From Schaalia odontolytica (GTDB lineage: Bacteria; Actinomycetota; Actinomycetes; Actinomycetales; Actinomycetaceae), in assembly GCF_002847525.1 (NCBI RefSeq), contig NZ_PKKM01000008.1, forward strand, positions 21,494-85,493: 64,000 bases of DNA. The letters run 5' to 3'. The translations under genes were made by a program, and so were the position numbers. Of this stretch, positions 1 through 64,000 are shown piece by piece. Within the stretch, counting starts at the first letter, position 1. Every line of letters begins with the position of its first letter. A model generated the notes under the pieces. That model did no database searches and was not told where the DNA came from. It saw only the letters and a program-made list of their open reading frames with translations.

Positions 1-694
1 GCAGGCGCACAGTCACGGAGTTTCCGACGACGCCGAGGGCCTGGTCGGAGAGCTTCAGATTCGCGGAGATCACCTGACGCGACGACGAGGCCGTAAACAG
101 TTCCGTCTCCATCGTCGCGTTATCGCCGACGCGGGCTTTGAGTGCTCCGATGCGCAGGTCTTCGGGGGCGAAGAGGACGGTGCCCAGCGGCAACGTACCG
201 TTCTGGGTTAGGGTGAGGGCCTTCTGCCACTTCTTGATGGCCGCAATCGTGTTCCAGTCGAAGTGGGCGTTGGGGGTGGCCTCGAAGTAGCCAAGCTCGG
301 ACAGCGCGGTCTCCAGCTGGGTGACGTCCTCGCCGTCGCTCATGCCCTCCTCGAACGCGCGCCAGGCGGGGGTTGCGCCGTGGAGCAGGTAGGTGTTGTT
401 GCCGGCGACCGTGTACACGTGCGATCCCTGGGTGAGGGACGTGCCGGGCGTGGGCAGGGCGGTGACGACGCCTTCGAAGGCGCTCTTGAGGGTGTAGGAG
501 TCGGCGTAGTGGAGGGTTCCCTGGACGGTGGTCTCCCCCACCAGGTCGCCCTTCGTGACGGTCGCCGTCGCACCGTCAAAGGACTGGGGAGCTTGGGCTT
601 CTGCGTCGGTACCGGAGCATGCCGACAGGGTCAGCGCCCCGATCGCGAGGATCGCAAGCGCAGCCGCGGGGCGTGGGGTTTGCGGACGCTTCAC
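1..694 (-). CDS. Lipoprotein membrane-fusion/adaptor protein with peptidoglycan-binding domain (partial)
   Basis: Reading the minus strand from a GTG at 694 gives an uninterrupted frame that runs off the left edge (231 codons seen). The N-terminus is a lipoprotein signal ending in a lipobox (LTLSAC). Next comes a HlyD/MacA-like barrel start (residues about 40-100), then a helical segment resembling a peptidoglycan-binding domain 1 (about 115-165, with DVTQLETALSELGYF and IKKWQ). This is the architecture of adaptors that link ABC permeases to the wall. The start overlaps the stop of the upstream lipoprotein gene in a GTGA, so translation is probably coupled. I expect ABC ATPase and permease genes just outside the window, by analogy with 44.2-47.6 kb. 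The substrate is unknown. Confidence 0.75.
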   Translation of the reverse strand, partial: MKRPQTPRPAAALAILAIGALTLSACSGTDAEAQAPQSFDGATATVTKGDLVGETTVQGTLHYADSYTLKSAFEGVVTALPTPGTSLTQGSHVYTVAGNNTYLLHGATPAWRAFEEGMSDGEDVTQLETALSELGYFEATPNAHFDWNTIAAIKKWQKALTLTQNGTLPLGTVLFAPEDLRIGALKARVGDNATMETELFTASSSRQVISANLKLSDQALGVVGNSVTVRL

Positions 695-1164
695 TTGGCG
701 GCCCCCGCCTGCTGGAAGCACTTGTTGAGCACGTCCTCGGGGATGTCCTTGACGCTGATGCCTTCGCCGGCCTGCGGGTCCTTGACGTCGTATCCGGCCT
801 CACGCAGGCACTGGGCTGCCTTGACCATGGTTTCACGTGCCGCCGGGTCGTTCGCGATGTTGTCGTCACCGGCAATTCCTGGCATCTTCGCCATGCACTC
901 GTTGATCGCGGCGTCGAAGGCAGGGTTGTGGTCGTTGAGCTGATCGGGCGTCAGGCCGGTGTCGGGCACATCGAAGCCCTTCTCGCGCATGCACTGGGCG
1001 AAGAGGAGGTTGGCATCGCCTTCAGCCGCCGAGGCCGGGCTCTTCGAGCTGGACGGAGACGAGGCGGACGAGCTGGACGATCCGGTCGATCCGCATGCGC
1101 TGAGGGCCGCTGCCAGGGTGATGGCGATGACGGCAAGGGCGCGCGTCTGTGCGCGATTCTTCAT
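691..1164 (-). CDS. Small four-cysteine lipoprotein
   Basis: 157 residues. A lipoprotein signal peptide ends in LSAC with the lipidated Cys at 24, followed by a Ser-rich linker (25-48) and a compact domain. The domain has four further cysteines (58, 90, 119, 149), and the segments around Cys58 and Cys119 repeat each other: C-[ML]-R-E-x-G-[FY]-D-V-x-D. This suggests an internal duplication and possibly two disulfides outside the membrane. A good AAGGAG ribosome site precedes the ATG at 1164. The gene is followed, with GTGA overlap, by the PG-binding adaptor. A second lipoprotein at 44208-44831 also has four domain cysteines and the same downstream partner. I do not recognise a named family; a substrate-binding or sensing role for the transporter is an inference. 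Confidence 0.75.
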   Translation of the reverse strand: MKNRAQTRALAVIAITLAAALSACGSTGSSSSSASSPSSSKSPASAAEGDANLLFAQCMREKGFDVPDTGLTPDQLNDHNPAFDAAINECMAKMPGIAGDDNIANDPAARETMVKAAQCLREAGYDVKDPQAGEGISVKDIPEDVLNKCFQQAGAAK

Positions 1165-1333
1165 CGAAAACTCCTTGAGGACTGCTTATCGGCAATGGTT
1201 CGCACTGCCTGTATAGATTACAGTCCACAACCCTGAAAGCTACCTGAAAACTATCGGGGAGCCTGCGCAGAATTTCATCAGACAACCCTGAGAGTTCACG
1301 AGGACGGGGCTCGACACTCCCCCAGCGCGCAGT

Positions 1334-1690
1334 TTAGAGGCACGAACCCTCGTCGTACTCGGCCTTAATGTCCTCGTGGTGGCGGATGACCTCGCGGACC
1401 ATGAAACCCAGGAACTTCTCGGCAAAATCGGGGTCGAGGCCGGAGGAAGCCGCCAGGGTACGCAGGCGCTCGACCTGGCGAGCCTCGCGATCCGGGTCGG
1501 CGGGAGGCAGGTCGAGGCGGGCCTTGATGTGCCCGACGCGCTGGGTGCATCGGAAACGCTCAGCGAGGATGTGCACGAGGGCAGCGTCGATGTTGTCGAT
1601 CGTTGCGCGAGCCTCCGCCAGCTCGGCGGGAATGCCGCTCACACCCCGGTCCGCCGAAGCGGCCACCGAGGCCTCGTCACGATGTGCCAT
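1334..1690 (-). CDS. Chorismate mutase (AroQ/CM_2 type)
   Basis: 118 residues, the usual size of a stand-alone monofunctional AroQ chorismate mutase, which turns chorismate into prephenate for Phe and Tyr synthesis. The all-helical CM_2 signature is visible: IDNIDAALVHILAERF in helix 1, then VGHIKA with the active-site lysine, D-x-x-REARQVERL, and a C-terminal helix ending near VREVIRHHE. There is no signal peptide, so it is cytoplasmic. A strong GGGGGGAA ribosome site precedes the ATG at 1690. It is separate from clpX (stop 1736). Confidence 0.9.
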   Translation of the reverse strand: MAHRDEASVAASADRGVSGIPAELAEARATIDNIDAALVHILAERFRCTQRVGHIKARLDLPPADPDREARQVERLRTLAASSGLDPDFAEKFLGFMVREVIRHHEDIKAEYDEGSCL

Positions 1691-1735
1691 TGTTCCCCCC
1701 TAAGGTCTCAACTGACCTCAGTGTAGCGGGCGGAC

Positions 1736-2995
1736 TCAGGCGCTGCGCTTGCCTTCCGAGGAGCGTTCCGGGTAGAGCTCGGCGGGGCCGACGCCCTCGA
1801 CGAGGTCGCGGGTGATGACCACGCGGGCAACGTCGTCGCGACTGGGCAGATCGAACATAAGGTCCGACAGGGTCTGCTCCATGATCGAGGACAGGCCACG
1901 GGCGCCCGTCTTGCGCTCGTTGGCGCGCGCAGCGATCGCCAGCAGCGCCTCGTGCGTGAACTCCAGGTCCATGTTGTCCAGCTCGAAGAGGTGCTGGTAC
2001 TGGCGCACGAGCGAGTTCGACGGCTCGGTGAGGACTCGAACGAGGTCCTCCTCCGTCAGCTCCTTCGTGGAGGTCAGGATGGGCAGGCGGCCGATGAACT
2101 CGGGGATCATGCCGAACTTGTGGAGGTCCTCGGCGGACACGGCCTCGTAGAGGTCGCCCATCTCGGAGGTGCTCTTCAGCTCGGAGCCGAAGCCCGTGGA
2201 GCGGCGGCCCAGGCGGGCCTTCACGATGTCCTCGATGCCCGCGAAAGCACCGGCGGCGACGAACAGGATGCCGGAGGTGTCGATCTCCAGGAACTGCTGG
2301 TGGGGGTGCTTGCGTCCACCCGTGGGAGGCACGGACGCGACCGTGCCCTCGATGATCTTGAGCAGGGCCTGCTGCACGCCCTCACCCGACACGTCGCGGG
2401 TGATGGAGGCGTTCTCAGCCTTGCGGCCGATCTTGTCGATCTCGTCGACGTAGATGATGCCCTTTTCGGCCTTCTTAATATCGCCGTCGGCCTCCTGGAT
2501 GAGGCGCAGGAGGATGTTCTCCACGTCCTCGCCCACGTAGCCGGCCTCGGTCAGAGCAGTCGCGTCCACGATCGCGAAGGGCACGTCGAGGAGACGGGCG
2601 AGGCAGCGCGCCAGGTGGGTCTTGCCCGTGCCCGTGGGGCCGAGCAGGAGGATGTTGGACTTGGTACCCAGCATGTCCTCAGCGTTGCCGGCCTCGCGAG
2701 AGCGCACGCGCTTGTAGTGGTTGTACACGGCCACCGACAGGGCGCGCTTAGCACGGTCCTGGCCGATCACCCACGTGTTCAAGAATTCGTTGATTTCACG
2801 CGGCTTTGGCAGCGGCGTCGTCGACGAGGAGGGCTGCTGTGAACCGAGTTCCTCTTCGATGATCTCGTTGCACAGCTCAATGCACTCGTCGCAGATATAC
2901 GCGCCGGAGCCACCGATGAGCTTACGCACCTGCTTCTGGCTCTTCCCACAGAAAGAGCACTTGAGCAGTTCCGCGCCATCAGTCAGACGAGCCAC
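1736..2995 (-). CDS. clpX: ATP-dependent Clp protease ATP-binding subunit ClpX
   Basis: AAA+ unfoldase that feeds substrates to ClpP. I chose GTG at 2995 ([13 protein letters not shown]...), 419 residues, because it matches the conserved ClpX N-terminus and has a GGAGG site 4 nt upstream. The frame extends further upstream but that part resembles no ClpX. The zinc-binding domain uses Cys13, 16, 35 and 38. Walker A is GPTGTGKT (119-126), Walker B VDEID (183-187). The C-terminal small domain is complete. It lies downstream of clpP1-clpP2 on the same strand but after a hairpin at 3172-3224, so it may have its own promoter. Confidence 0.97.
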
Positions 2996-3171
2996 GAGAC
3001 CTCCAAGGTGTTGAACGTTTTGCCGTTCGGTCGGATGCGCTTTCGCACTTACTAGCAAACAACGTAGTGCACGCGGGCCAGTTTTCCGCGTAGCCACGCC
3101 TATTGTTATGAAAAGTTCACCCTCAGCCGACAATTGTCAACGCGACAACCGCCTGACCGGTCACATAAACA

Positions 3172-3224
3172 ACGAGGCCGCGGCACCCACCGCACGCACA
3201 CGCGCGGGGAGGCCACGGCCTCGT
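3172..3224 (-). terminator. Hairpin terminator after clpP2, built from the dispersed GACGAGGCC motif
   Basis: ACGAGGCCGCGGC (3172-3184) pairs with GCCACGGCCTCGT (3212-3224), with one G-T wobble. On the minus strand it is followed by a T-rich stretch (TTGTTTAT). It lies between the clpP2 stop (3241) and the clpX start (2995). Confidence 0.6.
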
Positions 3225-3240
3225 CAGTGACGAAAAGACG

Positions 3241-3885
3241 TCACAGAGCCTTGCGAGACTCCAGCACCTGGTCGATCAGGCCATACTCGGCGGCCTGCGG
3301 GGCGGTGAGGATCTTGTCGCGCTCGATGTCGCGGCGCACCTGCTCCACCGGCTTGCCCGAGTGCTTCGAGATGGTGTCCTCGAGCCACGCGCGCATGCGG
3401 TCGATCTCGTCGGCGACGATCTGAATGTCCGAGGCCTGTCCCTGCATGCCCTCCATCGCCGGCTGGTGGATGAGGACGCGGGCGTTGGGCAGCGCCAGAC
3501 GCTTGCCGGGCGAACCTGCGGCCAGCAGCACGGCGGCAGCCGAGGCGGCCTGGCCCAGGCACACCGTCTGAATCTGCGGCTTGATGTACTGCATCGTGTC
3601 GTAGATGGCGGTCAGCGCCGTGAAGGAGCCGCCGGGCGAGTTGATGTACATAGTGATCAGCGAATCGGGATCCTGTGACTCCAGGACCAGCAGCTGAGCC
3701 ATGACGTCGTCCGCGCTGGCGTCGTCCACCTGCACGCCCAGGAACACGATGCGGTCCTCGAACAGCTTCGTGTAGGGGTTCTGACGGCGGAAACCGTAGG
3801 CCGTGCGCTCCTCGAAGTCGGGCAGCACGTAGCGGGCCTGGGGCATCTGGCGGGCGACCGCCTCAAAGTAGGGCTGGGTGCTCAT
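3241..3885 (-). CDS. clpP2: ATP-dependent Clp protease proteolytic subunit ClpP2
   Basis: 214 residues. Serine protease subunit of the Clp barrel; actinobacteria use two different ClpP rings and this is the second gene of the pair. The catalytic triad is visible as Ser115 (GQAAS), His140 (VLIHQP) and Asp190 (IERD). The oligomerisation and handle region is intact. The start codon overlaps the stop of clpP1 by one base (TGATG), so the two are translated from one mRNA and made in matched amounts. Confidence 0.96.
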
Positions 3886-4496
3886 CAGTTCTCTCCTCGC
3901 GTTCCGATCTCCTGCGGGGTGTCGATCACGCGGTCGACGAAGCCGTACTCGAGGGCTTCCTGCGCCGTGAACCAGTGGTCGCGATCGCCGTCGGCCTCCA
4001 CCTGCTCGACGGTCTTGCCCGTGCGGGACGCGGTGATGGCAGCGAGTTCCTTCTTCATGCCCAGGATCAGGTCCGCGTTAATGCGGATCTCCGTCGCGGA
4101 GCCGCCGGCTCCACCCAGGGGCTGGTGCAGCAGCACGCGGGTGTGGGGCGTGATGTAGCGCTTGCCGGGGGCGCCCGCGGTGAGCAGGAACTGGCCCATC
4201 GACGCGGCCAGGCCCATGCCGACCGTCACGACATCCGGCTTGATGTACTGCATCGTGTCGTAGATGGCCATGCCGGCCGTCACCGAGCCGCCAGGCGAGT
4301 TGATGTACAGGTAGATGTCGCGGTCTGGATCCTCGGCCGCGAGCAGCAGCAGCTGCGCGCAGATCGCGTTCGCATTGTCATCGCGAACCTCGCCGCCCAG
4401 CCAAATAATGCGCTCCTTGAGCAGGCGCTGGTAGACCGAGTCGCCCAGTCCCAGCTGCGAGCCTTCGCCGGCAGCCCCGGTATTGTGCACGCTCAC
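3885..4496 (-). CDS. clpP1: ATP-dependent Clp protease proteolytic subunit ClpP1
   Basis: 203 residues, first gene of the clpP1P2 pair. The triad residues are Ser99 (GLAASMG), His124 (VLLHQP) and Asp173 (DRDHW). It partners ClpP2 and the ClpX/ClpC unfoldases. The start at 4496 follows an AGGAGG-like site. The tig gene lies upstream on the same strand but is separated by 200 bp with a perfect hairpin. Confidence 0.96.
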
Positions 4497-4621
4497 GCGT
4501 ACCTCCTCGTCTGTTCGCGGGCCCAGTCGGCCCCATTGCTGTCAACCGTACCCGCTGTGCGCCCGCTCGTGCGCGCGCCGGGCCGTCGTTTCGCTGTCGG
4601 CACATGCGCCAGACAGATGCA

Positions 4622-4655
4622 CTGAGGGGGTGAGGCTCGCGCCCCACCCCCTCAG
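4622..4655 (-). terminator. Hairpin terminator between tig and clpP1
   Basis: A perfect 11-bp stem, CTGAGGGGGTG (4622-4632) with CACCCCCTCAG (4645-4655), and a 12-nt loop, 42 bp past the tig stop. The T-tract is weak. Confidence 0.65.
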
Positions 4656-4696
4656 CCAAGAGTTAGTCACTCGTCAGCGGGCTCACCCGCCGCGGT

Positions 4697-6016
4697 TCAC
4701 TCCTGCTCGTCGGCAACCTCGGTGATGATCTCCGCGCCCTCTTCGGTGGCGGGATCGGTGCCGAAGAACTTGCTCAGGTCGACGTCGGCGCCGTTGGTGT
4801 CCTTGACGGTGACGACCTTCAGGGCCTCGATGAGGGCCTTGGAGCGACCCAGGTCGGCCACGACGTTGGCCATCTGCTGGGAGGAGGAGAACAGCTGGTT
4901 GATGTCGATGCCGAAGTTCTGCGACATCTGGATCGCGTAGTCGATCAGCTCCTGCTGGGAGACCTGCACGTCGAACTTCTTGCCCAGGGCCTCGGAGAGC
5001 AGCTCGGTGCGGATTTCCTTCTCGACGGCCTCGCGGGCTTCCTTCTTGGCCTTGGGCTTGGCGTCCTCGCCGACGCGGTGCTCGACCTGGTGGTCGACCG
5101 CGGACTCGGGCAGGACGATCTCGACCTTGTCCAGGAGGAGGTCGATGAGGGCGTCGCGCGCGGCGAGGGCCTGCTGGGACTCCTTGGACTGGGCGGCCTG
5201 CTTCTTCAGGTCTTCCTTGAGCTCGTCGATGGTGTCGAACTCGGAGACCATCTGAGCGAAGTCGTCGTCAGCCTTGGGCAGCTCGCGGGTCTTCATAGCC
5301 TTGATGGTGATAGTCACCTCGGCCTCTTCGCCCTCGTGCTCGCCACCCTTCAGCTTGGAGGTGAAGGTGACCTCTTCGCCGGCCTTGGTGCCGCGCAGGG
5401 CGGTGTCCTGGCCGTCGAGCATGGAGCCGGAGCCGATCTCGTAGGAGACGTCGGAGGCGGAGTCAACCTGCTTGCCGTCGATGGTGGCGACCAGGTCGAT
5501 GGTCGCGAAGTCGCCGGTCTTGGCCTTGCGGTTGATGGTCTTGAGGGTGGCGAAGCGGCCGCGCAGGTCCTCGAGTTCCTTCTCGACGTCCTCTTCGGTG
5601 ACCTCGGTGGGCTCGACCTCGACGACGAGCTTCTCGTCGATCTCGGGCAGCTCGAAGTCGGGGACGACGTCAACCTCGGCGGTGAAGACGAGCTGGCCAC
5701 CCTGCGCGCCAGTCACGTTGGGGATCTCGGTGACGTCGACGGTGGGCTGGGCCAGGGGACGCAGGTCATTCTCGCTGACGGCGTCGGAGTAGTGGCCGGG
5801 CAGGACCTGGTTGACGACCTGCTCGATGACGGCGGCGCGGCCGAAGCGCTGGTCGATGATGCGCGGAGGCACGTGGCCCTTACGGAAGCCGGGGATGTTG
5901 ACCTGTCCGGCGATCTCCTTGTACGCCTTGTCCATTTCGGACTTCAGTTCCTCGTAGGGAACCTCAACGGTCAGACGAACCTTGGTGGGCTCGAGGGTTT
6001 CAACGGTGCTCTTCAC
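4697..6016 (-). CDS. tig: Trigger factor, ribosome-associated chaperone and prolyl isomerase
   Basis: 439 residues, normal trigger factor length. The N-terminal ribosome-binding domain carries the GFRKGHVPPRIIDQRFG signature (about residues 43-60). The central FKBP-type prolyl isomerase domain (about 160-245) contains GDFATIDLVATIDGK and the GSGSMLDGQDTAL segment. The C-terminal helical chaperone domain follows and ends in an acidic tail. It acts on nascent chains at the ribosome exit. The tig-clpP1-clpP2-clpX order is the classical bacterial arrangement. Confidence 0.97.
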   Translation of the reverse strand: MKSTVETLEPTKVRLTVEVPYEELKSEMDKAYKEIAGQVNIPGFRKGHVPPRIIDQRFGRAAVIEQVVNQVLPGHYSDAVSENDLRPLAQPTVDVTEIPNVTGAQGGQLVFTAEVDVVPDFELPEIDEKLVVEVEPTEVTEEDVEKELEDLRGRFATLKTINRKAKTGDFATIDLVATIDGKQVDSASDVSYEIGSGSMLDGQDTALRGTKAGEEVTFTSKLKGGEHEGEEAEVTITIKAMKTRELPKADDDFAQMVSEFDTIDELKEDLKKQAAQSKESQQALAARDALIDLLLDKVEIVLPESAVDHQVEHRVGEDAKPKAKKEAREAVEKEIRTELLSEALGKKFDVQVSQQELIDYAIQMSQNFGIDINQLFSSSQQMANVVADLGRSKALIEALKVVTVKDTNGADVDLSKFFGTDPATEEGAEIITEVADEQE

Positions 6017-6233
6017 GTGCGTACGCTCCGTAGTCTACAAATCGGGGGAACGCCCATTTCGGGCGCATAACAACTCGCTTAGTGTACGCCACGACCCCGC
6101 TGATGTCCTCATTCGCGGGCAGTAAGTGGGCATATCCACCCCTCTACGGGCGCTTCGAGTGCGCAACGCCACACGGGTGCACTCCGCTCCCCCTCTGGGA
6201 CGAGGCCGGAGCCGCCCACGCTGCCGGGTGCAC

Positions 6234-6515
6234 TCAGGGGGCGAGGTAGTGGGAGCGCCCTCGCACGACGGCTGCCAGGCGGGCGCGGGGCACGTCGGCG
6301 ACGAGGCGCACGGCGGCGGTGATCTCGCGGTGAATGGCTCGGGCTTCGGCGTCATCTGTCGCGGTAAAGCGCGCGGTGACGCGAGGCTGGCCGGAGGCGA
6401 TGGCGATGTCCCAGGATTCGAGCCGGGTGACGGAGCGGGACGCGGCCTCGACTTCTTCGGGGGCCCGTCCGGGTGCCAGAGTCGTGACCGTCATGATGGT
6501 GCGATAGGACGGCAT
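6234..6515 (-). CDS. Small hypothetical protein
   Basis: 93 residues, no signal peptide or membrane segment. The protein is short, rich in Ala, Arg and Thr, and ends in RGRSHYLAP. A GGGGGAG ribosome site stands 5 nt before the ATG at 6515. It lies between tRNA-Pro (upstream) and tig. I do not recognise the family. It could be a conserved small actinobacterial protein; a chance open frame in GC-rich DNA is the alternative. Confidence 0.5.
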   Translation of the reverse strand: MPSYRTIMTVTTLAPGRAPEEVEAASRSVTRLESWDIAIASGQPRVTARFTATDDAEARAIHREITAAVRLVADVPRARLAAVVRGRSHYLAP

Positions 6516-6535
6516 GGACTCCCCCGGGTTTGTAT

Positions 6536-6640
<105 letters not shown>

Positions 6641-6739
6641 TTGGACTGGTGTCCGGTGCCCCATCATACGGGAGGCGCGTGTAAATGTCGCGCACGTGGA
6701 CAATACCCGCTAGGATCTTCGTGTCCCCTTCGGGGGTAC

Positions 6740-6813
6740 GCGGATGTAGCTCAATGGTAGAGCCTCTGCCTTCCAAGCAGATCACGCGGGTTCGATTCCC
6801 GTCATCCGCTCCA
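6740..6813 (+). tRNA. tRNA-Gly (anticodon TCC)
   Basis: Acceptor GCGGATG/CATCCGC; anticodon stem TCTGC/GCAGA with loop CTTCCAA giving TCC; T-arm with GGTTCGATTCC. CCA is encoded at 6811-6813. Confidence 0.95.
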
Positions 6814-6820
6814 GAACTGG

Positions 6821-6852
6821 GAAAGCCCCGGGCCACTCGGCCCGGGGCTTTC
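6821..6852. terminator. Bidirectional terminator between tRNA-Gly and the alcohol dehydrogenase
   Basis: Perfect 14-bp inverted repeat GAAAGCCCCGGGCC ... GGCCCGGGGCTTTC with a 4-nt loop. It lies between the convergent tRNA-Gly and adh genes and gives A/T-rich ends in both directions. Confidence 0.85.
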
Positions 6853-6869
6853 CTGTTAGTCGCTCACGC

Positions 6870-7928
6870 TCACGCAATCTCGGGGAACGTGGAGGTGTCG
6901 ATGACGTAGCGGTAGCGCACGTGGGAGGCGACGATGTTGTCGTAGGCCTGCGTGATCTCCTCGCCGGTGATCATCTCGACCTGCGGGATGACGCCGTGCG
7001 CGGCGCAGAAGTCGAGCATCTCCTGGGTTTCAGCGATGCCGCCGATCTGGGAGCCCGCAAAGGACTTGCCGCCGTTGACGAAGGCGCGCAGGGGCAGAGA
7101 GACGGGCTCGGTGGGCAGACCCACGTCGACGAAGACGCCGTAGGGGCGCAGGGCGGCCATGTAGCCGGCGTAGTCGAGGCCGTCGGCGGACACGGTACAC
7201 AGGATGAGGTCGAAGGAGCCGCGCAGGGACTCGAGCACGCCCTCCTCGCTGGTGGCGTAGAAGTGGTCGGCACCGAAGCGGCGGGCGTCGGCTTCCTTGG
7301 AGCGGCCGTGGGAGATGACGGAGACGTCCGCGCCCATGGCCTTGGCGATCTGCACGCCCACGTGTCCGAGGCCGCCCATGCCGAGGATGGCGACGCGCGA
7401 GCCGGGGCCAACGTTGTAGTGCTTGAGCGGCGAGTAGGTGGTGATGCCGGCGCACAGGAGGGGCGCGCAGGCGGAGAAGTCGAGGGATTCCGGCACGTGC
7501 AGCGCGAAGTCCTCGCGCACCGTGAAGCCGCGCGAGTAGCCGCCGGTCGTCGGGTTGCCCTCGGCGTCGGCGCGGTAGGTCCACAGGGTGCCGGGCGTCG
7601 AGGTGCACCACTGCTCGTAGTCGGATTCGCACATCTCGCACGTGCCGCAGGAACCCACCATGCAGCCCACGCCCACGCGGTCGCCCACCTTGAACTTGGT
7701 GACGCCGGGGCCGACCTTAGAGACGGTGCCGACGAACTCGTGGCCGGGCACGAGCGGGTAGGACACGGGGCCCCACTCGCCACGGGCGGCGTGGATGTCG
7801 GAGTGGCAGATGCCCGCGTAGGCGACGTCGAAGTAGATCTCCCCCTCGCCTGGTTCGCGAATGTCGATCTGCAGGGGGCGGAACTGGGTGGTGGCATCGT
7901 CGCAGCCGTATGCGATCACGCTGGGCAT
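6870..7928 (-). CDS. Zinc-dependent NAD(P) alcohol dehydrogenase (YahK/CAD-like)
   Basis: 352 residues, medium-chain dehydrogenase/reductase. Catalytic zinc ligands are in AGICHSDIH and GHEFVG. Structural zinc cysteines are in CGTCEMCESDYEQWC. The Rossmann fold motif is GMGGLGHVG (about 185-193). It resembles the cinnamyl-alcohol/aldehyde reductase branch that reduces a broad range of aldehydes. AAAGGAG precedes the ATG at 7928. It is a single gene bounded by terminators and tRNAs on both sides. The natural substrate cannot be told from sequence. Confidence 0.9.
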   Translation of the reverse strand: MPSVIAYGCDDATTQFRPLQIDIREPGEGEIYFDVAYAGICHSDIHAARGEWGPVSYPLVPGHEFVGTVSKVGPGVTKFKVGDRVGVGCMVGSCGTCEMCESDYEQWCTSTPGTLWTYRADAEGNPTTGGYSRGFTVREDFALHVPESLDFSACAPLLCAGITTYSPLKHYNVGPGSRVAILGMGGLGHVGVQIAKAMGADVSVISHGRSKEADARRFGADHFYATSEEGVLESLRGSFDLILCTVSADGLDYAGYMAALRPYGVFVDVGLPTEPVSLPLRAFVNGGKSFAGSQIGGIAETQEMLDFCAAHGVIPQVEMITGEEITQAYDNIVASHVRYRYVIDTSTFPEIA

Positions 7929-7979
7929 GAGAACTCCTTTGTCCGGTCAATTGGGCTGCTACAAGCATACTCCAGAAAC

Positions 7980-8006
7980 AAAAACCCCGGCGCATAAGCG
8001 CCGGGG
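7980..8006 (-). terminator. Rho-independent terminator of tRNA-His
   Basis: Perfect 9-bp stem CCCCGGCGC/GCGCCGGGG with a 4-nt loop (7985-8006), followed on the minus strand by TTTTT. Confidence 0.9.
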
Positions 8007-8009
8007 CGG

Positions 8010-8086
8010 TGGGGTGGCTGACGGGACTCGAACCCGCGACGTCCTGGACCACAACCAGGTGCTCTACCAACTGAACTACAGCCACC
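8010..8086 (-). tRNA. tRNA-His (anticodon GTG)
   Basis: Acceptor GTGGCTG/CAGCCAC with the extra 5' G(-1) facing C73, typical of tRNA-His. Anticodon stem CCTGG/CCAGG, loop TTGTGGT giving GTG. CCA is encoded (8010-8012). Confidence 0.95.
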
Positions 8087-8176
8087 ATCGCGTCGCCGTG
8101 AAGGCAACGGGTAGAGCTTAGCACTACCCACCCGAGCTTGGAAAATCGAGCACTACCCTCACGGCGGTGGCGTGCG

Positions 8177-9094
8177 TCACCAGTGGGCGCGAGCGGAGAT
8201 GGCGTCGGCGAAGTTGCCGAGCGCGCCGGGGGTGGCGCCCAGGTAGAGGTCGGCGTCCACGAGGGAGACCTCCATGACCAGGAAGGAGCCCTTGCCGTCG
8301 GGGACCAGGTCCACGCGGTTGAAGAGGAACTGCTCGTCGTGGCCCAGGCGCGAGCGGACGTAGCCGTGCAGGACGCGGCGGATCTCCTCGCCCCATTTCC
8401 ACGCGACGGAGTCGGCGGCCTCGGCGGTCACCACGGCCTCGTGGACGGCAGCATCACTGACCGACGCGGGGTGCAGGGCGGAGCGCTTCTCGACGGCGTG
8501 GGACACCAGGCCATTGAAGAAGACGAGCGAGATCTCGCCGTGCAGGTCGATCTCCTCGACGTAGCGCTGGATCATGACCGAGCGGCCCTCGCCCAGCAGG
8601 CCCTGGACCTGGCGCATGGCGGCCTGGCGCTGGCGGGTGTCGACGGTCGTGTAGCGACCGATGTCGCGCACGCCAGAGGACACGGCGGGCTTGACGACGA
8701 ACTCGCCGAAGGCCGGAAAGCGCGTGTGGATCTGATGCTTGGACAGGTTCTGCTCGGGCTCCAGCCAGTTCGTGGGAATCGTGGGCATACCCAGGGCCGC
8801 CAGTTCCTTGAGGTAATGCTTATCCGTATTCCAGTTCAGCACGTCCGCAGAGTTCTGCACACGACGCAGCTGCTTCGTCCACTCCAGGAACGCCTGGCGG
8901 TCGCTCGCGTAGTCGGACACAGAGCGCACGACGACCATCCCGGCCTCGGACCAGTCGACGTCGGGGTCGTTCCATACCTTGATCTGGGGGTCGCACCCGC
9001 GCGCCGCCAGCTCGTCGAGCAGACCTTCCTCGCCTTTGAAGAGGTTGGGCATGGACTTGCAGGTCACCAGGGTGACTTTGGGATGGGCCGTCAT
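8177..9094 (-). CDS. ATP-grasp family ligase of unknown substrate
   Basis: 305 residues, cytoplasmic. The N-terminal part has a MVVVRSVSDY segment and NWNTDKHYLKELAALGMPTIPT. The ATP-grasp core follows, with the lysine motif FVVKPAVSSGVRDIGRY (about 130-147), an MIQRYVEEIDLHGEISLVFFNG strand pair, and the metal-binding end FLVMEVSLVDADLYL. This is the widespread stand-alone ATP-grasp group that couples a carboxylate to an amine. It lies 53 bp after ddl on the same strand, so it may act on cell-wall amino acids or peptides; that link is inference. D-cycloserine-forming DcsG enzymes are another ATP-grasp group and could be compared. Confidence 0.75.
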   Translation of the reverse strand: MTAHPKVTLVTCKSMPNLFKGEEGLLDELAARGCDPQIKVWNDPDVDWSEAGMVVVRSVSDYASDRQAFLEWTKQLRRVQNSADVLNWNTDKHYLKELAALGMPTIPTNWLEPEQNLSKHQIHTRFPAFGEFVVKPAVSSGVRDIGRYTTVDTRQRQAAMRQVQGLLGEGRSVMIQRYVEEIDLHGEISLVFFNGLVSHAVEKRSALHPASVSDAAVHEAVVTAEAADSVAWKWGEEIRRVLHGYVRSRLGHDEQFLFNRVDLVPDGKGSFLVMEVSLVDADLYLGATPGALGNFADAISARAHW

Positions 9095-9147
9095 AGTTAT
9101 CTTTCTATCGTGGGAATTAGTTGATTAACGAGGCATTGGCTGGGTTC

Positions 9148-10284
9148 TCAGCGCAGGCCGAGCGGGCGCTGAGCGGCCTCGGTCAGCAGTTCGGTCAGCA
9201 GCTCCGGGTAGGACAGGCCTGCGGCGGCCCACATCTGCGGGTACATCGAGATGGGCGTGAAACCGGGCATCGTGTTCACTTCGTTGATGATGACGGTGTC
9301 GCTGGCCTCGTCGAGGAAGAAGTCGACGCGCGCCAGGCCCTCGCACTCGAGGGCGTCGAAGGCACGCCACGCGGTCTCGCGGATGCGATCGGCGTATTCG
9401 GGGGCGACGTCGGCCGGGCAGGACAGGCCGACCACGTCGTCCACGTACTTGTGCTCGTAGTCGTAGAACTCGCCCTCGGGGACGACGATCTCGCCCAGGG
9501 GCGCGGTGCCGCTGCGCCAGTCGGAGCGCGAGCCGAGGACGCCGCACTCGACCTCGCGGCCGGAGATGGAGGCCTCGACGATGATGCGCGGGTCGTGGTT
9601 CGCGGCCTCCTTGATGGCCACGGGCAGTTCCTCGCGGCAGGTGACGCGCGAGATACCGACCGAGGAACCTGCGCGGCAGGGCTTGACGAAGACGGGGAAG
9701 CCGAGGCGCTCGATGCGGTCCATGCAGGCGGTGGCGTCGGCGTCCCACTGGCGGGCGGTGACCAGCTCCCACTGGCCCACGTCGATGCCGGCGGCGGCCA
9801 GGACGGTCTTGGTGAGGTGCTTGTCCATGGACACGGCCGAGGAGGTGACGCCGCAGCCCACGTAGCGCACGCCGGCCATCTCGAAGAGCCCCTGGATGGT
9901 GCCGTCCTCGCCGTAGGGGCCGTGCAGGAGCGGGAACACGATGTCCACGTGACCCAGGTCCTCCACGCCAATGACCCGTGAGTCCGGGGCATCCGGGTCG
10001 CCCTCGTAGGTGAGCTCGACGAGGTTGCCCTCGCCAGGGGTGAGCGCGACACGGGTCGATCCGGCGGTGACGGACTGGCCCTTCCCATCCTTGAATTCCA
10101 ACGCCGACGGGTCATCGGCGACGCGCACCCACTGGCCGTCGCGCGTGATACCCAGCGGGATCACGTCCCACTTGGTGCGGTCGATAGCGGTCAGGATACC
10201 GGCGGCCGTCGAGCACGAGATCTCATGCTCGGAGGAGCGTCCACCGAAGACGATGAGGACGCGAGGACGAGAAATTGCGGTCAT
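9148..10284 (-). CDS. ddl: D-alanine--D-alanine ligase
   Basis: 378 residues from ATG 10284 (MTAISRPRVLIVFGG). Makes the D-Ala-D-Ala dipeptide for peptidoglycan precursors using ATP. The signature GGRSSEHEIS (14-23) and the C-terminal ATP-grasp metal site IINEVNTMPGF are present. The start is chosen because a -10-like TAGTCT (10292-10297) ends 7 nt before this ATG and no ribosome site is seen, suggesting a leaderless mRNA. An upstream in-frame extension would have no homology. gpsA lies 50 bp upstream. Confidence 0.95.
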   Translation of the reverse strand: MTAISRPRVLIVFGGRSSEHEISCSTAAGILTAIDRTKWDVIPLGITRDGQWVRVADDPSALEFKDGKGQSVTAGSTRVALTPGEGNLVELTYEGDPDAPDSRVIGVEDLGHVDIVFPLLHGPYGEDGTIQGLFEMAGVRYVGCGVTSSAVSMDKHLTKTVLAAAGIDVGQWELVTARQWDADATACMDRIERLGFPVFVKPCRAGSSVGISRVTCREELPVAIKEAANHDPRIIVEASISGREVECGVLGSRSDWRSGTAPLGEIVVPEGEFYDYEHKYVDDVVGLSCPADVAPEYADRIRETAWRAFDALECEGLARVDFFLDEASDTVIINEVNTMPGFTPISMYPQMWAAAGLSYPELLTELLTEAAQRPLGLR

Positions 10285-10334
10285 GGGTCCAAGACTACCG
10301 CGCGGGAGGCTTTTCACGCCCACGTGCGCGGCGT

Positions 10335-11354
10335 TTAGACCAGCTCGATCTTCCAGCCGTCCATCTTCTGCGGGCGTGCGAGCAGCATGCGACCCATGTC
10401 CTCGATGCTGGCGCGTCCCTCGACGACCTCGACGACGGCGCCCGTAATCGGCATGTCGACGCCGACGGAGGCCGCGACCTGGAGGATCGGCGAGGCCGAG
10501 GCGACGCCCTCGACGACGCCCGGGGACAGGGCCAGGGCCTCGGCCAGTCCCATGCCGGAGCCCAGGCGGTGGCCGAGGGAGAAGTTGCGCGACAGGCGCG
10601 AGGAGCAGGTGGCCACGAGGTCGCCGATGCCGGACAGTCCCGCGAAGGTTGCGGGGTCGGCGCCGAGCGCGGTGCCCAGGCGCGTCATTTCCGCCAGGCC
10701 GCGGGTGATGAGGGTCGAGCGCGTGTTGATGCCCAGGCCCATGCCCTCGGCGGCGCCGATCGCGACCGCGATGACGTTCTTGGTGGCGCCCGCCATCTCC
10801 GTGCCCACGACGTCGGTGGACACGTAGGGGCGGAAGTAGGAATTGTGGCAGGCCTTCGCGATCTCCTTGGCCAGCTCCACGTCGGTTGCAGCCACGACCG
10901 TGGCCGTGGGCTGGCGCTCCGCGATCTCGCGCGAGAGGTTCGGGCCGGACAGGACGGCGATACGGCTACTCGGCACGCCCGAGGCCTCGGCGATGATCTC
11001 GTCGACGCGCTTGAGGGAGCCGAGCTCCAGGCCCTTGGCCAGGGACAGCAGGGCGACGTCGGGGGCGAAGGACTCGCGCGCGGCGCTCAGGGTGGCACGC
11101 ACGGCCTTCACGGGCACGGCCACGACGACGAGCTCGCGGCCGGCGACGGCCTCGGCAATGTCCGTGGTCGCGCTGATGCGCTCCGACAGGGCGATCCCCG
11201 GAAGGTAGGTGGGGTTCTCTCCCCCATTGATGAACGCAATCGTGTCGGCGTTACGCCCCCACATCGTCACGCTCACGCCCGCGTCGGCGAGCACCTGCGC
11301 GAACGTCGTTCCCCACGCGCCCGTTCCCAGGACCGCTGCTGTTGTCATACTCAT
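10335..11354 (-). CDS. gpsA: Glycerol-3-phosphate dehydrogenase [NAD(P)+]
   Basis: 339 residues. Makes sn-glycerol 3-phosphate from dihydroxyacetone phosphate for phospholipid synthesis. NAD(P)-binding GTGAWG at 10-15, the SLAKGLE motif, SGPNLSREIA and the catalytic-lysine segment GATKNVIAVAIG are all visible. GGGAGG lies 5 nt before the ATG at 11354. It is followed by ddl on the same strand, and plsC, which starts the same lipid pathway, is close by. Confidence 0.96.
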   Translation of the reverse strand: MSMTTAAVLGTGAWGTTFAQVLADAGVSVTMWGRNADTIAFINGGENPTYLPGIALSERISATTDIAEAVAGRELVVVAVPVKAVRATLSAARESFAPDVALLSLAKGLELGSLKRVDEIIAEASGVPSSRIAVLSGPNLSREIAERQPTATVVAATDVELAKEIAKACHNSYFRPYVSTDVVGTEMAGATKNVIAVAIGAAEGMGLGINTRSTLITRGLAEMTRLGTALGADPATFAGLSGIGDLVATCSSRLSRNFSLGHRLGSGMGLAEALALSPGVVEGVASASPILQVAASVGVDMPITGAVVEVVEGRASIEDMGRMLLARPQKMDGWKIELV

Positions 11355-11418
11355 CGAGACCTCCCTGTCGAGGCCATTCTACTAGGATCGAAACAACCGA
11401 CCCGCACCAGGAGGAACT

Positions 11419-12063
11419 GTGTCTCACCGTCGAGCCCTCGCCGCGAGCGCGGCCGCTTCCCTACTCGTGTTGGGTGCGTGCGCGCCCGGAGCCCCAACGG
11501 ACACGCCTCAGTCAGCCGCGGCCTCGCCGAGCTCCTCCTCCCCCACGGCGTCTCCGACCGCGAGCGCGGCGCCGGAGGCCACTCCGACGTCCGAGCCCGG
11601 TCTGGACGCAACCAAGCCGATCAACGCCGACAACTGGATGTCGAGCGTGGAGGGGTTACCTCCGGTGCGCTCGGATGACCCGGCGAAGGCCCTGGCACTG
11701 ACGGGAATTCGCGCGGCGACGCACGACGGTTTCACGCGGGTCGTGCTCGAGTTTTCGGGCGAGGGTACGCCGGGGGTGTGGCGTGCGGCCTGGACGGATG
11801 AGGCCGTGGAACAGGGCCGTGGCCTGCCCATCCAGGTCGACGGCGAGGCGGTCCTGGATCTGGTCATCGACGGCACGCCGATGACGGCGACCGAGACTCC
11901 CTACCCGGGCGGGACTCACACGCGTGCGGGTGACCTGGACGTCGTCTCGGACGGCACCTTCGAGGACAACACGCACGTCGTCATCGGGTCGCCGACCTCG
12001 CGCCAATTCCAGATCGGATTCTTGTCCAACCCGGTGCGCATGGTGATCGATATCCGCGATTAA
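11419..12063 (+). CDS. AMIN-like domain lipoprotein
   Basis: 214 residues from GTG 11419, with AGGAGG 5 nt upstream. Signal peptide with lipobox LGAC (lipidated Cys21), a Ser/Pro/Thr/Ala-rich linker to about residue 75, then a domain of about 130 residues starting RAATHDGFTRVVLEFSG and ending NPVRMVIDIRD. That pattern matches the actinobacterial AMIN-like domain, proposed to bind the cell envelope. It is convergent with plsC: the two stop codons share the palindrome TTAA at 12060-12063. Its exact role is unknown. Confidence 0.8.
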   Translation: MSHRRALAASAAASLLVLGACAPGAPTDTPQSAAASPSSSSPTASPTASAAPEATPTSEPGLDATKPINADNWMSSVEGLPPVRSDDPAKALALTGIRAATHDGFTRVVLEFSGEGTPGVWRAAWTDEAVEQGRGLPIQVDGEAVLDLVIDGTPMTATETPYPGGTHTRAGDLDVVSDGTFEDNTHVVIGSPTSRQFQIGFLSNPVRMVIDIRD

Positions 12064-12833
12064 CCCTTCTTGCGGGCCTTCTTCGCCTTCTTGGCCTTCT
12101 TCGCGAGCTCTTCTTCCCACCAGGGGCCGGCCTGCGTGGTGGGGTCCCACACCTGCTCGGGGACGGGCAGTCCGCGCAGCTTGCCCACGCCCGCGCGCAC
12201 GGCGTCGCTAATGCGCTTGGTCGCCTCGTTAACAGCCTCGTGATCCTCCGACCCTGCGGGGCTCATGAGGTCTGACAGGTCGACGGGCTCGCCGAAGTGG
12301 TAGGCGACGGGACGCCCCGGGCGCATGTCAATGCCCTTGGCGTTGTAGGGAGCCATGATGTCCTGCGGTCCCCACTGCGAGACGGGAATGACGGGCACGC
12401 CCGTGTCAAGGGCCAGGCGGGCGGCACCCGACTTGAATTCCATCGGCCACTGGTCGGGGTCACGCGTGAGAGTGCCCTCCGGGAAGATGCCGACAACCTC
12501 GCCGGCTTTCAGGGCCTCGCGGGTGGGTGCAAGGACGGCCGAGGGGTTGGAGTCGCGGTTGACGGGGATCAGCCCCATGCCCTTGATGATCCAGCCGAAC
12601 ACCGGCACGGAGAACATCGACTTCTTCGCCAGGAAGCGCACGGCGGTGTCGCGCTTCATGAAGTACCAGCACAGGCACAGCGGGTCCACGTTGGACAGGT
12701 GGTTGGGCACCAGGAGAAAGCCACCCTCGGCGGGCAGGTTCTCTTCGCCCGTCACGGTGAACTTGATCCAGGGCGTCATGATGGGCGTCAGCACGCCCTT
12801 CGCGAAGGTGTAAAAGCCGGAGACAGCACTCAT
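12060..12833 (-). CDS. plsC: 1-acyl-sn-glycerol-3-phosphate acyltransferase
   Basis: 257 residues. Adds the second acyl chain to make phosphatidic acid. Acyltransferase motifs: block I NHLSNVD (44-50, catalytic His45 and Asp50) and block III FPEGT (117-121). The lysine-rich C-terminal tail (about 240-257) is typical of actinobacterial members. A TAGAAT hexamer ends 6 nt before the ATG at 12833 without a ribosome site, so the mRNA is probably leaderless. Membrane-associated enzyme. Confidence 0.92.
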   Translation of the reverse strand: MSAVSGFYTFAKGVLTPIMTPWIKFTVTGEENLPAEGGFLLVPNHLSNVDPLCLCWYFMKRDTAVRFLAKKSMFSVPVFGWIIKGMGLIPVNRDSNPSAVLAPTREALKAGEVVGIFPEGTLTRDPDQWPMEFKSGAARLALDTGVPVIPVSQWGPQDIMAPYNAKGIDMRPGRPVAYHFGEPVDLSDLMSPAGSEDHEAVNEATKRISDAVRAGVGKLRGLPVPEQVWDPTTQAGPWWEEELAKKAKKAKKARKKG

Positions 12834-12883
12834 GGCTTCATTCTACGGGGACCGCTCCGTCGGCGCGCTGGCCCACACGGACC

Positions 12884-13828
12884 TCACACCAGGACAGACA
12901 CGACCCCGGGGGCGACATCGACGGTGAAGGGGATCGAGGCGATGCGGTCACCATCCGCCATGGCGATCATGCCGGCGGGGGCAGCGAAGGAAACGACGCG
13001 GGCGCTCTCCACCTCAATGGCCGGGTGTGCCTTCGCGCGTCCGGCGACGACGCGGGCAAGCACCGGCAGGGCGCGAGACAGCGACAGGGGGCCGACGTGG
13101 CACACCTCGAGGACGCCGTCACTCATGTCGGAGGATTCCACCAGGGTGATGCCGCCGCCGAAACGTCCGGAGTTGGACACCGAGGCGATCCACCCGCTCA
13201 TGTTGCGCTCGACCCCGTCCACGGTCGCCACAATCTCGGTGGGTTCGTGCGAGGCCAGGGCCGCGAAGGCGCCATACCCGTAGGCCAGCGGACCCGAGGT
13301 GAGAGAGGATTCGTTCGCGAGAATGTTCGCTCGTGCGTCCAGGCCGATCGAGACGATGCCGAGAGCCAGTCGCACGCCCTCGCGCGAACGCACCCACATG
13401 CCGTCCAAGGGACGCACCCGGGAGGCCAGCCAGTCCGAGGAGTCCGCCCCGGCCTCGTCGGAAGAAAAGCCCAGCGGAGCCAGGGAACGCGCGCGCACCA
13501 GCGGGTCCGTGCCGATCCCCAGCGCGCGACACAGGTCGTTGCCGCGACCGCCCGGCATGGGAACGAAGATCGCGTCGGACTCGTGACACCCGCGCGCCAC
13601 GGCGCCCAGGTACCCGTCCCCGCCCAGGGCCGCGACGAAGGATCCGGACGCGACCTCGCCGGCAATCGCCGCAGGGTCGTCGCCGGGCGTCGTCAGGCGA
13701 ACCGCGACCTCCCAACCGCCGCCGCGCAGGATGCGCACGATGCGCGGCCCCAGACGCACGCTGCGCCCGCCCGCCGACATCGACGAGACGAGCAACAAAA
13801 TGCTGCGGCGCACGCCCGATGCGGCCAT
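12884..13828 (-). CDS. Diacylglycerol/lipid kinase family protein
   Basis: 314 residues from ATG 13828. DAGK catalytic-domain signatures: GGDGYLG (in place of GGDGT) and PMPGGRGNDLCRALGI. A YegS/DgkB-like C-terminal domain follows. It likely phosphorylates diacylglycerol or a related lipid and so recycles it to phosphatidic acid beside plsC. An upstream ATG at 13861 exists but would overlap murA by 29 bp; the start 4 bp past the murA stop is more natural and puts the gene in one operon with murA. The changed Thr (GDGY instead of GDGT) is unusual for the family. Confidence 0.8.
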   Translation of the reverse strand: MAASGVRRSILLLVSSMSAGGRSVRLGPRIVRILRGGGWEVAVRLTTPGDDPAAIAGEVASGSFVAALGGDGYLGAVARGCHESDAIFVPMPGGRGNDLCRALGIGTDPLVRARSLAPLGFSSDEAGADSSDWLASRVRPLDGMWVRSREGVRLALGIVSIGLDARANILANESSLTSGPLAYGYGAFAALASHEPTEIVATVDGVERNMSGWIASVSNSGRFGGGITLVESSDMSDGVLEVCHVGPLSLSRALPVLARVVAGRAKAHPAIEVESARVVSFAAPAGMIAMADGDRIASIPFTVDVAPGVVSVLV

Positions 13829-13832
13829 GATC

Positions 13833-15158
13833 TCAGGCGTCCAGGTAGCGCACGCGAGCATCCAGCTGGTGGAGCTTGCGCGTGAAGTGCTCGTAGCCGC
13901 GCGAAATCACGTCGATACCCGACACGGTGGACGTGCCCGACGCCGCGAGAGCCGCAATCAGGTGGGAGAAACCGCCGCGCAGGTCCGGAACCTCGATATC
14001 CGCGCTGTGCAGCGGGGTCGGGCCCGAGATGACCGCCGAGTGGTAGTAGTTCTTCTGACCAAAGCGGCAGGGCGTCCCACCCAGGCACTCGCGGTAGACC
14101 TGGATGTTCGCGCCCATCTTGCGCAGTGCCTCGGTGAAGCCGAAACGGTTCTCGTACACGGTCTCGTGCACGATCGACAGGCCCTCGGCCTGGGTGAGTG
14201 CCACGACGAGGGGCTGCTGCCAGTCCGTCATGAAGCCCGGGTGCACGGCCGTCTCCAGGGCGATCGAGTGCAGCGGCTCGCCCGGGTGGTAGAAACGGAT
14301 GCCGTCGGCGTCGATATCGAAGGCACCGCCCACCTTGCGGAAGGTGTTGAGGAACGTCGTCATGTCGGGCTGATGAGCGCCGCGCACGTAGATGTCGCCG
14401 CGGGTAGCCAGGGCTGCCGCGGCCCACGAGGCCGCCTCGATGCGGTCCGGCAGAGCCGTGTGGCGGTAGCCGCTGAGCTTGGCGACGCCCTCGATGCGGA
14501 TCGTACGATCCGTGTCCACCGAGATGATCGCACCCATCTTCTGCAGGACGTTGATGAGGTCGAGGATCTCCGGCTCGATTGCCGCGCCCTTCAGGGTCGT
14601 GATGCCCTCGTTACGCACGGCCGTGAGCAGCGTCTGCTCGGTCGCGCCCACGGACGGGAAAGGCAGCTCGATGATCGCGCCGTGCAGGCCGGAGGCGGGG
14701 CGCTTGATGTGCACGCCGTCGGGCTGCTTGTCGACGATCGCGCCGAACTTGCGCAGCGTCTCCAGGTGGAAGTCGATGGGACGCCCACCGATCGCGCAGC
14801 CGCCCAGCTCAGGAATAAAAGCCTCGCCCAGCTGGTGCAGCAGCGGGCCGCAGAACAGGATCGGGATGCGCGAGGCGCCCGCGAGCGTATCGATGTCAGA
14901 GCGCGAGGCAATCTTGACGTTGGAGGGATCCATGCGCAGCGTGCCGCGATCCTGATCGAAATCGATCTGGACGCCGTGCAGGCTCAGCAGGTCCGAGACC
15001 ACGTCCGTGTCGCGGATGAGCGGCACGTTATAGAGCTCGGAGGGGGTGTCCGCAAGCAGCGACGCAACCATCGCTTTGGGGACGAAGTTTTTCGCTCCGC
15101 GCACCGTGATTTCACCGCGCAGCGGATGGCCGCCCTCAACCTGAAGGATCGATGACAT
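13833..15158 (-). CDS. murA: UDP-N-acetylglucosamine 1-carboxyvinyltransferase
   Basis: 441 residues. First committed step of peptidoglycan synthesis: transfers enolpyruvate from PEP to UDP-GlcNAc. It has the RGAKN motif near the N-terminus (20-24) and the flexible loop LGGCAIGGRPIDFH with the PEP-binding Cys121, so the enzyme should be sensitive to fosfomycin, unlike mycobacterial MurA with Asp. PDRIEAASW and RGGFSHLIAALAASG are also conserved. GAGGAG precedes the ATG at 15158. A terminator separates it from leuD. Confidence 0.95.
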   Translation of the reverse strand: MSSILQVEGGHPLRGEITVRGAKNFVPKAMVASLLADTPSELYNVPLIRDTDVVSDLLSLHGVQIDFDQDRGTLRMDPSNVKIASRSDIDTLAGASRIPILFCGPLLHQLGEAFIPELGGCAIGGRPIDFHLETLRKFGAIVDKQPDGVHIKRPASGLHGAIIELPFPSVGATEQTLLTAVRNEGITTLKGAAIEPEILDLINVLQKMGAIISVDTDRTIRIEGVAKLSGYRHTALPDRIEAASWAAAALATRGDIYVRGAHQPDMTTFLNTFRKVGGAFDIDADGIRFYHPGEPLHSIALETAVHPGFMTDWQQPLVVALTQAEGLSIVHETVYENRFGFTEALRKMGANIQVYRECLGGTPCRFGQKNYYHSAVISGPTPLHSADIEVPDLRGGFSHLIAALAASGTSTVSGIDVISRGYEHFTRKLHQLDARVRYLDA

Positions 15159-15180
15159 GAGTGCTCCTCACTATGACGTA

Positions 15181-15213
15181 ACTGGCCCCTACTCTAGCTA
15201 GGTAGGGGCCAGT
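15181..15213 (-). terminator. Terminator of leuCD
   Basis: Perfect 12-bp stem ACTGGCCCCTAC (15181-15192) with GTAGGGGCCAGT (15202-15213) and a 9-nt loop, just past the leuD stop on the minus strand. Confidence 0.75.
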
Positions 15214-15226
15214 ATGCGCAGTGCTT

Positions 15227-15859
15227 TCAGTCGCGAGCGGACACAACTTCTTCCTTGGGCAAGAATTTCGCCGGGAGCGTGCGCGGCTTGAAGGACGGGC
15301 GCGCGGCCTCGTAAGCCGCGATCTCGTCCTCATGACGCAGAGTCAGGGCGATGTCGTCCAGGCCCTCCATGAGGGTCCAGCGCACGTAGTCGTCAATCTG
15401 GAAGGTGCCCGAGATCGCACCGGCGCGCCACGTCTTGTCCTCGAGGGAGACGGTGATCTCGGTGCCAGGCTCGGCCTCGAGGAGCTTCCACAGAGACTCG
15501 CAGTCCTCCTGGGAGATGATGCCGGTGACCAGGCCCTGCTTGCCGGAGTTTCCGCGGAAAATATCGGCGAACTTGGGGGCCAGGACGACGCGGAAGCCGT
15601 AGTCCTTGAGCGCCCACACGGCATGCTCACGCGAGGAACCGGTGCCGAAGTCGGGGCCCGCGATCAGGACGGAGCCGTTCTTGTACGCGTCCTGGTTGAG
15701 GACGAACTCCGGGTCGCCACGCCAGGCGGCGAAGAGGGCGTCCTCGAAGCCCGTGCGGGTCACGCGCTTGAGGTAGACGGCGGGGATGATCTGGTCGGTG
15801 TCGACGTTGGAGCGGCGCAGCGGGACGCCGATGCCGGTGTGGGTGATGAACTTTTCCAT
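15227..15859 (-). CDS. leuD: 3-isopropylmalate dehydratase small subunit
   Basis: 210 residues. With LeuC isomerises 2-isopropylmalate to 3-isopropylmalate in leucine synthesis. Small-subunit swivelling-domain motifs are visible: [17 protein letters not shown] near the N-terminus and [26 protein letters not shown]. It follows leuC after 75 bp. That gap holds a copy of the dispersed GACGAGGCCGGGG motif (15888-15900). Confidence 0.96.
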
Positions 15860-15934
15860 GGGTGGTTGAGTCTTTTCTTCCGTGGGGGACGAGGCCGGGG
15901 CCCTCCCCCGCTGTCGGGTGGCGGTGGGCGGGCC

Positions 15935-17335
15935 TCAGAGGTCGGCCGGGGAGGACAGGGTGCCGCGCACGGCGGTGGCGGCCGCGACCAGCGGGGACAC
16001 CAGGTGCGTGCGGCTGCCCTTGCCCTGGCGGCCTTCGAAGTTGCGGTTGGAGGTGGAGGCCGAACGGTCTCCCGCGTTCATCGTGTCGGGGTTCATGCCC
16101 AGGCACATGGAGCAACCGGCGTTACGCCATTCGGCGCCAAAGTCGGTGAAAATCTTGTCGAGGCCCTCGGCCTCGGCCTGGAGGCGCACGCGGGCGGAGC
16201 CGGGCACGACCATGACGCGCACGCCCTCGGCCTTGCGGCGGCCCTTGAAGATGCCGGCTGCGGCGCGCAGGTCTTCGATGCGGCCGTTGGTGCAGCTGCC
16301 GATGAAGACGGTGTTCACGGCGATGTCGCGCATCGGGGTGCCGGCCTTGAGGTCCATGTACTCCAGGGCGCGCTCAGCGGCCGCGCGGGCAGTCTCGTCG
16401 GTGAAGTCCTCGGGGGCGGGGACGCTCGCGGACAGCGGCACGCCCTGGCCCGGGTTGGTGCCCCAGGTGACGAAGGGCTCGATGTCGGCGGCCTCGAGGA
16501 TGACCTCGGCGTCGAAGACGGCGTCCTCGTCGGAGGCCAGCGAGGACCAGTATTCGACGGCGCGATCCCAGTCCTCGCCCTCAGGGGCGTGGGGGCGGCC
16601 CTTGATGTAGTCGAAGGTCGTCTGATCGGGCGCGATCATGCCGGCACGGGCACCGGCCTCGATCGACATGTTGCAAATCGTCATGCGGCCCTCCATGGAG
16701 AGCTCGCGGATGGCCTGGCCGCGGTACTCCAGGACGTAGCCCTGGCCGCCGCCGGTACCAATCTTGGCGATGACGGCGAGGATGATGTCCTTGGCCGTCG
16801 ACCCCTCGGGAAGGGAACCGTTGACGGTGATCGCCATGGTCTTGAAGGGGGCCATCGGCAGCGTCTGGGTGGCGAGCACGTGCTCGACCTGGCTGGTGCC
16901 AATGCCGAAGGCCAGCGCGCCGAACGCGCCGTGGGTGGAGGTGTGGGAGTCACCGCACACGATCGTCATGCCGGGCTGGGTGAGGCCCAGCTGGGGGCCA
17001 ACCACGTGGACGATGCCCTGGTCGGCGTCGCCCAGGGAGTGCAGGCGCACGCCGAACTCCTCGGCGTTCTTGCGCAGGGTGTCAATCTGGGTGCGGCTGG
17101 TGATGTCCGCGATCGGCTGGTCGATGTTGACCGTGGGCGTGTTGTGGTCCTCGGTCGCGATCGTCAGGTCGGGGCGACGCACCTGGCGTCCGGCGAGGCG
17201 CAGGCCCTCGAATGCCTGGGGGCTCGTCACCTCGTGCACGAGGTGGAGGTCGATGTAGAGCAGGTCGGGGGCGCCGTTTTCCCCCTTGGACACGATGTGG
17301 TCGCGCCACACCTTTTCTGCCATCGTTCCGCTCAT
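15935..17335 (-). CDS. leuC: 3-isopropylmalate dehydratase large subunit
   Basis: 466 residues from ATG 17335, chosen because GAGGAGG stands 4 nt upstream (a longer frame starts 21 bp earlier without a site). Aconitase-like enzyme with a [4Fe-4S] cluster: [12 protein letters not shown] and the C-x2-C pair [10 protein letters not shown] are present, as is [32 protein letters not shown]. It forms the leucine-pathway isomerase with LeuD. It is transcribed away from the regulator ltbR; the 171-bp spacer carries a palindrome. Confidence 0.96.
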
Positions 17336-17471
17336 TGTTCCTCCTCTGATCCCCACTTTGGAGACACGGTGTCATTCATGCTTCGCCATCAATGGAACCG
17401 CCTTATCCGCCATGCGACCCGCTGATCTCACGTCTCGGACGCCGCTTTGACCTGTTTCACTATCCGACAAT

Positions 17472-17500
17472 TTGCCATCTCAAAAGCTGAGATATTAAAT
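17472..17500 (+). promoter_or_regulatory. ltbR promoter with overlapping palindromic operator
   Basis: -35-like TTGCCA (17472-17477) and -10-like TTAAAT (17495-17500), 17 nt apart. Between and overlapping them is the palindrome ATCTCA-AAAGC-TGAGAT (17477-17493). The -10 ends 6 nt before the ltbR ATG. Placement suits autoregulation and control of leuCD by LtbR. Confidence 0.6.
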
Positions 17501-17506
17501 AGTTGT

Positions 17507-18244
17507 ATGGAAGAGCAAACATCCAGTGGCGTTGGCGTTCTCGATAAGGCTGCGTTGGTTCTCAGCGCTCTCGAGGCGGGACCCGCCACCCTCGCCCAAC
17601 TCGTTTCCAGCACGGGGCTTGCTCGCCCCACCGCCCATCGACTGGCCGTCGCTCTCGAATATCACCGCATGGTCGCCCGCGACATGCAGGGACGTTTTAT
17701 CCTCGGCCCCCGCCTCCAGGAACTCTCCTCCGCCGCCGGCGAAGACCGCCTCCTCCAGGCCTCCATGCCGGTCCTCCAGGCTCTTCGCGACCACACGAAG
17801 GAATCCTCCCAGCTCTTCCGCCGCCAGGGCGACTACCGCGTGTGCGTGGCCGCCTCCGAACGCGAGATGGGCCTGCGCGACTCGATCCCCGTGGGCGCCA
17901 CGCTCTCCATGAGCGCCGGCTCCGCCGCCCAGGTCCTGCTGGCCTGGGAGGAGCCCGACCGCCTGCACCGCGGCCTGTACGGCGCCTCCTTCAACGCCAC
18001 CATGCTCTCCGAGGTGCGCCGCCGTGGCTGGGCACAGTCCGTGGGTGAGCGCGAGCCGGGCGTCGCCTCCGTGTCCGCCCCCGTGCGCGGCCCCTCTGGC
18101 CGCGTCCTGGCCGCCCTGTCCATCTCCGGCCCCATCGAGCGCATGGGTCGCCAGCCCGGACGCCAGCACGGCCCCTCCGTCATGGCGGCCGCCAACAGGC
18201 TCACGGAGTTCCTCTCCACCGTCGAGGACGCCGCCGACCTGTAA
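17507..18244 (+). CDS. ltbR: IclR-family regulator LtbR
   Basis: 245 residues from ATG 17507 (MEEQTSSGVG). N-terminal winged helix-turn-helix (about 12-70, TLAQLVSSTGLARPTAHRLAVALEYHRMV), then the IclR effector-binding domain. In Corynebacterium and mycobacteria an IclR regulator divergent from leuCD (LtbR) represses leucine and tryptophan genes; the same arrangement here supports the name. The start lies 6 nt after a -10 element and lacks a ribosome site, so the mRNA is likely leaderless. An in-frame ATG 60 bp upstream would sit inside the promoter. Confidence 0.88.
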   Translation: MEEQTSSGVGVLDKAALVLSALEAGPATLAQLVSSTGLARPTAHRLAVALEYHRMVARDMQGRFILGPRLQELSSAAGEDRLLQASMPVLQALRDHTKESSQLFRRQGDYRVCVAASEREMGLRDSIPVGATLSMSAGSAAQVLLAWEEPDRLHRGLYGASFNATMLSEVRRRGWAQSVGEREPGVASVSAPVRGPSGRVLAALSISGPIERMGRQPGRQHGPSVMAAANRLTEFLSTVEDAADL

Positions 18245-18264
18245 GGCGCGACCTGAGACAAGAT

Positions 18265-18309
18265 AAACGGGTGGGCCGGGACGATTGAATCGTCCCGGCC
18301 CACCCGTTT
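18265..18309. terminator. Long bidirectional terminator between ltbR and pulA
   Basis: 22-bp perfect inverted repeat (18265-18286 and 18288-18309) with a single central base, starting AAACGGGTGGGCCGGG. It ends in A/T runs on both sides and sits between convergent genes. Confidence 0.85.
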
Positions 18310-18322
18310 GCGCAGCGATCCG

Positions 18323-21300
18323 CTAGGCGACCCAGCGGCCCGAACCATCAAAGGTGTAGGCGGTGCCGCCGATAACGACACGTCCAGTCGCCATGGCACC
18401 CGACGGGTGGCAGAAGTACCAGCTGCCGCCGTCCTTCACCCATCCGATTGCCATCTGGCCGGATTCCGTGAGGTAGTACCACTGACCACCCACGACGGCC
18501 CAGCCGGTGGCCATCGAGCCATCGCTGTTCAGGTAGAACCAGGCGCCGCCCAGGTTCACCCAGCCACTCGCCATCGCACCACTGGCGTTCAGGTAGTACC
18601 AGGTGTCGCCGTCCTTCAGCCAGCCGGTGGCCATGGCTCCGGTGTCGGGATCCAGGTAGTACCAGGTGCCGCCGACGGCGGTCCAGCCGGTCGCCATCGC
18701 GCCGGACGGGGCGTAGTAGCGCCACGCGCCGTCCTCGACCTGCCAGCCGGTCTTCATCCAACCATTCGCATCGAAGGAGTACGTGACACCGTCACGGACA
18801 ACACGCTCGTTGGCCGGGTAGGTCCCATCCGGGTAGCGAAGCCACCAACGACCATCACCCGAGGCAACCCACTGCGCGGCAGCCGGATCCGGCTCCGGGG
18901 TGACGGTGGGATCAATGCGATCGCCCGCGGCCTGCGTGAAGACGGCGACCGTGCGAGCGGGAACCGTGACGGAGCCCGTCTTCGCGTCGAAGGACGCGCC
19001 CTTGACGGTCTCATCCGAGCCGTTCGCCTGGGCCTCGTGCAGCTTGAAGACGCGACCCGACAGGCCCTCGACCGCGGTGGTCACGGACTCCCCCGTCGCG
19101 TTGAAGACGACGAGAGCACCGTCGAGCTTCGCGTCGATGTCATTCCCGGCCCCAGCCTCGTCGTTGATGAGCATGACGATCGTGCCGTCCACGGCGCCCT
19201 CACCCGAGTTGGGGAAGGTCACCTTGGAGCGGACCAGATCCGCGCTGCCCAGCGTGAACAGGCGCGAGGAGGAACGCACGCGCAGGAAGTCCATCGCGAT
19301 TTCCGAGGAGGTGTCGATCTGCTCCGGGGTCGGCTTCAGATCGGGGTTCTCCAGCAGCGGGCGCATGTGATCCCAGGCCGCGCCATTCTTCGACTTCACC
19401 GGCAGGCCACGGCCAAAACCGTTGTCGCGCATCGACCAGTCGATCGCGTTGAAGTGATCTCCGGAGTTGTAGGAGTCGCGGTCCAGGGACTTCGAGCGCA
19501 GCATCTCCGTGCCCGAGGCCCAGAAGGAAGGCGACTGCGACAGGGCCACGGAGGCCTGGCTGATCAGCGACATGCGCACGCGGTGATCCATTGGAGCATC
19601 CGCCGGCATCTTGTAGGTGACCAGGTCGAAGAGCGTCTCGTTGTCGTGGGCATCTACGTAGTTGACGTTCTCGGCGGGCTGGGAGGCGAACCCGGCGCCC
19701 TGGCCGTTGTAGTCCAGCTGCGCGCCCGACACGGTCTTACCGTCGTAGGTGGTGAGCGTGTAGTCCTTCAGGTTGCCCGCCAGGCCCAGCTTCACGAGGT
19801 CCACACGGTGCAGATAATCGGCGCGACGATCCGCCTCGGAGCGGGTATCAAGACCGTTGAAGTCCGAGAACGCACCCGAGCCAAAGCCCTGCAGCACGCG
19901 GTGGTCCTCGTCGAAGGGGCCGCCACCGTGCACGGCGTCGCGCAGGCGGTCATTGAACGCACCAATGCCGGTGCCATCCAGCTGTCCCTGCGTGGCCTGG
20001 GTGAACAGCGCGTTGTTCGCGACCTCACCGAAGTTCCAGCCCTCGCCGTAGATGTACAGGCGCGAGCCGTCCACGCCGTCCTTCTCCAGGGTGAGGGAGG
20101 ACAGGGCCGCCTTCGCGCGCTTCATCTCCTCAGCCGGGTGGTGGCCCATGAGGTCGAAGCGGAAACCGTCGACGTGGTAGTACTTCGCCCAGTGGATCAT
20201 CGAGTCGATCATGAGGTGCTCGCTCATCGCGTTTTCCGTCGCGACGTTGGAGCAGCAGGTCGAGGTCTCGACACCGCCGGTGGCGTTCAGGCGCTGGTAG
20301 TAGCCGGGCACGACGCGGTCAAGCACGGAGTGGGCGGACTGACCCGCCGCGGGCGTGTGGTTGTAGACCTGGTCGAGGACGACCTGCATGCCGATCGAGT
20401 GCAGACCACCCACCATGGAGCGGAATTCACGCACACGCCCACCGCCGTTCTGCTGAGACGAGGTCGCATAGGAGCCCTCGGGGGCCATCCAGTGCAGCGG
20501 GTCGTAGCCCCAGTTGTAGGCGTCCTGGTCGGCCACGGCCGCAACCGCCGCCTGCTGCTCCTCGGACGCCGGGCCGGCATTCTCGGGGATCGCGGGCGTC
20601 TTCTGGTCTGCGCGCTTCTCGGGGATGGTCGCGATGTCGAAAGTGGGCAGCAGGTGCACCGTGTTCATGCCGGCGCGCGACAGCTCGGCCAGGTGGCGCA
20701 TGCCGTTGGACTGGAACTGCGTGAAGGCCATGTAGGTGCCGCGCATGTCCTCGGGCACCGACGTGTCTGCGGCGGAGAAGTCGCGCACGTGCAGCTCGTA
20801 GATGGAGCGCTGGGCGTCATCTGCGATGACGGGGGCCTTCGAGTCCGTCCACAGCGAGGGGGCGATCGACGGATTGTCCATGTTGACAGCCACGGAGCGC
20901 GTGGAGTCAACGGTCAGGGCCACCGAGTAGGGGTCGGTGACGAGGTTCGTCTCAACCTTGCCCGTCTCAGGCACGTAGACGCTGACCTCCCACAGGTACT
21001 GGGCGCCCTCGTGGATGTCGCCGGCGGCGTTGTCCACGCTCCAGCGACCGTCCTCGCCGCGCACGGCGGCGGTACGCAGGCCGTCCCCCTGCACGTCGGC
21101 GTCGGAGCCGCGCGGGGTCGAAGTGTTCCACGACAGCAGGGTCACGTTCTTAGCGGTCGGCGCCCACAGCGCGAACGTCGGGTTACCCGCCTCGTTCCAG
21201 CCCACGCCGTACGAGGCCTGGGTGGCCTTCGCCGCGTAGAGCGAGTCGAGGACGGGTGCGATCTGCACGCCGGTGAAGGCGTTGATGCTCTCCCCCGACT

Positions 21301-22411
21301 TCTGGGCGACCGCGATCTGGCCGGTGAGGGCCTCGCGGGCTCCGGCCTCGTCGAGGGAGGCCTTCAGGGCGATGTATCCGTTGAGGTTCGGGTGGGCCGC
21401 GGTCACCTCGGCGGGCAGGTCGCCCGCGACGGTCAGGGCGCTCGTCGAAGCGCCGGTGACGGCGCCATCCGCCAGGCCGGCGCCGCCCTCGGGGGCGGTC
21501 ACCAGCTCATAGGAGAGCTTCGCGGAACCGTCGAGAACCTGCGCGCGAGTCACACCCTCGGGCAGCAGCGAGGTCGGCCACGCGAGAATGTTCGAGGTCA
21601 CCCAGTAGGCGCGCTGCTCGCCAGCGCCCGCGACCGGGGCGTCAGCGCTCGCGATGTTGACCTTGTGCGTCTGAGAATCGTAGGTGAAGGTCACGAGCTT
21701 GTTCGCTTTCGTCGCAAACTGGTAGTTGGCACCGCCGATGGCGCCATCTTGCCCGTAATTCTCGTTGTCGGACCCGCCGATGGCAACCTTGAACTCGTAG
21801 TTGCCCTCAGGCAGCGCGGTGGTGGCGTAGGTGTAGGTCCCGTCCCCCACCGGCTCCATGAGGGGTGCCAGGCATGCGGGCTTCCAGTTATCAGTGCAGC
21901 CCAAGGACTTCTGGAAGGAACCCGGCAGCGTCACCATCTGGTCGGTCGCGGTGTTCCACACGCGGTGCGTCGCGCGGTTGTAGAAGAAGGTGACGGACGT
22001 CGTTTCGCTCAGGGTGTAGGAGATGTTTGCCCCTCCCGCAGCGCCCCCGGCACCAAACGACGTGTCCCACGAGCCGCCCTCGGCGACCTTGTACTGGTAG
22101 TCGCCGGCCGGCAGCGTGAACGTGGCGCTGTACACGCCCGTCGCGTCGCGCGTGAGCGCAGCCTTATCGCAGCCGGGCGCCCAGTCGGCGTCGCATCCCA
22201 TCGCCATGTTGTGGTTACCGGGGATTGTCACCAGCACGTCGGCGGCGGCGCCGGCAGCTCCCGCGTCGGCAGCAGTCGCATCGTTACCCAGGTTTGACGT
22301 TCCTGTCTCGGGCGCGGCCCACGCGGCTGGAAGTACACCTCCCATCAGCGCGATAGCAGCGCCAACGCCCAGCGTTCGGCGCAGCATTGTCCTATTGAGT
22401 CGGTATGTCAC
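18323..22411 (-). CDS. Secreted pullulanase-type alpha-1,6-glucosidase with cell-wall-binding repeats
   Basis: 1362 residues from GTG 22411 (GAGGGAG 6 nt upstream). Signal peptide about 1-33 ending AAWAA. Two related beta-sandwich modules of the starch-binding X25 kind follow (about 50-125 and 140-225: NHNMAMGCDADWAPGC... and SFQKSLGCTDNWKPAC...). Then come a CBM48-like domain and a GH13 catalytic domain with the pullulanase motif YNWGYDP, nucleophile Asp753 (GFRFDLMG), acid Glu790 (YGEGWN) and Asp923 (HDNE). The last 180 residues are aromatic repeats of about 20 residues (GWxxxGxxWYYLxxxGxMATGW), as in choline-binding proteins. It debranches glycogen, starch or pullulan at the cell surface. 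No LPXTG motif is seen. Confidence 0.93.
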   Translation of the reverse strand: MTYRLNRTMLRRTLGVGAAIALMGGVLPAAWAAPETGTSNLGNDATAADAGAAGAAADVLVTIPGNHNMAMGCDADWAPGCDKAALTRDATGVYSATFTLPAGDYQYKVAEGGSWDTSFGAGGAAGGANISYTLSETTSVTFFYNRATHRVWNTATDQMVTLPGSFQKSLGCTDNWKPACLAPLMEPVGDGTYTYATTALPEGNYEFKVAIGGSDNENYGQDGAIGGANYQFATKANKLVTFTYDSQTHKVNIASADAPVAGAGEQRAYWVTSNILAWPTSLLPEGVTRAQVLDGSAKLSYELVTAPEGGAGLADGAVTGASTSALTVAGDLPAEVTAAHPNLNGYIALKASLDEAGAREALTGQIAVAQKSGESINAFTGVQIAPVLDSLYAAKATQASYGVGWNEAGNPTFALWAPTAKNVTLLSWNTSTPRGSDADVQGDGLRTAAVRGEDGRWSVDNAAGDIHEGAQYLWEVSVYVPETGKVETNLVTDPYSVALTVDSTRSVAVNMDNPSIAPSLWTDSKAPVIADDAQRSIYELHVRDFSAADTSVPEDMRGTYMAFTQFQSNGMRHLAELSRAGMNTVHLLPTFDIATIPEKRADQKTPAIPENAGPASEEQQAAVAAVADQDAYNWGYDPLHWMAPEGSYATSSQQNGGGRVREFRSMVGGLHSIGMQVVLDQVYNHTPAAGQSAHSVLDRVVPGYYQRLNATGGVETSTCCSNVATENAMSEHLMIDSMIHWAKYYHVDGFRFDLMGHHPAEEMKRAKAALSSLTLEKDGVDGSRLYIYGEGWNFGEVANNALFTQATQGQLDGTGIGAFNDRLRDAVHGGGPFDEDHRVLQGFGSGAFSDFNGLDTRSEADRRADYLHRVDLVKLGLAGNLKDYTLTTYDGKTVSGAQLDYNGQGAGFASQPAENVNYVDAHDNETLFDLVTYKMPADAPMDHRVRMSLISQASVALSQSPSFWASGTEMLRSKSLDRDSYNSGDHFNAIDWSMRDNGFGRGLPVKSKNGAAWDHMRPLLENPDLKPTPEQIDTSSEIAMDFLRVRSSSRLFTLGSADLVRSKVTFPNSGEGAVDGTIVMLINDEAGAGNDIDAKLDGALVVFNATGESVTTAVEGLSGRVFKLHEAQANGSDETVKGASFDAKTGSVTVPARTVAVFTQAAGDRIDPTVTPEPDPAAAQWVASGDGRWWLRYPDGTYPANERVVRDGVTYSFDANGWMKTGWQVEDGAWRYYAPSGAMATGWTAVGGTWYYLDPDTGAMATGWLKDGDTWYYLNASGAMASGWVNLGGAWFYLNSDGSMATGWAVVGGQWYYLTESGQMAIGWVKDGGSWYFCHPSGAMATGRVVIGGTAYTFDGSGRWVA

Positions 22412-22533
22412 GACAGACTCCCTCGTCCAAAAGCGGTCCCCTCCCATGGGGGCTGCTCCTAGGTTAGACACACTGCAACGGTTCCGAAACTTTTCTGCAA
22501 AGCACAAGCGAAAACGCGGACCGAGTGGTTAAC

Positions 22534-22565
22534 AAAAAACCTCGCCACCGCTCAGGTGACGAGGT
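22534..22565 (-). terminator. Terminator of the tRNA-Gln/Glu/Glu cluster
   Basis: ACCTCGCCACC (22539-22549) pairs with GGTGACGAGGT (22555-22565), one mismatch, then a T-run on the minus strand, directly after the CCA of the last tRNA-Glu. Confidence 0.75.
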
Positions 22566-22568
22566 CAT

Positions 22569-22644
22569 TGGTACCCCCAACCGGATTTGAACCGGTGTTA
22601 ACGCCGTGAGAGGGCGTCGTCCTAGGCCGCTAGACGATGGGGGC
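22569..22644 (-). tRNA. tRNA-Glu (anticodon CTC), copy with encoded CCA
   Basis: Acceptor GCCCCCA/TGGGGGT; anticodon stem ACGCC/GGCGT with loop CTCTCAC giving CTC; T-arm GGTTCAAATCC. CCA is encoded at 22569-22571. The body is identical to the copy at 22666-22738. Confidence 0.95.
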
Positions 22645-22665
22645 CTTGATTCACTTATGAATCCG

Positions 22666-22738
22666 TACCCCCAACCGGATTTGAACCGGTGTTAACGCCG
22701 TGAGAGGGCGTCGTCCTAGGCCGCTAGACGATGGGGGC
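22666..22738 (-). tRNA. tRNA-Glu (anticodon CTC), second identical copy, no encoded CCA
   Basis: Same 73-nt body as the neighbouring copy, but the bases after the discriminator are CGG, so CCA must be added by the CCA-adding enzyme. The spacer to the next copy is only 21 bp, implying one tandem transcript. Confidence 0.95.
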
Positions 22739-22764
22739 CTTGCTGAAACTTACGCTTCAGACCG

Positions 22765-22836
22765 CTGGGGTACCAGGACTCGAACCTAGAATGGCTGAAC
22801 CAGAATCAGCTGTGTTGCCAATTACACCATACCCCA
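22765..22836 (-). tRNA. tRNA-Gln (anticodon CTG)
   Basis: Acceptor TGGGGTA/TACCCCA; anticodon stem GCTGA/TCAGC with loop TTCTGGT giving CTG; T-arm GGTTCGAGTCC. No encoded CCA. First gene of the tRNA-Gln-Glu-Glu transcript, downstream of gltX. Confidence 0.95.
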
Positions 22837-22980
22837 TTGGGTATCACCTGCTTCGCTTTCACGTCGCTGGCGACAGGAGATAACTGTAGCGGACCGACGC
22901 CCTCATGCCAAATCGAAGGCTAGTGGTCCCGATCACCCACCACCTCTCCCCCACGAAGGAAACACCTCCAGGCACGACGA

Positions 22981-23023
22981 AGCCCCGACCTCGTCCCTCA
23001 AACAGGGCGACGAGGCCGGGGCT
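22981..23023 (-). terminator. Terminator of gltX built from an inverted pair of the dispersed motif
   Basis: AGCCCCGACCTCGTC (22981-22995) pairs with GACGAGGCCGGGGCT (23009-23023), one mismatch, extended by CCT/AGG. It lies 12 bp past the gltX stop. Confidence 0.75.
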
Positions 23024-23034
23024 GGTCGCAGAGA

Positions 23035-24540
23035 TCAGGCCAGGGAGGCGCGCAGGGCGCGCAGGCGGGTCAGCGAGGAATCGCGGCCCAGGATCTCCAT
23101 GGACTCGAACAGCGGCGGGGAGACCTGACGGCCGGTCACGGCGACGCGCAGCGGGCCGAAGGCCAGGCGGGGCTTGACGCCCATCTCGTCGACGATGCGT
23201 GCGCGCAGCGACTCCTCGAGCGCCGCGGTCGTGAACTCGGTCAGACCCTCGACAGTCTCGATAGCGGCGTCCAGGACGTCCACGGCGTTGTCCTTCAGCT
23301 TGGAGACGGCCTTCTCATCCATCTCCAGGGCGTCGTCGGCAACGAAGAGGAAGCCGAGCATGCCCGTGGCCTCGCCGAGGAGCTGGATACGCGTCTGGAT
23401 GAGCGGCGCGGCCTCAGTGAGGATCTCGCGCTCACGATCGGTCAGCGCCTCAAAGGAGTCGGCCGAGACGACCTCATCGCGGTGCAGGAAGGGCACCAGG
23501 CGGTTGCGGAAGTCCTTGCCGTCCAGCAGACGGATCTGCTCAGCGTTGATCGCGATGGCCTTCTTCTGGTCGAAGCGCGCCGGGTTCGGGTTCACGTCCG
23601 AGATATCGAAGGCGCGCGCCATCTCCTCCATGGAGAAGATGTCGCGGTCCGCGGCAATCGACCAGCCCAGGAGGGCCAGGTAGTTGTTGAGGCCCTCGGG
23701 GATCATGCCGGCAGCCTTGTGCAGCAGCAGATTCGATTCGGGGTCGCGCTTAGACAGCTTCTTATTGCCCTCGCCCATGACGTAGGGCAGGTGGCCGAAG
23801 CGCGGCATGAACTTGGCGACGCCGATGGCCTCAAGCGCGCGGTACAGGACGATCTGGCGGGGCGTCGAGGAGAGCAGGTCCTCGCCGCGCAGCACGTGGG
23901 TGATCTCCATGAGCGCGTCGTCGATCGGGTTCACCAGCGTGTAGAGCGGGTGGCCGTTGGCACGCACGATGACATAGTCCGGCACCGAGCCGGCCTTGAA
24001 GGTGATCTCACCGCGGATCAGGTCCGTGAACGTGATGTCCTCGTCGGGCATGCGCAGGCGCAGGACGGGCTGGCGGCCCTCGGCGCGGAAGGCGGCGATC
24101 TGCTCCTCCGTCAGGTTACGGTCGAAGCCGTCGTAGCCGAGCTTGGGATCCTCACCCTTGGCGCGGTGACGCTCCTCGATCTCCTCGGGGGTCGAGTATG
24201 ACTCGTAGGCGTACCCGGCCTCGAGCAGGCGGGCGGCCACGTCACGGTAGATGTCCATGCGCTCGCTCTGGCGGTAGGGGCCGTGCGGGCCTCCCTTACC
24301 GACGCCCTCGTCCCAATCGAGGCCCAGCCACTGCAGGGACTCGATGATCTGGTCGAAGGACTCCTGGGAATCGCGGGCGGCATCCGTGTCTTCGATGCGG
24401 AAGACGAAGGTTCCTCCCGTGTGACGGGCGTAGGCCCAGTTGAACAGGCACGTGCGGACCATACCGACGTGAGGGGTTCCTGTGGGCGAGGGGCAGAAGC
24501 GGACGCGAACGTCGGCACCGGTGGCAGTTGTTTCACTCAT
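23035..24540 (-). CDS. gltX: Glutamyl-tRNA synthetase
   Basis: 501 residues, class I synthetase. HIGH-type motif PHVG (23-26) within [12 protein letters not shown] and KMSKS-type motif KLSKR (261-265). GGAGGAA precedes the ATG at 24540. Actinobacteria generally lack GlnRS and mischarge tRNA-Gln with Glu, later amidated by GatCAB. The placement next to two tRNA-Glu genes and one tRNA-Gln gene therefore groups the enzyme with both presumed substrates. Complete, no anomalies. Confidence 0.97.
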
Positions 24541-24684
24541 GATTCCTCCATCCTACTCCAGCGGTGGCTGTTGCATTTGCTTGATGGGTGGGCGCGCTGC
24601 GACGCGCGCCGGGGGCGCGGATAGGCTGGTTGCATCACCGGGATCGGCCCGCGCCGCATCCACCGACTCATCCAGGAGGACACC

Positions 24685-25857
24685 GTGTCCGTTCGTCTCT
24701 TTTCCGACTCCCACCTCTACCGCACCGGCTCCCTGAAGTGGACCGGTATCACGACCGCGAGCGGTGAGCCGACGATCGGCGCGTGGGTGGCGGAAATGGA
24801 CTTCGGGACGGCCCCGGAGGTGGCCGACGCGATGAAGGGCGCGATCGACGACGGCCTGCTCGGCTACCAGCCGACCTGGCTGGAGCCGCGCATCGCGGGC
24901 GCGACCGCCGAGTTCCAGAAGCGCCGCTTCGGCTGGGACGTGGACGCCTCCCATGTGCGCCTCGTGGCCTCGGTCCTGCCCGCCCTCGAAGCGACGATTG
25001 AGCACCTGGTGCGCCCGGGCGCGCCGATCATCGTGCCCACCCCCGCCTACATGCCTTTCCTGACGATCCCGGGCAAGTTCGACCACCCCGTCATCGAGGT
25101 TCCCTCGCTGCGCGGCACGCGTGCCGGCGGACGAGGTTGGGCGCTCGACCTGGAGGGGATCCGCGCGGGGCTCGAGGCCGGGGCCGGCCTCGTCATCCTG
25201 TGCAACCCGTGGAACCCGGTCGGCCGAGTCCTGCGCGAGGACGAGCTTCGCGCCCTGCACGACGTGATCCGCGAGTACGACGCGCTCGTGTTCTCCGACG
25301 AGATCCACTCCTCCCTCGTGCTGGATGAGTCGATTCCTTTCGTTTCCTACGCGTCGCTTGGCCCCTCGTTCGCATCCCACACGGTGACCGCGACCGCCGC
25401 GTCGAAGGGCTGGAACATTGCAGGCCTGCCCTCCGCGCAGGTGATCCTGCCCGACGAGGCGCTGCGCGAGCGCTGGGACGTGTTCGCCGCCGACGTGCGC
25501 CACGATGCCAACGTCATCGGCACGGTCGGCGCGATCGCCGCCTACGAGCGGGGCGATGCCTGGCAGCGCGAGGTCAAGGACCTGATCCGCTCGAACGTGG
25601 ACCTGGTCGAGCGCGCGCTGGCCGACACCCCGATCAACTTCGTGCGCCCCGAGGGCACGTACCTGACCTGGTGGGGCTTCGAAGGCGTGGACCTGGGCCC
25701 CCTCTCCCCCGCCGCGACGCTGCGCGAGCGCGCCCGCATCGCCGCCAACGAGGGCCGCACCCTGGGCGCCGACTACGCCTCGTGGGCGCGCATCAACCTG
25801 GCATGCGCCCCCGACGTGGCCTCGCGGATCGTGGAGAGGGTCCTCGGCCTGCTCTGA
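24685..25857 (+). CDS. MalY/PatB-type PLP-dependent C-S beta-lyase or aminotransferase
   Basis: 390 residues from GTG 24685, with AGGAGG upstream. Class I/II aminotransferase fold: CNPWNPVGRV, FSDEIHSSLV with the pyridine-N Asp205, and the Schiff-base Lys241 in TATAASKGWNIAGL. The WVAEMDF N-terminus and the SKxWN motif place it in the MalY/PatB group, whose members cleave cystathionine or other cysteine conjugates. It stands divergent from gltX and convergent with the nucleoside phosphorylase. The substrate remains open. Confidence 0.88.
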   Translation: MSVRLFSDSHLYRTGSLKWTGITTASGEPTIGAWVAEMDFGTAPEVADAMKGAIDDGLLGYQPTWLEPRIAGATAEFQKRRFGWDVDASHVRLVASVLPALEATIEHLVRPGAPIIVPTPAYMPFLTIPGKFDHPVIEVPSLRGTRAGGRGWALDLEGIRAGLEAGAGLVILCNPWNPVGRVLREDELRALHDVIREYDALVFSDEIHSSLVLDESIPFVSYASLGPSFASHTVTATAASKGWNIAGLPSAQVILPDEALRERWDVFAADVRHDANVIGTVGAIAAYERGDAWQREVKDLIRSNVDLVERALADTPINFVRPEGTYLTWWGFEGVDLGPLSPAATLRERARIAANEGRTLGADYASWARINLACAPDVASRIVERVLGLL

Positions 25858-25875
25858 TCTTCATCTCACGCGAGA

Positions 25876-25923
25876 CGAGGCCGTGGCCGGGAGATGGGTC
25901 ACCATCTCCCGGCCACGGCCTCG
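25876..25923. terminator. Long palindromic bidirectional terminator with two copies of the dispersed motif
   Basis: Perfect 22-bp arms (25876-25897 and 25902-25923) around a 4-nt loop; each arm starts or ends with the CGAGGCCGTGGCC motif. It sits between convergent genes. Confidence 0.85.
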
Positions 25924-25944
25924 CGTGTGTCTGATTCTGTGCGC

Positions 25945-26742
25945 TTATGCTCCCAGGGCCGCCTCGATACCAGCGACCACGGTCTGGCGCGCCGCCGAGG
26001 CAGCCTCGACAACAGCAGTCGGATCCGTCGGGGCGTCGGCAAAGGACAGGTCGGAGACGACCGACATGCCGGCGACGCGCACGCCCAGGGCATGCAGCGT
26101 GATGGCCTCCATGACGGTCGACATGCCCACGCAGTCCACGCCCAGGCTCGCGAGGATGCGGGTCTCGGCCATGGTCTGGTACTCGGGGCCGCGCAGGATC
26201 GCGTAAGTACCCTCGCGCTGGCACACCCCGCGCAGCCCCTGCGTCATCTGGGCATCCCACACTGCCGACACGTCCAGGAAGAGCGGCCCATCGAAGGGCG
26301 AGGTGCCACTGAAGTTCACGTGGTCGGTGATCGCCATGACGTCGCCTAGGTTCCAGGGCTTCAGGCAGCCGTTCGCGTTCGTGAGGACCGCGCGGCTGAT
26401 CCCCGCCGCAACGGCACCGCGGGCCAGGGCCGTGACGGGGCGGGCGCCCAGCCCCTCGTAGAGGTGCGTGCGGCCCGTGGCCACGAGGACCACTCCCCCG
26501 CACGCCTCGTAGGCGCGCAGCTCGCCACCATGCCCGTCCGCAACCGGCGCGACGACGCCAGGGATATCGCCCAGCGGCACGGTGGCCACGGGGGCTCCCC
26601 AGGCCTCGTCGAGAGCCTCGGCCAAGCCGGACCCAAGCACTACGAGCGCATCCGGGCGTCCCGCAAGAGAGGTGAGGACCCGGGCGCCGGCCACGGCCTC
26701 GTCGTCGAGGAGAGCGGTGGTGAAGCGCGGGTCGACGCTCAC
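25945..26742 (-). CDS. Purine-nucleoside phosphorylase
   Basis: 265 residues from GTG 26742. Cleaves purine nucleosides with phosphate for salvage. Trimeric PNP signatures: LVVLGSGLAEAL (phosphate loop), GRTHLYEG, LTNANG and EYQTMAETRILASLGVDCVGMSTVMEAI with the purine-binding Glu and Met. The Asn/Asp specificity position lies in VVSDLS. The start overlaps the codB-like permease stop as GTGA, so the base/nucleoside permease and phosphorylase form one salvage operon. Confidence 0.9.
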   Translation of the reverse strand: MSVDPRFTTALLDDEAVAGARVLTSLAGRPDALVVLGSGLAEALDEAWGAPVATVPLGDIPGVVAPVADGHGGELRAYEACGGVVLVATGRTHLYEGLGARPVTALARGAVAAGISRAVLTNANGCLKPWNLGDVMAITDHVNFSGTSPFDGPLFLDVSAVWDAQMTQGLRGVCQREGTYAILRGPEYQTMAETRILASLGVDCVGMSTVMEAITLHALGVRVAGMSVVSDLSFADAPTDPTAVVEAASAARQTVVAGIEAALGA

Positions 26743-28223
26743 TGCTCGTCCTCGCCCGCGCCCTCGGCATAGGTGCGCGAGGGCAGCTTCTCCTGCGCGC
26801 GCACGCGGCCCGCGCTGGTCGCCCAGTAGCCGACGAAACCGACGACCATCGCCAGGAGGATGCCAATGTTGGCGCCCGCCCAATCACCCTCGCGGCCGCC
26901 CAGGGGGCCGAGGAGGTAGCCCTGCCAGGACAGCCAGGAGGCGCTCGCGTTGACGACGAGGCCCCAGCCCACCAGCGAGCCGACGATCAGGGAGGCGACC
27001 GCACCCCAGTTCACCGAGCCGTAGCGGCCCGAAGGAGTGAAGAGCGAAGGCTCGTCGTAGTCCTTGCGGCGCAGCGCGATGTCCGCCAGCATGACGCCGC
27101 CCCACGCGGCAATGACGACGCCAAGGGTCGTGAGGAACGCCGTGAAGGGGGTCAGGAAGGAGTCCGCGAAGAACACGACGACGATCGTGCCGACCGTCAT
27201 GATCGTGCCGTCAATCGCGGTGGCGACCGGACGCGAGACGGGCACGCCCGTGGCCAGCAGCGACAGGCCCGAGGAGTAGATGTCCATGACGATGCCGCCG
27301 ATAAGGCCCAGAATCGCAACCAGCGCGAAGGGGATGAGGAACCAGGTGGGCAGCAGCGTGGTGAGCGCGCCGATCGGGTCGCCGCCGATGGCCTCGGAGA
27401 GGGACTCATCGGCTGAGCCAACCAGGAGGATGCCGAAGAAGACGAGGATGACCGTGGGCAGCGCCGCGCCCACCGTCGTCCAGCCGACCACGCCCTTCGT
27501 CGAGGCGGCGCGCGGCAGGTAGCGCGAGTAGTCAGCAGCCGCGTTAATCCAGCCGAAGCCGAAGCCCACGAGGAGCATGCAGCCCGCACCCAGGACCGCC
27601 GTCAGGGGCGCCGAGGGGCGCGAGGAGAGGACCGCGAAGTCGATCGTCGGCGCGACCAGGACCAGGTAGACGATCGTCAGGGCCGCGGTGGCCCAGGTGA
27701 TCCACGTCTGGACCTTCATGATCGCCTCGAAACCGAGGATGCCCGAGCCCGCCGCCAGCACGACGACGAGGATCAATGCGATGATCTGGGCGACGACGTG
27801 GTTGGTGAAGCCGAGCGCCCCCATCACCGTGGCCGTGGCCTGGACGGCCATGATCGCCAGGAAGGTCTCCCAGCCCACCGTCAGGATCCACGAGATCGCA
27901 GCGGAAATACGGTTGCCGTTAAAGCCGAAGGCCGCGCGCGACAGGACCAGCGTCGGGGCGGAGCCGCGCTTACCGGCGATGGCGATGAGGCCGCAGACCA
28001 GGAAGGACAGGGCCACGCCGACGACGGACACGACGACCGCCTGGGCGAGGGAAAGCCCGAAGCCGAGGACCCAGGAGCCCCACGAGATACCCAGGACCGA
28101 AATGTTCGCCGCGAACCACGGCATGAACAGGTCGGAGGGTTTTCCCTTGCGATCGGATTCGGGGATGACGTCCAGGCCGGCCATTTCGACGGCCAGCGCG
28201 CCCGATGACTGGGGTTCGCTCAC
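26739..28223 (-). CDS. NCS1-family cytosine/purine permease
   Basis: 494 residues from GTG 28223, with GGAG upstream. About 12 membrane helices. The N-terminal MPWFAANISVLGISWGSWVLGFGLSLAQA segment is typical of the nucleobase:cation symporter-1 family (CodB-like). It imports cytosine, purines or related bases across the cytoplasmic membrane. The overlapping purine-nucleoside phosphorylase gene suggests a purine substrate; this is inference. Confidence 0.87.
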   Translation of the reverse strand: MSEPQSSGALAVEMAGLDVIPESDRKGKPSDLFMPWFAANISVLGISWGSWVLGFGLSLAQAVVVSVVGVALSFLVCGLIAIAGKRGSAPTLVLSRAAFGFNGNRISAAISWILTVGWETFLAIMAVQATATVMGALGFTNHVVAQIIALILVVVLAAGSGILGFEAIMKVQTWITWATAALTIVYLVLVAPTIDFAVLSSRPSAPLTAVLGAGCMLLVGFGFGWINAAADYSRYLPRAASTKGVVGWTTVGAALPTVILVFFGILLVGSADESLSEAIGGDPIGALTTLLPTWFLIPFALVAILGLIGGIVMDIYSSGLSLLATGVPVSRPVATAIDGTIMTVGTIVVVFFADSFLTPFTAFLTTLGVVIAAWGGVMLADIALRRKDYDEPSLFTPSGRYGSVNWGAVASLIVGSLVGWGLVVNASASWLSWQGYLLGPLGGREGDWAGANIGILLAMVVGFVGYWATSAGRVRAQEKLPSRTYAEGAGEDEQ

Positions 28224-28287
28224 GGTGTGCTCCTATGCGACGGAGATATTGTCAGAACGACGTAATCCTATCACACAGGTCACACAG

Positions 28288-29055
28288 TTAGGCTCGGACA
28301 ACGGGATTCGTCAGTCTTCCAATCCCCTCGATCTCGATTTCCACGCGATCACCGGCGTGAACGATCTCGGCACCCGCGGGCGCGCCCGTGGCGATCACGT
28401 CGCCGGGCAGCAGCGTCATCTGATGAGACACGTAGGACACCAGCTCGAAGGGGTTCCAGATCATGTGCGCGGTCGAGGAGTCCTGAGCGATCTCACCGTT
28501 CAGGTACGAGCGAATCGCCAGGTTGGTCACGTCAAGGGCGGGGTCGACCGTGATCCACGGGCCCAGCGGGCACGCTGAGTCGAAAGACTTTCCGCGCGAC
28601 CAGGGGCCGCCCGTCATCGCGTCGCGGGCGGTGGCATCGTTGGCGATCGTGTAGCCGAGGATCATCTGCGGCGCGTCCTCGACGCTCACGTCCTTAGCCA
28701 GGGACTTGATGACGATCGCGAGCTCACCCTCGAAGGCCACCGCGTTCGACCAGGCGGGGATCACGATCGGGTCGTCGGGGCCCACAACAGAGGTGTTGGC
28801 CTTCAGGAAAATCGGCGGCTCGGGGCGCTCATCAGCCGGAATCGGGGTGTCCGAGTAGTTGTCGCCAATGCCCACAACCTTCGAGCGCGGGATCACCGGG
28901 GAGAGCAGGCGCACCTCGTCCAGCTCGTAGATCTGGCCGGAGGGTTCCACGGGCGAAAACAGCGGGTCACCCTTGAGCCCCACGATCCTCGTCGAGCCCT
29001 CCTCAAGGGCGCCGTAGACCGGGCTCGTACCATCGGAAAAACGTGCGATTCTCAT
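28288..29055 (-). CDS. Fumarylacetoacetate hydrolase family protein
   Basis: 255 residues. FAH catalytic core: KVVGIGDNY, PPIFLKANTSVVGP, the acidic metal site VAFEGELAIVIK, GYTIANDATARD and the C-terminal LLPGDVIATGAPAG. Related enzymes hydrolyse or decarboxylate acylpyruvates (for example oxaloacetate tautomers). In mycobacteria an FAH gene sits next to gltX; here it is near, though permease, PNP and malY lie between. A TAGGCT hexamer ends 6 nt before the ATG at 29055 with no ribosome site, so a leaderless start is likely. Confidence 0.88.
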   Translation of the reverse strand: MRIARFSDGTSPVYGALEEGSTRIVGLKGDPLFSPVEPSGQIYELDEVRLLSPVIPRSKVVGIGDNYSDTPIPADERPEPPIFLKANTSVVGPDDPIVIPAWSNAVAFEGELAIVIKSLAKDVSVEDAPQMILGYTIANDATARDAMTGGPWSRGKSFDSACPLGPWITVDPALDVTNLAIRSYLNGEIAQDSSTAHMIWNPFELVSYVSHQMTLLPGDVIATGAPAGAEIVHAGDRVEIEIEGIGRLTNPVVRA

Positions 29056-29171
29056 GCCGGTAGCCTAACGCAGCCTCGCGTGCGCCGCGGCGAGCAGCGC
29101 CGACAGACACGACGCCGGGTGCGCGAGGCACGAGACGTGCCCGGCACACCCGGCGAGGTGGTCAGCAGCTA

Positions 29172-30656
29172 TTACTTCTTCTTCTGCTTGGGGCGCTTCC
29201 ACACACCACCCGGAACATCGCCGGGCAGCAGCGGGTTCTTCTCACCCACGAAGACGGGCTCGGCGACGCCATCGCGACGCTGGGCCTCGTAGTCGCGCAG
29301 CGCGCCCAGCACCCAGCGGGCCAGGAAGACCAGGGCCACCAGGTTCGTGATCGTCATGACCGCCATCGCGATGTCAACGGCGTTCCACACGACGTCCAGG
29401 GTCAGCAGGGCACCGATCGTTGCCGAGGCCACGCACACGACGCGCACGGTCCAGCTCGCCCAGCGGGCATCCCCGAAGACGAAGGACATGTTCGTGTCGG
29501 AGTAGACGTAGGCGGCGATAATCGAGGAGTAGGCCAGGACGAAGATGAGGATCGCCATGGGGACGATCGTCCACGCGCCCAGCTCGTGGGCCACGGCCAG
29601 GGTCGTCAGGTTCGAGGGGTTCACGTCCGCGCCGCCCCACACCTTCTCGCCTGCGATGAGGATGACGAAGGCGGTCGCAGTGCACACGACGATCGTGTCG
29701 ATGAAGACGCCCAGGGACTGGATGAGGCCCTGGCGCACCGGGTGGGACACGGTCGCGGTCGCGGCGGCGTTAGGAGCGGTGCCCTGGCCGGCCTCGTTGG
29801 AGAAGAGGCCACGCTTGGTGCCGTTGATCATCGCGGCGATGATGCCGCCGCCCAGGCCGCCGACGGTGGCGTCGATGGAGAACGCGGAGGTGAAGATCTG
29901 ACCCAGAACGGTGCCGAACTGCGTGATGTTCATGAGGCAGACGATGGCGACCATGATGACGTAGACGGTCGCCATGATCGGGGCCATCCACTCGGTGACG
30001 CGGGCGACGGTGCGGATACCGCCGAAGATGACCATCGCAGAGAAGACGAAGATGAGGCCTGCGACCGTGAGCTGCGCAGCCGAGAAGCCGCCCGCGCCGG
30101 GCAGGGGCTGCTTAGCGGCCTCACCGAAGGCGCTCGTGAGCGTGCCCGCGATGGCGTTGGACTGCACGGAGGTGATGACGATGCCGCAGGTGACGACCGT
30201 GATGACGGCGAAGACGTTGGCCAGGACGCGGTTCTTCATACCGCGCTTGATGTAGTAGGCCGGGCCGCCGCGGAAGGAGCCGTCGGAGTGCTTGACCTTG
30301 AAGATCTGGGCCAGCGTCGCCTCGAAGAACGCGGTCGCCATGCCCACCAGGGCCACGACCCACATCCAGAAGATCGCGCCCGGGCCGCCGAACATGAGCG
30401 CCGCAGCCACGCCGAACACGTTTCCGATACCCACGCGCGCGGCCAGCGAGATCGCGAACGCCTGGAACGAGGAGATGCCGCCGTCGGCTCCCTTGCGCGA
30501 GCCGAGGACCGTGCGCACCATCTCCGGGAACAGGCGCAGCTGCACGCCGCGGGAGACGACCGTCAGGACGAGGCCCACGCCGATCAGGATGACAATCGTC
30601 AGGTGCATCGTGATCCAGTCAGCAATCTGCTGCTCGATCTGGGCAATGTGTTCCAC
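29172..30656 (-). CDS. Alanine:sodium (AGCS family) symporter
   Basis: 494 residues from GTG 30656, chosen for the GGGAGG 5 nt upstream; an in-frame TTG 21 bp earlier lacks one. About 11 membrane helices. AGCS signatures: GGISSFQAFAISLAARVGIGNVFGVA and FRGGPAYYIKRG. Imports alanine or glycine with Na+ or H+. It stands alone; the region up to the helicase holds two copies of the dispersed GACGAGGCC motif (30680-30691, 30831-30844). Confidence 0.92.
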   Translation of the reverse strand: MEHIAQIEQQIADWITMHLTIVILIGVGLVLTVVSRGVQLRLFPEMVRTVLGSRKGADGGISSFQAFAISLAARVGIGNVFGVAAALMFGGPGAIFWMWVVALVGMATAFFEATLAQIFKVKHSDGSFRGGPAYYIKRGMKNRVLANVFAVITVVTCGIVITSVQSNAIAGTLTSAFGEAAKQPLPGAGGFSAAQLTVAGLIFVFSAMVIFGGIRTVARVTEWMAPIMATVYVIMVAIVCLMNITQFGTVLGQIFTSAFSIDATVGGLGGGIIAAMINGTKRGLFSNEAGQGTAPNAAATATVSHPVRQGLIQSLGVFIDTIVVCTATAFVILIAGEKVWGGADVNPSNLTTLAVAHELGAWTIVPMAILIFVLAYSSIIAAYVYSDTNMSFVFGDARWASWTVRVVCVASATIGALLTLDVVWNAVDIAMAVMTITNLVALVFLARWVLGALRDYEAQRRDGVAEPVFVGEKNPLLPGDVPGGVWKRPKQKKK

Positions 30657-30911
30657 AGGAGCCTCCCGGGGTGTCAAAAGACGAGGCCGGGTGAAGTGCG
30701 CCGAGCCTCGCGCGCTGTCGCGGGACGCACCCGCGCGTTGTAATGGGACCCGTTCATCTTGCCACAGGGCTCCTCACCCGGCAGGCGACGTCTCGCCACG
30801 CGCACGCCCGCGCTGTTTCCGGACGAGGCGCCCCGGCCTCGTCGATGAGCTGCGGGAAGAGCCCGGCGGTGCGGGGACGCAGACGTGGGCGCACTCTGGG
30901 ACAATGGGAGC

Positions 30912-33665
30912 ATGAGCGCGACTTTGAACGAGATCCTGGACGACCTGGAGGACGAGGGCCGTCTGGGCGACGACGATGCCCTGTACGAGGCCTTCGTGTC
31001 CTGGGCCGAGGGCACCGGGCGTCCGCTCTACCCCCACCAGGAGGAGGCCCTGGTGGAGATCCTCGCGGGCAACCACGTGATCGCTGCGACCCCCACGGGG
31101 TCGGGCAAGTCGATGATCGCGCTCGCCGCGCACTTCACGTCGATGGCGCACGGTGGCCGCTCCTACTACACGGCGCCACTCAAGGCCCTGGTGTCGGAGA
31201 AGTTCTTTGACCTCGTGTCCCTGTTCGGCGCGGACAACGTCGGCATGGTGACCGGCGACGTGTCTCTCAACGCCGACGCGCCCATTATCTGCTGCACCGC
31301 CGAGATCCTTGCGAACCAGTCGCTGCGCGAGGGGCCGACGCTGGACGCGGACATGATCGTCATGGACGAGTTCCACTTCTATGGGGATCGTCAGCGCGGC
31401 TGGGCGTGGCAGGTGCCGCTCCTGGAGCTGAGGACCCCGCAGGTGGTCGCGATGAGCGCGACGTTGGGCGACACGACGCGTTTCGAGCGCGCGTGGAAGG
31501 AACGCACCGGGCGCGACGTGTCCCTCATCGACGACGCGGAACGCCCCGTGCCCCTCGAGTTTGAGTACGTCGTGGACCGCCTGCCCGACACGGTGGAGCG
31601 GCTGCTGGGCGAAGGCCGTTGGCCCGTCTACATCGTGCACTTCTCCCAGCGCGACGCGGTTGCTACCGCGCAGTCTTTCGACCGTTCCTCGCTGATTTCT
31701 CCCGAGCAGAAGAAGGCGATCGCCGCGCAGCTGGCGGGCGTGTCGTTTACGAAGGGCTTCGGGCAGACCCTGAAGTCGCTGCTCGCGCAGGGCATCGGCG
31801 TGCACCACGCGGGCATGCTGCCTCGCTACCGCCGCCTCGTCGAGCGCCTCACGCAGGCGGGCCTGCTACCGATCGTGTGCGGCACGGACACCTTGGGCGT
31901 GGGTATCAACGTCCCGATCCGCACGGTGCTGATGACGTCGCTCGTGAAGTACGACGGTCGGCGCATGCGCCACGTGAGCGCGCGCGAGTTCCACCAGATC
32001 GCGGGCCGCGCCGGCCGCGCCGGCTTCGACACGGTCGGTTTCGTGCGCGTCCTGGCCCCCGAGCACAAGGTCGATGCCGCCCGTGAGCGCGCACGCCTGA
32101 GCGCCGCGCAGGAGGCCGCACGCGACGCCCGCGAGGCCAAGCGCGCGGCGAAGAAGTCCGCGAAAAAGCGCAAGGGGCCAGGCGAGGGCGAGATCTCGTG
32201 GACGCGCTCGACGTTCGAGCGCCTCGTGGATGCGGCTCCCGAGCAGCTCACGAGCCGTTTCGAGATGACGCACGCGATGGTCCTCAACGTGCTGGCCGGT
32301 GCTCCTGCGGCCGGGCGCGACCCGGGCGAGCACCTCGTGTGGCTGGCGCGCAACAACGACGATCCGCCCACGGATCGCAACCCGCACCTGCGCCGCCTGG
32401 GTGAGATCTACACGTCGATGAAGCAGGCGGGCGTCGTCGAGCACGTGTCTTCTGCGCAGGCCTCGGCGTCGGGTGAGCCTCGCCTGCGTGCGGCCACGGA
32501 CCTGCCGGATGACTTCGCACTTAACCAGCCGCTCTCCCCCTTCGCGCTGGCCGCACTCGATCTGTTGGATCCGGAGTCCCCGACCTTCGCCCTGGACGTC
32601 GTGTCGGTCATCGAGTCGGTCCTGGAGGATCCGCGCCCGCTCCTGTTCGCGCAGGAGAAGGCGGCACGGGCCGAGGCCGTGGCAGCGATGAAGGCGCAGG
32701 GCATGGAGTACGACGAGCGCATGGCCGCCCTGGAGGAGGTCACGTGGCCGCGCCCGCTGGCCGATCTGTTGGGCGACGCGTTCGCGGTGTATCTGCACGC
32801 GAACCCGTGGATCGAGGATCAGGAGATTTCCCCGAAGTCGGTCGTGCGCGAGATGATCGAGAACGCGCTGACATTCACGGGGATCGTGGGCCGCTACGAC
32901 GTGGGCCGCTCCGAGGGCATTGTGCTGCGCTACCTGACGGACGCGTACCGCGCGCTGCGCCAGATCGTGCCGGACGAGCTGATGACGGACGAGCTGCGGT
33001 CGATCATTGCGTGGCTGTCGGCGCTGATCCGCGCGGTTGACTCCTCGCTGCTGGACGAGTGGGAGGCGATGTCCACGGGCCAGGCCCTCTCCCCCGCGTC
33101 CGAGGGCGACGGCACGGAGGGCGCGGAGCTGGCGTTTGGCGCGCGGGAGGACGGGACCGTTCCCTTCAGCGCGAACCGTCACGCGTTCCGCACGGCGATC
33201 CGCTCGGCCCTGTTCGAGCGCGTGGAGGCGATGAGCCGCGACAACGTCGAGGCCTTGGCGCGCCTGGACGAGGCCTCACGCACCCCGGTGGTCGCCCCGT
33301 GGGGCGAGGACGAGTGGGACGCGGTGCTTGAGCGCTACTGGGCGGAGCACGAGTGGATCGGCATCGATCAGCGTGCGCGCGCCCTGTCGCTGTGTTCCCT
33401 AAACGAGGCCCCGACCCGCGAGGACGTGCTGGAGCTGGCTCCCGCTGTGGTTTCGTCGGATGTCGAGCGCGCCCAGGTGGCGCGCATCGAGGCGATCGCG
33501 GACGCGGTGGATCAGGCTGCGGCGGGCACGTTCTGGCTGGCTACGCAGATCCTGTTCGACTCGGAGGAGGACATGGACTGGCGCATCGTCGCCCTCGTGG
33601 ACGTGCCCGCCTCGGACGAGGCGAACCGCGTTGCCCTGGCCACGGTCACCGTCGGGGCGCGGTAG
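30912..33665 (+). CDS. Ski2-like DEAD/DEAH helicase with DUF3516 C-terminus
   Basis: 917 residues from ATG 30912. RecA1: Walker A ATPTGSGKS (59-67), DEFH box (152-155), SAT motif in AMSATLGD. RecA2: GVHHAGMLPRYRR, GTDTLGVGINVP and QIAGRAGRAG. A Lys/Ala-rich linker follows (about 395-430) and then a long C-terminal region matching DUF3516 of actinobacterial helicases. It probably unwinds RNA. A GACAAT hexamer ends 6 nt before the ATG; the only purine-rich bases are too close, so a leaderless start is likely. The last 20 bp overlap the convergent tetR gene. Confidence 0.9.
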   Translation: MSATLNEILDDLEDEGRLGDDDALYEAFVSWAEGTGRPLYPHQEEALVEILAGNHVIAATPTGSGKSMIALAAHFTSMAHGGRSYYTAPLKALVSEKFFDLVSLFGADNVGMVTGDVSLNADAPIICCTAEILANQSLREGPTLDADMIVMDEFHFYGDRQRGWAWQVPLLELRTPQVVAMSATLGDTTRFERAWKERTGRDVSLIDDAERPVPLEFEYVVDRLPDTVERLLGEGRWPVYIVHFSQRDAVATAQSFDRSSLISPEQKKAIAAQLAGVSFTKGFGQTLKSLLAQGIGVHHAGMLPRYRRLVERLTQAGLLPIVCGTDTLGVGINVPIRTVLMTSLVKYDGRRMRHVSAREFHQIAGRAGRAGFDTVGFVRVLAPEHKVDAARERARLSAAQEAARDAREAKRAAKKSAKKRKGPGEGEISWTRSTFERLVDAAPEQLTSRFEMTHAMVLNVLAGAPAAGRDPGEHLVWLARNNDDPPTDRNPHLRRLGEIYTSMKQAGVVEHVSSAQASASGEPRLRAATDLPDDFALNQPLSPFALAALDLLDPESPTFALDVVSVIESVLEDPRPLLFAQEKAARAEAVAAMKAQGMEYDERMAALEEVTWPRPLADLLGDAFAVYLHANPWIEDQEISPKSVVREMIENALTFTGIVGRYDVGRSEGIVLRYLTDAYRALRQIVPDELMTDELRSIIAWLSALIRAVDSSLLDEWEAMSTGQALSPASEGDGTEGAELAFGAREDGTVPFSANRHAFRTAIRSALFERVEAMSRDNVEALARLDEASRTPVVAPWGEDEWDAVLERYWAEHEWIGIDQRARALSLCSLNEAPTREDVLELAPAVVSSDVERAQVARIEAIADAVDQAAAGTFWLATQILFDSEEDMDWRIVALVDVPASDEANRVALATVTVGAR

Positions 33666-34269
33666 ATCCTTCATCATTCGAGGAACCAGGCGCGTCATGC
33701 AGTGAATACATAGCCTCCGCGCGTCCTTTCCCGAGAAATCCAAGGATCTCATCCGACAAGACTCTTTCGCCTTCCCACAGACGCAGCGACAGCACGAGGT
33801 TCATCAACAAACCGTGGGAGAGGAAGAGCCTAGCCTGTTCAGCATCCATCCCGACGTCTTCTCGCAGGACGCGGTACACACGTGCAAAGCTATCGCGGGA
33901 GAGCTGCCCGAAGCGCGGATCGGATCCCATCATGAATAGGCGCATGATCATCATGAACATGTCGTGGTCTTTCACGATCTCCGCGTACATGTCCCCCAGC
34001 AATTCCCGACGTTCAACGTCGGTAGAATCCGCCGCTACGGGTGCCTCAGCAAAACGTCGACACAGCTGCTCAACAACATACGTAGCAGCTTCCTCGAAAA
34101 GTGTTTCCTTCGACCGGAAGAAACGCACGACATACGCCTGGCTGACGCCTGCCTCGCGCGCGATCGAGTCCGTCGTGGCCGCAGCGTAGCCAACCCGCGC
34201 AAACACACGGACGGCAGCCTCCAGCATGAGTGCCTTGCGTTCATTGGCTGGCATACGCGTCGCGGCCAT
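33646..34269 (-). CDS. TetR/AcrR-family transcriptional regulator
   Basis: 207 residues from ATG 34269, with GGAGG 7 nt upstream. N-terminal helix-turn-helix (about 32-51, TTDSIAREAGVSQAYVVRFF), then a helical ligand domain. It directly follows the flavodoxin-fold oxidoreductase gene, with which it likely forms a self-regulated stress or detoxification operon. GC content is visibly lower than in flanking genes, suggesting acquisition by transfer. Its 3' end overlaps the helicase gene by 20 bp. Confidence 0.88.
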   Translation of the reverse strand: MAATRMPANERKALMLEAAVRVFARVGYAAATTDSIAREAGVSQAYVVRFFRSKETLFEEAATYVVEQLCRRFAEAPVAADSTDVERRELLGDMYAEIVKDHDMFMMIMRLFMMGSDPRFGQLSRDSFARVYRVLREDVGMDAEQARLFLSHGLLMNLVLSLRLWEGERVLSDEILGFLGKGRAEAMYSLHDAPGSSNDEGSTAPRR

Positions 34270-34303
34270 ACCTGGACCTCCCAATTTCGGTGATACGGAC
34301 AGT

Positions 34304-34867
34304 CTATCCGCGCGCGTAAGCTCGAACTGTCTCGACAAACGCAGCGCGGTAAGCAGGAGTATCAACTTCCTGCTCAATGCGGCCAAGCATCAGAGCTTTG
34401 GTCAGGCGAATCCCCACGAAGCCCAGGACCATACTCTTCCACCGCCAGATTGGACCACCGAAGATTCGGTAGATAAACGAAGGAGCACGGGATGTGACGA
34501 TGAGTGCCGCGGTCTTATCTTTCAGTAAGCCCTGGCTCTTACCGTCGACGTATTGGTACCCAAATCCCGGCGTGAGAGTGCGATCAAGGAAACCTTTCAA
34601 AATCGCGGGTTCAGCAGACCACCAAATCGGGAAGCTGAACACGAGGTGATCGGCCCAGGCTATGTCCTCCTGATACCGCTTGGGACCACTTTCGTCCTCC
34701 ATGTGCTGGCGGTATCCGTAGCGCAGAACGGGATCAAAATCCTCCGTCGCCAGATCGATCATACGCACGTCATGCCCAGCGCTGCGCGCCTCATCAGCGT
34801 AAGTCGTTGCGAGTTCATGCGAGTAGCTTCCCGCGTCAGGACTGCCCTGAATGACAAGAATCTTCAT
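34304..34867 (-). CDS. NAD(P)H quinone reductase, flavodoxin-like fold
   Basis: 187 residues. Flavodoxin_2/NQO1-type fold: MKILVIQGSPDAGSYSHELA (FMN/FAD phosphate loop), DHLVFSFPIWWSAEPAILKGFLDR and the YVDGKSQGLLKDKTAALIVTS strand. It reduces quinones or similar electrophiles by two electrons using NAD(P)H. AAGGGG precedes the ATG at 34867. Just upstream is a perfect palindrome at 34881-34900, the likely operator of the adjacent TetR gene. Low-GC neighbourhood. Confidence 0.88.
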   Translation of the reverse strand: MKILVIQGSPDAGSYSHELATTYADEARSAGHDVRMIDLATEDFDPVLRYGYRQHMEDESGPKRYQEDIAWADHLVFSFPIWWSAEPAILKGFLDRTLTPGFGYQYVDGKSQGLLKDKTAALIVTSRAPSFIYRIFGGPIWRWKSMVLGFVGIRLTKALMLGRIEQEVDTPAYRAAFVETVRAYARG

Positions 34868-34880
34868 ATTTTCCCCTTTG

Positions 34881-34900
34881 TTGTAATTGATTGATTACAA
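34881..34900 (-). promoter_or_regulatory. Palindromic operator upstream of the quinone reductase/tetR operon
   Basis: TTGTAAT-TGATTG-ATTACAA: perfect 7-bp arms around 6 nt, 13 bp before the start codon of the first gene. Size and symmetry fit a TetR-family operator. Confidence 0.65.
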
Positions 34901-35044
34901 CTGTAGTGCAGAGACCCCACCCACACAACATAAGAGGTCTCAAAGAGCTGAGAGTTACACCCGGAGAGGAGCAGTAGCACCCTCTCACCTCAAGAGGGGC
35001 AGCCACCATTCCGACTTAGGATCGATATTGCCCCGCCGTCCAAG

Positions 35045-35473
35045 TTATCCTCGCAGAGCGGGTCTCTCACCGATTTCCTGCTGGAGGCGCAGCAGGTAAC
35101 CGTCGGGATCCTGGACTAGGAACTGGCGGACGCCGATTTCAATATCTCCCGCCCGATACCACTTCTCTTCGGGTTCGACGAAGATCGGCCACCCTGCCTC
35201 GGCCATGCGGTGCCATGCACTGTCCAGCTCTTCGGTCTGAACCTCGAGGTTGATCCCGCGGCCAAGCGGCAGATCAAGGGGACCGGTTGCCCACGTCCTC
35301 CCGCGGTCGATCTGGTCGAGCATCAGGTGCGCGTTACCCAGGACGAGATAGCCGAATCCTTCCTCAGGCCGCTCATAGCGAAGGGAAAAACCGACGAGGT
35401 CGCACCAAAAACGGCGCGATGCCTCGTAATCGGTGACGGTAAGTTCAGGAACAAGCCCGGGTTCGTTGCTCAT
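35045..35473 (-). CDS. VOC-family (glyoxalase/bleomycin-resistance-like) protein
   Basis: 142 residues with two beta-alpha-beta-beta-beta units: PELTVTDYEASRRFWCDLVGFSLRYE and INLEVQTEELDSAWHRMAEAGWPIFVEPEEKWYRAG...RQFLVQDPDGYLLRL. The family includes glyoxalases, dioxygenases and bleomycin-binding proteins. Bleomycin-resistance-type members often have the QFLVQDPDGYLLR ending, but binding cannot be claimed. TAGAGT ends 6 nt before the ATG at 35473, suggesting a leaderless start. Confidence 0.85.
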   Translation of the reverse strand: MSNEPGLVPELTVTDYEASRRFWCDLVGFSLRYERPEEGFGYLVLGNAHLMLDQIDRGRTWATGPLDLPLGRGINLEVQTEELDSAWHRMAEAGWPIFVEPEEKWYRAGDIEIGVRQFLVQDPDGYLLRLQQEIGERPALRG

Positions 35474-35526
35474 AGCCTCACTCTAGCGGCCTCGGACGAG
35501 ACCGTGTCCGGGAGATGCGCAGACCG

Positions 35527-36219
35527 TCAGCGCCGCGAGGCCTTGCGGATCAGCCAATCGGCACCCGCGAAGAGCGCCATGAAGACCAGGGCGCCGATCA
35601 AGATCGCCACGATGTTGATCGCGACCTGCGCGTAGCCGATGCGCCACACGTTGACGAAGCCGTAGGGGTACTGGTGCGTGAAGGAGCCGCGCACGAGCGT
35701 GTACGCCACCCACGCGACCGGGATCAGCAGGGCGCGCCCCAGCGTCGCCCACGTGATGCCACCGCGCGGCCCCGCGAGCGCGGCCGTGCCCACGAAGGCG
35801 GCCGGGACGACGATGTGCTGCAGCGGGTTGGTGACGAGCGCGAAGCCGGAGAGAACCTCGTAGGGACCAATCAGCGTCGCGTAGACGATCGCGGTCACCG
35901 TGATCATCATGAGCGCGCACAGGTGCGTGGCCCTCCCCCACGCCCCGACGCAGCCTCGGCGCGCGAGGAGGGTCGAGATGATCGCAACCATGATGTTGGA
36001 CAGCTCGGTGAAGTAGGACAGGCAGTTGATGAGGCGCTCGGGAGCACCCGCCCAGCCATGGGGGGCACCCGCGAAGAGGCCCTCCTCGACGTAGGTCGGC
36101 GCAGCGTAGCCATCAAAGGCCGTGATAATAAGAGTGGCGGCGACGCCCGCCCACGCGAGGGCGGCAACCACCCAGTAGGCGGCGCGCCCGCGACCGCTCA
36201 GTTCAGTCATGTCAACCAT
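35527..36219 (-). CDS. Pr6Pr family membrane protein
   Basis: 230 residues with about six membrane helices and the features of the Pr6Pr family: FTELSNIMVAIISTLLA, NPLQHIVVPAAFV and THQYPYGFVNV. Function unknown. The start is uncertain: ATG 36219 or ATG 36210 are in frame, and neither has a convincing ribosome site. Confidence 0.82.
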   Translation of the reverse strand: MVDMTELSGRGRAAYWVVAALAWAGVAATLIITAFDGYAAPTYVEEGLFAGAPHGWAGAPERLINCLSYFTELSNIMVAIISTLLARRGCVGAWGRATHLCALMMITVTAIVYATLIGPYEVLSGFALVTNPLQHIVVPAAFVGTAALAGPRGGITWATLGRALLIPVAWVAYTLVRGSFTHQYPYGFVNVWRIGYAQVAINIVAILIGALVFMALFAGADWLIRKASRR

Positions 36220-36247
36220 AGGATCTCGACTCTCACGGAAACAGCAG

Positions 36248-36547
36248 CTATTGAAACAGGTCCGAGTGGGAACCCGTACGAATTGCGGTCACAACGCAGA
36301 TCTCTGGCTCATCCAGATAGATCAACAGCCAATCCGGCCGAATATGACATTCACGGAACCCCGCATAGTCCCCGGTCAAGAGATGATCCCTCCGCTGGGG
36401 AGGCAACACTTCGCCCGTAAGAATGAGATCAATGACCGCTTCGAGCTCCTTGATAGGGAGCCCTCGTTTGCGGGCCCTTTTGAGATCCTTCTTGAATTGA
36501 CTGGTCATCACGAGGGCACGCTGGCCCCGCTGAGGCTCACTCATCAT
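36248..36547 (-). CDS. YafQ-family mRNA interferase toxin (type II TA)
   Basis: About 99 residues from ATG 36547 (ATG 36544 is equally possible). RelE/YafQ fold with the conserved residues of E. coli YafQ: TSQFKKDLKRARKRG, RDHLLTG, FRECHIRPDWLLIY and RTGSHSDLF (catalytic His, Asp, His, Phe positions kept). It cleaves mRNA on ribosomes. It overlaps the antitoxin stop by about 11 bp, the usual arrangement with antitoxin first. Confidence 0.9.
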   Translation of the reverse strand: MMSEPQRGQRALVMTSQFKKDLKRARKRGLPIKELEAVIDLILTGEVLPPQRRDHLLTGDYAGFRECHIRPDWLLIYLDEPEICVVTAIRTGSHSDLFQ

Positions 36548-36815
36548 CGACATCCGCGAACGCTTGTGCCGCGGACGCGTAACGGGTAGCGGCAACACGC
36601 CCTGCGGCGATGTCGCGAGCCTCGCGCATAGCTAGCTCGGTTTCAGCGTTGAAGCGGGGCTGGCGCAAGTCAAAGGGTAAGCCACCCTCCATGATGGACT
36701 TGTGCAAGAAAACATTCACAGCGTCGGTGAGGTTCATGCCGAACTGGGCATACACCCTCTCAGCTTCTTCCTTCACGCTTGGATCAACGCGCATGTTAAG
36801 CGTCGCCGTTTTCAT
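36537..36815 (-). CDS. RelB/DinJ-family antitoxin
   Basis: 92 residues from ATG 36815, with AAGGTG 7 nt upstream. Ribbon-helix-helix N-terminus (MKTATLNMRVDPSVKEEAERVYAQFGMNLTDAVNVFLHKS) characteristic of RelB/DinJ. It binds and neutralises the overlapping YafQ toxin and represses its own promoter. A longer frame starting at 36905 would run through the promoter and is rejected. Confidence 0.92.
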   Translation of the reverse strand: MKTATLNMRVDPSVKEEAERVYAQFGMNLTDAVNVFLHKSIMEGGLPFDLRQPRFNAETELAMREARDIAAGRVAATRYASAAQAFADVDDE

Positions 36816-36836
36816 ATCGCCACACCTTTCAGACGA

Positions 36837-36878
36837 ATGTACGACTTTTATTATACAACGCACCACAGATGTATGACA
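36837..36878 (-). promoter_or_regulatory. Promoter of the toxin-antitoxin operon with direct repeats
   Basis: A perfect -10 TATAAT (36855-36850) with TGTCAT 17 nt upstream on the minus strand. On the plus strand the near-identical 9-mers ATGTACGAC (36837-36845) and ATGTATGAC (36869-36877) flank the promoter and are candidate antitoxin sites. Confidence 0.6.
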
Positions 36879-36966
36879 TATGCCTGCGCGCGCAGACACC
36901 GACATGATTTCCGCGATGAAGTCGGCATGGTGAAACGGCCGAGGCGGAGTTCAAATCCGGCCAGGG

Positions 36967-37476
36967 TCAGACCTGCGCCAGGTCCGTGACCTCAGCATCC
37001 GTCAGCTCGACGAGGTCGAGGGGGCTCAGTTCGACGCTGAGGCCTCGGCGCCCGCCCGAGACGATCATGGTCTCGTGGTCCAGGCAGGAAGAGTCGATGA
37101 ACAGCCGGTGCGCAGTGGTCTGCCCGAGCGGGCTGATGCCGCCCACGACGTAGCCGGTGCGGCGCTGTGCGACGGCAGGGTCGGCCATGGCGGCGCTCTT
37201 GGCACCTGCGGCCTTGGCGATCAGTTTCATGGACAGGTGTGCCAGCGCGGGCACGCAGCCGACGACGAACTCGCCGGTGGGTTCCAGGCGCACCATGAGG
37301 GTCTTGAAAGCCTGGGTGGGGTCGATGCCCAGCTTCTCGACGGTTTCCTCCCCAAACGCCCGGGCGGCCGGGTCGTGCTCGTACTCGTGAACGGTAAAAG
37401 CAACGCCGGCCGCCGTGAGCGCCTCGATGGCGCGGGTGGGGCCACCGCCGTGATCCTTGCTGTGTTTACGAGCCAT
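36967..37476 (-). CDS. ybaK: Cys-tRNA(Pro)/Cys-tRNA(Cys) deacylase YbaK
   Basis: 169 residues. YbaK/EbsC family editing protein that hydrolyses Cys-tRNA(Pro) formed by prolyl-tRNA synthetase. Visible signatures: EYEHDPAARAFGEE, QAFKTLMVR, the active-site GYVVGGISPLGQ and FIDSSCLDHETMIVSGGRRG. TACACT ends 6 nt before the ATG at 37476 without a separate ribosome site, so a leaderless start is likely. Confidence 0.92.
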   Translation of the reverse strand: MARKHSKDHGGGPTRAIEALTAAGVAFTVHEYEHDPAARAFGEETVEKLGIDPTQAFKTLMVRLEPTGEFVVGCVPALAHLSMKLIAKAAGAKSAAMADPAVAQRRTGYVVGGISPLGQTTAHRLFIDSSCLDHETMIVSGGRRGLSVELSPLDLVELTDAEVTDLAQV

Positions 37477-37495
37477 AACCCCAGTGTAGGACGCG

Positions 37496-37885
37496 TCAGA
37501 GGATGGACGCGGTCGGGTCGTCGATGACGGCCTTGCCGAAGGGGAAGCAGGTGATCGGGATCATCTTGAGGTTGGCGATAGCCAGCGGGATGCCGACGAT
37601 AGTGACGGCCTGCGCGGCGGCGGTGGTGATGTGGCCGATGGCGAGCCACAGACCCGCGACCAGGAACCACACGATGTTCATGAGGCCAGAGCCCGCGCCC
37701 ACGCCCGGCTTGTCGATGACGCGCTTGCCAAACGGCCACAGCACGTAACCGGCGATGCGGAAGCAGGCCACGCCCGCGGGGATCGTGACGACGAAGATGC
37801 AGGCGACGACACCCGCAAGGAGGTATCCCAGGAAGAGCGGGAGCCCTCCGAAGAGGAACCAGATGATGTTGAGCAGGGTACGCAT
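37496..37885 (-). CDS. yccF: YccF-domain inner membrane protein
   Basis: 129 residues made of two repeats of the YccF domain (LLNIIWFLFGGLPLFLGYLLAG and LMNIVWFLVAGLWLAIGHITTA, each ending in a PFG[KR]xVID motif), with four membrane helices. Function unknown. AAAGGA lies 6 nt before the ATG at 37885. The 20-bp gap to ybaK suggests co-transcription. Confidence 0.88.
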   Translation of the reverse strand: MRTLLNIIWFLFGGLPLFLGYLLAGVVACIFVVTIPAGVACFRIAGYVLWPFGKRVIDKPGVGAGSGLMNIVWFLVAGLWLAIGHITTAAAQAVTIVGIPLAIANLKMIPITCFPFGKAVIDDPTASIL

Positions 37886-38000
37886 GGCGTGTCCTTTCCT
37901 TGATCTGTGAACATTCTAGTCTGCCACGACTCCTCGCTCAGATTCCCCTGAGTCGCCCCTGATTGGCCCCTGAAAGTTACTCCGCGCGTACCATGAGGGC

Positions 38001-38699
38001 ATGAGTATTCCCGAGGCCATCGCCGCTGCCCGCGACCGCATCGACCGCGCGACATCCGCGTGCGGCCGCACCGATTCGGTGCACCTGGAGCTGGCGGTCA
38101 AGACGCGCACGCCCGAGGAATGCCGCGAAGCCGCCGCCGCCCTGAGCGAGGCGGGCCTACCTATCCTGCTCGGCCACAACCGCGTGCAGGAGGCGCGTGC
38201 GACGGTGGAGGCGATCCGCGAGGTACCCGGCGCACGCATTCACCTGATTGGGCCTCTGCAGTCCAACAAGATCAACCACGCGCTGGCCTGCGTGGACGCG
38301 ATCGAGTCGCTCGACTCCCCCGCGCTGGCCTCGAAGATCGACGCGCGGGCGACCGGCACGCTCCCGGTGTTCGTCGAGGTGAACGTCTCGGGCGAGGCCA
38401 CGAAGCACGGCTGCGCCCCCTCCGACGTCGCCGCACTGATCGACGCGGTCGAGACCTCGGCCCACCTGCAGCTCGTGGGCTTCATGACGGTGGGCCTGAA
38501 CTCCCCCGTTGAGGCCGACGTGCGCGCCGCCTACGCGCAGCTGCGCGGCATCAGGGACGAGGCAGCGGCGCGCCTGGGCATCGAAGAATCCGACCTCGCG
38601 CTGTCGATGGGCATGAGCCGCGACCTGGAGTGGGCTATCGCCGAGGGGGCGACGATCGTGCGCCTGGGAACGGCTGTTTTCGGAGCCCGCCGCCTCTGA
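38001..38699 (+). CDS. YggS-family PLP homeostasis protein
   Basis: 232 residues. Alanine-racemase N-terminal-like barrel without the C-terminal domain. PLP lysine in LELAVKTR (the family usually has VSK), then GHNRVQEA, IHLIGPLQSNKIN, VFVEVNVSGEATKHGC, LVGFMTVG and the LSMGMSRDLEWAIAEGATIVRLGTAVFG signature. It maintains pyridoxal phosphate balance. TACCAT ends 6 nt before the ATG, suggesting a leaderless mRNA. Confidence 0.92.
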   Translation: MSIPEAIAAARDRIDRATSACGRTDSVHLELAVKTRTPEECREAAAALSEAGLPILLGHNRVQEARATVEAIREVPGARIHLIGPLQSNKINHALACVDAIESLDSPALASKIDARATGTLPVFVEVNVSGEATKHGCAPSDVAALIDAVETSAHLQLVGFMTVGLNSPVEADVRAAYAQLRGIRDEAAARLGIEESDLALSMGMSRDLEWAIAEGATIVRLGTAVFGARRL

Positions 38700-38746
38700 C
38701 GAGACCGCTCAACCCCGCCCGCGTCACACCCGTTAGGATTGAGGGC

Positions 38747-39367
38747 ATGATGAGCGTTCTTGCTGGACTATCAGCGTCGATCCTGGCACTCGCACCGATC
38801 ACCAACCCGATCGGAGGTCTCGCCGCCTTCGCGGGCCTGACCGCGTCCGACGATCCGGCGGCAGTGCGCTCCCAGGCATGGAAGACCGGCATCTACGTGT
38901 TCGCGATCCTGACGGCCTTTGCTGTCTGCGGCTCGCTCATCATGCGCTTCTTCGGCTTCGACCTGCCCTCCCTGCAGATCGCCGGCGGCCTCGTCGTCGC
39001 GCACTCGGGTTTCTCGATGCTGGAAAACAAGCGCCGCTCCACCAACGAGGAGGACCAGCACGCGACGGCCAAGGCGGATGTGTCTTTCTCCCCCATGGCG
39101 CTGCCCCTCATCGCAGGACCCGGCTCGATCGGCGTCGTCATCGCGTTGGCCGCCCGCAATACGGCCATCGGATTCCACGTCGGCGTCGTCCTAGGAATTG
39201 CGGTGACAGCCGCCGCCATCGCGGTGCTGCTGCGCTACGGAACGCCCTGGATCGACAAGCTCGGAGCTACCGGCGTCGGCGCGATCGTGCGAATTATGGG
39301 CTTCCTTATCCTCGTCATCGGCGTCGAACTCATCATCCACGGGGTGCGCGCACTTCAGCTCTTCTAA
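38747..39367 (+). CDS. MarC-family (UPF0056) membrane protein
   Basis: 206 residues from ATG 38747 (or 38750) with about six membrane helices. MarC motifs: ITNPIGGLAAFAGLT and SPMALPLIAGPGSIGVVIALA. Members were named after the marRAB locus, but no antibiotic role is established. A TAGGAT hexamer ends 7 nt before the ATG; GAGGG is also present. A longer frame overlapping yggS is rejected. Confidence 0.85.
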   Translation: MMSVLAGLSASILALAPITNPIGGLAAFAGLTASDDPAAVRSQAWKTGIYVFAILTAFAVCGSLIMRFFGFDLPSLQIAGGLVVAHSGFSMLENKRRSTNEEDQHATAKADVSFSPMALPLIAGPGSIGVVIALAARNTAIGFHVGVVLGIAVTAAAIAVLLRYGTPWIDKLGATGVGAIVRIMGFLILVIGVELIIHGVRALQLF

Positions 39368-39390
39368 GACCGCCCGCTGTTAAACGCGAA

Positions 39391-39429
39391 AGCCCGCCCC
39401 GGCCTCGTCGAAACGACGCCGAAGCGGGC
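39391..39429. terminator. Imperfect hairpin between marC and the lipoate ligase, containing the dispersed motif
   Basis: GCCCGC...GGC..CTCGTCG pairs imperfectly with CGACG..CCG..GCGGGC; the motif copy CCCCGGCCTCGTCG is at 39397-39410. It lies between convergent genes. Confidence 0.5.
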
Positions 39430-39445
39430 CACGAATAAGGGGCAC

Positions 39446-40495
39446 TCAGGGGATGCGGTGCACCCACTCCTCGCGCGCGAACTTCGTCTCGCAGCGCTTG
39501 CGTGCGACCTCGAGGTCCGCCTCGGTGATGGTGCCGACGCTCGCGTTGTACTTCTCCTTGAAGTGATCGAAGAACACCTGCAGGATCTCTTCGCGCGCCA
39601 TGCCGGTCTGGGAGCGCATGGGATCCACGCGCTTGACGGCGCTGCGGGTGCCCTTGTCGCGGATCTTCTCCATGCCGATGCGCAGGACTTCGTTCATCTT
39701 GATGGCGTCGATGTCGTAGGCCATGGTCACGTGGTGGACCATGTAGCCGTTGGCCCAGCGCTTCTGCGCGGCGCCGCCGATCTTGCCGAACTCGGAGGCG
39801 ATGTCGTTGAGCGGCACGTACTTGGCCTTGATGCCCAGCTTTTCGAGGACCTCCATGACCCACTGATCGAGGTACGGGTAGGCCTGCTCGAAGCTCATTC
39901 CCTCCACGAGGGCGGTGGGGATGACAAGCGAGTAGGTGATGCAGTTGCCGGGCTCCATGAACATGGCGCCGCCACCGGTGACGCGCCGCGACACGGTGAT
40001 GCCGTATCGATCCACGCCGTCCTGTTGGATTTCGTTTTGGTAGGACTGGAAGGAGCCGATGACGACCTGGGGGCCGTTCCACTCCCACAGGCGCATGAAG
40101 GGCTTGCGGCGCCCCGCGGCCACGTCTTCGACCAGGGTTTCGTCCATGGCGACGTTGATCATCGGGTCGACGACGGGGCCGTGGATGACGTCGAAGTCGA
40201 TGTCGTCCCACGACAGGGCGGCGCCCAGCGCGCGGCGTACGGCGATGCCGACGGCCTCGGGGGTCACGCCCATGAGGGTGTCTCCCTCGTGGAGGGCGGC
40301 CTCCACGCGCGCGGCCAGATCCTTCGCGCTCGACGAGGCCGGGGCCCCTTCGAGGGACGCGGTGATCCGGGTGAGCGCGTCGTCGGGGTCGAGGAAGAAG
40401 TCACCGGACACGCTCACGCGCGCGAGGCGATCCTCCTCCACGTCGGTGTCGACGACGACGAGCTTTCCTCCGGGGACTTTGTATTCTCCATGCAT
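39446..40495 (-). CDS. Lipoate--protein ligase A with accessory domain at the N-terminus
   Basis: 349 residues from ATG 40495. The first 90 or so residues (MHGEYKVPGGKLVVVDTDVEED...) resemble the accessory domain that is C-terminal in E. coli LplA and a separate LplB protein in Thermoplasma. The catalytic LplA/LipB domain follows, with MRLWEWNGPQVVIGSFQ, RRVTGGGAMFMEPGNCITYSL and the lysine motif FGKIGGAAQKRWANGYMVHHVTM. It attaches lipoate to 2-oxoacid dehydrogenases or GcvH. TACAAT ends 7 nt before this ATG (leaderless). A GTG at 40522 overlapping the ilvD stop as GTGA is the alternative start. Confidence 0.88.
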   Translation of the reverse strand: MHGEYKVPGGKLVVVDTDVEEDRLARVSVSGDFFLDPDDALTRITASLEGAPASSSAKDLAARVEAALHEGDTLMGVTPEAVGIAVRRALGAALSWDDIDFDVIHGPVVDPMINVAMDETLVEDVAAGRRKPFMRLWEWNGPQVVIGSFQSYQNEIQQDGVDRYGITVSRRVTGGGAMFMEPGNCITYSLVIPTALVEGMSFEQAYPYLDQWVMEVLEKLGIKAKYVPLNDIASEFGKIGGAAQKRWANGYMVHHVTMAYDIDAIKMNEVLRIGMEKIRDKGTRSAVKRVDPMRSQTGMAREEILQVFFDHFKEKYNASVGTITEADLEVARKRCETKFAREEWVHRIP

Positions 40496-40518
40496 GCCCA
40501 CGATTGTAGGCGCTTCGC

Positions 40519-42366
40519 TCACGCCCAGTCGGGCAGGACGCGCACGCCGCCCTTGTCGGCGGATGCGGCGAGCATGCCGTAGACGCGCAGGGCGTCGGAG
40601 ACTTGGCGGGCGCGAGGCTTAGAGGGCTTCCACGGGGCGGCGCCCTTTTCGGCGCGGCGGCGCTCGAGTTCCTCGTCGCTCACGTTGGCGCGCAGGACGC
40701 GGTTGTTGACGTCGATTTCGATCTCGTCGCCGGTGCGCACGAGGCCGATCGCGCCGCCGGCCGCGGCCTCGGGCGAGATGTGACCGATGGAGATGCCGGA
40801 CGTGCCGCCGGAGAAGCGGCCGTCGGTGATGAGGGCGCACTTCTTGCCCAGGCCCAGGCCCTTGAGGTAGGAGGTCGGGTAGAGCATTTCCTGCATGCCG
40901 GGGCCGCCCTTGGGGCCCTCGTACTGGATGACGACGACGTCGCCTTCCTTAACTTGCTTGCTGAGGATGGCCTCGACGGCTTCCTCCTGGGATTCGACGA
41001 CGAAGGCCTTGCCGACGAAGTGGAAGAGGGACTCGTCGATGCCGGCGGACTTGATGATCGCGCCGTTGGCGGCGATGTTGCCGTAGAGGACCGCGAGGCC
41101 GCCGTCCTTCGTGTAGGCGTGCTCGACGGAGCGGATGCAGCCGGCCTCGGAGTCGGTGTCGAGGGACTCGAAGAGGTTGGCGGTCGAGAATGCCTGGGTG
41201 GTGCGCACGCCGCCGGGGGCGGCGAGGAAGCGGTGCTTGGCCTCGTCGGTGGCGCTCCCGCTGCGCACGTCCCAGGCGCCCAGCCAGTCGGCGAGGTTGT
41301 CGGAGTGGACGGAGCGGACGTCGCGGTTGAGCAGGCCGGCGCGGTCAAGCTCGCCGAGCAGGGCGGGGATGCCGCCGGCGCGGTGGACGTGCTCGATGTG
41401 GTAGGTCGTGGAGTTGGGGGCCACCTTGCACAGGCAGGGCACGCGGCGCGAGATCGCGTCGATATCGTCGAGCGTGAAGTCGACACCGGCCTCGTTGGCG
41501 ATGGCGAGGATGTGCAGGACGGTGTTGGTGGAACCGCCCATGGCCACGTCCAGGCTCATGGCGTTCTCGAAGGCGGCCTTGGTGGCGATGGAACGCGGCA
41601 GGACCGAGTCGTCCTCGTTGTCATAGTAGGCGCGGCACATGTCGACGATGCGCGTGCCGGCCTCGGTGAAGAGCTTCTTGCGTTCGATCTGGGTGGCGAG
41701 GGTGGTGCCGTTGCCGGGCAGGGCCAGGCCGATGGCCTCGTTGAGGCAGTTCATGGAGTTCGCGGTGAACATGCCTGCGCAGGAGCCGCAGGTGGGGCAC
41801 GCGTTGGCTTCGATGCTGGCCAGCTGGTTGTCGCTGACGGAGTCGTCAACGGCCATGACCATGGCGTCGATGAGGTCGAGGCGGTGCTCGACGACGCCTT
41901 CGACGGCAGCGCCAGATTCCATGGGGCCGCCGGACACGAAGATGGTCGGGATGTTCAGGCGCATGGCGGCCAGGAGCATGCCGGGGGTGATCTTGTCGCA
42001 GTTGGAGATGCACACGAGGGCGTCGGCGCGGTGCGCGTTGACCATGGTTTCGACGCAGTCGGCGATGAGGTCGCGGCTGGGCAGGGAGTAGAGCATACCG
42101 TCGTGGCCCATGGCGATGCCGTCGTCGACGGCGATCGTGTTGAATTCCTTGGCGACGCCGCCGGCTGCTTCGATGGCTCCGGCGACGAGGTCACCCATGT
42201 TCTTGAGGTGCACGTGGCCGGGCACGAACTGGGTGAAGGAGTTGGCGATGGCGATGATCGGCTTGCCGAAGTCGCCGTCCGTCATGCCGGTGGCGCGCCA
42301 CAGGGCGCGAGCTCCGGCCATGTTGCGGCCTTGGGTGGATGTTGCCGAGCGCAGCGGGCGACTCAT
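40519..42366 (-). CDS. ilvD: Dihydroxy-acid dehydratase
   Basis: 615 residues from ATG 42366, with AAAGG upstream. Dehydrates dihydroxy-isovalerate or -methylvalerate in Val, Ile and Leu synthesis. Fe-S/metal ligands: Cys123 with the carbamylated-lysine motif ISNCDK, and Cys190/193/196 in [31 protein letters not shown] is near the C-terminus. A longer frame starting at 42444 has no homology and no site. Cytoplasmic. Confidence 0.97.
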
Positions 42367-42688
42367 GATGTGCCTTTCTTTTGCCTTGTAATGACTCAAC
42401 AGTAGGAGCGTGAGCGCTGCGTTTCCGTGCGGGTTTCGTCTCATGGACGAGGCCGGGGCTGGGTGGGGGCGGTTTTCGCGCGGTATTTCGGGGGCTGTAG
42501 CGAGTGGGTCGCCGTGTCAGTGGATGGACGCTTGTGGGCGTGATTGCAAGGAAAACGCAAGGGGTGCGTGCGTGAATTAGTGTCTGGCCAGATGAGTGGT
42601 TGATCGCATTGGTCATGCTTCGGACATTCGGCCTCGTTCTCGACACGCGAAACGTAGGCTGAGGGCACAGTGAAGAGAAAGGACTGCG
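42367..42688. other. 322-bp divergent promoter region between ilvD and the methionine-synthase-like gene
   Basis: No convincing gene. It contains one copy of the dispersed motif, GACGAGGCCGGGGCT (42446-42460), and a perfect 10-bp palindrome TCTGGCCAGA (42583-42592), about 96 bp before the plus-strand start codon, that could be an operator. No T-box or SAM riboswitch pattern was recognised. Confidence 0.5.
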
Positions 42689-43882
42689 ATGACCATTCGC
42701 ACCACTCATGTTGGTTCCCTGCCCCGTACCCCCGAGCTGCTTAAGGCAAACGCCGCGCACCGCGAGGGTTCCCTGAGCGACGCTGATTTCACCTCTGTGC
42801 TGCAGGCTGAGGTTGATGGCGTTGTGAAGCGTCAGGCTGAGATTGGCCTGGATATCGTCAACGACGGCGAGTACGGCCACGCGATGCTCGACACGGTTGA
42901 TTACGGCGCGTGGTGGACGTATTCCTTCTCGCGTTTTGGCGGTCTGTCGTTTGAGAACTCGGGTGGCTTTGAGCTGCGTCCCCCGGCTGGCCGCGATGGC
43001 CGCCTGGCTTTCTCGTCGTTTGCTGAGCGCCGCGACTGGCAGCGTTTCGCGGACGCGTACGGTGACCCGGAGTCGGGTATTCAGATCGTGAGCGACAACA
43101 AGGTCTTGTTCCCGGCGATCGTGGACGAGCTGACCTACATCGGTGCTGAGGCCGTGGAGCGCGATATCGCGGGCGTGAAGCACGCGCTGGAGGCTGTGGG
43201 GAAGCCCGTGTCGGATGGTTTCGTGGCGGCGATTTCGCCGGGTTCGGCGGCTCGCGTGGGCAACGCGTTCTACGAGGATGACGAGGCCGTGGTGTGGGCG
43301 TGCGCGGACGTGCTGCGCGAGGAGTACAAGCGCATTACGGACGCGGGCCTGACGGTGCAGATTGACGCGCCGGATATCGCGGAGGGCTGGGATCAGATGA
43401 ACCCTGAGCCGTCCGTTGAGGATTACCGCGCGTTCTCTCGCGTGCGTATCGACGCGCTGAACCACGCGCTGGAGGGCATTGACCCGTCTCTGGTGCGTTT
43501 CCACGTGTGCTGGGGTTCGTGGCACGGCCCGCACACGACGGATATTGCGTTCAAGGACATCGTGGATCTGGCCCTGCTGGTCAACGCGAACGGACTGACG
43601 TTCGAGGCGGCGAATGCTCGCCACGCGCACGAGTGGACGATCTGGCGCGACATCGAACTGCCTGAGGGCAAGTACCTGATCCCGGGCGTGGTGTCGCACT
43701 CGACGAACGTTGTGGAGCACCCGGAGCTGGTGGCTCAGCGTATCCGCCAGTTCGCGGACATTGTGGGCGATGAGCGTGTCGTGGCGTCGACGGACTGTGG
43801 CCTGGGCGGCCGCATCTACCCGTCGATCGCGCGGGCGAAGCTGGAGGCTCTTACCGAGGGCGCTCGTCTCGCATCGAAGTGA
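42689..43882 (+). CDS. Short cobalamin-independent methionine synthase-like protein (MetE C-terminal domain)
   Basis: 397 residues, equal to the catalytic C-terminal half of MetE only. MTIRTTHVGSLPRTPELL at the start, DIVNDGEYG, then the zinc-site region FHVCWGSWHGPH and the last cysteine in ASTDCGLGGR. Stand-alone forms (YxjG/YxjH-like) use alternative methyl donors. GAAAGGA lies before the ATG. Codon use (many GCT, GGT, CGT) differs from neighbours and hints at high expression. It ends in a strong terminator. Confidence 0.87.
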   Translation: MTIRTTHVGSLPRTPELLKANAAHREGSLSDADFTSVLQAEVDGVVKRQAEIGLDIVNDGEYGHAMLDTVDYGAWWTYSFSRFGGLSFENSGGFELRPPAGRDGRLAFSSFAERRDWQRFADAYGDPESGIQIVSDNKVLFPAIVDELTYIGAEAVERDIAGVKHALEAVGKPVSDGFVAAISPGSAARVGNAFYEDDEAVVWACADVLREEYKRITDAGLTVQIDAPDIAEGWDQMNPEPSVEDYRAFSRVRIDALNHALEGIDPSLVRFHVCWGSWHGPHTTDIAFKDIVDLALLVNANGLTFEAANARHAHEWTIWRDIELPEGKYLIPGVVSHSTNVVEHPELVAQRIRQFADIVGDERVVASTDCGLGGRIYPSIARAKLEALTEGARLASK

Positions 43883-43903
43883 TCGCCTGATTGCTGGCCT
43901 GGG

Positions 43904-43941
43904 GCGCGCGGGGTGGATGAGGATCCACCCCGCGCGCTTTT
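43904..43941 (+). terminator. Rho-independent terminator of the methionine-synthase-like gene
   Basis: Perfect 15-bp stem GCGCGCGGGGTGGAT (43904-43918) and ATCCACCCCGCGCGC (43923-43937), followed by TTTT, 21 bp past the stop. Confidence 0.92.
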
Positions 43942-43987
43942 CCCAGGGTTTTCTCAGCCAAAGCTCCCCGTTCTTTGAGCTTGGCGT

Positions 43988-44005
43988 CACACAATGAATT
44001 GTGTG
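43988..44005. promoter_or_regulatory. Perfect palindrome, candidate operator
   Basis: CACACAAT-GA-ATTGTGTG, 8-bp arms, in the 325-bp gap before the second lipoprotein-ABC locus. Apart from this, the terminator and the hairpin at 44008-44081, no gene was seen in 43883-44207. Confidence 0.5.
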
Positions 44006-44007
44006 TT

Positions 44008-44081
44008 GCAGCCCCCGTTTCCGGGTCGGCTTGCCGCGGTGGGGATCGCACGCCGCGTCGGGTTCCGGGATTGGGGGCTGC
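44008..44081 (+). ncRNA. Candidate structured element (nested stem)
   Basis: GCAGCCCCC (44008-44016) pairs with GGGGGCTGC (44073-44081); inside it CCGG (44021-44024) can pair with CCGG (44065-44068), and CGCGG (44035-44039) with CCGCG (44053-44057). Three coaxial stems suggest an RNA structure in a leader or a remnant inverted repeat. No known riboswitch was recognised. Confidence 0.3.
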
Positions 44082-44207
44082 GGCGCGTTTGGGGTCATCT
44101 GATCATCCCCATCTCAATTCATTTCTCCGTCATGCAGAAAACAGAGCCCTTTCTTCGTTATTCTGGAAGTAAGCACCCATTGTCGAGGCTGTTCGAGGGA
44201 GAACATC

Positions 44208-44831
44208 ATGGGAGCAAACACCAGGGAGGGCACGTACTCCATCCGTTCGCGCGTTGGTTTGCTCGCTGCCGCTCTTGTCATCGTCGCCACGGCTTGTGGC
44301 TGCCAACAGACCACGCCCGCGGCGGAGGGGCCGTGGGCGGCCGACATTGAGCAGGCGCGCAATGAGTGGGCGTCCAACGAGTTCGTTCAATCTGTCCTGG
44401 CCGACTCTGCCATCAGCGAGGCCGAACTCCAGGACATGCGTCAGCGCGTGCTGAGCTGCCTGACAGACAAGGGCGTCACCGGCGCATCGTTCAGCCCGAG
44501 CGGCGGGTTGAGCGTCCCCGATCAGCCGGTCGGCTCCTCCATATCTGAGGAACAGCAAGAAGAATTCGTCCACGCCTGTTCCATCGAAGCCGGTCAGCCG
44601 ATCATCGAGGCGCTCGAGTTCGACATGCGAGTCAACCCGGACCACCTGGATATCAACGAGGTGTACACGCAGTGTTTGATCCGCAACAAGGCGGTTGAGC
44701 CGTCCTTCACGGCCCAAGAGCTCGCGCGCGCTCGCGAGAGCGGAACGCCTCTCGCAAGCACGTTGCCTTTCATTGACCCAGCTCAGGGGCCCGACATTTG
44801 GAAACGATGCGTCGAAGACCCCAGCAAATGA
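44208..44831 (+). CDS. Four-cysteine lipoprotein of the ABC transporter locus
   Basis: 207 residues. Signal peptide with lipobox VATAC (lipidated Cys30), then a domain with four spaced cysteines (84, 124, 156, 201), the first in CLTDKGV. This pattern parallels the 157-residue lipoprotein at 691-1164. GAGGGAG is 6 nt before the ATG. First of four tightly packed plus-strand genes (lipoprotein, adaptor, ATPase, permease). Family not recognised; a role as extracytoplasmic partner of the transporter is inferred. Confidence 0.78.
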   Translation: MGANTREGTYSIRSRVGLLAAALVIVATACGCQQTTPAAEGPWAADIEQARNEWASNEFVQSVLADSAISEAELQDMRQRVLSCLTDKGVTGASFSPSGGLSVPDQPVGSSISEEQQEEFVHACSIEAGQPIIEALEFDMRVNPDHLDINEVYTQCLIRNKAVEPSFTAQELARARESGTPLASTLPFIDPAQGPDIWKRCVEDPSK

Positions 44832-44855
44832 CCACAACCACCCTCAGGAGTTGAG

Positions 44856-45899
44856 ATGGCATCTTCTCGCCGCTGGCTCGCCCTCACCGCGTTTGTCGCT
44901 CTCATCGCCGGTGCGGGTGGGGTCAGCGCGGGTATTCTCATCGCCTCGCCGCCCACCCCGGCCTCGTTGGCATCGTCATCTGCTCCGTCGACGATCCCGG
45001 TCACCACCCGCGAGTTCACCGATACGCGCTCCCTCACCCTCACAATTCCCCCGGCCTCGCCTCACGAACTTACCTCCCCCGTCGCCGGGCGCATCACGGC
45101 CCTCCAGGCAGCGACGGGAACTCCCATCACGTCAGGTTCCATTCCCTGCGAGATTGATGGCCTTCCCCTTCTTGCCTTAGCCCTGTCCACTCCTCTCTAT
45201 CAGGACGTGGTGGACGGAGCGACCGGACCAGACATTGCGGCCCTGAACGCTGAGCTTGCGCGGCTCGGATATGGGGCTCCCGCGGAGTCTCAGCGGGTGA
45301 CGGCCGCCACGCGCGCGGCCCTGGCCTCGGCGATGGGTGTGAGCGACGGAGCCGGAGGTGTCCCCTCCCGCATCGAGGCCTCTCACGTCCTGTGGATTCC
45401 CGCGCCGACCGTCACCCCCTCGTCGGTTCCCGTTCGCCTGGGCGACAGCGTCGATACGAGCACTGTTCTCCTCGCCCTTGAGGACTCCCGCGACGCTTTG
45501 CGCCTCTCCGTGCCTCCGGACGCCTATCCCGCGGACCACGTCATCACCCTGGGGGACACGGACTACCCCGTTCCCGCTGACGGCGTCATCACCGACCCCA
45601 CACTGACGGCGACGATCCTATCCTCCAGCGAATACGCGACTTTCGTCCGTTCCGCCCCGAGCGGCGATGGACCCGTTCAGCTGCCAGTCTCCTGGAAGCT
45701 CTCCTCCCCCATCACCGTCACGGTCGTCCCGCCGGCCTCAGTGATCGGAGACGCGACGAACGCGTGCGTCTTTGCAAGCGGCGCGCCGATCCCCGTCTCT
45801 ATCGTTTCTTCCCAGCTTGGCCGAACCTACGTCCTGCCAACGACCCCGCTCTCCGCCGTCGACACCGCCGTCGAGGGACGCTCATGTCCGTCGAACTAG
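44856..45899 (+). CDS. Membrane-fusion/adaptor protein with peptidoglycan-binding segment
   Basis: 347 residues. One N-terminal membrane anchor (about 7-30), then a beta-barrel/lipoyl-like hybrid (ASPHELTSPVAGRITALQAATGTPI), a helical segment of peptidoglycan-binding-1 type (about 120-160, TGPDIAALNAELARLGYG...VTAATRAALASAMG) and a C-terminal barrel. This architecture equals the partial gene at the left edge of the window. It probably links the ABC permease to the cell wall. GGAG lies upstream; the last 16 bp overlap the ATPase gene. Confidence 0.8.
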   Translation: MASSRRWLALTAFVALIAGAGGVSAGILIASPPTPASLASSSAPSTIPVTTREFTDTRSLTLTIPPASPHELTSPVAGRITALQAATGTPITSGSIPCEIDGLPLLALALSTPLYQDVVDGATGPDIAALNAELARLGYGAPAESQRVTAATRAALASAMGVSDGAGGVPSRIEASHVLWIPAPTVTPSSVPVRLGDSVDTSTVLLALEDSRDALRLSVPPDAYPADHVITLGDTDYPVPADGVITDPTLTATILSSSEYATFVRSAPSGDGPVQLPVSWKLSSPITVTVVPPASVIGDATNACVFASGAPIPVSIVSSQLGRTYVLPTTPLSAVDTAVEGRSCPSN

Positions 45900-46516
45900 A
45901 CAACGTCGGGCACAAGTTCGCCGCAACCCCGTGGCTCTTTCGCCATCTGAGCGCACGCTGCGAGGACGGTGCCCTCACCGCCATCATCGGCCCGTCCGGT
46001 TCTGGCAAATCAACCCTGCTGTCGCTGATCGCGGGATGGGACGCTCCAGCCGAGGGAACGATCACCGTCCCCCGTCCGTCTGGTGAGCAGAACCCCCGCA
46101 TTGCGTGGGTCTTCCAGAACCCGTTCGGCGTCCGCGCGCGTAGCGCGATCGACCACGTCGCGCTGCCCCTGCTGGCCCGCGGCATGAGTCGGGCGCAGGC
46201 CGATGTCGAGGCGAACCGGCTCCTTGATGCCTTCAACCTGGCACATCTCGCGGAGCGCTCTTTTCGTGATCTGTCCGGCGGCGAGGCTCAGCGTGTGCTC
46301 CTCGCGCGCGGGCTCGCATGCTCCCCCACCCTGCTCCTCGTGGATGAACCGACCGCGCAGCTTGATCAGTCCACGGCTCGCGATATCGCCTCCACGCTCG
46401 GCTCGCTGCGCGAGGACGGGGTGAGCGTCGTGATCGCGACGCACGATCCGTCAATTCGCGCGCAGTGCGACGCCGTCATTGACCTCGCCCGCTTCCAGGA
46501 GGAGGAACAGCGATGA
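45884..46516 (+). CDS. ABC transporter ATP-binding protein (MacB/LolD-like)
   Basis: 210 residues from ATG 45884, overlapping the adaptor gene by 16 bp. Complete nucleotide-binding domain: Walker A GPSGSGKS, Q-loop VFQNPF, signature LSGGEAQR, Walker B LLLVDEP, switch His in ATHD. Size and sequence fit the LolD/MacB export ATPases that pair with FtsX-like permeases. A longer frame starting at 45764 would lie inside the adaptor and is rejected. Confidence 0.93.
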   Translation: MSVELDNVGHKFAATPWLFRHLSARCEDGALTAIIGPSGSGKSTLLSLIAGWDAPAEGTITVPRPSGEQNPRIAWVFQNPFGVRARSAIDHVALPLLARGMSRAQADVEANRLLDAFNLAHLAERSFRDLSGGEAQRVLLARGLACSPTLLLVDEPTAQLDQSTARDIASTLGSLREDGVSVVIATHDPSIRAQCDAVIDLARFQEEEQR

Positions 46517-47586
46517 GCACACTCTCGTGGCGAGCACTCCTGTCCGAAGCGTGGAGGGACTGCCTGAGCGGGACGGCCCGCGTCGGGATTCTGACTGTTC
46601 TGGCCACCGCCCTGGTCGGAGGCGCGATCTGCGCCGATGCGTTCTCGCTTCGTTCCGTCAGCGTTGAGGCTGCCTCTTTCCGTGTCCACCTGGGATCGGT
46701 GCGCGTCCTCCAAGCGCAAGGCAGCATCGACGGGGCCACTTGCGATGCGCTGTCGCGAATCCCTGGGGTGCGTGCAGGAGCCGTTCGCTCGGTCGAATCC
46801 GGCTTGTCCCCGCTCGCCCTTCCTGCCTCGTCGCTACCTCTGTATGAGGTCACGCCCGGGACCGTCTCTCTCCTGGGGACAACAACGGCCGATCCGACGG
46901 GAATTCTGCTCCCTGAGCAGGTAGCTGAGGATCTCGGCACCACTCAAGGAGCCCTTCTCCCCCTCGCACACGGGCAGACCGAGGTGGCGGGCACCTACCC
47001 GTGGGACGAGAACGACGGGCGCCGCCCCGGCTATGCCTACGCGGCTCTCGCCCCCGTGCCCGCAATGGGGACCTTCGATGAGTGCTGGTACGAATCCTGG
47101 CCGCACAGCGACGACGTCGATGCCCTGGTGCGCTCAACCCTCGTTGGAAGCGACGATCAGAACGCCCAGGTCCTGGCCATGAACCCTACGCGCGGGACGA
47201 CCTTCGACGCGGCGGGGCGACTGCGACAGAGGCCGACCTGGTGGGCGTGGATCGCCGCGAGCGCAATCGGTGCCGTGCTGGGGGCCGCTGCCACATGGTG
47301 GCGTCGCCTCGAGATCGCCTCGGCTCTGCACGCTGGGCTCCGCACGTCGGATACGACGGTCCTCCAACTGTTCGAGGCTGTGGCATGGGTGGGCGGCGCA
47401 TGCGTCCTCACCTCCGGCATATGCCTCACAATCCTGAGCGGAGCGGCGCCCGGGGATCGCTCCGATCTCATCCGTTTGGTCGCAGCCGAGGGCATCTGCG
47501 CCGCGTCGTGGACACTCATTGGTGTCGTGATTGCCTCCATGACGATCCGCGAGCACCAGCTGTTCACGTTCTTTAAGGGCCGATAG
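46513..47586 (+). CDS. FtsX/MacB-like ABC transporter permease
   Basis: 357 residues, start overlapping the ATPase stop as ATGA. Four membrane helices in the MacB order: one near residues 24-46, then a large extracytoplasmic domain (about 50-235, with two cysteines), then three helices at about 240-262, 292-318 and 325-348. It likely moves a substrate at or across the outer face of the membrane with the adaptor, by mechanotransmission. The substrate is unknown. Confidence 0.8.
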   Translation: MSTLSWRALLSEAWRDCLSGTARVGILTVLATALVGGAICADAFSLRSVSVEAASFRVHLGSVRVLQAQGSIDGATCDALSRIPGVRAGAVRSVESGLSPLALPASSLPLYEVTPGTVSLLGTTTADPTGILLPEQVAEDLGTTQGALLPLAHGQTEVAGTYPWDENDGRRPGYAYAALAPVPAMGTFDECWYESWPHSDDVDALVRSTLVGSDDQNAQVLAMNPTRGTTFDAAGRLRQRPTWWAWIAASAIGAVLGAAATWWRRLEIASALHAGLRTSDTTVLQLFEAVAWVGGACVLTSGICLTILSGAAPGDRSDLIRLVAAEGICAASWTLIGVVIASMTIREHQLFTFFKGR

Positions 47587-47619
47587 GTACCGGCGCGTGA
47601 TCGCGACTACAATTGATGT

Positions 47620-48312
47620 ATGAACATCCTCGTGATTCAAAACGACCCGATCGTCCCGGTGGGTCAGCTGTCCGCCTTCCTCGGCGGTCACGAGGTGGTG
47701 CGCGCCTGGGAGGACCCGCAGCGTCTCCAGGACCTGGCGGCCGCTCCCCTGCCGGGTGCCCTCATCCTTCTGGGTGGCCGGGCCAGCGCCTACGACGACG
47801 AAGCATGGCCGTGGCTGGAAGCCGAACGCGAGTTGCTGCGCCGCTGCGTCGCCGCACAGATTCGAGTGCTCGGAATTTGCCTGGGCGCCCAGCTGATCGC
47901 CGCGACCTTCGGTGGGCGTGTCAGTGTAGCCGACCCGGCGGGCCCCGAATATGGCGTCATCTGCCTGGCCTGGGGTACGAATGACCAGGCGGGCGGCGGC
48001 GGAGCCGTTCCCCTGCGCATGGCCCTGGCCTCGACCCACACGGTGTTCGCCGACCACGGCGACGCCATCGTGGAGCTCCCCCACGGCGCGCGCGAGTGGG
48101 CGCGCTCAGACAAGTACACGCAGATTTTCTCCTACGGCACCGCCCTGGGCGTGCAGTTCCACCCGGAGGTCACGCGCGAGACCGCGACCGTGTGGGCAGT
48201 CAACAACGAGGACGTCGACACCGAGGACATCGTCGCCGGCTACAACGCCCACGAGGGCGAGCTGGCCTCCACCTGCAAGACCCTGGCCGACTGGGTCTCC
48301 GGCGTCTTCTAA
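47620..48312 (+). CDS. Type 1 glutamine amidotransferase
   Basis: 230 residues. Class I GATase domain with nucleophile Cys87 in GICLGAQ and the dyad His181/Glu183 in VQFHPE. The stand-alone form resembles GMP synthase-like amidotransferases of unknown acceptor. TACAAT ends 6 nt before the ATG with no ribosome site (leaderless). It is independent of the preceding ABC locus. Confidence 0.9.
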   Translation: MNILVIQNDPIVPVGQLSAFLGGHEVVRAWEDPQRLQDLAAAPLPGALILLGGRASAYDDEAWPWLEAERELLRRCVAAQIRVLGICLGAQLIAATFGGRVSVADPAGPEYGVICLAWGTNDQAGGGGAVPLRMALASTHTVFADHGDAIVELPHGAREWARSDKYTQIFSYGTALGVQFHPEVTRETATVWAVNNEDVDTEDIVAGYNAHEGELASTCKTLADWVSGVF

Positions 48313-48323
48313 GGCGCAAACAG

Positions 48324-48366
48324 AATCGCAGTGCGGGCACCCCCACGCGGTACCCACACTGCGATT
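48324..48366. terminator. Hairpin terminator between the amidotransferase and manA
   Basis: AATCGCAGTG (48324-48333) pairs with CACTGCGATT (48357-48366). A second inverted repeat, GGGCCTCGTC/GATGAGGCCC, follows at 48374-48405 with a T-rich end (TATTTTA). The genes are convergent. Confidence 0.65.
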
Positions 48367-48527
48367 GACAATCGGGCCTCGTCGCAGCGAGCGGAGATGA
48401 GGCCCTGCTCCTATTTTAGAGGAAAACGGCGCGCCTACAAGGCTTTTCCAGGAACCAAGACCACCACGTGGGACGACTTGACAACGCTCCCATTTACGGC
48501 CTCGTCACGGCGCGCGACGTACCCCGG

Positions 48528-49745
48528 TCAGGGGGCCGCGACCTGCACAAACGAGCCGGTGCCGTACGCCCACATGCGACGCTCGGCGGCCGAGACAAAC
48601 ACGGCCTGGCCGCGGCTCAGTTCCACGCTGTCCCCGCCCTGCTCCTCGCTCACGTGCAGGGTGACCGACCCGGAGGTCGCGATGACGATGCGCGGGCCCT
48701 CGCCGGGCACGGCGACCTCGTCCACGCGGGACGTGTGCTTGCCGGGTGCCAGCGTCGTCACCGACAGCTCGAACTCCTGGGCAGGTGCCAGAAAACGGTC
48801 CGTCGTCGCCGAGGGGTGCTCGGGTGCCACGCGCACGGGCGGCAGCGCCGAAAACTCGGTGATTTCGACGAGCTGGGCGGAGTCCACGTACTTGCCGGTC
48901 AGGCCTGCGCGCACGACGTTGTCGGAGGAGGCCATGACCTCGATGCCCAGGCCTGACTGGTAGGCGTGGATCTGGCGCGGCGGAATGTAGACGGCCTCGC
49001 CCGGGCGCAGGGACACCGGGTTCATGAGGAAGGCGACGATGATACCCGGGTCGCCCGGGTGCTTCTCCCCCAGGACGCTCACAAGCTCGTCCGTGCGCGG
49101 CGAGGGGGACGTGTCCGACGCGAGGCGGGAGCGGCACGCGGCCACGAACTCTTCGACGCGCTCGGGGGTCGCCGGGGAGTCCTCGTCGAAGAGCCACGTG
49201 GCCAGGGAGCGCAGGCCCCCGCGCACGGTGGACAGCTTGAGGCGGTAACGCAGGCGGTCCGCGAGCTCACCCTCCAGGCCGACGAGGAGCTGGCGGGCCT
49301 TGCGCGGCACGCGGAAGCCCACGAGCGCGCTGAACTCGGTGAGCGCGTAGATCATCTCGGGCTTGTGGTTCATATCCCGGTAGACGCGGTGCGTGTCCGT
49401 TCGCTCAATGCCTAGGACCTCCTCGCGCAGGTAGCCCTCGCGCGCGATCTCCTTCGTCGGATGCACCTGCAGGCTCAGGGTCTGCGCGGGGGCGATAATC
49501 TTGGCCAGGTACGGCAGGGTCGGGCCAAACGCGTAGAGCAGGCCTCCGCCGAGGGCTCGCTTGGGGTCCTCGCCGATGTGCTCGGCGAGGGTCTGCCCGC
49601 CCGTCAGCAGCGTCGGTCCGTCCGGGTGGGCGCCGAACCACACCTCGGACACCGGGTCGTCCCCGGCGGCGGCCCCCAGGAACTCGGGGATCGCGTTCGT
49701 GGAGCCCCACGCGTCAGCTTTCGTCCAGCCGATCAGTCTTTCCAT
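48528..49745 (-). CDS. manA: Mannose-6-phosphate isomerase, class I
   Basis: 405 residues from ATG 49745. Interconverts mannose 6-phosphate and fructose 6-phosphate. Type I PMI features: the N-terminal WGS motif, KIIAPAQTLSLQVHPTKE (zinc His and Glu), HKPEMIYALTEFSALVGFR and the YIPPRQIHAYQSGLGIEVMASSDNVVRAGLT signature. TAGGAT ends 7 nt before the ATG without a ribosome site (leaderless). A longer frame starting at 49805 overlaps that promoter and is rejected. Confidence 0.95.
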   Translation of the reverse strand: MERLIGWTKADAWGSTNAIPEFLGAAAGDDPVSEVWFGAHPDGPTLLTGGQTLAEHIGEDPKRALGGGLLYAFGPTLPYLAKIIAPAQTLSLQVHPTKEIAREGYLREEVLGIERTDTHRVYRDMNHKPEMIYALTEFSALVGFRVPRKARQLLVGLEGELADRLRYRLKLSTVRGGLRSLATWLFDEDSPATPERVEEFVAACRSRLASDTSPSPRTDELVSVLGEKHPGDPGIIVAFLMNPVSLRPGEAVYIPPRQIHAYQSGLGIEVMASSDNVVRAGLTGKYVDSAQLVEITEFSALPPVRVAPEHPSATTDRFLAPAQEFELSVTTLAPGKHTSRVDEVAVPGEGPRIVIATSGSVTLHVSEEQGGDSVELSRGQAVFVSAAERRMWAYGTGSFVQVAAP

Positions 49746-49825
49746 AGGTCGAATCCTATCGGTATCGGGCACGTCAACACGCGAGGGACGAGGCCGTGGC
49801 CCCATCCCCCGCGCGCTCGCGTCTG

Positions 49826-51589
49826 TCAGGCGCTGGGTTGATCGGTGGTTTCGCGCGCCTCAAGGGCGGCGAGGGCACCTCCGCGCGCGTGCAGCTCGGC
49901 GTAGGTGCCGGTCTCCACGACGCGGCCCGCGTCCATGACGATGATCTGGTCGGCGTCGCGCACGGCGCTGATGCGGTGGGCGATCTCGACGATGGTGCGG
50001 CCCTTCGCGACGCGCGCGATGCCCTCACGCACGCGCGCCTCGGTGGCCGGGTCGACCTGGCTCGTGGCCTCGTCGAAGACGTAGATCGGGGCGTCGCGCA
50101 GGAGCGCGCGGGCCAGGGCCAGGCGCTGACGCTGGCCGCCCGAGAGACGCTCGCCCATGTCGCCAACAGCGGTATCCAGGCCGTCCTTTTCCGTGGCCAG
50201 CCAGTCGGTGAGGTCCACGGCCTCCAGCGCACGCTCCAGGTCGGCCTCGCTCGCGTCGGGCGCGGCAAGCAGCAGGTTGGCGCGCAGCGTGTCGTTGAAC
50301 AGGTAGGGGCGCTGGGGCGCGGAGGCGACCGTCGCACGCAGGTCGCGCAGGGACACCTCGGCCACGTTCGTGCCACCGATCGTGACGGTGCCCGAGGCCG
50401 GGTCCCACGTGCGGGTCAGCAGCGAGGCCAGCGTCGACTTGCCCGAGCCGGAGGCGCCCACGATGGCGGTGCGCTTGCCGGCGGGGATGTGGATGCTCAC
50501 GCCGTCCAGGACCGTGGGGGCAGGCGCGGGCGCGTCCTCGTCCGTCGGGTAGGCGAAGGTCACGTCGGTGAACTCAATGTCGCCGGGGGTCAGCGGCTTG
50601 GGGTCGGCCGGGTCGGCGACGGCGGGCGCGCGATCGGTGATCGCGAAGACGCGGGCGGCCGACGCGAAGGCCTGGTCCAGGTCCGCGGCGAACTCCTCGA
50701 CCGCGAGGACCGGGCCGAAGGAGCCCATCGCGATGCCGAGGGCGAGGCCCGCCTGGGGCAGCGTCAGCGTTTCGGCGAGCACGTTCGAACCCGCGACCAT
50801 GGCGACCGTGACGATGCCGAGGGCGACGGCGGCCTGGTTGAGGCCTCGGCGCAGCGCGATCCAGCGGCCCTGGGTGCCCAGGCCCGAGGAGATACGCTTT
50901 TCGATGGCGCTCATCTCGGCCTCGCGACGTTCCTCCGCCCCAAAGGCGAGGACCTCACGCACGCCCTGCACCGAATCGGTCACGTGGGCCGCGATCGCGC
51001 CCCGGGCCTCGCGCAGCTCACGCGCCGCACGCGCGGTCGAGCCGGAACCCAGGAAGGGAATGACCGCGCCGACGATCAGCAGGAAGGGCGCCAGCACGGC
51101 GGCCAGCGTCCAGGACACGGCGGTGCCCATCCATACGACCGACAGGATCGGGACGATGACGGCCGTCGTGACGGGGGCGAGCGTGTGGGCGAAGAAGACC
51201 TCGACGCGGTCGATATCCTTCGTCACGCGGTTCATGATGTCGCCCGAATCCAGGCGATCCGTGCCCGCGGGAGCCTGGGGCTCAAGCTGGTCGTAGAAGT
51301 AGTTGCGCAGCATCGCCAGGGAGTGGAAGGCCACGAAGTGACCGGCGAACTGCTCGAGATAGCGGGCCAGGCCCTTGAGGAGGCTCAGGCCGATGGCGCA
51401 GCAGATGATCAGCGCGATGCTCCAGGCGCTCTTCCCCGACGCCAGGCCGGCGACAGCCCAGCCACCCAGGGCGAACAGGGCGATGCCGATCATGAGGAAG
51501 ACGATGCGGGCGGCGATGGAGGCCGCGAGGGGCGGCAGGACGCGCCGCGTGATCGACAGGAGTCGAAGAGACAGTTGCCTGCGGGTCAT
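49826..51589 (-). CDS. ABC transporter, fused permease-ATPase, second subunit
   Basis: 587 residues from ATG 51589, overlapping the first subunit's stop as ATGA. Exporter-fold membrane domain with six helices (about 20-310), then an ATPase with Walker A GASGSGKS, signature LSGGQRQR and Walker B YVFDEATS. It forms a heterodimer with the upstream product. A DtxR-like box before the operon suggests an iron or siderophore role like YbtPQ/IrtAB, which are importers despite exporter fold. CydDC (thiol export) is the alternative, but no cydAB is nearby. Confidence 0.87.
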   Translation of the reverse strand: MTRRQLSLRLLSITRRVLPPLAASIAARIVFLMIGIALFALGGWAVAGLASGKSAWSIALIICCAIGLSLLKGLARYLEQFAGHFVAFHSLAMLRNYFYDQLEPQAPAGTDRLDSGDIMNRVTKDIDRVEVFFAHTLAPVTTAVIVPILSVVWMGTAVSWTLAAVLAPFLLIVGAVIPFLGSGSTARAARELREARGAIAAHVTDSVQGVREVLAFGAEERREAEMSAIEKRISSGLGTQGRWIALRRGLNQAAVALGIVTVAMVAGSNVLAETLTLPQAGLALGIAMGSFGPVLAVEEFAADLDQAFASAARVFAITDRAPAVADPADPKPLTPGDIEFTDVTFAYPTDEDAPAPAPTVLDGVSIHIPAGKRTAIVGASGSGKSTLASLLTRTWDPASGTVTIGGTNVAEVSLRDLRATVASAPQRPYLFNDTLRANLLLAAPDASEADLERALEAVDLTDWLATEKDGLDTAVGDMGERLSGGQRQRLALARALLRDAPIYVFDEATSQVDPATEARVREGIARVAKGRTIVEIAHRISAVRDADQIIVMDAGRVVETGTYAELHARGGALAALEARETTDQPSA

Positions 51590-53187
51590 CGGATCGTTCC
51601 TTCCTGCAGGGTCGCGACGCGGTCGGCGCCCTTGATGGTGGCGTCTCGGTGAGAAATCGTCAGGGTCGTGCGCCCAGCACACACGGTCTCCAGCGACGCG
51701 AGGATCTCGCGCTCGGAGGCCAGGTCCACGTGGGCGGTTGGCTCGTCCAGGATCATGATCGACGCATTCTTCAGGAAGGCACGGGCGATCGCGATGCGCT
51801 GGGCCTCGCCGCCGGACACGGCCAGGCCTCGGGCACCCACGCGGGCGTCGAGGCCGCCCGGCAGGGTGTCGACGAACTCGCCCAGGTGCGCGGCACGCAG
51901 GGCCTCGATGAGCTGGTCGTCCGTGGCCGCGGGAGAGGCCAGGAGCAGGTTGTCGCGCAGCGTGCCGGAGAACAGGTAGGTGCTCTGCTCGACGACCGCG
52001 GTCTGGGCGCGCACCCACGACAGAGGCGCGCTGGCCAGGTCAACGCCGTTGAGGCTCACGCGGCCTCGCGTGGGACGCAGGAAGCCCTGCAGCAGCGCCG
52101 AGATCGTAGACTTGCCGGCGCCCGAGGGGCCAGCGAGCGCGACGTGCTCGCCCTGGGTGAGGGTCAGGTTCGCACCCTGCAGGACCGGGGTGTCCTCGGT
52201 GTAGGAGAAGGAGACACCGCTGAGCCGGATCTCGCCGCGCTGGGGCAGGATCGCCGGGGCCTTGACACCCTTGGCGTCCGTGACCGGTGGGTTCTGCTTG
52301 ATGAACTTCTTGATCTCCTTGTTGGCCGCGATGCCGCCCATGCCGATGTAGAAGAACTGGCCGATGCGGTCCAGCGGGTCGAGCATGATCGAGGACAGCA
52401 GCACGAGGGAGATGCCCTCTCCGACACTGATCGCGCCCTGCTGGTAGCGGATGAGGGCCAGCGCGATCGCGCCGGTGATCATGCCGAGGGAGAAGACGGA
52501 GTCAATGACCAGGAGGATCAGCTGGTTGCCGGCCAGGTAGCTCATGACCTTCGAGCGCACCTCTTCGGCGGCCTCGGCCAGGCGCTTGCCCATGTCTTTG
52601 CCGGCGTTCATGAGGGCCAGGTCGCCCAGGCCCTGGATGGCGTCGAGCTCCTTGGCGGCGAGCTGGCGCGAGGCGTGGCGGTAGCGCGAGGACACCGGCT
52701 TGAATGCCTTGCGGAAGCCCATGACGCAGATCGGGACCAGCGGGATCGCGATCGCGAGGAAGCCGCCCGAGGCCGGGTCAATCGTCATGGCAACGAGAAT
52801 GACGACGAGGATCGGAGTCGTCAGCGACGCGATCATGGGGGCCAGGAAGATGCCCTTGTAGGCGGCGACGCGCTCGACGCCGTCGGTGGCGGAGTTGACG
52901 ACGCGGCCCGCGCGCTCGCTGGTGCGCTGCGAGGGCCCGAGGGCGAAGACCTGTCGGATCATCGAGTGGCGCAGCGCGGGTTCCATCTGGTTCATCTGGG
53001 CGGCTCCCAGGGCACTCACCGCCCAAGCGAACACGCCCGATCCCAGGGCCCCCAGCACGCCGATCCACCACGTCGACCAGGCATTGTGTCCCGCAATGTC
53101 ATCGATGCCCCAGCCGATCGCCAGGTAGGCGGCGGCCAGGCAGAGGGCCGCTGCCCACGAGCAGACGACCACGATCGCGCGTTTCAT
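51586..53187 (-). CDS. ABC transporter, fused permease-ATPase, first subunit
   Basis: 533 residues from ATG 53187, with AGGAGC 3 nt upstream. Exporter-fold membrane domain and ATPase with Walker A GPSGAGKS, an unusual signature VSGGEAQR, Walker B IMILDEPT and switch His in ISHRD. The N-terminus is slightly short but six helices can be counted. First gene of a two-gene operon; a DtxR/IdeR-like palindrome lies 38 bp upstream, overlapping the likely -10 TATCCT. Confidence 0.87.
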   Translation of the reverse strand: MKRAIVVVCSWAAALCLAAAYLAIGWGIDDIAGHNAWSTWWIGVLGALGSGVFAWAVSALGAAQMNQMEPALRHSMIRQVFALGPSQRTSERAGRVVNSATDGVERVAAYKGIFLAPMIASLTTPILVVILVAMTIDPASGGFLAIAIPLVPICVMGFRKAFKPVSSRYRHASRQLAAKELDAIQGLGDLALMNAGKDMGKRLAEAAEEVRSKVMSYLAGNQLILLVIDSVFSLGMITGAIALALIRYQQGAISVGEGISLVLLSSIMLDPLDRIGQFFYIGMGGIAANKEIKKFIKQNPPVTDAKGVKAPAILPQRGEIRLSGVSFSYTEDTPVLQGANLTLTQGEHVALAGPSGAGKSTISALLQGFLRPTRGRVSLNGVDLASAPLSWVRAQTAVVEQSTYLFSGTLRDNLLLASPAATDDQLIEALRAAHLGEFVDTLPGGLDARVGARGLAVSGGEAQRIAIARAFLKNASIMILDEPTAHVDLASEREILASLETVCAGRTTLTISHRDATIKGADRVATLQEGTIR

Positions 53188-53224
53188 TGTGCTCCTATCA
53201 ACATGACACACACGAGTACACAAC

Positions 53225-53243
53225 CAAGGATAGCCTTAGTTAG
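53225..53243 (-). promoter_or_regulatory. DtxR/IdeR-like iron box upstream of the ABC transporter pair
   Basis: CAAGGATAGCCTTAGTTAG agrees with the 19-bp consensus TTAGGTTAGSCTAACCTAA at about 12 positions, including the AGGnTAGCCTnA core. It overlaps a minus-strand -10-like TATCCT (53233-53228). Confidence 0.5.
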
Positions 53244-53298
53244 GTTCTGACACCACTGTCACTTTGGGGCAATTTCGCATCGTGACCGCGTAAAGAAA

Positions 53299-53329
53299 CC
53301 ACGGCCTCGTACAATCGACGAGGCCGTGG
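53299..53329. terminator. Hairpin from an inverted pair of the dispersed motif, after ilvE
   Basis: CCACGGCCTCGT (53299-53310) and ACGAGGCCGTGG (53318-53329), perfect 12-bp stem with a 7-nt loop, 20 bp past the ilvE stop; A-rich on the far side. Confidence 0.75.
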
Positions 53330-53348
53330 CTCCCTCAAGCGATCATGC

Positions 53349-54497
53349 TCAGACCAGGCGGTACGTCCAGCCGTAGGGATCCTCGGCGCGACCCCACTGG
53401 ATGTCGGTCAGGTGCTTGTGGATCTCGCGGGTCTTCTCCCCGACCTCGATCTCCACGTCGAAGTCGTCGCCAGCCAGGCGCGTGATCGGGGTGACCACGG
53501 CGGCCGTGCCACAGGCGAAGACCTCGGCGACAGCGCCCGAGCGGATGCCATCCACGACCTCGGACAGGGCGATCTTCTCCTCACGAACATCGACGCCCTG
53601 GTCGCGCAGCATGCGCAGGATCGCGCTGCGCGTGCCACCCTCGAGGATGACGCCGGTGAGCTCGGGGGTGCGGATGGTTCCATCAGCCATGACGACGAAC
53701 ATGTTCATGCCGCCCAGCTCCTCGAGGTACTTGCCCTCGTAGGTGTCCAGGAAGCAGACCTGGGAGAAGCCCTTGGCCTCGGCCTGGATCTGGGGCAGCA
53801 GGGAGGCTGCGTAGTTGCCGCCCGCCTTGGCGCTGCCGGTGCCGCCGGGGCCGGCGCGGTGGTACTCGCGTTCCACCCAGATGGCCACGCCCGACAGGCC
53901 GCCCTTGAAGTAGGGGCCCGACGGCGAGCCGATGACGTAGTAGTCGACGACGCCGGCGGGGTGGACGCCCACGAACTCCTCGGAGGCGAACATGAAGGGA
54001 CGCAGGTAGAGGGAAGAACCGTCGACCTCGGGAACCCACTTGACGTCCGCGCGCACGTAGTCCACGAGGGAGGCCACGAAGTCCTCGCGGCTCAGCTCGG
54101 GCAGGGCCAGGCGGCGGGCCGAGTGGTTCAGGCGCGCGGCGTTGTAGCCGGGGCGGAAGGTCCACACGGAGCCGTCCTCGCGCTTGTAGGCCTTGATGCC
54201 CTCGAACACGGACTGGCAGTAGTGGAAGACGGAGGCGCCGGGGGTCAGCTCGAGCGGGCCGTAGGGGATGACGCCGCGGTCATCCCAGCCGCCCTCGCGG
54301 GTCCAGCGCATGTGGGCCATGTGGTCCGTGAACTTCTTGCCGAAGGCCAGGGTCGACATGATCTCGTTGTACTCCTCCGGCGTCGCCGGGTGAGCGTTGG
54401 GGGTCAGGGGGAAACGACCGGCCAGCTCGTCGGCGGCGGGAAGTACCAGGTCGCCGGCAGCCTCAAGTTCCGTGGGGGTGTGCTGCGTCGATGCCAT
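53349..54497 (-). CDS. ilvE: Branched-chain amino acid aminotransferase
   Basis: 382 residues, class IV PLP aminotransferase that makes Leu, Ile and Val. FHYCQSVFEGIKAY, RPGYNAARLNHSARRLALPE, the Schiff-base Lys224 in TGSAKAGGNYAASLLPQ and the LEELGGMNMFVV / EGGTRSAIL motifs are all present. GGAGA lies before the ATG at 54497. A single gene, far from ilvD and leuCD. Confidence 0.96.
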   Translation of the reverse strand: MASTQHTPTELEAAGDLVLPAADELAGRFPLTPNAHPATPEEYNEIMSTLAFGKKFTDHMAHMRWTREGGWDDRGVIPYGPLELTPGASVFHYCQSVFEGIKAYKREDGSVWTFRPGYNAARLNHSARRLALPELSREDFVASLVDYVRADVKWVPEVDGSSLYLRPFMFASEEFVGVHPAGVVDYYVIGSPSGPYFKGGLSGVAIWVEREYHRAGPGGTGSAKAGGNYAASLLPQIQAEAKGFSQVCFLDTYEGKYLEELGGMNMFVVMADGTIRTPELTGVILEGGTRSAILRMLRDQGVDVREEKIALSEVVDGIRSGAVAEVFACGTAAVVTPITRLAGDDFDVEIEVGEKTREIHKHLTDIQWGRAEDPYGWTYRLV

Positions 54498-54695
54498 GAG
54501 GTCTCCTGTCGTGGTTTTTCACAAATATGAAGCCAGAATATGCCCGCCGTCCGCAATGTGGCCGATTGATTTCGGCATGTGACCCACTCCCCCGCCCCCT
54601 GTGGACGTTCTCACCCCGTCACCCCTCACCCATCGCAGTCCCGATTCCTGCGACCTGTCACCGCACACACCAGCCCGACAGGATACGATCAACGC

Positions 54696-55193
54696 ATGAC
54701 GACTCTGCCTGACGCCCTTGCCTCCGCCCTGCCCTCCCGCGAGCGCCGCTCCCCCGGCCTGGAGCTCGAGGACGGGCGCTGGATGGTGGCCGCGAAGTCG
54801 GGCCTGTACGTCTTCGGTGCCGAGGCCTCGTCCGGCGAGGGGGAGCCCACCCCCGAGGTGTTCCCCTGGTACGACGTGGCGCGGGCGCGCTGGGAGGCCG
54901 AGGGCTCGCTCTTCGCCCTGGAGTGGGTGGATCCGGCCCGCCCGGCCCTGGCGGGGCGCGGGAAGGGCGATCCGGAGGATTTCATGCGTCATACAAGCGA
55001 GTTCGTGAACCGCTCGATCGTCCTGCACTCCCAGGTGGAAGTCGGCAACGGCACGACGGTGACGGCGTGGGTGCGCCGCGGCGAGGACGGGCTTTTCTCC
55101 GTGCTGACGGCCGACGGGCCGCTGGATGCCGACGGGCAGCGAGAGGCGGACGCCCTGGAGGCCCGCGTGCGCGACGCGGTCGGTCTCGACTGA
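54696..55193 (+). CDS. Conserved small protein of unknown function
   Basis: 165 residues from ATG 54696, no signal peptide. The protein has a WYDVARARWEAEGSLFALEWVDP segment, then FVNRSIVLHSQVEVGNGTTVTAWVRRGEDG, giving an alpha/beta pattern. TACGAT ends 6 nt before the ATG (leaderless); a longer frame starting at 54579 overlaps the promoter. Convergent with luxS. I do not recognise a functional family. Confidence 0.75.
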   Translation: MTTLPDALASALPSRERRSPGLELEDGRWMVAAKSGLYVFGAEASSGEGEPTPEVFPWYDVARARWEAEGSLFALEWVDPARPALAGRGKGDPEDFMRHTSEFVNRSIVLHSQVEVGNGTTVTAWVRRGEDGLFSVLTADGPLDADGQREADALEARVRDAVGLD

Positions 55194-55256
55194 TCGACGA
55201 GGCCGGGGCTCCCCCCTCGGGGCACGCTCCCCCTCGCATGCATCCTTAGACGACAA

Positions 55257-55285
55257 CGGGACCCATCCTCACCGGATGGGTCCCG
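55257..55285. terminator. Bidirectional terminator between the unknown gene and luxS
   Basis: Perfect 12-bp stem CGGGACCCATCC (55257-55268) and GGATGGGTCCCG (55274-55285) with a 5-nt loop. Confidence 0.85.
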
Positions 55286-55312
55286 CTTCCGTATCCAGGC
55301 GAACGCCCGGAA

Positions 55313-55792
55313 TCAGTGAATGACGTCGACGCGCTCGAAGGCGTCCAGGGAGAAGCCCTGCTCAAGGATCGCACGGCTCCACTCGCGGGCGCTGAACAGC
55401 GAGTGGTCGCGGTAGTTGCCACACGAGTACGCGTCGGTGCCGGGCACGTCCTCCCAGGTGACCTCCTCGGCGATCGCGTGCAGGGAGGAGGCCAGCGCCT
55501 GCGTCACCTCGCGCACCGAGGGGGTACCCCACATGATCAGGTGGAAGCCCGTGCGGCAGCCGAACGGCGAGCAGTCGATGACGCCGTCGATGCGGTCGCG
55601 CAGCAGGGAAGCCAGCAGGTGCTCGATCGTGTGCAGGCCCGAGGTCGGGATCTCCCCGGCGTTGGGCTGGAGTAGACGCACGTCGAAGTTCGAAATCTGG
55701 TCGCCCTTCGGGCCGGACTCCACGTTGATGAGGCGCACGTAGGGCGCCTTCACTGCGGTGTGGTCCAGGGTAAAGCTCTCAACTTCAGCCAT
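55313..55792 (-). CDS. luxS: S-ribosylhomocysteine lyase (autoinducer-2 synthase)
   Basis: 159 residues. Splits S-ribosylhomocysteine to homocysteine and DPD, the AI-2 precursor. Metal ligands His54 and His58 with Glu57 (HTIEH) and Cys124; the catalytic Cys79 is in [10 protein letters not shown]. It starts 3 bp after the dnaG stop, so it is co-transcribed with dnaG and probably dgt. Confidence 0.97.
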
Positions 55793-55795
55793 CGG

Positions 55796-57769
55796 TTAGT
55801 CCCTTTCGGTGTAGTTTTGCCGGCGTTGCTCCAGGCGCATAAGCTCCCGGAACGTCTCGGAGTAGGTGGGGTCGTCCTCGCTCAAGCGCGACAGGGCCGC
55901 GCGGGCCTCGCCGAGCTTGCGAGTCAGGTCCATGCGCACCATCGCGGCCACCACGCCGCGGCAGTACGAGCGCACGTCCGCCTCGCCCGCGACGGGCAGA
56001 GGCGCGACGGCCAGCTGGGTGACGGCGGGGCCGATGAACTCGCCGGCAGTCTCGAGAACCACCTGGACGAAGTGGCGCGAGGCCGCAAGCGTCGCGTTCT
56101 CGCCCGGGCCGAAGTGGGCCTCGGCCTGGCGCATCATCTGCGTGAAGGCATCGAGCCCGCCGACCGCGCGGATCGCGTCGTGGACGGCGCGGTGCGTGGG
56201 CACCGTGAAGGACTGCCCATCGAGCTCCTCGAAGCCCGATCCCACGGCGTAGAGCGGATGTTGGAGGACGGCCTCGAGAGCCTGGCGCTCGATGCGGCTC
56301 ACCGGGTCCTCGGGGCCTCGGCGCTCGGGGGTGGTGGGGCCGGGGCGGCCCGCTCCCGCCATTTCGATCTCACCCGGGCGCGCCTCGTGCGAGACGACCT
56401 CGACGCGACCGGCCGCGCGAATCGCCTGCTCGACCGTGGGGATGTCCATGCCGAGCCACCCCGCCAACTGGCGCGTGTACTCCGCGCGCAGGGCGCGATC
56501 CTTGATGTGCGCGACGATGCCGGACGAGGCGCGCAGCCCCTGCACGCGGCCCTCGGCGCTGCGCAGGTCCATCTGAGACAGGACCGAGCGGATCGCGAAC
56601 TCAAAGAGCGGGATGCGCGAGTTCACCAGGTCGACGATCGCCTGATCGCCCTGGGATAGACGCAGGTCGCAGGGGTCCTGGCCGCCCGGCGCCACCGCAA
56701 CAAAAGTCTGGGCCGCGAAGTTCTGGTCCTCGCCGTAGGCGCGCAGCGCAGCCTTTTGCCCGGCACTGTCGCCGTCGAAGGTGAAGATGACCTCCGATCC
56801 GTGCGCGCGTCCCGTGGACAAGAGCACGCCGGCGGCCGGATCCGCATGGTCACCCAGCAGGCGGCGAATGATCTTGACGTGCTCGGAGCCGAAGGCAGTG
56901 CCACACGTGGCCACGGCGTTGGTTACCCCCGCGACGTGCGCGGCCATGACGTCCGTGTATCCCTCGACGATGACAACCTTGTGCTCCGTCGCGATCGTCT
57001 TCTTCGCCAGGTCCAGGCCGTACAGCAGCTGCGATTTCTTGTAGATCGGCGTCTCGGGGGTGTTGAGGTACTTGGGCGACTCCTTGTCGCTGTCGTCCAG
57101 GCGACGCGCGCCGAAACCGACCGTCGCACCCGTGATGTCGCGGATCGGCCACACGAGGCGCCCACGGAAACGGTCGTACACGCCGCGATTACCCTGCGAG
57201 CCCAGGCCCGAAATCTGGATCTCCTGATCCGTGAAGCCCTTCGAGCGCAGGTGGCGCGTCAGGGAATCCCACGAGGCCGGGGCGTAGCCGACCCCGAAAT
57301 GCGCGCACATCGCTTGGGTGAAGCCGCGCTCGGCGAGGAACGTGCGACCCTTATGCGCCTCGGGGGAAGCCAGCTGCTGCTGGTAGAACTCTTCGGCGAC
57401 GCGGTGGGCGTCGAGGAGGCGCTGGCGCTTGCCCGGCTCTTCGGTGCGCACGCGCGCCCCGCCCTCTTCGTAGTGGAGGGTGATCCCGGCCTTCGCCGCC
57501 AGCATCTCGACCGCCTCGGTGAAAGGCAGGTGGTCGATCTTTTGCACGAAGGAGATGACGTCACCGCTTTCACCGCACCCGAAGCAGTGGAACATGCCCA
57601 GGTGGGGGCGGACGTTGAAGGAGGGGGTGCGCTCGTCGTGGAAGGGACACAGGCCCTTCAGGGAGCCGATACCCGCGGGTCGCAGCGCTACGTGTTCGCC
57701 GATGATCTCGTCGATCTTCACTGCGTTACGTACCGCTTCGATGTCGTCCTTACGAATCAGACCCGCCAT
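55796..57769 (-). CDS. dnaG: DNA primase
   Basis: 657 residues. Makes RNA primers at the replication fork. N-terminal zinc ribbon (Cys41, His44, Cys62, Cys65; [11 protein letters not shown] and [11 protein letters not shown]). The RNA polymerase/Toprim core has [23 protein letters not shown] and [17 protein letters not shown] with [10 protein letters not shown]-terminal DnaB-interaction region follows. TAGACT ends 6 nt before the ATG at 57769 (leaderless). dgt lies 45 bp upstream on the same strand, a common actinobacterial pairing. Confidence 0.97.
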
Positions 57770-57814
57770 GATCTCAGTCTACCGATGCCCGCCCGCGTCT
57801 GCGTCCAATCATGC

Positions 57815-59119
57815 TCACAGCTGCGAGGACAGCATGCCGCACCAGCGCGCGTGCCACGCGGAGGCCGACACGTCGGTGAGCGAGGCGACCTGGTCGATGA
57901 CCGCGCGCAGGCGCACGCCGTCGTCGGAGGCGGCCCGCCACTGCGCGGCGAACACGGGTTCCAGGGCGTCGGCCCCGGCCTCGTAGAGGGCGTCGACGAG
58001 GTCGGCCAGGAGCGTGCGCTGCTGGTAGTACACCGGCTCGGTCTCGCGCGGGCTCATGACGTAGTGGACGGCCATGCCCTTGAGGATCTGAATCTCGGCG
58101 CGAACCTCGCGTGGAACGACGAGGTCCGCACGGTAGCGGCCCAGCGGCTCGTGCCCGAAGGTCTCGCGCGTGGCGGCCACGGTCGCCGAGCAGAAGCGGC
58201 CGATCAGCTCGCTCGTCGCGTCCTTCAGGTGTGCGAGGGAAGCGTAGGAGCCGTCGAAGGAGCGCAGCCACACGGGCATGGAGACGATGCGCTCGAGGGC
58301 CTCCTCCAGGTCCGAGCGCGCCACCGAGGGCCCGTACCAGTCCAGGGTCGAGGCCACGACCGCCGAGCAGTGCGCGTCATCGAAGAGGTCTGCGGGGTCC
58401 AGCTTGCGGGTCGCGACCGCGTCCTCCATGTCGTGCACCGAGTAGGCGATGTCGTCCGAGAGGTCCATGATCTGGGCTTCCAGGCATCGCCGCCCGGCCG
58501 GCGCCCCCTGGCGCATCCACGCGAACACGGGCGCGTCGTCGGGGTACACGGAGTACTTGCGGGTCGACTTGGCCAGGTCAGGGCCACCGGCCTTCACCCA
58601 CGGGTACTTGCAGATAGCGTCCAGGGTCGCCCGCGTCAGGTTGAGGCCCGCGGGAACGCCCCCCGCGCCGATGACCTTGGGCTCCAGGCGCGTGACGACG
58701 CGCAGAGTCTGGGCGTTGCCCTCGAACCCGCCGATCGAGGCGGCCGCCGCGTCCAGGGCGCGCTCGCCGTTGTGCCCAAAAGGCGGATGCCCGAGGTCGT
58801 GGGACAGACACGCCGCGTCCACGACGTCCGGGTCGGCCCCCAGCTCCTTGCCGAGCTCGCGCCCTACCTGGGCAACCTCGAGGGAGTGCGTGAGGCGGGT
58901 GCGCACGAAGTCGTCCGAGATCGGGCCCAGCACCTGCGTCTTTTCGCCGAGGCGACGCAGCGCCGAGGAGTGGAGGATGCGCGCGCGGTCGCGCTCAAAC
59001 TCGGTGCGCTCGGAGGACTTGTGGTCCTCGGGCACCCAGCGCTCGGAATCGGCGGACGCGTACGGGCGGCGCGCGTCGCCACCATCAACACCGGGGATTG
59101 CCAGAGAAAACTCATTCAC
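57815..59119 (-). CDS. dgt: Deoxyguanosinetriphosphate triphosphohydrolase-like protein
   Basis: 434 residues from GTG 59119. HD-domain phosphohydrolase that removes triphosphate from dNTPs. Metal-binding motifs: [17 protein letters not shown] (His), [16 protein letters not shown] (HD) and [23 protein letters not shown] ends 6 nt before the GTG, with no ribosome site, so a leaderless start is likely. An out-of-frame ATG overlaps it. Upstream of dnaG. Confidence 0.95.
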
Positions 59120-59229
59120 GTGGCCATTTTACTAGGGAAACGCTTGCGCAGAACGAGCCCGTGCCTCGTTACTGTCAAAGCACCACAAATTACCAACAGA
59201 ATACTGTGAGATACCACGTCGGATCTTTC

Positions 59230-59249
59230 AGCATTTGTTCAAACATGCT
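59230..59249 (+). promoter_or_regulatory. Imperfect palindrome upstream of the PTS gene
   Basis: AGCATTTGTTCAAACATGCT, 14 of 20 positions symmetric, 54 bp before the start codon. It may be a repressor site; the 185-bp region holds no other gene. Confidence 0.35.
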
Positions 59250-59303
59250 AATTGTCAAGTGTCGCATTCAGCGTCGAATCCTCATCCACGGAAGGAGTCC
59301 CGC

Positions 59304-61349
59304 GTGTCCAACACGGCACAGGAAATCCTCGATGCGGTCGGTGGCCCCGGCAACATCACCCACTTCACCCACTGCGCGACGCGTCTGCGCTTCGAACTCA
59401 ACGACGCGTCGATCATCGACAAGGACCGAGTCGAGGCCATTGACGGCGTCCTCGGTGCCGTCCCGCAGTCGGGGGACCGCTACCAGATCGTTATCGGCGG
59501 TGCCGTGCAGTCGGTCTTCAACGAGATCAACAACCTGCCGTCGATGAAGTCGGGCGCCGCAGCCTCGAACGACGACGTCAAGGCCGCCGCCCGCGCGAAG
59601 GCGCGTGGCAAGAACGCCATCGTCGACGCGTTCTTCGAGTACCTGTCGGACTCGTTCCGCCCGCTGCTTCCCGTCCTCCTCGGCGCCTCCCTGATCCTGG
59701 CGTTCCTGGCGGTCCTCGACTCGCTCGGCGTCGTCGACACGCGCGCCGACGTCATCCCCGCGTGGCTGGGCTACGTGAACTCCATGTGGCGCGCGGTGTT
59801 CTACTTCCTGCCCGCGATGGTCGCCTACAACGCGTCCAAGAAGCTGGACATCGACCCGTGGGTCGGCACCGCCGTCATCCTGTCGCTGCTCACCCCCAAC
59901 TTCCTGGGCCTGAGCAACACCTCCTCCTTCACTGAGACGACCTGTACGACCACCGCGCTCGGCTCCGAGCAGTGCGTCACCCAGATCGGCAACCTGCCCC
60001 TGCAGCTGGCCGACTACGGCGGCCAGGTCTTCGTGCCACTGCTGATGGTGCCGATCCTGGCGGTCGTCTACAAGGGCCTGAAGAAGATCATCCCCTCGAA
60101 CGTCCAGATGGTGTTCGTCCCCTTCATCTCCTTCATGGTCATCATGCCGCTCACCGCCTTCCTGATCGGCCCCCTGTCGATCTGGATCGGTAACGGCCTG
60201 GGTGGCGGCCTGGCCTGGCTCAACGGCCACGCCCCCATCGTCTTCGCGATCATCATCCCGATCATCTACCCCTTCCTGGTGCCGCTCGGCCTGCACTGGC
60301 CGCTCAACGCCCTGCAGCTGGCCAACATCGCGTCGACCGGCTCCGACTTCATTCAGGGCCCCATGGGCGCGTGGAACTTCGCGTGCTTCGGCGCCACCGC
60401 CGGCGTACTCTTCCTGTCGATCCGTGACCGCGACACCGACATGCGCCAGACCGCGTCCGGTGCCCTGGCGGCCGGTCTCTTCGGCGGTATCTCGGAGCCG
60501 TCCCTGTACGGTATCCACCTGCGTTTCAAGCGCATCTACCCGCTCATGCTCACCGGCTGTGTCGTCGGCGGTCTGGTCATCGGCATCGGTGGCGGCGCCA
60601 CCACGAACACCTTCGTGTTCACGTCGCTGCTGACGATCCCCGTCTTCACCCCCATGGCCGTCTACGGCCTGGGTGTCGCCGCCGCGTTCTTCACCGCGTT
60701 CCTCATGGTCGTCTTCTTCGACTACCGCACGAAGGAGCAGAAGGCTGAGGCTCGCGCCAAGAAGGAGGCCGCGAAGGCTGGCGTGTCCGCTGCTCCCGCC
60801 GCCGCCCCGGCTCCCGTTGTTGCCCCCGCCGCTCCCGCAGCTGAGGCCGCTCCGGCTCCCGCTTTCAGCGACGAGGCAGTAGCTGATCTGACGCTCACCG
60901 CCCCCATGGCGGGCGAGCTGGTCGCGCTGTCCGACGTGGCCGACGAGGCCTTCGCCGCCGGCGCGCTCGGCCCCGGCATCGCCGTGTCCCCCGCCGCTGG
61001 CGCCGTGGTTGTTGCCCCGTGTGACGGCAAGGTGTCCGTCGCGTTCCCGACGGGCCACGCCTACGGCATCAAGTCCGCGTCCGGCGTCCAGGTGCTCATC
61101 CACATCGGCATGGACACCGTGAAGCTGGAGGGCAAGGGCTTCACGCCGCGCGTCGCCAAGGGCGACGTCGTCAAGCGCGGCGACGTCCTGGCCGAGGTCG
61201 ATTGGGATGTCATCCGCGAGGCCGGCTACGACACGATCACCCCAATGGTCGTCACGAACAAGAAGAAGTTCGGCGACATCACCCCAGCCGCTCCCGGCCC
61301 GGTGGGTATCACTGACACGGTCGTGACGGTGTCCCCCAAGGAGGCGTGA
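59304..61349 (+). CDS. PTS sugar transporter, fused EIIB-EIIC-EIIA (beta-glucoside/glucose class)
   Basis: 681 residues from GTG 59304, with GGAAGGAG 6 nt upstream. EIIB first (phospho-Cys24 in FTHCATRLRF), then an EIIC domain with about ten membrane helices (about 110-480; GISEPSLYG motif). An Ala/Pro-rich linker (about 485-530) follows, then EIIA with phospho-His600 in LIHIGMDTVKL. It phosphorylates a sugar during uptake; beta-glucosides or sucrose are likeliest. No hydrolase gene lies beside it. Terminator follows. Confidence 0.93.
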   Translation: MSNTAQEILDAVGGPGNITHFTHCATRLRFELNDASIIDKDRVEAIDGVLGAVPQSGDRYQIVIGGAVQSVFNEINNLPSMKSGAAASNDDVKAAARAKARGKNAIVDAFFEYLSDSFRPLLPVLLGASLILAFLAVLDSLGVVDTRADVIPAWLGYVNSMWRAVFYFLPAMVAYNASKKLDIDPWVGTAVILSLLTPNFLGLSNTSSFTETTCTTTALGSEQCVTQIGNLPLQLADYGGQVFVPLLMVPILAVVYKGLKKIIPSNVQMVFVPFISFMVIMPLTAFLIGPLSIWIGNGLGGGLAWLNGHAPIVFAIIIPIIYPFLVPLGLHWPLNALQLANIASTGSDFIQGPMGAWNFACFGATAGVLFLSIRDRDTDMRQTASGALAAGLFGGISEPSLYGIHLRFKRIYPLMLTGCVVGGLVIGIGGGATTNTFVFTSLLTIPVFTPMAVYGLGVAAAFFTAFLMVVFFDYRTKEQKAEARAKKEAAKAGVSAAPAAAPAPVVAPAAPAAEAAPAPAFSDEAVADLTLTAPMAGELVALSDVADEAFAAGALGPGIAVSPAAGAVVVAPCDGKVSVAFPTGHAYGIKSASGVQVLIHIGMDTVKLEGKGFTPRVAKGDVVKRGDVLAEVDWDVIREAGYDTITPMVVTNKKKFGDITPAAPGPVGITDTVVTVSPKEA

Positions 61350-61375
61350 GCTTTCCGAGCATCACTGACACAGCC

Positions 61376-61415
61376 GTGGTGGGCGGGCCGGTTGGCCCGC
61401 CCACCACTTTTTATT
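61376..61415 (+). terminator. Rho-independent terminator of the PTS gene
   Basis: Perfect 14-bp stem GTGGTGGGCGGGCC (61376-61389) and GGCCCGCCCACCAC (61394-61407), 4-nt loop, then TTTTTATT. Confidence 0.95.
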
Positions 61416-61555
61416 GCATCGTCGGTTATCGACGTTCTTCCCTCGAGCCTGCGCATGTTCTTGCACAAGCCCAAGCGAGGCAGCTAAACTGTTTGACCAC
61501 TCGGTTACCTTGCCGCAGGAGTGCGAGGTTCCACGGAGCAAAGGAAATTGGAGCG

Positions 61556-62032
61556 ATGCCAGACCTTGCATTCGACTCACAGCGCCACGCACAGGTGAGT
61601 GACGACATGAGCGCCGGGGGTGGCGAACTCACCACCTCCGCAACATCGGCAATGATGTTGGCTGCGGCGCAAATATTCGGGCACTGGACGACTGAGAGCG
61701 CGGCCCAGAGCATGGGAGATACCGTGCAGTCGTTCCTCACGTCATTTTCGACGAATATGCTGAACGAGGCGCAGTATTTGAGCGATCTCGACACGAAAGT
61801 CGCTCAGGCCGTCTCTGACTTTACCGGCACCGAAGAAGATGCCCGCGCTGCGCTGGCAGCCGTCGGTACCGCCCTGCTGGCTCTCAACCAGGGCGAAAGC
61901 GCCCAGAAGGTCTATTCCGAGAAGAGCATTGAGCAGATCACCAGCGAGAATACGCCCGCTCAGTCGGAGACCGGCGATGAGTCTGGCGTTCCAGTGGACA
62001 CAGTCGTTGATTCCGGGCCCGACGAGTACTGA
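61556..62032 (+). CDS. Small helical protein, candidate type VII secretion partner
   Basis: 158 residues from ATG 61556 (GGAAATTGGAG upstream). Helical throughout: a Ser/Ala/Thr-rich N-terminal region with MSAGGGELTTSATSAMMLAAAQIFGHWT, then a long coiled segment to about residue 105, and an acidic, disordered tail. Size and composition fit Esx-like or ESX-associated substrates, but no clear WXG motif is seen. The same-strand neighbours (a 499-residue PPE-like protein and a mycosin) support the link. A longer in-frame upstream extension is rejected. Confidence 0.6.
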   Translation: MPDLAFDSQRHAQVSDDMSAGGGELTTSATSAMMLAAAQIFGHWTTESAAQSMGDTVQSFLTSFSTNMLNEAQYLSDLDTKVAQAVSDFTGTEEDARAALAAVGTALLALNQGESAQKVYSEKSIEQITSENTPAQSETGDESGVPVDTVVDSGPDEY

Positions 62033-62058
62033 GCACGAGCGCACACAAGGAGACAACA

Positions 62059-63558
62059 ATGGTGTCATCACCCATGTACGACCGGCTCATGGAGTTCGCG
62101 AACAGTGCGCCGGACAACGAGAAGCTCTACGGTTGGGACGACGAGCATTCCGCCATCGTCAAGGCCATTCGTGAGGCGCGCGACAAGGTCAATCACTTCA
62201 AGGAGTACCAGGGGTTCACTGGCCAGGCCGGCCAGGCGATGTCCGACGAGGCCACGCGCGCAATCAAGCGCTTTGACAAGCAGGCCAACTTCTACATGAC
62301 CGGCATGTCCTACTACGTTGAGGCGCGCCGCGCGATCATGCTCGCGGCGGAGGACGCGCGCCAGCTCTCCCCCACGCTGTTAGACCCCATGACGGAATCC
62401 CTGCGCCACGCGGGCGAGGTGACCATCCCCATCGCCTCAAAGTTCGGCTTGCCCGGCAAATTCGTCAATTCCCTGGTGGCAGACGGCCTGGCTTACGTGG
62501 AGGGTGTTGAGGCACAGGCGAATGCCCAGCGCGAGGCGAAGGCCACGGAGATCATCGAGCGCTTCGAGTCGACAATGAACGACCTGAATGCGAGGCTCTC
62601 AGAGCACAGCAATACACCCCCAGCCGACGTCGATTTTAACGGCTGGACCCCGATTCCTGAGCTCCCCGCGGATGCCGCTGATGCCCTCAGGAAGGGCCAC
62701 ATCGTCATCTCGCCCCACGAGGGAGGAGCCTACGGTCGTTCCCGTTCGGATGCCTTCGGCAACGCCGGGCTGCGCGGGGCGGACTCGGGCCTGTATCCGG
62801 GTGGATACGACGAGGGCGGTGACATCGACCAGCGTGTCATGCACTCCCCGCGCGTCCCCAATCGCTACCTGCCCGAGGGCGACCTCGGATCACGGACGAA
62901 TCCGATCACGGACCCGCAGGATCTCATGGACGTGGACCTGCTGCACACCCGAGTCAACGGCGATCGGCACGCGAACGGTGTCATCGGCGGTCACACCCCC
63001 GCTCCCCCGGTCGATCGCGATCATCCCCTCTGGGGACTCAATACGGCGCGCGCGGCAGAGGCTCAGTCTGCCGGGCGCCTCGGCGGCGCGGGGCTGCTCG
63101 GGGCTGGGGCCCTGGGCCTGCGCGGGGCGGCGCGCATGGGTGGACCTGCGTTAGGTGGCCTCGGGCGCACGGGTGTCCTCGGATCCGGCGTCACCGGTCG
63201 GATGGGGGCGGCTGCGGGTGCCTCGACGCTGCGCGCCGGATCGTTCAGCGGCACTGGCATGGGCACCTACACGCCCCCGGGCAGCGCGACTGGAGCGGGT
63301 TCGGCGGGGCGCGGCACGGGAGGACCTGCGGGACAGCAGGGCGGTTTCATGGGCGGTTCCGGCGCGGGAGCTGGCGGCGGGGCGAAGGACGAGAAGAAAC
63401 GTCGTCGCCGCAGGTATGAGGCCTTTCGCGTCGAGGACGAGGAGGACGAGGGCATGCCGCGCGGATACGTCAATCCCCTCTCACAGACCTATGGCTCGGA
63501 TCGTACGATGACCCCAGCGAAACGCAAGGACGACGGATGGGATATCAGCCAGTGGTGA
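62059..63558 (+). CDS. ESX/type VII secretion-associated protein with glycine-rich C-terminus
   Basis: 499 residues. N-terminal helical domain of about 180 residues (YGWDDEHSAIVKAIREARDKVNHFKEYQGFTGQAGQAM...) like LXG/PPE helical hairpins, with FTG in place of the WXG turn. The middle is polar, and the Gly/Ala-rich region (about 335-450) resembles EspK/PPE tails. A basic patch KKRRRRR and a short acidic stretch precede the end. GGAG lies upstream of the ATG. Its stop overlaps the following mycosin start (GTGA). Secreted substrate or structural partner; function not recognised. Confidence 0.65.
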   Translation: MVSSPMYDRLMEFANSAPDNEKLYGWDDEHSAIVKAIREARDKVNHFKEYQGFTGQAGQAMSDEATRAIKRFDKQANFYMTGMSYYVEARRAIMLAAEDARQLSPTLLDPMTESLRHAGEVTIPIASKFGLPGKFVNSLVADGLAYVEGVEAQANAQREAKATEIIERFESTMNDLNARLSEHSNTPPADVDFNGWTPIPELPADAADALRKGHIVISPHEGGAYGRSRSDAFGNAGLRGADSGLYPGGYDEGGDIDQRVMHSPRVPNRYLPEGDLGSRTNPITDPQDLMDVDLLHTRVNGDRHANGVIGGHTPAPPVDRDHPLWGLNTARAAEAQSAGRLGGAGLLGAGALGLRGAARMGGPALGGLGRTGVLGSGVTGRMGAAAGASTLRAGSFSGTGMGTYTPPGSATGAGSAGRGTGGPAGQQGGFMGGSGAGAGGGAKDEKKRRRRRYEAFRVEDEEDEGMPRGYVNPLSQTYGSDRTMTPAKRKDDGWDISQW

Positions 63559-64000
63559 GCGCACGCATTTTTTCGCCGATTGGTCGGGTTTTTAACCTCC
63601 GCACTGCTGGTACCCTGTGCTCCACGCTGGCGCTCACGGGCATCGCCACCGGCTACCCGCTCACTCCCGCACGGGCCGATGATCGCCCCATCACGGCGGC
63701 TGACCAGGCCTACTACTCCTACTATCACCTGGACTCCGCACGGGCCAAGGGCTACACGGGAGCAGGCGTCACCATCGCGATCATCGATGGCCCTGTCGAC
63801 ACCTCCGTCCCTGAGCTGGCAGGTGCAAACATTACGGATAAAAGCCCATGCTCAGTCACGTCCAGCTCTGCCCACAGAAGCCACGGCACCACAGTCGCTT
63901 CCCTATTGGTGTCAGACGCTTACGGGACGGTACCCGATGCCACGCTACTCGCTTACCAGCGCCCCGATGACGCCAGCTTTGTGGGGGCCGATTGCCCGAT
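63555..64000 (+). CDS. Mycosin-like S8 subtilase (partial, cut by right edge)
   Basis: The GTG at 63555 overlaps the preceding TGA and opens a frame to the window end (148 codons). A signal peptide (about 17-41) is followed by a subtilase domain: catalytic Asp78 in TIAIIDGP and His110 in RSHGTTVASLL; the Ser lies beyond the edge. S8 peptidases in this position (MycP) are membrane-anchored components of type VII secretion systems. Coupled start and neighbours support that reading. Confidence 0.85.
   Translation, partial: MSARIFSPIGRVFNLRTAGTLCSTLALTGIATGYPLTPARADDRPITAADQAYYSYYHLDSARAKGYTGAGVTIAIIDGPVDTSVPELAGANITDKSPCSVTSSSAHRSHGTTVASLLVSDAYGTVPDATLLAYQRPDDASFVGADCP

What the first reader, a model, noticed from the sequence alone, without database searches (positions are those of the whole stretch)
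3172..55210. Dispersed intergenic motif GACGAGGCCGKGGC, often as inverted pairs that make terminators
The same 12-15-mer recurs in the gaps between genes at about 3172/3212, 6199, 15888, 23009, 25874/25911, 30680, 30831, 39397, 42446, 49787, 53299/53318 and 55196, in both orientations. At 3.2, 23.0, 25.9 and 53.3 kb two copies face each other and form hairpin terminators; the rest are single copies. A few also lie in genes (26689, 40332, 43280). A 10-mer such as GACGAGGCCG should appear well under once per 64 kb at this GC content. This layout is the one seen for uptake sequences in Neisseria and Haemophilus, where inverted pairs act as terminators. It could instead be a REP-like element or a chromosome-organising motif.
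Basis: partly seen in the sequence, partly recalled or inferred. Interest (0 to 1): 0.7.

Follow-up and report, generated by a model that had tools for sequence, protein, structure and literature searches.

The report
Uptake-sequence-like motif in Schaalia chromosomes
A 9-14 letter DNA tag is written about a thousand times across the chromosomes of an oral actinobacterium and its close relatives, with related species using different spellings of it, much like the self-recognition tags that Neisseria and Haemophilus use when they take up DNA; nobody is known to have tested whether it does that job here.

Summary
GACGAGGCCG occurs 21 times in the window against 0.83 expected. The window resembles Schaalia odontolytica. 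The nearest genome held has 279 exact GACGAGGCCGKGGC, reversed control 1; the core ACGAGGCCG reaches 848-1131 copies in eight near relatives. Codon use does not explain it: 95 14-mers in genes against about 7 after synonymous shuffling, and 77 between genes against 0.016 expected. Copies show no replichore bias. Losses between species are mainly substitutions. Inverted pairs are about twofold in excess and mostly lie in gaps downstream of a gene. Related species carry dialects (GACGAGGNCG, ATTGACGAGGGYGAC) that cluster on a single-gene tree. comEC and comEA are present almost throughout, with Tad-like ATPase matches. Best reading: a DNA-uptake-sequence-like self-recognition tag, a kind named only in Neisseriaceae and Pasteurellaceae in the papers I saw. 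Uptake is untested, no receptor is known, and motif-free genomes have the same machinery. A chromosome-organising protein site is the main rival, because density falls from origin to terminus.

The parts
3171..3184 (+). near copy AACGAGGCCGCGGC; left arm of inverted pair 1, gap between two - strand genes
   Evidence: hairpin -47.7 kcal/mol, z -6.9
3212..3225 (-). GACGAGGCCGTGGC; right arm of inverted pair 1
6199..6212 (+). GACGAGGCCGGAGC, single, between genes
13446..13459 (-). GACGAGGCCGGGGC inside a gene; core kept in G103
15888..15901 (+). GACGAGGCCGGGGC, single, between genes; core kept in G103
21339..21352 (-). GACGAGGCCGGAGC inside a gene; core kept in G103
22982..22995 (-). near copy GACGAGGTCGGGGC; arm of inverted pair 2
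   Evidence: hairpin -35.5 kcal/mol, z -5.4
23009..23022 (+). GACGAGGCCGGGGC; arm of inverted pair 2, gap between - strand genes; core kept in G103
25874..25887 (+). GACGAGGCCGTGGC; left arm of inverted pair 3 between convergent genes; core kept in G103
   Evidence: hairpin -59.7 kcal/mol, z -10.8
25912..25925 (-). near copy CGCGAGGCCGTGGC; right arm of inverted pair 3
26690..26703 (-). GACGAGGCCGTGGC inside a gene; one core mismatch in G103
30680..30693 (+). GACGAGGCCGGGTG between divergent genes; core kept in G103
30830..30843 (-). GACGAGGCCGGGGC between divergent genes; core kept in G103
39396..39409 (-). GACGAGGCCGGGGC between convergent genes; one core mismatch in G103
40332..40345 (+). 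GACGAGGCCGGGGC inside a gene, antisense; core kept in G103
42446..42459 (+). GACGAGGCCGGGGC between divergent genes; core kept in G103
43280..43293 (+). GACGAGGCCGTGGT inside a gene; core kept in G103
49787..49800 (+). GACGAGGCCGTGGC between genes; core kept in 8 of 9 aligned relatives
53298..53311 (-). near copy TACGAGGCCGTGGT; arm of inverted pair 4; core kept in G103
   Evidence: hairpin -31.2 kcal/mol, z -7.5
53317..53330 (+). GACGAGGCCGTGGC; arm of inverted pair 4, gap between - strand genes; core kept in G103
55196..55209 (+). GACGAGGCCGGGGC between convergent genes
57270..57283 (+). CACGAGGCCGGGGC inside a gene, antisense; core kept in G103
57972..57985 (-). TACGAGGCCGGGGC inside a gene; core kept in G103

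Best explanation
The motif is a genome-wide self-recognition tag of the DNA-uptake-sequence kind. A cell-surface or pilus-associated protein of the competence apparatus (here probably a Tad/Flp-type pilus with ComEA and ComEC, as in Micrococcus luteus) would bind DNA carrying GACGAGGCCGKGGC more readily. Such DNA is then taken up and recombined, and tags that arise by point mutation spread by repeated transformation. Because the tag is tolerated best between genes, copies pile up there, and pairs in inverted orientation are co-opted as transcription terminators. When the receptor drifts, the tag drifts with it, giving clade dialects around a fixed CGAGG core. Shown: enrichment, sharp motif, change mainly by substitution, excess of inverted pairs in gaps, dialects that cluster on a tree, presence of com genes. 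Inferred: binding by an uptake receptor, biased uptake, spread by transformation, terminator activity, and that the pilus is of the Tad type.
For: Copy number: 279 14-mers in G001 vs 1 reversed control; 245-350 in six genomes of the genus in the family scan, 0-10 in the 139 genomes of other genera; 848-1131 ACGAGGCCG in eight near relatives, reversed controls 38-49. Sharp edges: no position outside G-ACGAGGCCG-KGGC holds more than 0.16 bits, and single-mismatch variants are nearly absent at the CGAGG positions. Not codon use: 50 sense + 45 antisense 14-mers in genes vs 5.0 + 2.0 after synonymous shuffles; between genes 77 vs 0.016. No orientation bias by replichore. Evolves in place: core kept in 40 of 55 and 40 of 58 aligned cases vs 41.6% of matched 9-mers; gapped losses 1 of 55 and 3 of 58 vs 3%. 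Inverted pairs under 100 bp: 35 vs 15.5 expected (maximum 25 in 200 placements); direct pairs 18 vs 15.7; of the 35, 18 in tandem gaps, 10 convergent, 1 divergent, 6 coding. Dialects; labels on the tree need 4 changes vs shuffled mean 10.7, 0 of 200 as low. Machinery: comEC in 188 of 190 family genomes, comEA at E <= 0.001 in 33 of 35 genus genomes, TadE/G-like Pfam in 9 of 10. DUS dialects follow phylogeny and inverted pairs associate with terminators (PMC3630211, passages); tad and comEA/EC genes serve transformation in M. luteus (PMC4322843, passages).
Against: No uptake or transformation data; three searches listed no paper that by title or abstract reports natural transformation of Schaalia, and the S. 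odontolytica transposon paper uses electrocompetent cells (PMC12369343, passages). comEC and Tad-like ATPase matches occur in nearly every family genome searched, motif or not, and G140 has comEC and comEA but no motif. comEA passes its curated cut-off in only 12 of 35. No PilT over its cut-off in 190 genomes, and I did not confirm a whole tad operon: the one stretch read around a Tad hit (L282) showed none to my gene caller. No receptor identified. Density falls from origin to terminus (rho -0.41, p 0.001). No depletion in genes of atypical codon use (0.36, 0.41, 0.36, 0.34 per kb by quartile), though under-representation in the accessory genome is described for DUS (PMC5031613, passages). 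For the 9-mer core alone the excess in genes is smaller: 364 vs 139 by codon shuffle. In the window-G103 pair, gene copies are kept no more often than random 9-mers (9 of 15 vs 59%). The uptake sequences named in the papers I saw are all in Gram-negative families.
Confidence: 0.57

Rival explanations
1. The motif is the binding site of a chromosome-organising or nucleoid-occlusion protein (in the manner of Noc, SlmA or a nucleoid-associated protein) that marks the origin-proximal chromosome; dialects reflect co-evolution of the protein and its site.
For: Density falls from the assumed origin to the terminus (Spearman rho -0.41, p 0.001; t -3.2 with GC and codon typicality in the model). A strict CGAGG core fits a DNA-binding protein. 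Motif-free G140 keeps com genes.
Against: About a thousand copies spread over the whole chromosome, terminus included (2-7 per 20 kb in the eight stretches from 1.18 to 1.49 Mb), and hundreds inside genes. Excess of inverted over direct close pairs. Known sites of this kind are far fewer (recalled). The origin position was read from GC skew only.
Confidence: 0.2
2. A recombination or repair signal (Chi-like), or a replication-linked signal (KOPS-like), accumulated because it promotes recombination of the DNA that holds it.
For: High copy number, present in and between genes; would also spread by gene conversion (inference).
Against: No strand bias by replichore (orientation counts by 250 kb), 9-14 bases rather than a short octamer, gap preference and inverted pairs, dialects within one genus.
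Confidence: 0.08
3. A favoured terminator stem, or codon use of Asp-Glu-Ala-Gly/Val, with no other function.
For: Four hairpins in the window; 46 of 50 sense 14-mers in genes are in the frame that reads D-E-A-G/V; codon shuffles alone give about 139 of the 364 gene cores.
Against: At most 70 of 532 core copies in the G043 sample belong to close inverted pairs of exact cores; pairs with an imperfect partner, as two of the four in the window, are missed by that count, so the true share is higher. Antisense 14-mers are nearly as frequent as sense ones and both exceed synonymous shuffles. One search lists no T-run terminator at the two pairs in its range.
Confidence: 0.04
4. A REP-like or other mobile repeat spread by a transposase.
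For: Preference for gaps between genes and inverted pairs.
Against: Only 14 bases with no conserved flanks; 95 of 172 14-mers inside genes, mostly in one reading frame per orientation (46 of 50 sense, 39 of 45 antisense); losses by gap not clearly more frequent than control. Other dispersed repeats in the same genome (AACCTATCC, GGAATTGCA) are almost wholly intergenic.
Confidence: 0.03

Closest known systems
DNA uptake sequence (DUS) of Neisseriaceae, read by the minor pilin ComP
   Same: Non-palindromic tag of about 12 bases, hundreds to thousands of copies, in genes and gaps, inverted pairs associated with terminators, strict inner core, dialects that follow the species tree (PMC3630211 and PMC5031613, passages)
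   Different: Different sequence (apart from a heptamer AGGCCGT shared by the T form and AG-DUS, recalled, probably chance); Gram-positive host; no ComP-type receptor sought or found, no PilT over its cut-off; uptake not tested
Uptake signal sequence (USS) of Pasteurellaceae (Hin and Apl types)
   Same: 9-base motif, about 200-800 copies per Mb (PMC12616744, passages), similar to about 340-450 per Mb of ACGAGGCCG in the eight nearest genomes here
   Different: Different sequence and host; the receptor there is also only predicted
Flp/Tad-pilus-dependent natural transformation of Micrococcus luteus
   Same: Actinobacterial; comEA-comEC plus tad genes (PMC4322843, passages)
   Different: The term 'uptake sequence' does not occur in that paper
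HIP1 of cyanobacteria (recalled)
   Same: Very abundant short motif in and between genes
   Different: HIP1 is a palindromic octamer; this motif is not palindromic and makes inverted pairs
REP/BIME elements (recalled)
   Same: Dispersed, gap-preferring, inverted pairs
   Different: Shorter, about half inside genes, changes mainly by substitution

Membership tests
DNA uptake sequence (DUS/USS) | Short non-palindromic motif in hundreds to thousands of copies, far above expectation | tested here: met
DNA uptake sequence (DUS/USS) | Found in genes and gaps, both orientations, no replichore bias | tested here: met
   (G043, 61 stretches of 20 kb, 48% of the chromosome)
DNA uptake sequence (DUS/USS) | Inverted pairs associated with gene ends/terminators | tested here: met
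   for excess and position; terminator activity itself not tested, and one search lists no T-run terminator at the two pairs in 22-31 kb
DNA uptake sequence (DUS/USS) | Dialects that follow the phylogeny | tested here: met
   tree of one protein, 26 of 35 genomes plus the window; the two GYG-labelled rows do not cluster
DNA uptake sequence (DUS/USS) | Naturally competent host with uptake machinery | tested here: inconclusive
   comEC, comEA and Tad-like matches present, but also in motif-free genomes; comEA over its cut-off in 12 of 35; competence not reported in the listings searched
DNA uptake sequence (DUS/USS) | Preferential uptake of motif-bearing DNA | not testable with these tools
   needs an uptake assay
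DNA uptake sequence (DUS/USS) | Dedicated receptor protein | not tested
   no candidate isolated
DNA uptake sequence (DUS/USS) | Under-represented in accessory DNA | tested here: inconclusive
   no depletion by codon typicality; fewer copies near the terminus; no usable prophage read
REP-like mobile repeat | Extragenic, spread as an inserted unit | tested here: not met
Chi/KOPS-type oriented signal | Orientation bias along replichores | tested here: not met
Noc/SlmA-type site | Excluded from the terminus region (feature recalled) | tested here: inconclusive
   thinned but not excluded

The most novel reading that the evidence does not exclude
The first DNA-uptake-sequence system outside the Gram-negative families: Actinomycetaceae of the Schaalia group tag their chromosomes with CGAGG-centred motifs read by a Tad/Flp-type competence pilus, and clade-specific spellings limit gene exchange between sister species. 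Dialects would have arisen from a looser ancestral GACGAGGNCG.
Probability: 0.5. Interest if true: 0.88.

Novelty: new variant of a known kind. Interest (0 to 1): 0.78.

Why it matters
Uptake tags are known from two Gram-negative families, with unrelated sequences. A third origin, in monoderm actinobacteria with a different pilus class, would show that self-tagging of DNA is a general outcome of biased uptake and would give a system in which receptor and tag can be traced through many sister species. It could also explain how recombination stays within species in a group of oral bacteria, and would give a practical handle: adding the tag to DNA could make these hosts of Saccharibacteria easier to study genetically.

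Tried and rejected
Codon use as a full explanation (rejected). Terminator stem only (rejected). REP/mobile repeat (rejected). Chi/KOPS (rejected). A dialect in motif-free G140: TGAGGCAAAGG looked promising, but 8 of 13 TGAGGCAAA copies are one 30-base tandem repeat. Excess of GACGAGGGYG over the reversed control in G003 and G039 (other genera): the ACGAGG words show no clear excess over synonymous shuffles or Markov expectation there, though CGAGGNCG is somewhat high (G039 sense 150 vs 116, sd 8; G003 gaps 12 vs 6.2). Conservation at orthologous sites between dialect groups: no clear signal (4 of 11 and 4 of 27 kept; null 15.8%). Prophage as a motif-free control: portal matches in 3 of 10 genomes, only the G103 place was read, and it is a short remnant with no core in 472001-476000; the phage collection gave two small hits for one 8 kb query. 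Depletion in atypical genes: none. The first organism search used a gene that is conserved very widely and did not name the genus; a protein search did. The logo print at the end failed with a format error; only the counts printed before it are used.
Full report
1. What was checked. The window (66.6% GC) holds 21 copies of GACGAGGCCG against 0.83 expected from dinucleotide shuffles, 13 exact GACGAGGCCGKGGC, and 34 copies of the core ACGAGGCCG. Half of the cores lie in gaps, which are about 15% of the window by my gene caller. Genes throughout are from my own simple codon-score caller, not a published one.

2. Where it comes from. The window's own assembly is not held. The nearest genome held, G001, shares 25% of sampled 31-letter words. 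The CydC protein of the window is 97-98% identical to two proteins that sources name Schaalia odontolytica.

3. Genome scale. G001 has 147 + 132 exact 14-mers; the reversed pattern has 1. In a family scan of 151 genomes, 12 are of this genus: eight have 61-350 copies and four have 0-15; the 139 of other genera have 0-10. The 9-mer ACGAGGCCG occurs 22-1131 times in the 35 genus genomes, reversed control 20-75; the lowest, G140, is not above its control (22 vs 25).

4. The motif itself. I sampled 61 stretches of 20 kb (48%) of the complete G043 chromosome. It holds 532 cores; 528 of them, with full flanks, give a logo with sharp edges: G at 66% before the core, then K (77%), G (72%), G (79%), C (61%), and at most 0.16 bits at any position beyond. 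Among single-mismatch variants of the two 14-mers, the five CGAGG positions hold 4 and 6 variants in total, against 98 and 74 perfect copies, whereas the outermost positions tolerate change.

5. Not codon use or composition. In 917 called genes of G043, 95 full motifs are seen (50 sense, 45 antisense) against 5.0 and 2.0 in 100 synonymous shuffles within genes. For the core alone the excess is smaller (188 vs 90 sense, 176 vs 49 antisense), so part of the gene cores is codon use. The reversed core control is close to its shuffle (9 vs 11.3, 8 vs 8.0). Between genes, 77 full motifs stand against 0.016 expected (order-2 Markov), and 167 cores against 4.3.

6. Layout. Cores occur at 0.36 per kb in genes and 0.59-0.96 per kb in divergent, convergent and tandem gaps (0.23 in gaps cut by a stretch end). 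Orientation shows no replichore bias, and counts per 20 kb are close to Poisson (variance 10.0, mean 8.7). There are 35 inverted neighbours under 100 bp, against 15.5 expected when copies are replaced within their class (maximum 25 of 200), and 18 direct against 15.7. Of the 35, 18 lie in tandem gaps, 10 in convergent gaps, 1 in a divergent gap and 6 in genes. These counts need an exact core on both sides; two of the four window pairs would be missed. The four window pairs fold with z -5.4 to -10.8. Density falls with distance from the assumed origin (rho -0.41, p 0.001), which I cannot explain fully and count for the rival.

7. How it evolves. Between G043 and near relatives (34 alignments of at least 300 columns, 88.5% identity) the core is kept in 40 of 55 and 40 of 58 cases, counted from either side, against 41.6% of 9-mers of equal GC; gapped losses are 1 and 3, against 3% of controls. 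Several of these alignments cover the same region in different species, so the cases are not independent. Between the window and G103, 28 of 34 cores align: 10 of 13 gap copies are kept (54% of random gap 9-mers), and 9 of 15 gene copies (59% of random), so the excess in that pair is in gaps only. At 49787 the core is kept in 8 of 9 relatives while flanks change. This fits tags that arise and die by substitution.

8. Dialects. G164 carries ATTGACGAGGGYGAC and G158 GACGAGGGCG. Against 20 synonymous shuffles, ACGAGGGCG in G158 is 59 vs 22.7 in genes and 12 vs 0.56 (Markov) in gaps; G164 is enriched for ACGAGGGCG (17 vs 5.3; gaps 6 vs 0.28) and ACGAGGGTG (12 vs 2.8; gaps 4 vs 0.26); G071, of another genus, is enriched for CGAGGNCG (177 vs 39 in genes, 14 vs 2.05 in gaps). 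G155 carries all four NCG spellings (127 vs about 58 in genes, 10 vs 2.9 in gaps). G140 shows no excess, G115 and G173 little, and G039 and G003 no clear one for the ACGAGG words though CGAGGNCG is somewhat high. Whole-genome counts of ACGAGGCCG, GACGAGGGYG and GACGAGGWCG were set on a tree of one protein: 27 rows, that is the window and 26 of 35 genomes; G010, G115, G126, G140, G157, G167, G170, G171 and G173 gave no long enough match in the loci held. Labels are mine (one spelling at least 1.8 times the others); for G152, G162 and G165 the GYG count was missing and taken as 0. The CCG spelling marks a 9-row clade (support 100/100) that holds the window, and a separate 4-row clade (100/100); all labels need 4 changes against a shuffled mean of 10.7 (0 of 200 as low), while the two GYG rows alone do not cluster. 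In some searches the raw counts of other genera also exceed the reversed control, which is a poor control at high GC; I rely on the shuffles.

9. Machinery. comEC is found in 188 of 190 family genomes. comEA is found at E <= 0.001 in 33 of 35 genus genomes, the two misses being incomplete assemblies (70% and 88%), but over the curated cut-off in only 12. The PilT profile is met over its cut-off in 0 of 190, with weaker matches in 189; that these are Tad/CpaF-type ATPases is my reading, supported by the TadE/G-like Pfam in 9 of 10 genomes, and I did not confirm a whole tad operon. M. luteus needs tad and comEA/EC genes for transformation (PMC4322843, passages). Since motif-free genomes have the same genes, this permits but does not single out the uptake reading.

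10. What is known. The papers seen name uptake tags only in Neisseriaceae and Pasteurellaceae (PMC5031613 and PMC12616744, passages), with dialects and inverted pairs at terminators (PMC3630211, passages). Searches for uptake sequences with Actinomyces, Actinobacteria, Actinomycetaceae or Schaalia terms listed no report in this clade, and a search for the motif letters listed only papers unrelated by title, 7 of 8 shown. The library lacks most subscription papers.

11. Verdict. The repeat is real, lineage-specific, not a by-product of codons or terminators alone, and resembles an uptake sequence in most comparisons that sequence allows. That it works as one is the best-supported guess (0.57), not a result.

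Noticed in passing
L091, L120 and other G043 stretches (e.g. L091:616-654, 15388-15449): A second dispersed repeat, AACCTATCC(GGAT) in short arrays of about 19-base period, 74 copies in 1.22 Mb, all 74 between genes; AACCTATCC does not occur in the window.
   Followed up: partly
L110:11638-11920, L110:18057-18312, L111:977-8283 (G043): A third repeat around GGAATTGCA with TTTCAAA...TTGAAA-like flanks, 66 copies in 1.22 Mb, 64 between genes; looks REP- or MITE-like.
   Followed up: partly
window 53267-53286: Alignment with G103 breaks here (about 360 extra bases in G103), and G010 and G126 break at nearly the same place with about 2.1 kb extra; the break lies some 12-31 bases before the inverted motif pair at 53298-53330.
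   Followed up: no
L227:12858-13068 (G140): A 30-base tandem repeat around TGAGGCAAAGG in one stretch of G140, possibly a repeat-bearing protein.
   Followed up: partly
G103:C1 about 472-475 kb (L280, L281); G156:C2 about 578 kb; G151:C1 about 1677 kb: Phage portal matches in 3 of 10 genomes; the G151 match has stops inside. Around the G103 match, the only one read, no full prophage was seen.
   Followed up: partly
window 40519-42444: The encoded protein has its best listed relatives in Rothia (83-84%) and then widely across Actinobacteria and Proteobacteria at 65-74%, a flat pattern (near records may have been left out of the list, which kept 80).
   Followed up: no
G043 chromosome, 1.18-1.49 Mb: Motif density drops to a little over half of the mean around the GC-skew maximum, presumed terminus (about 4.9 vs 8.7 cores per 20 kb).
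   Followed up: partly
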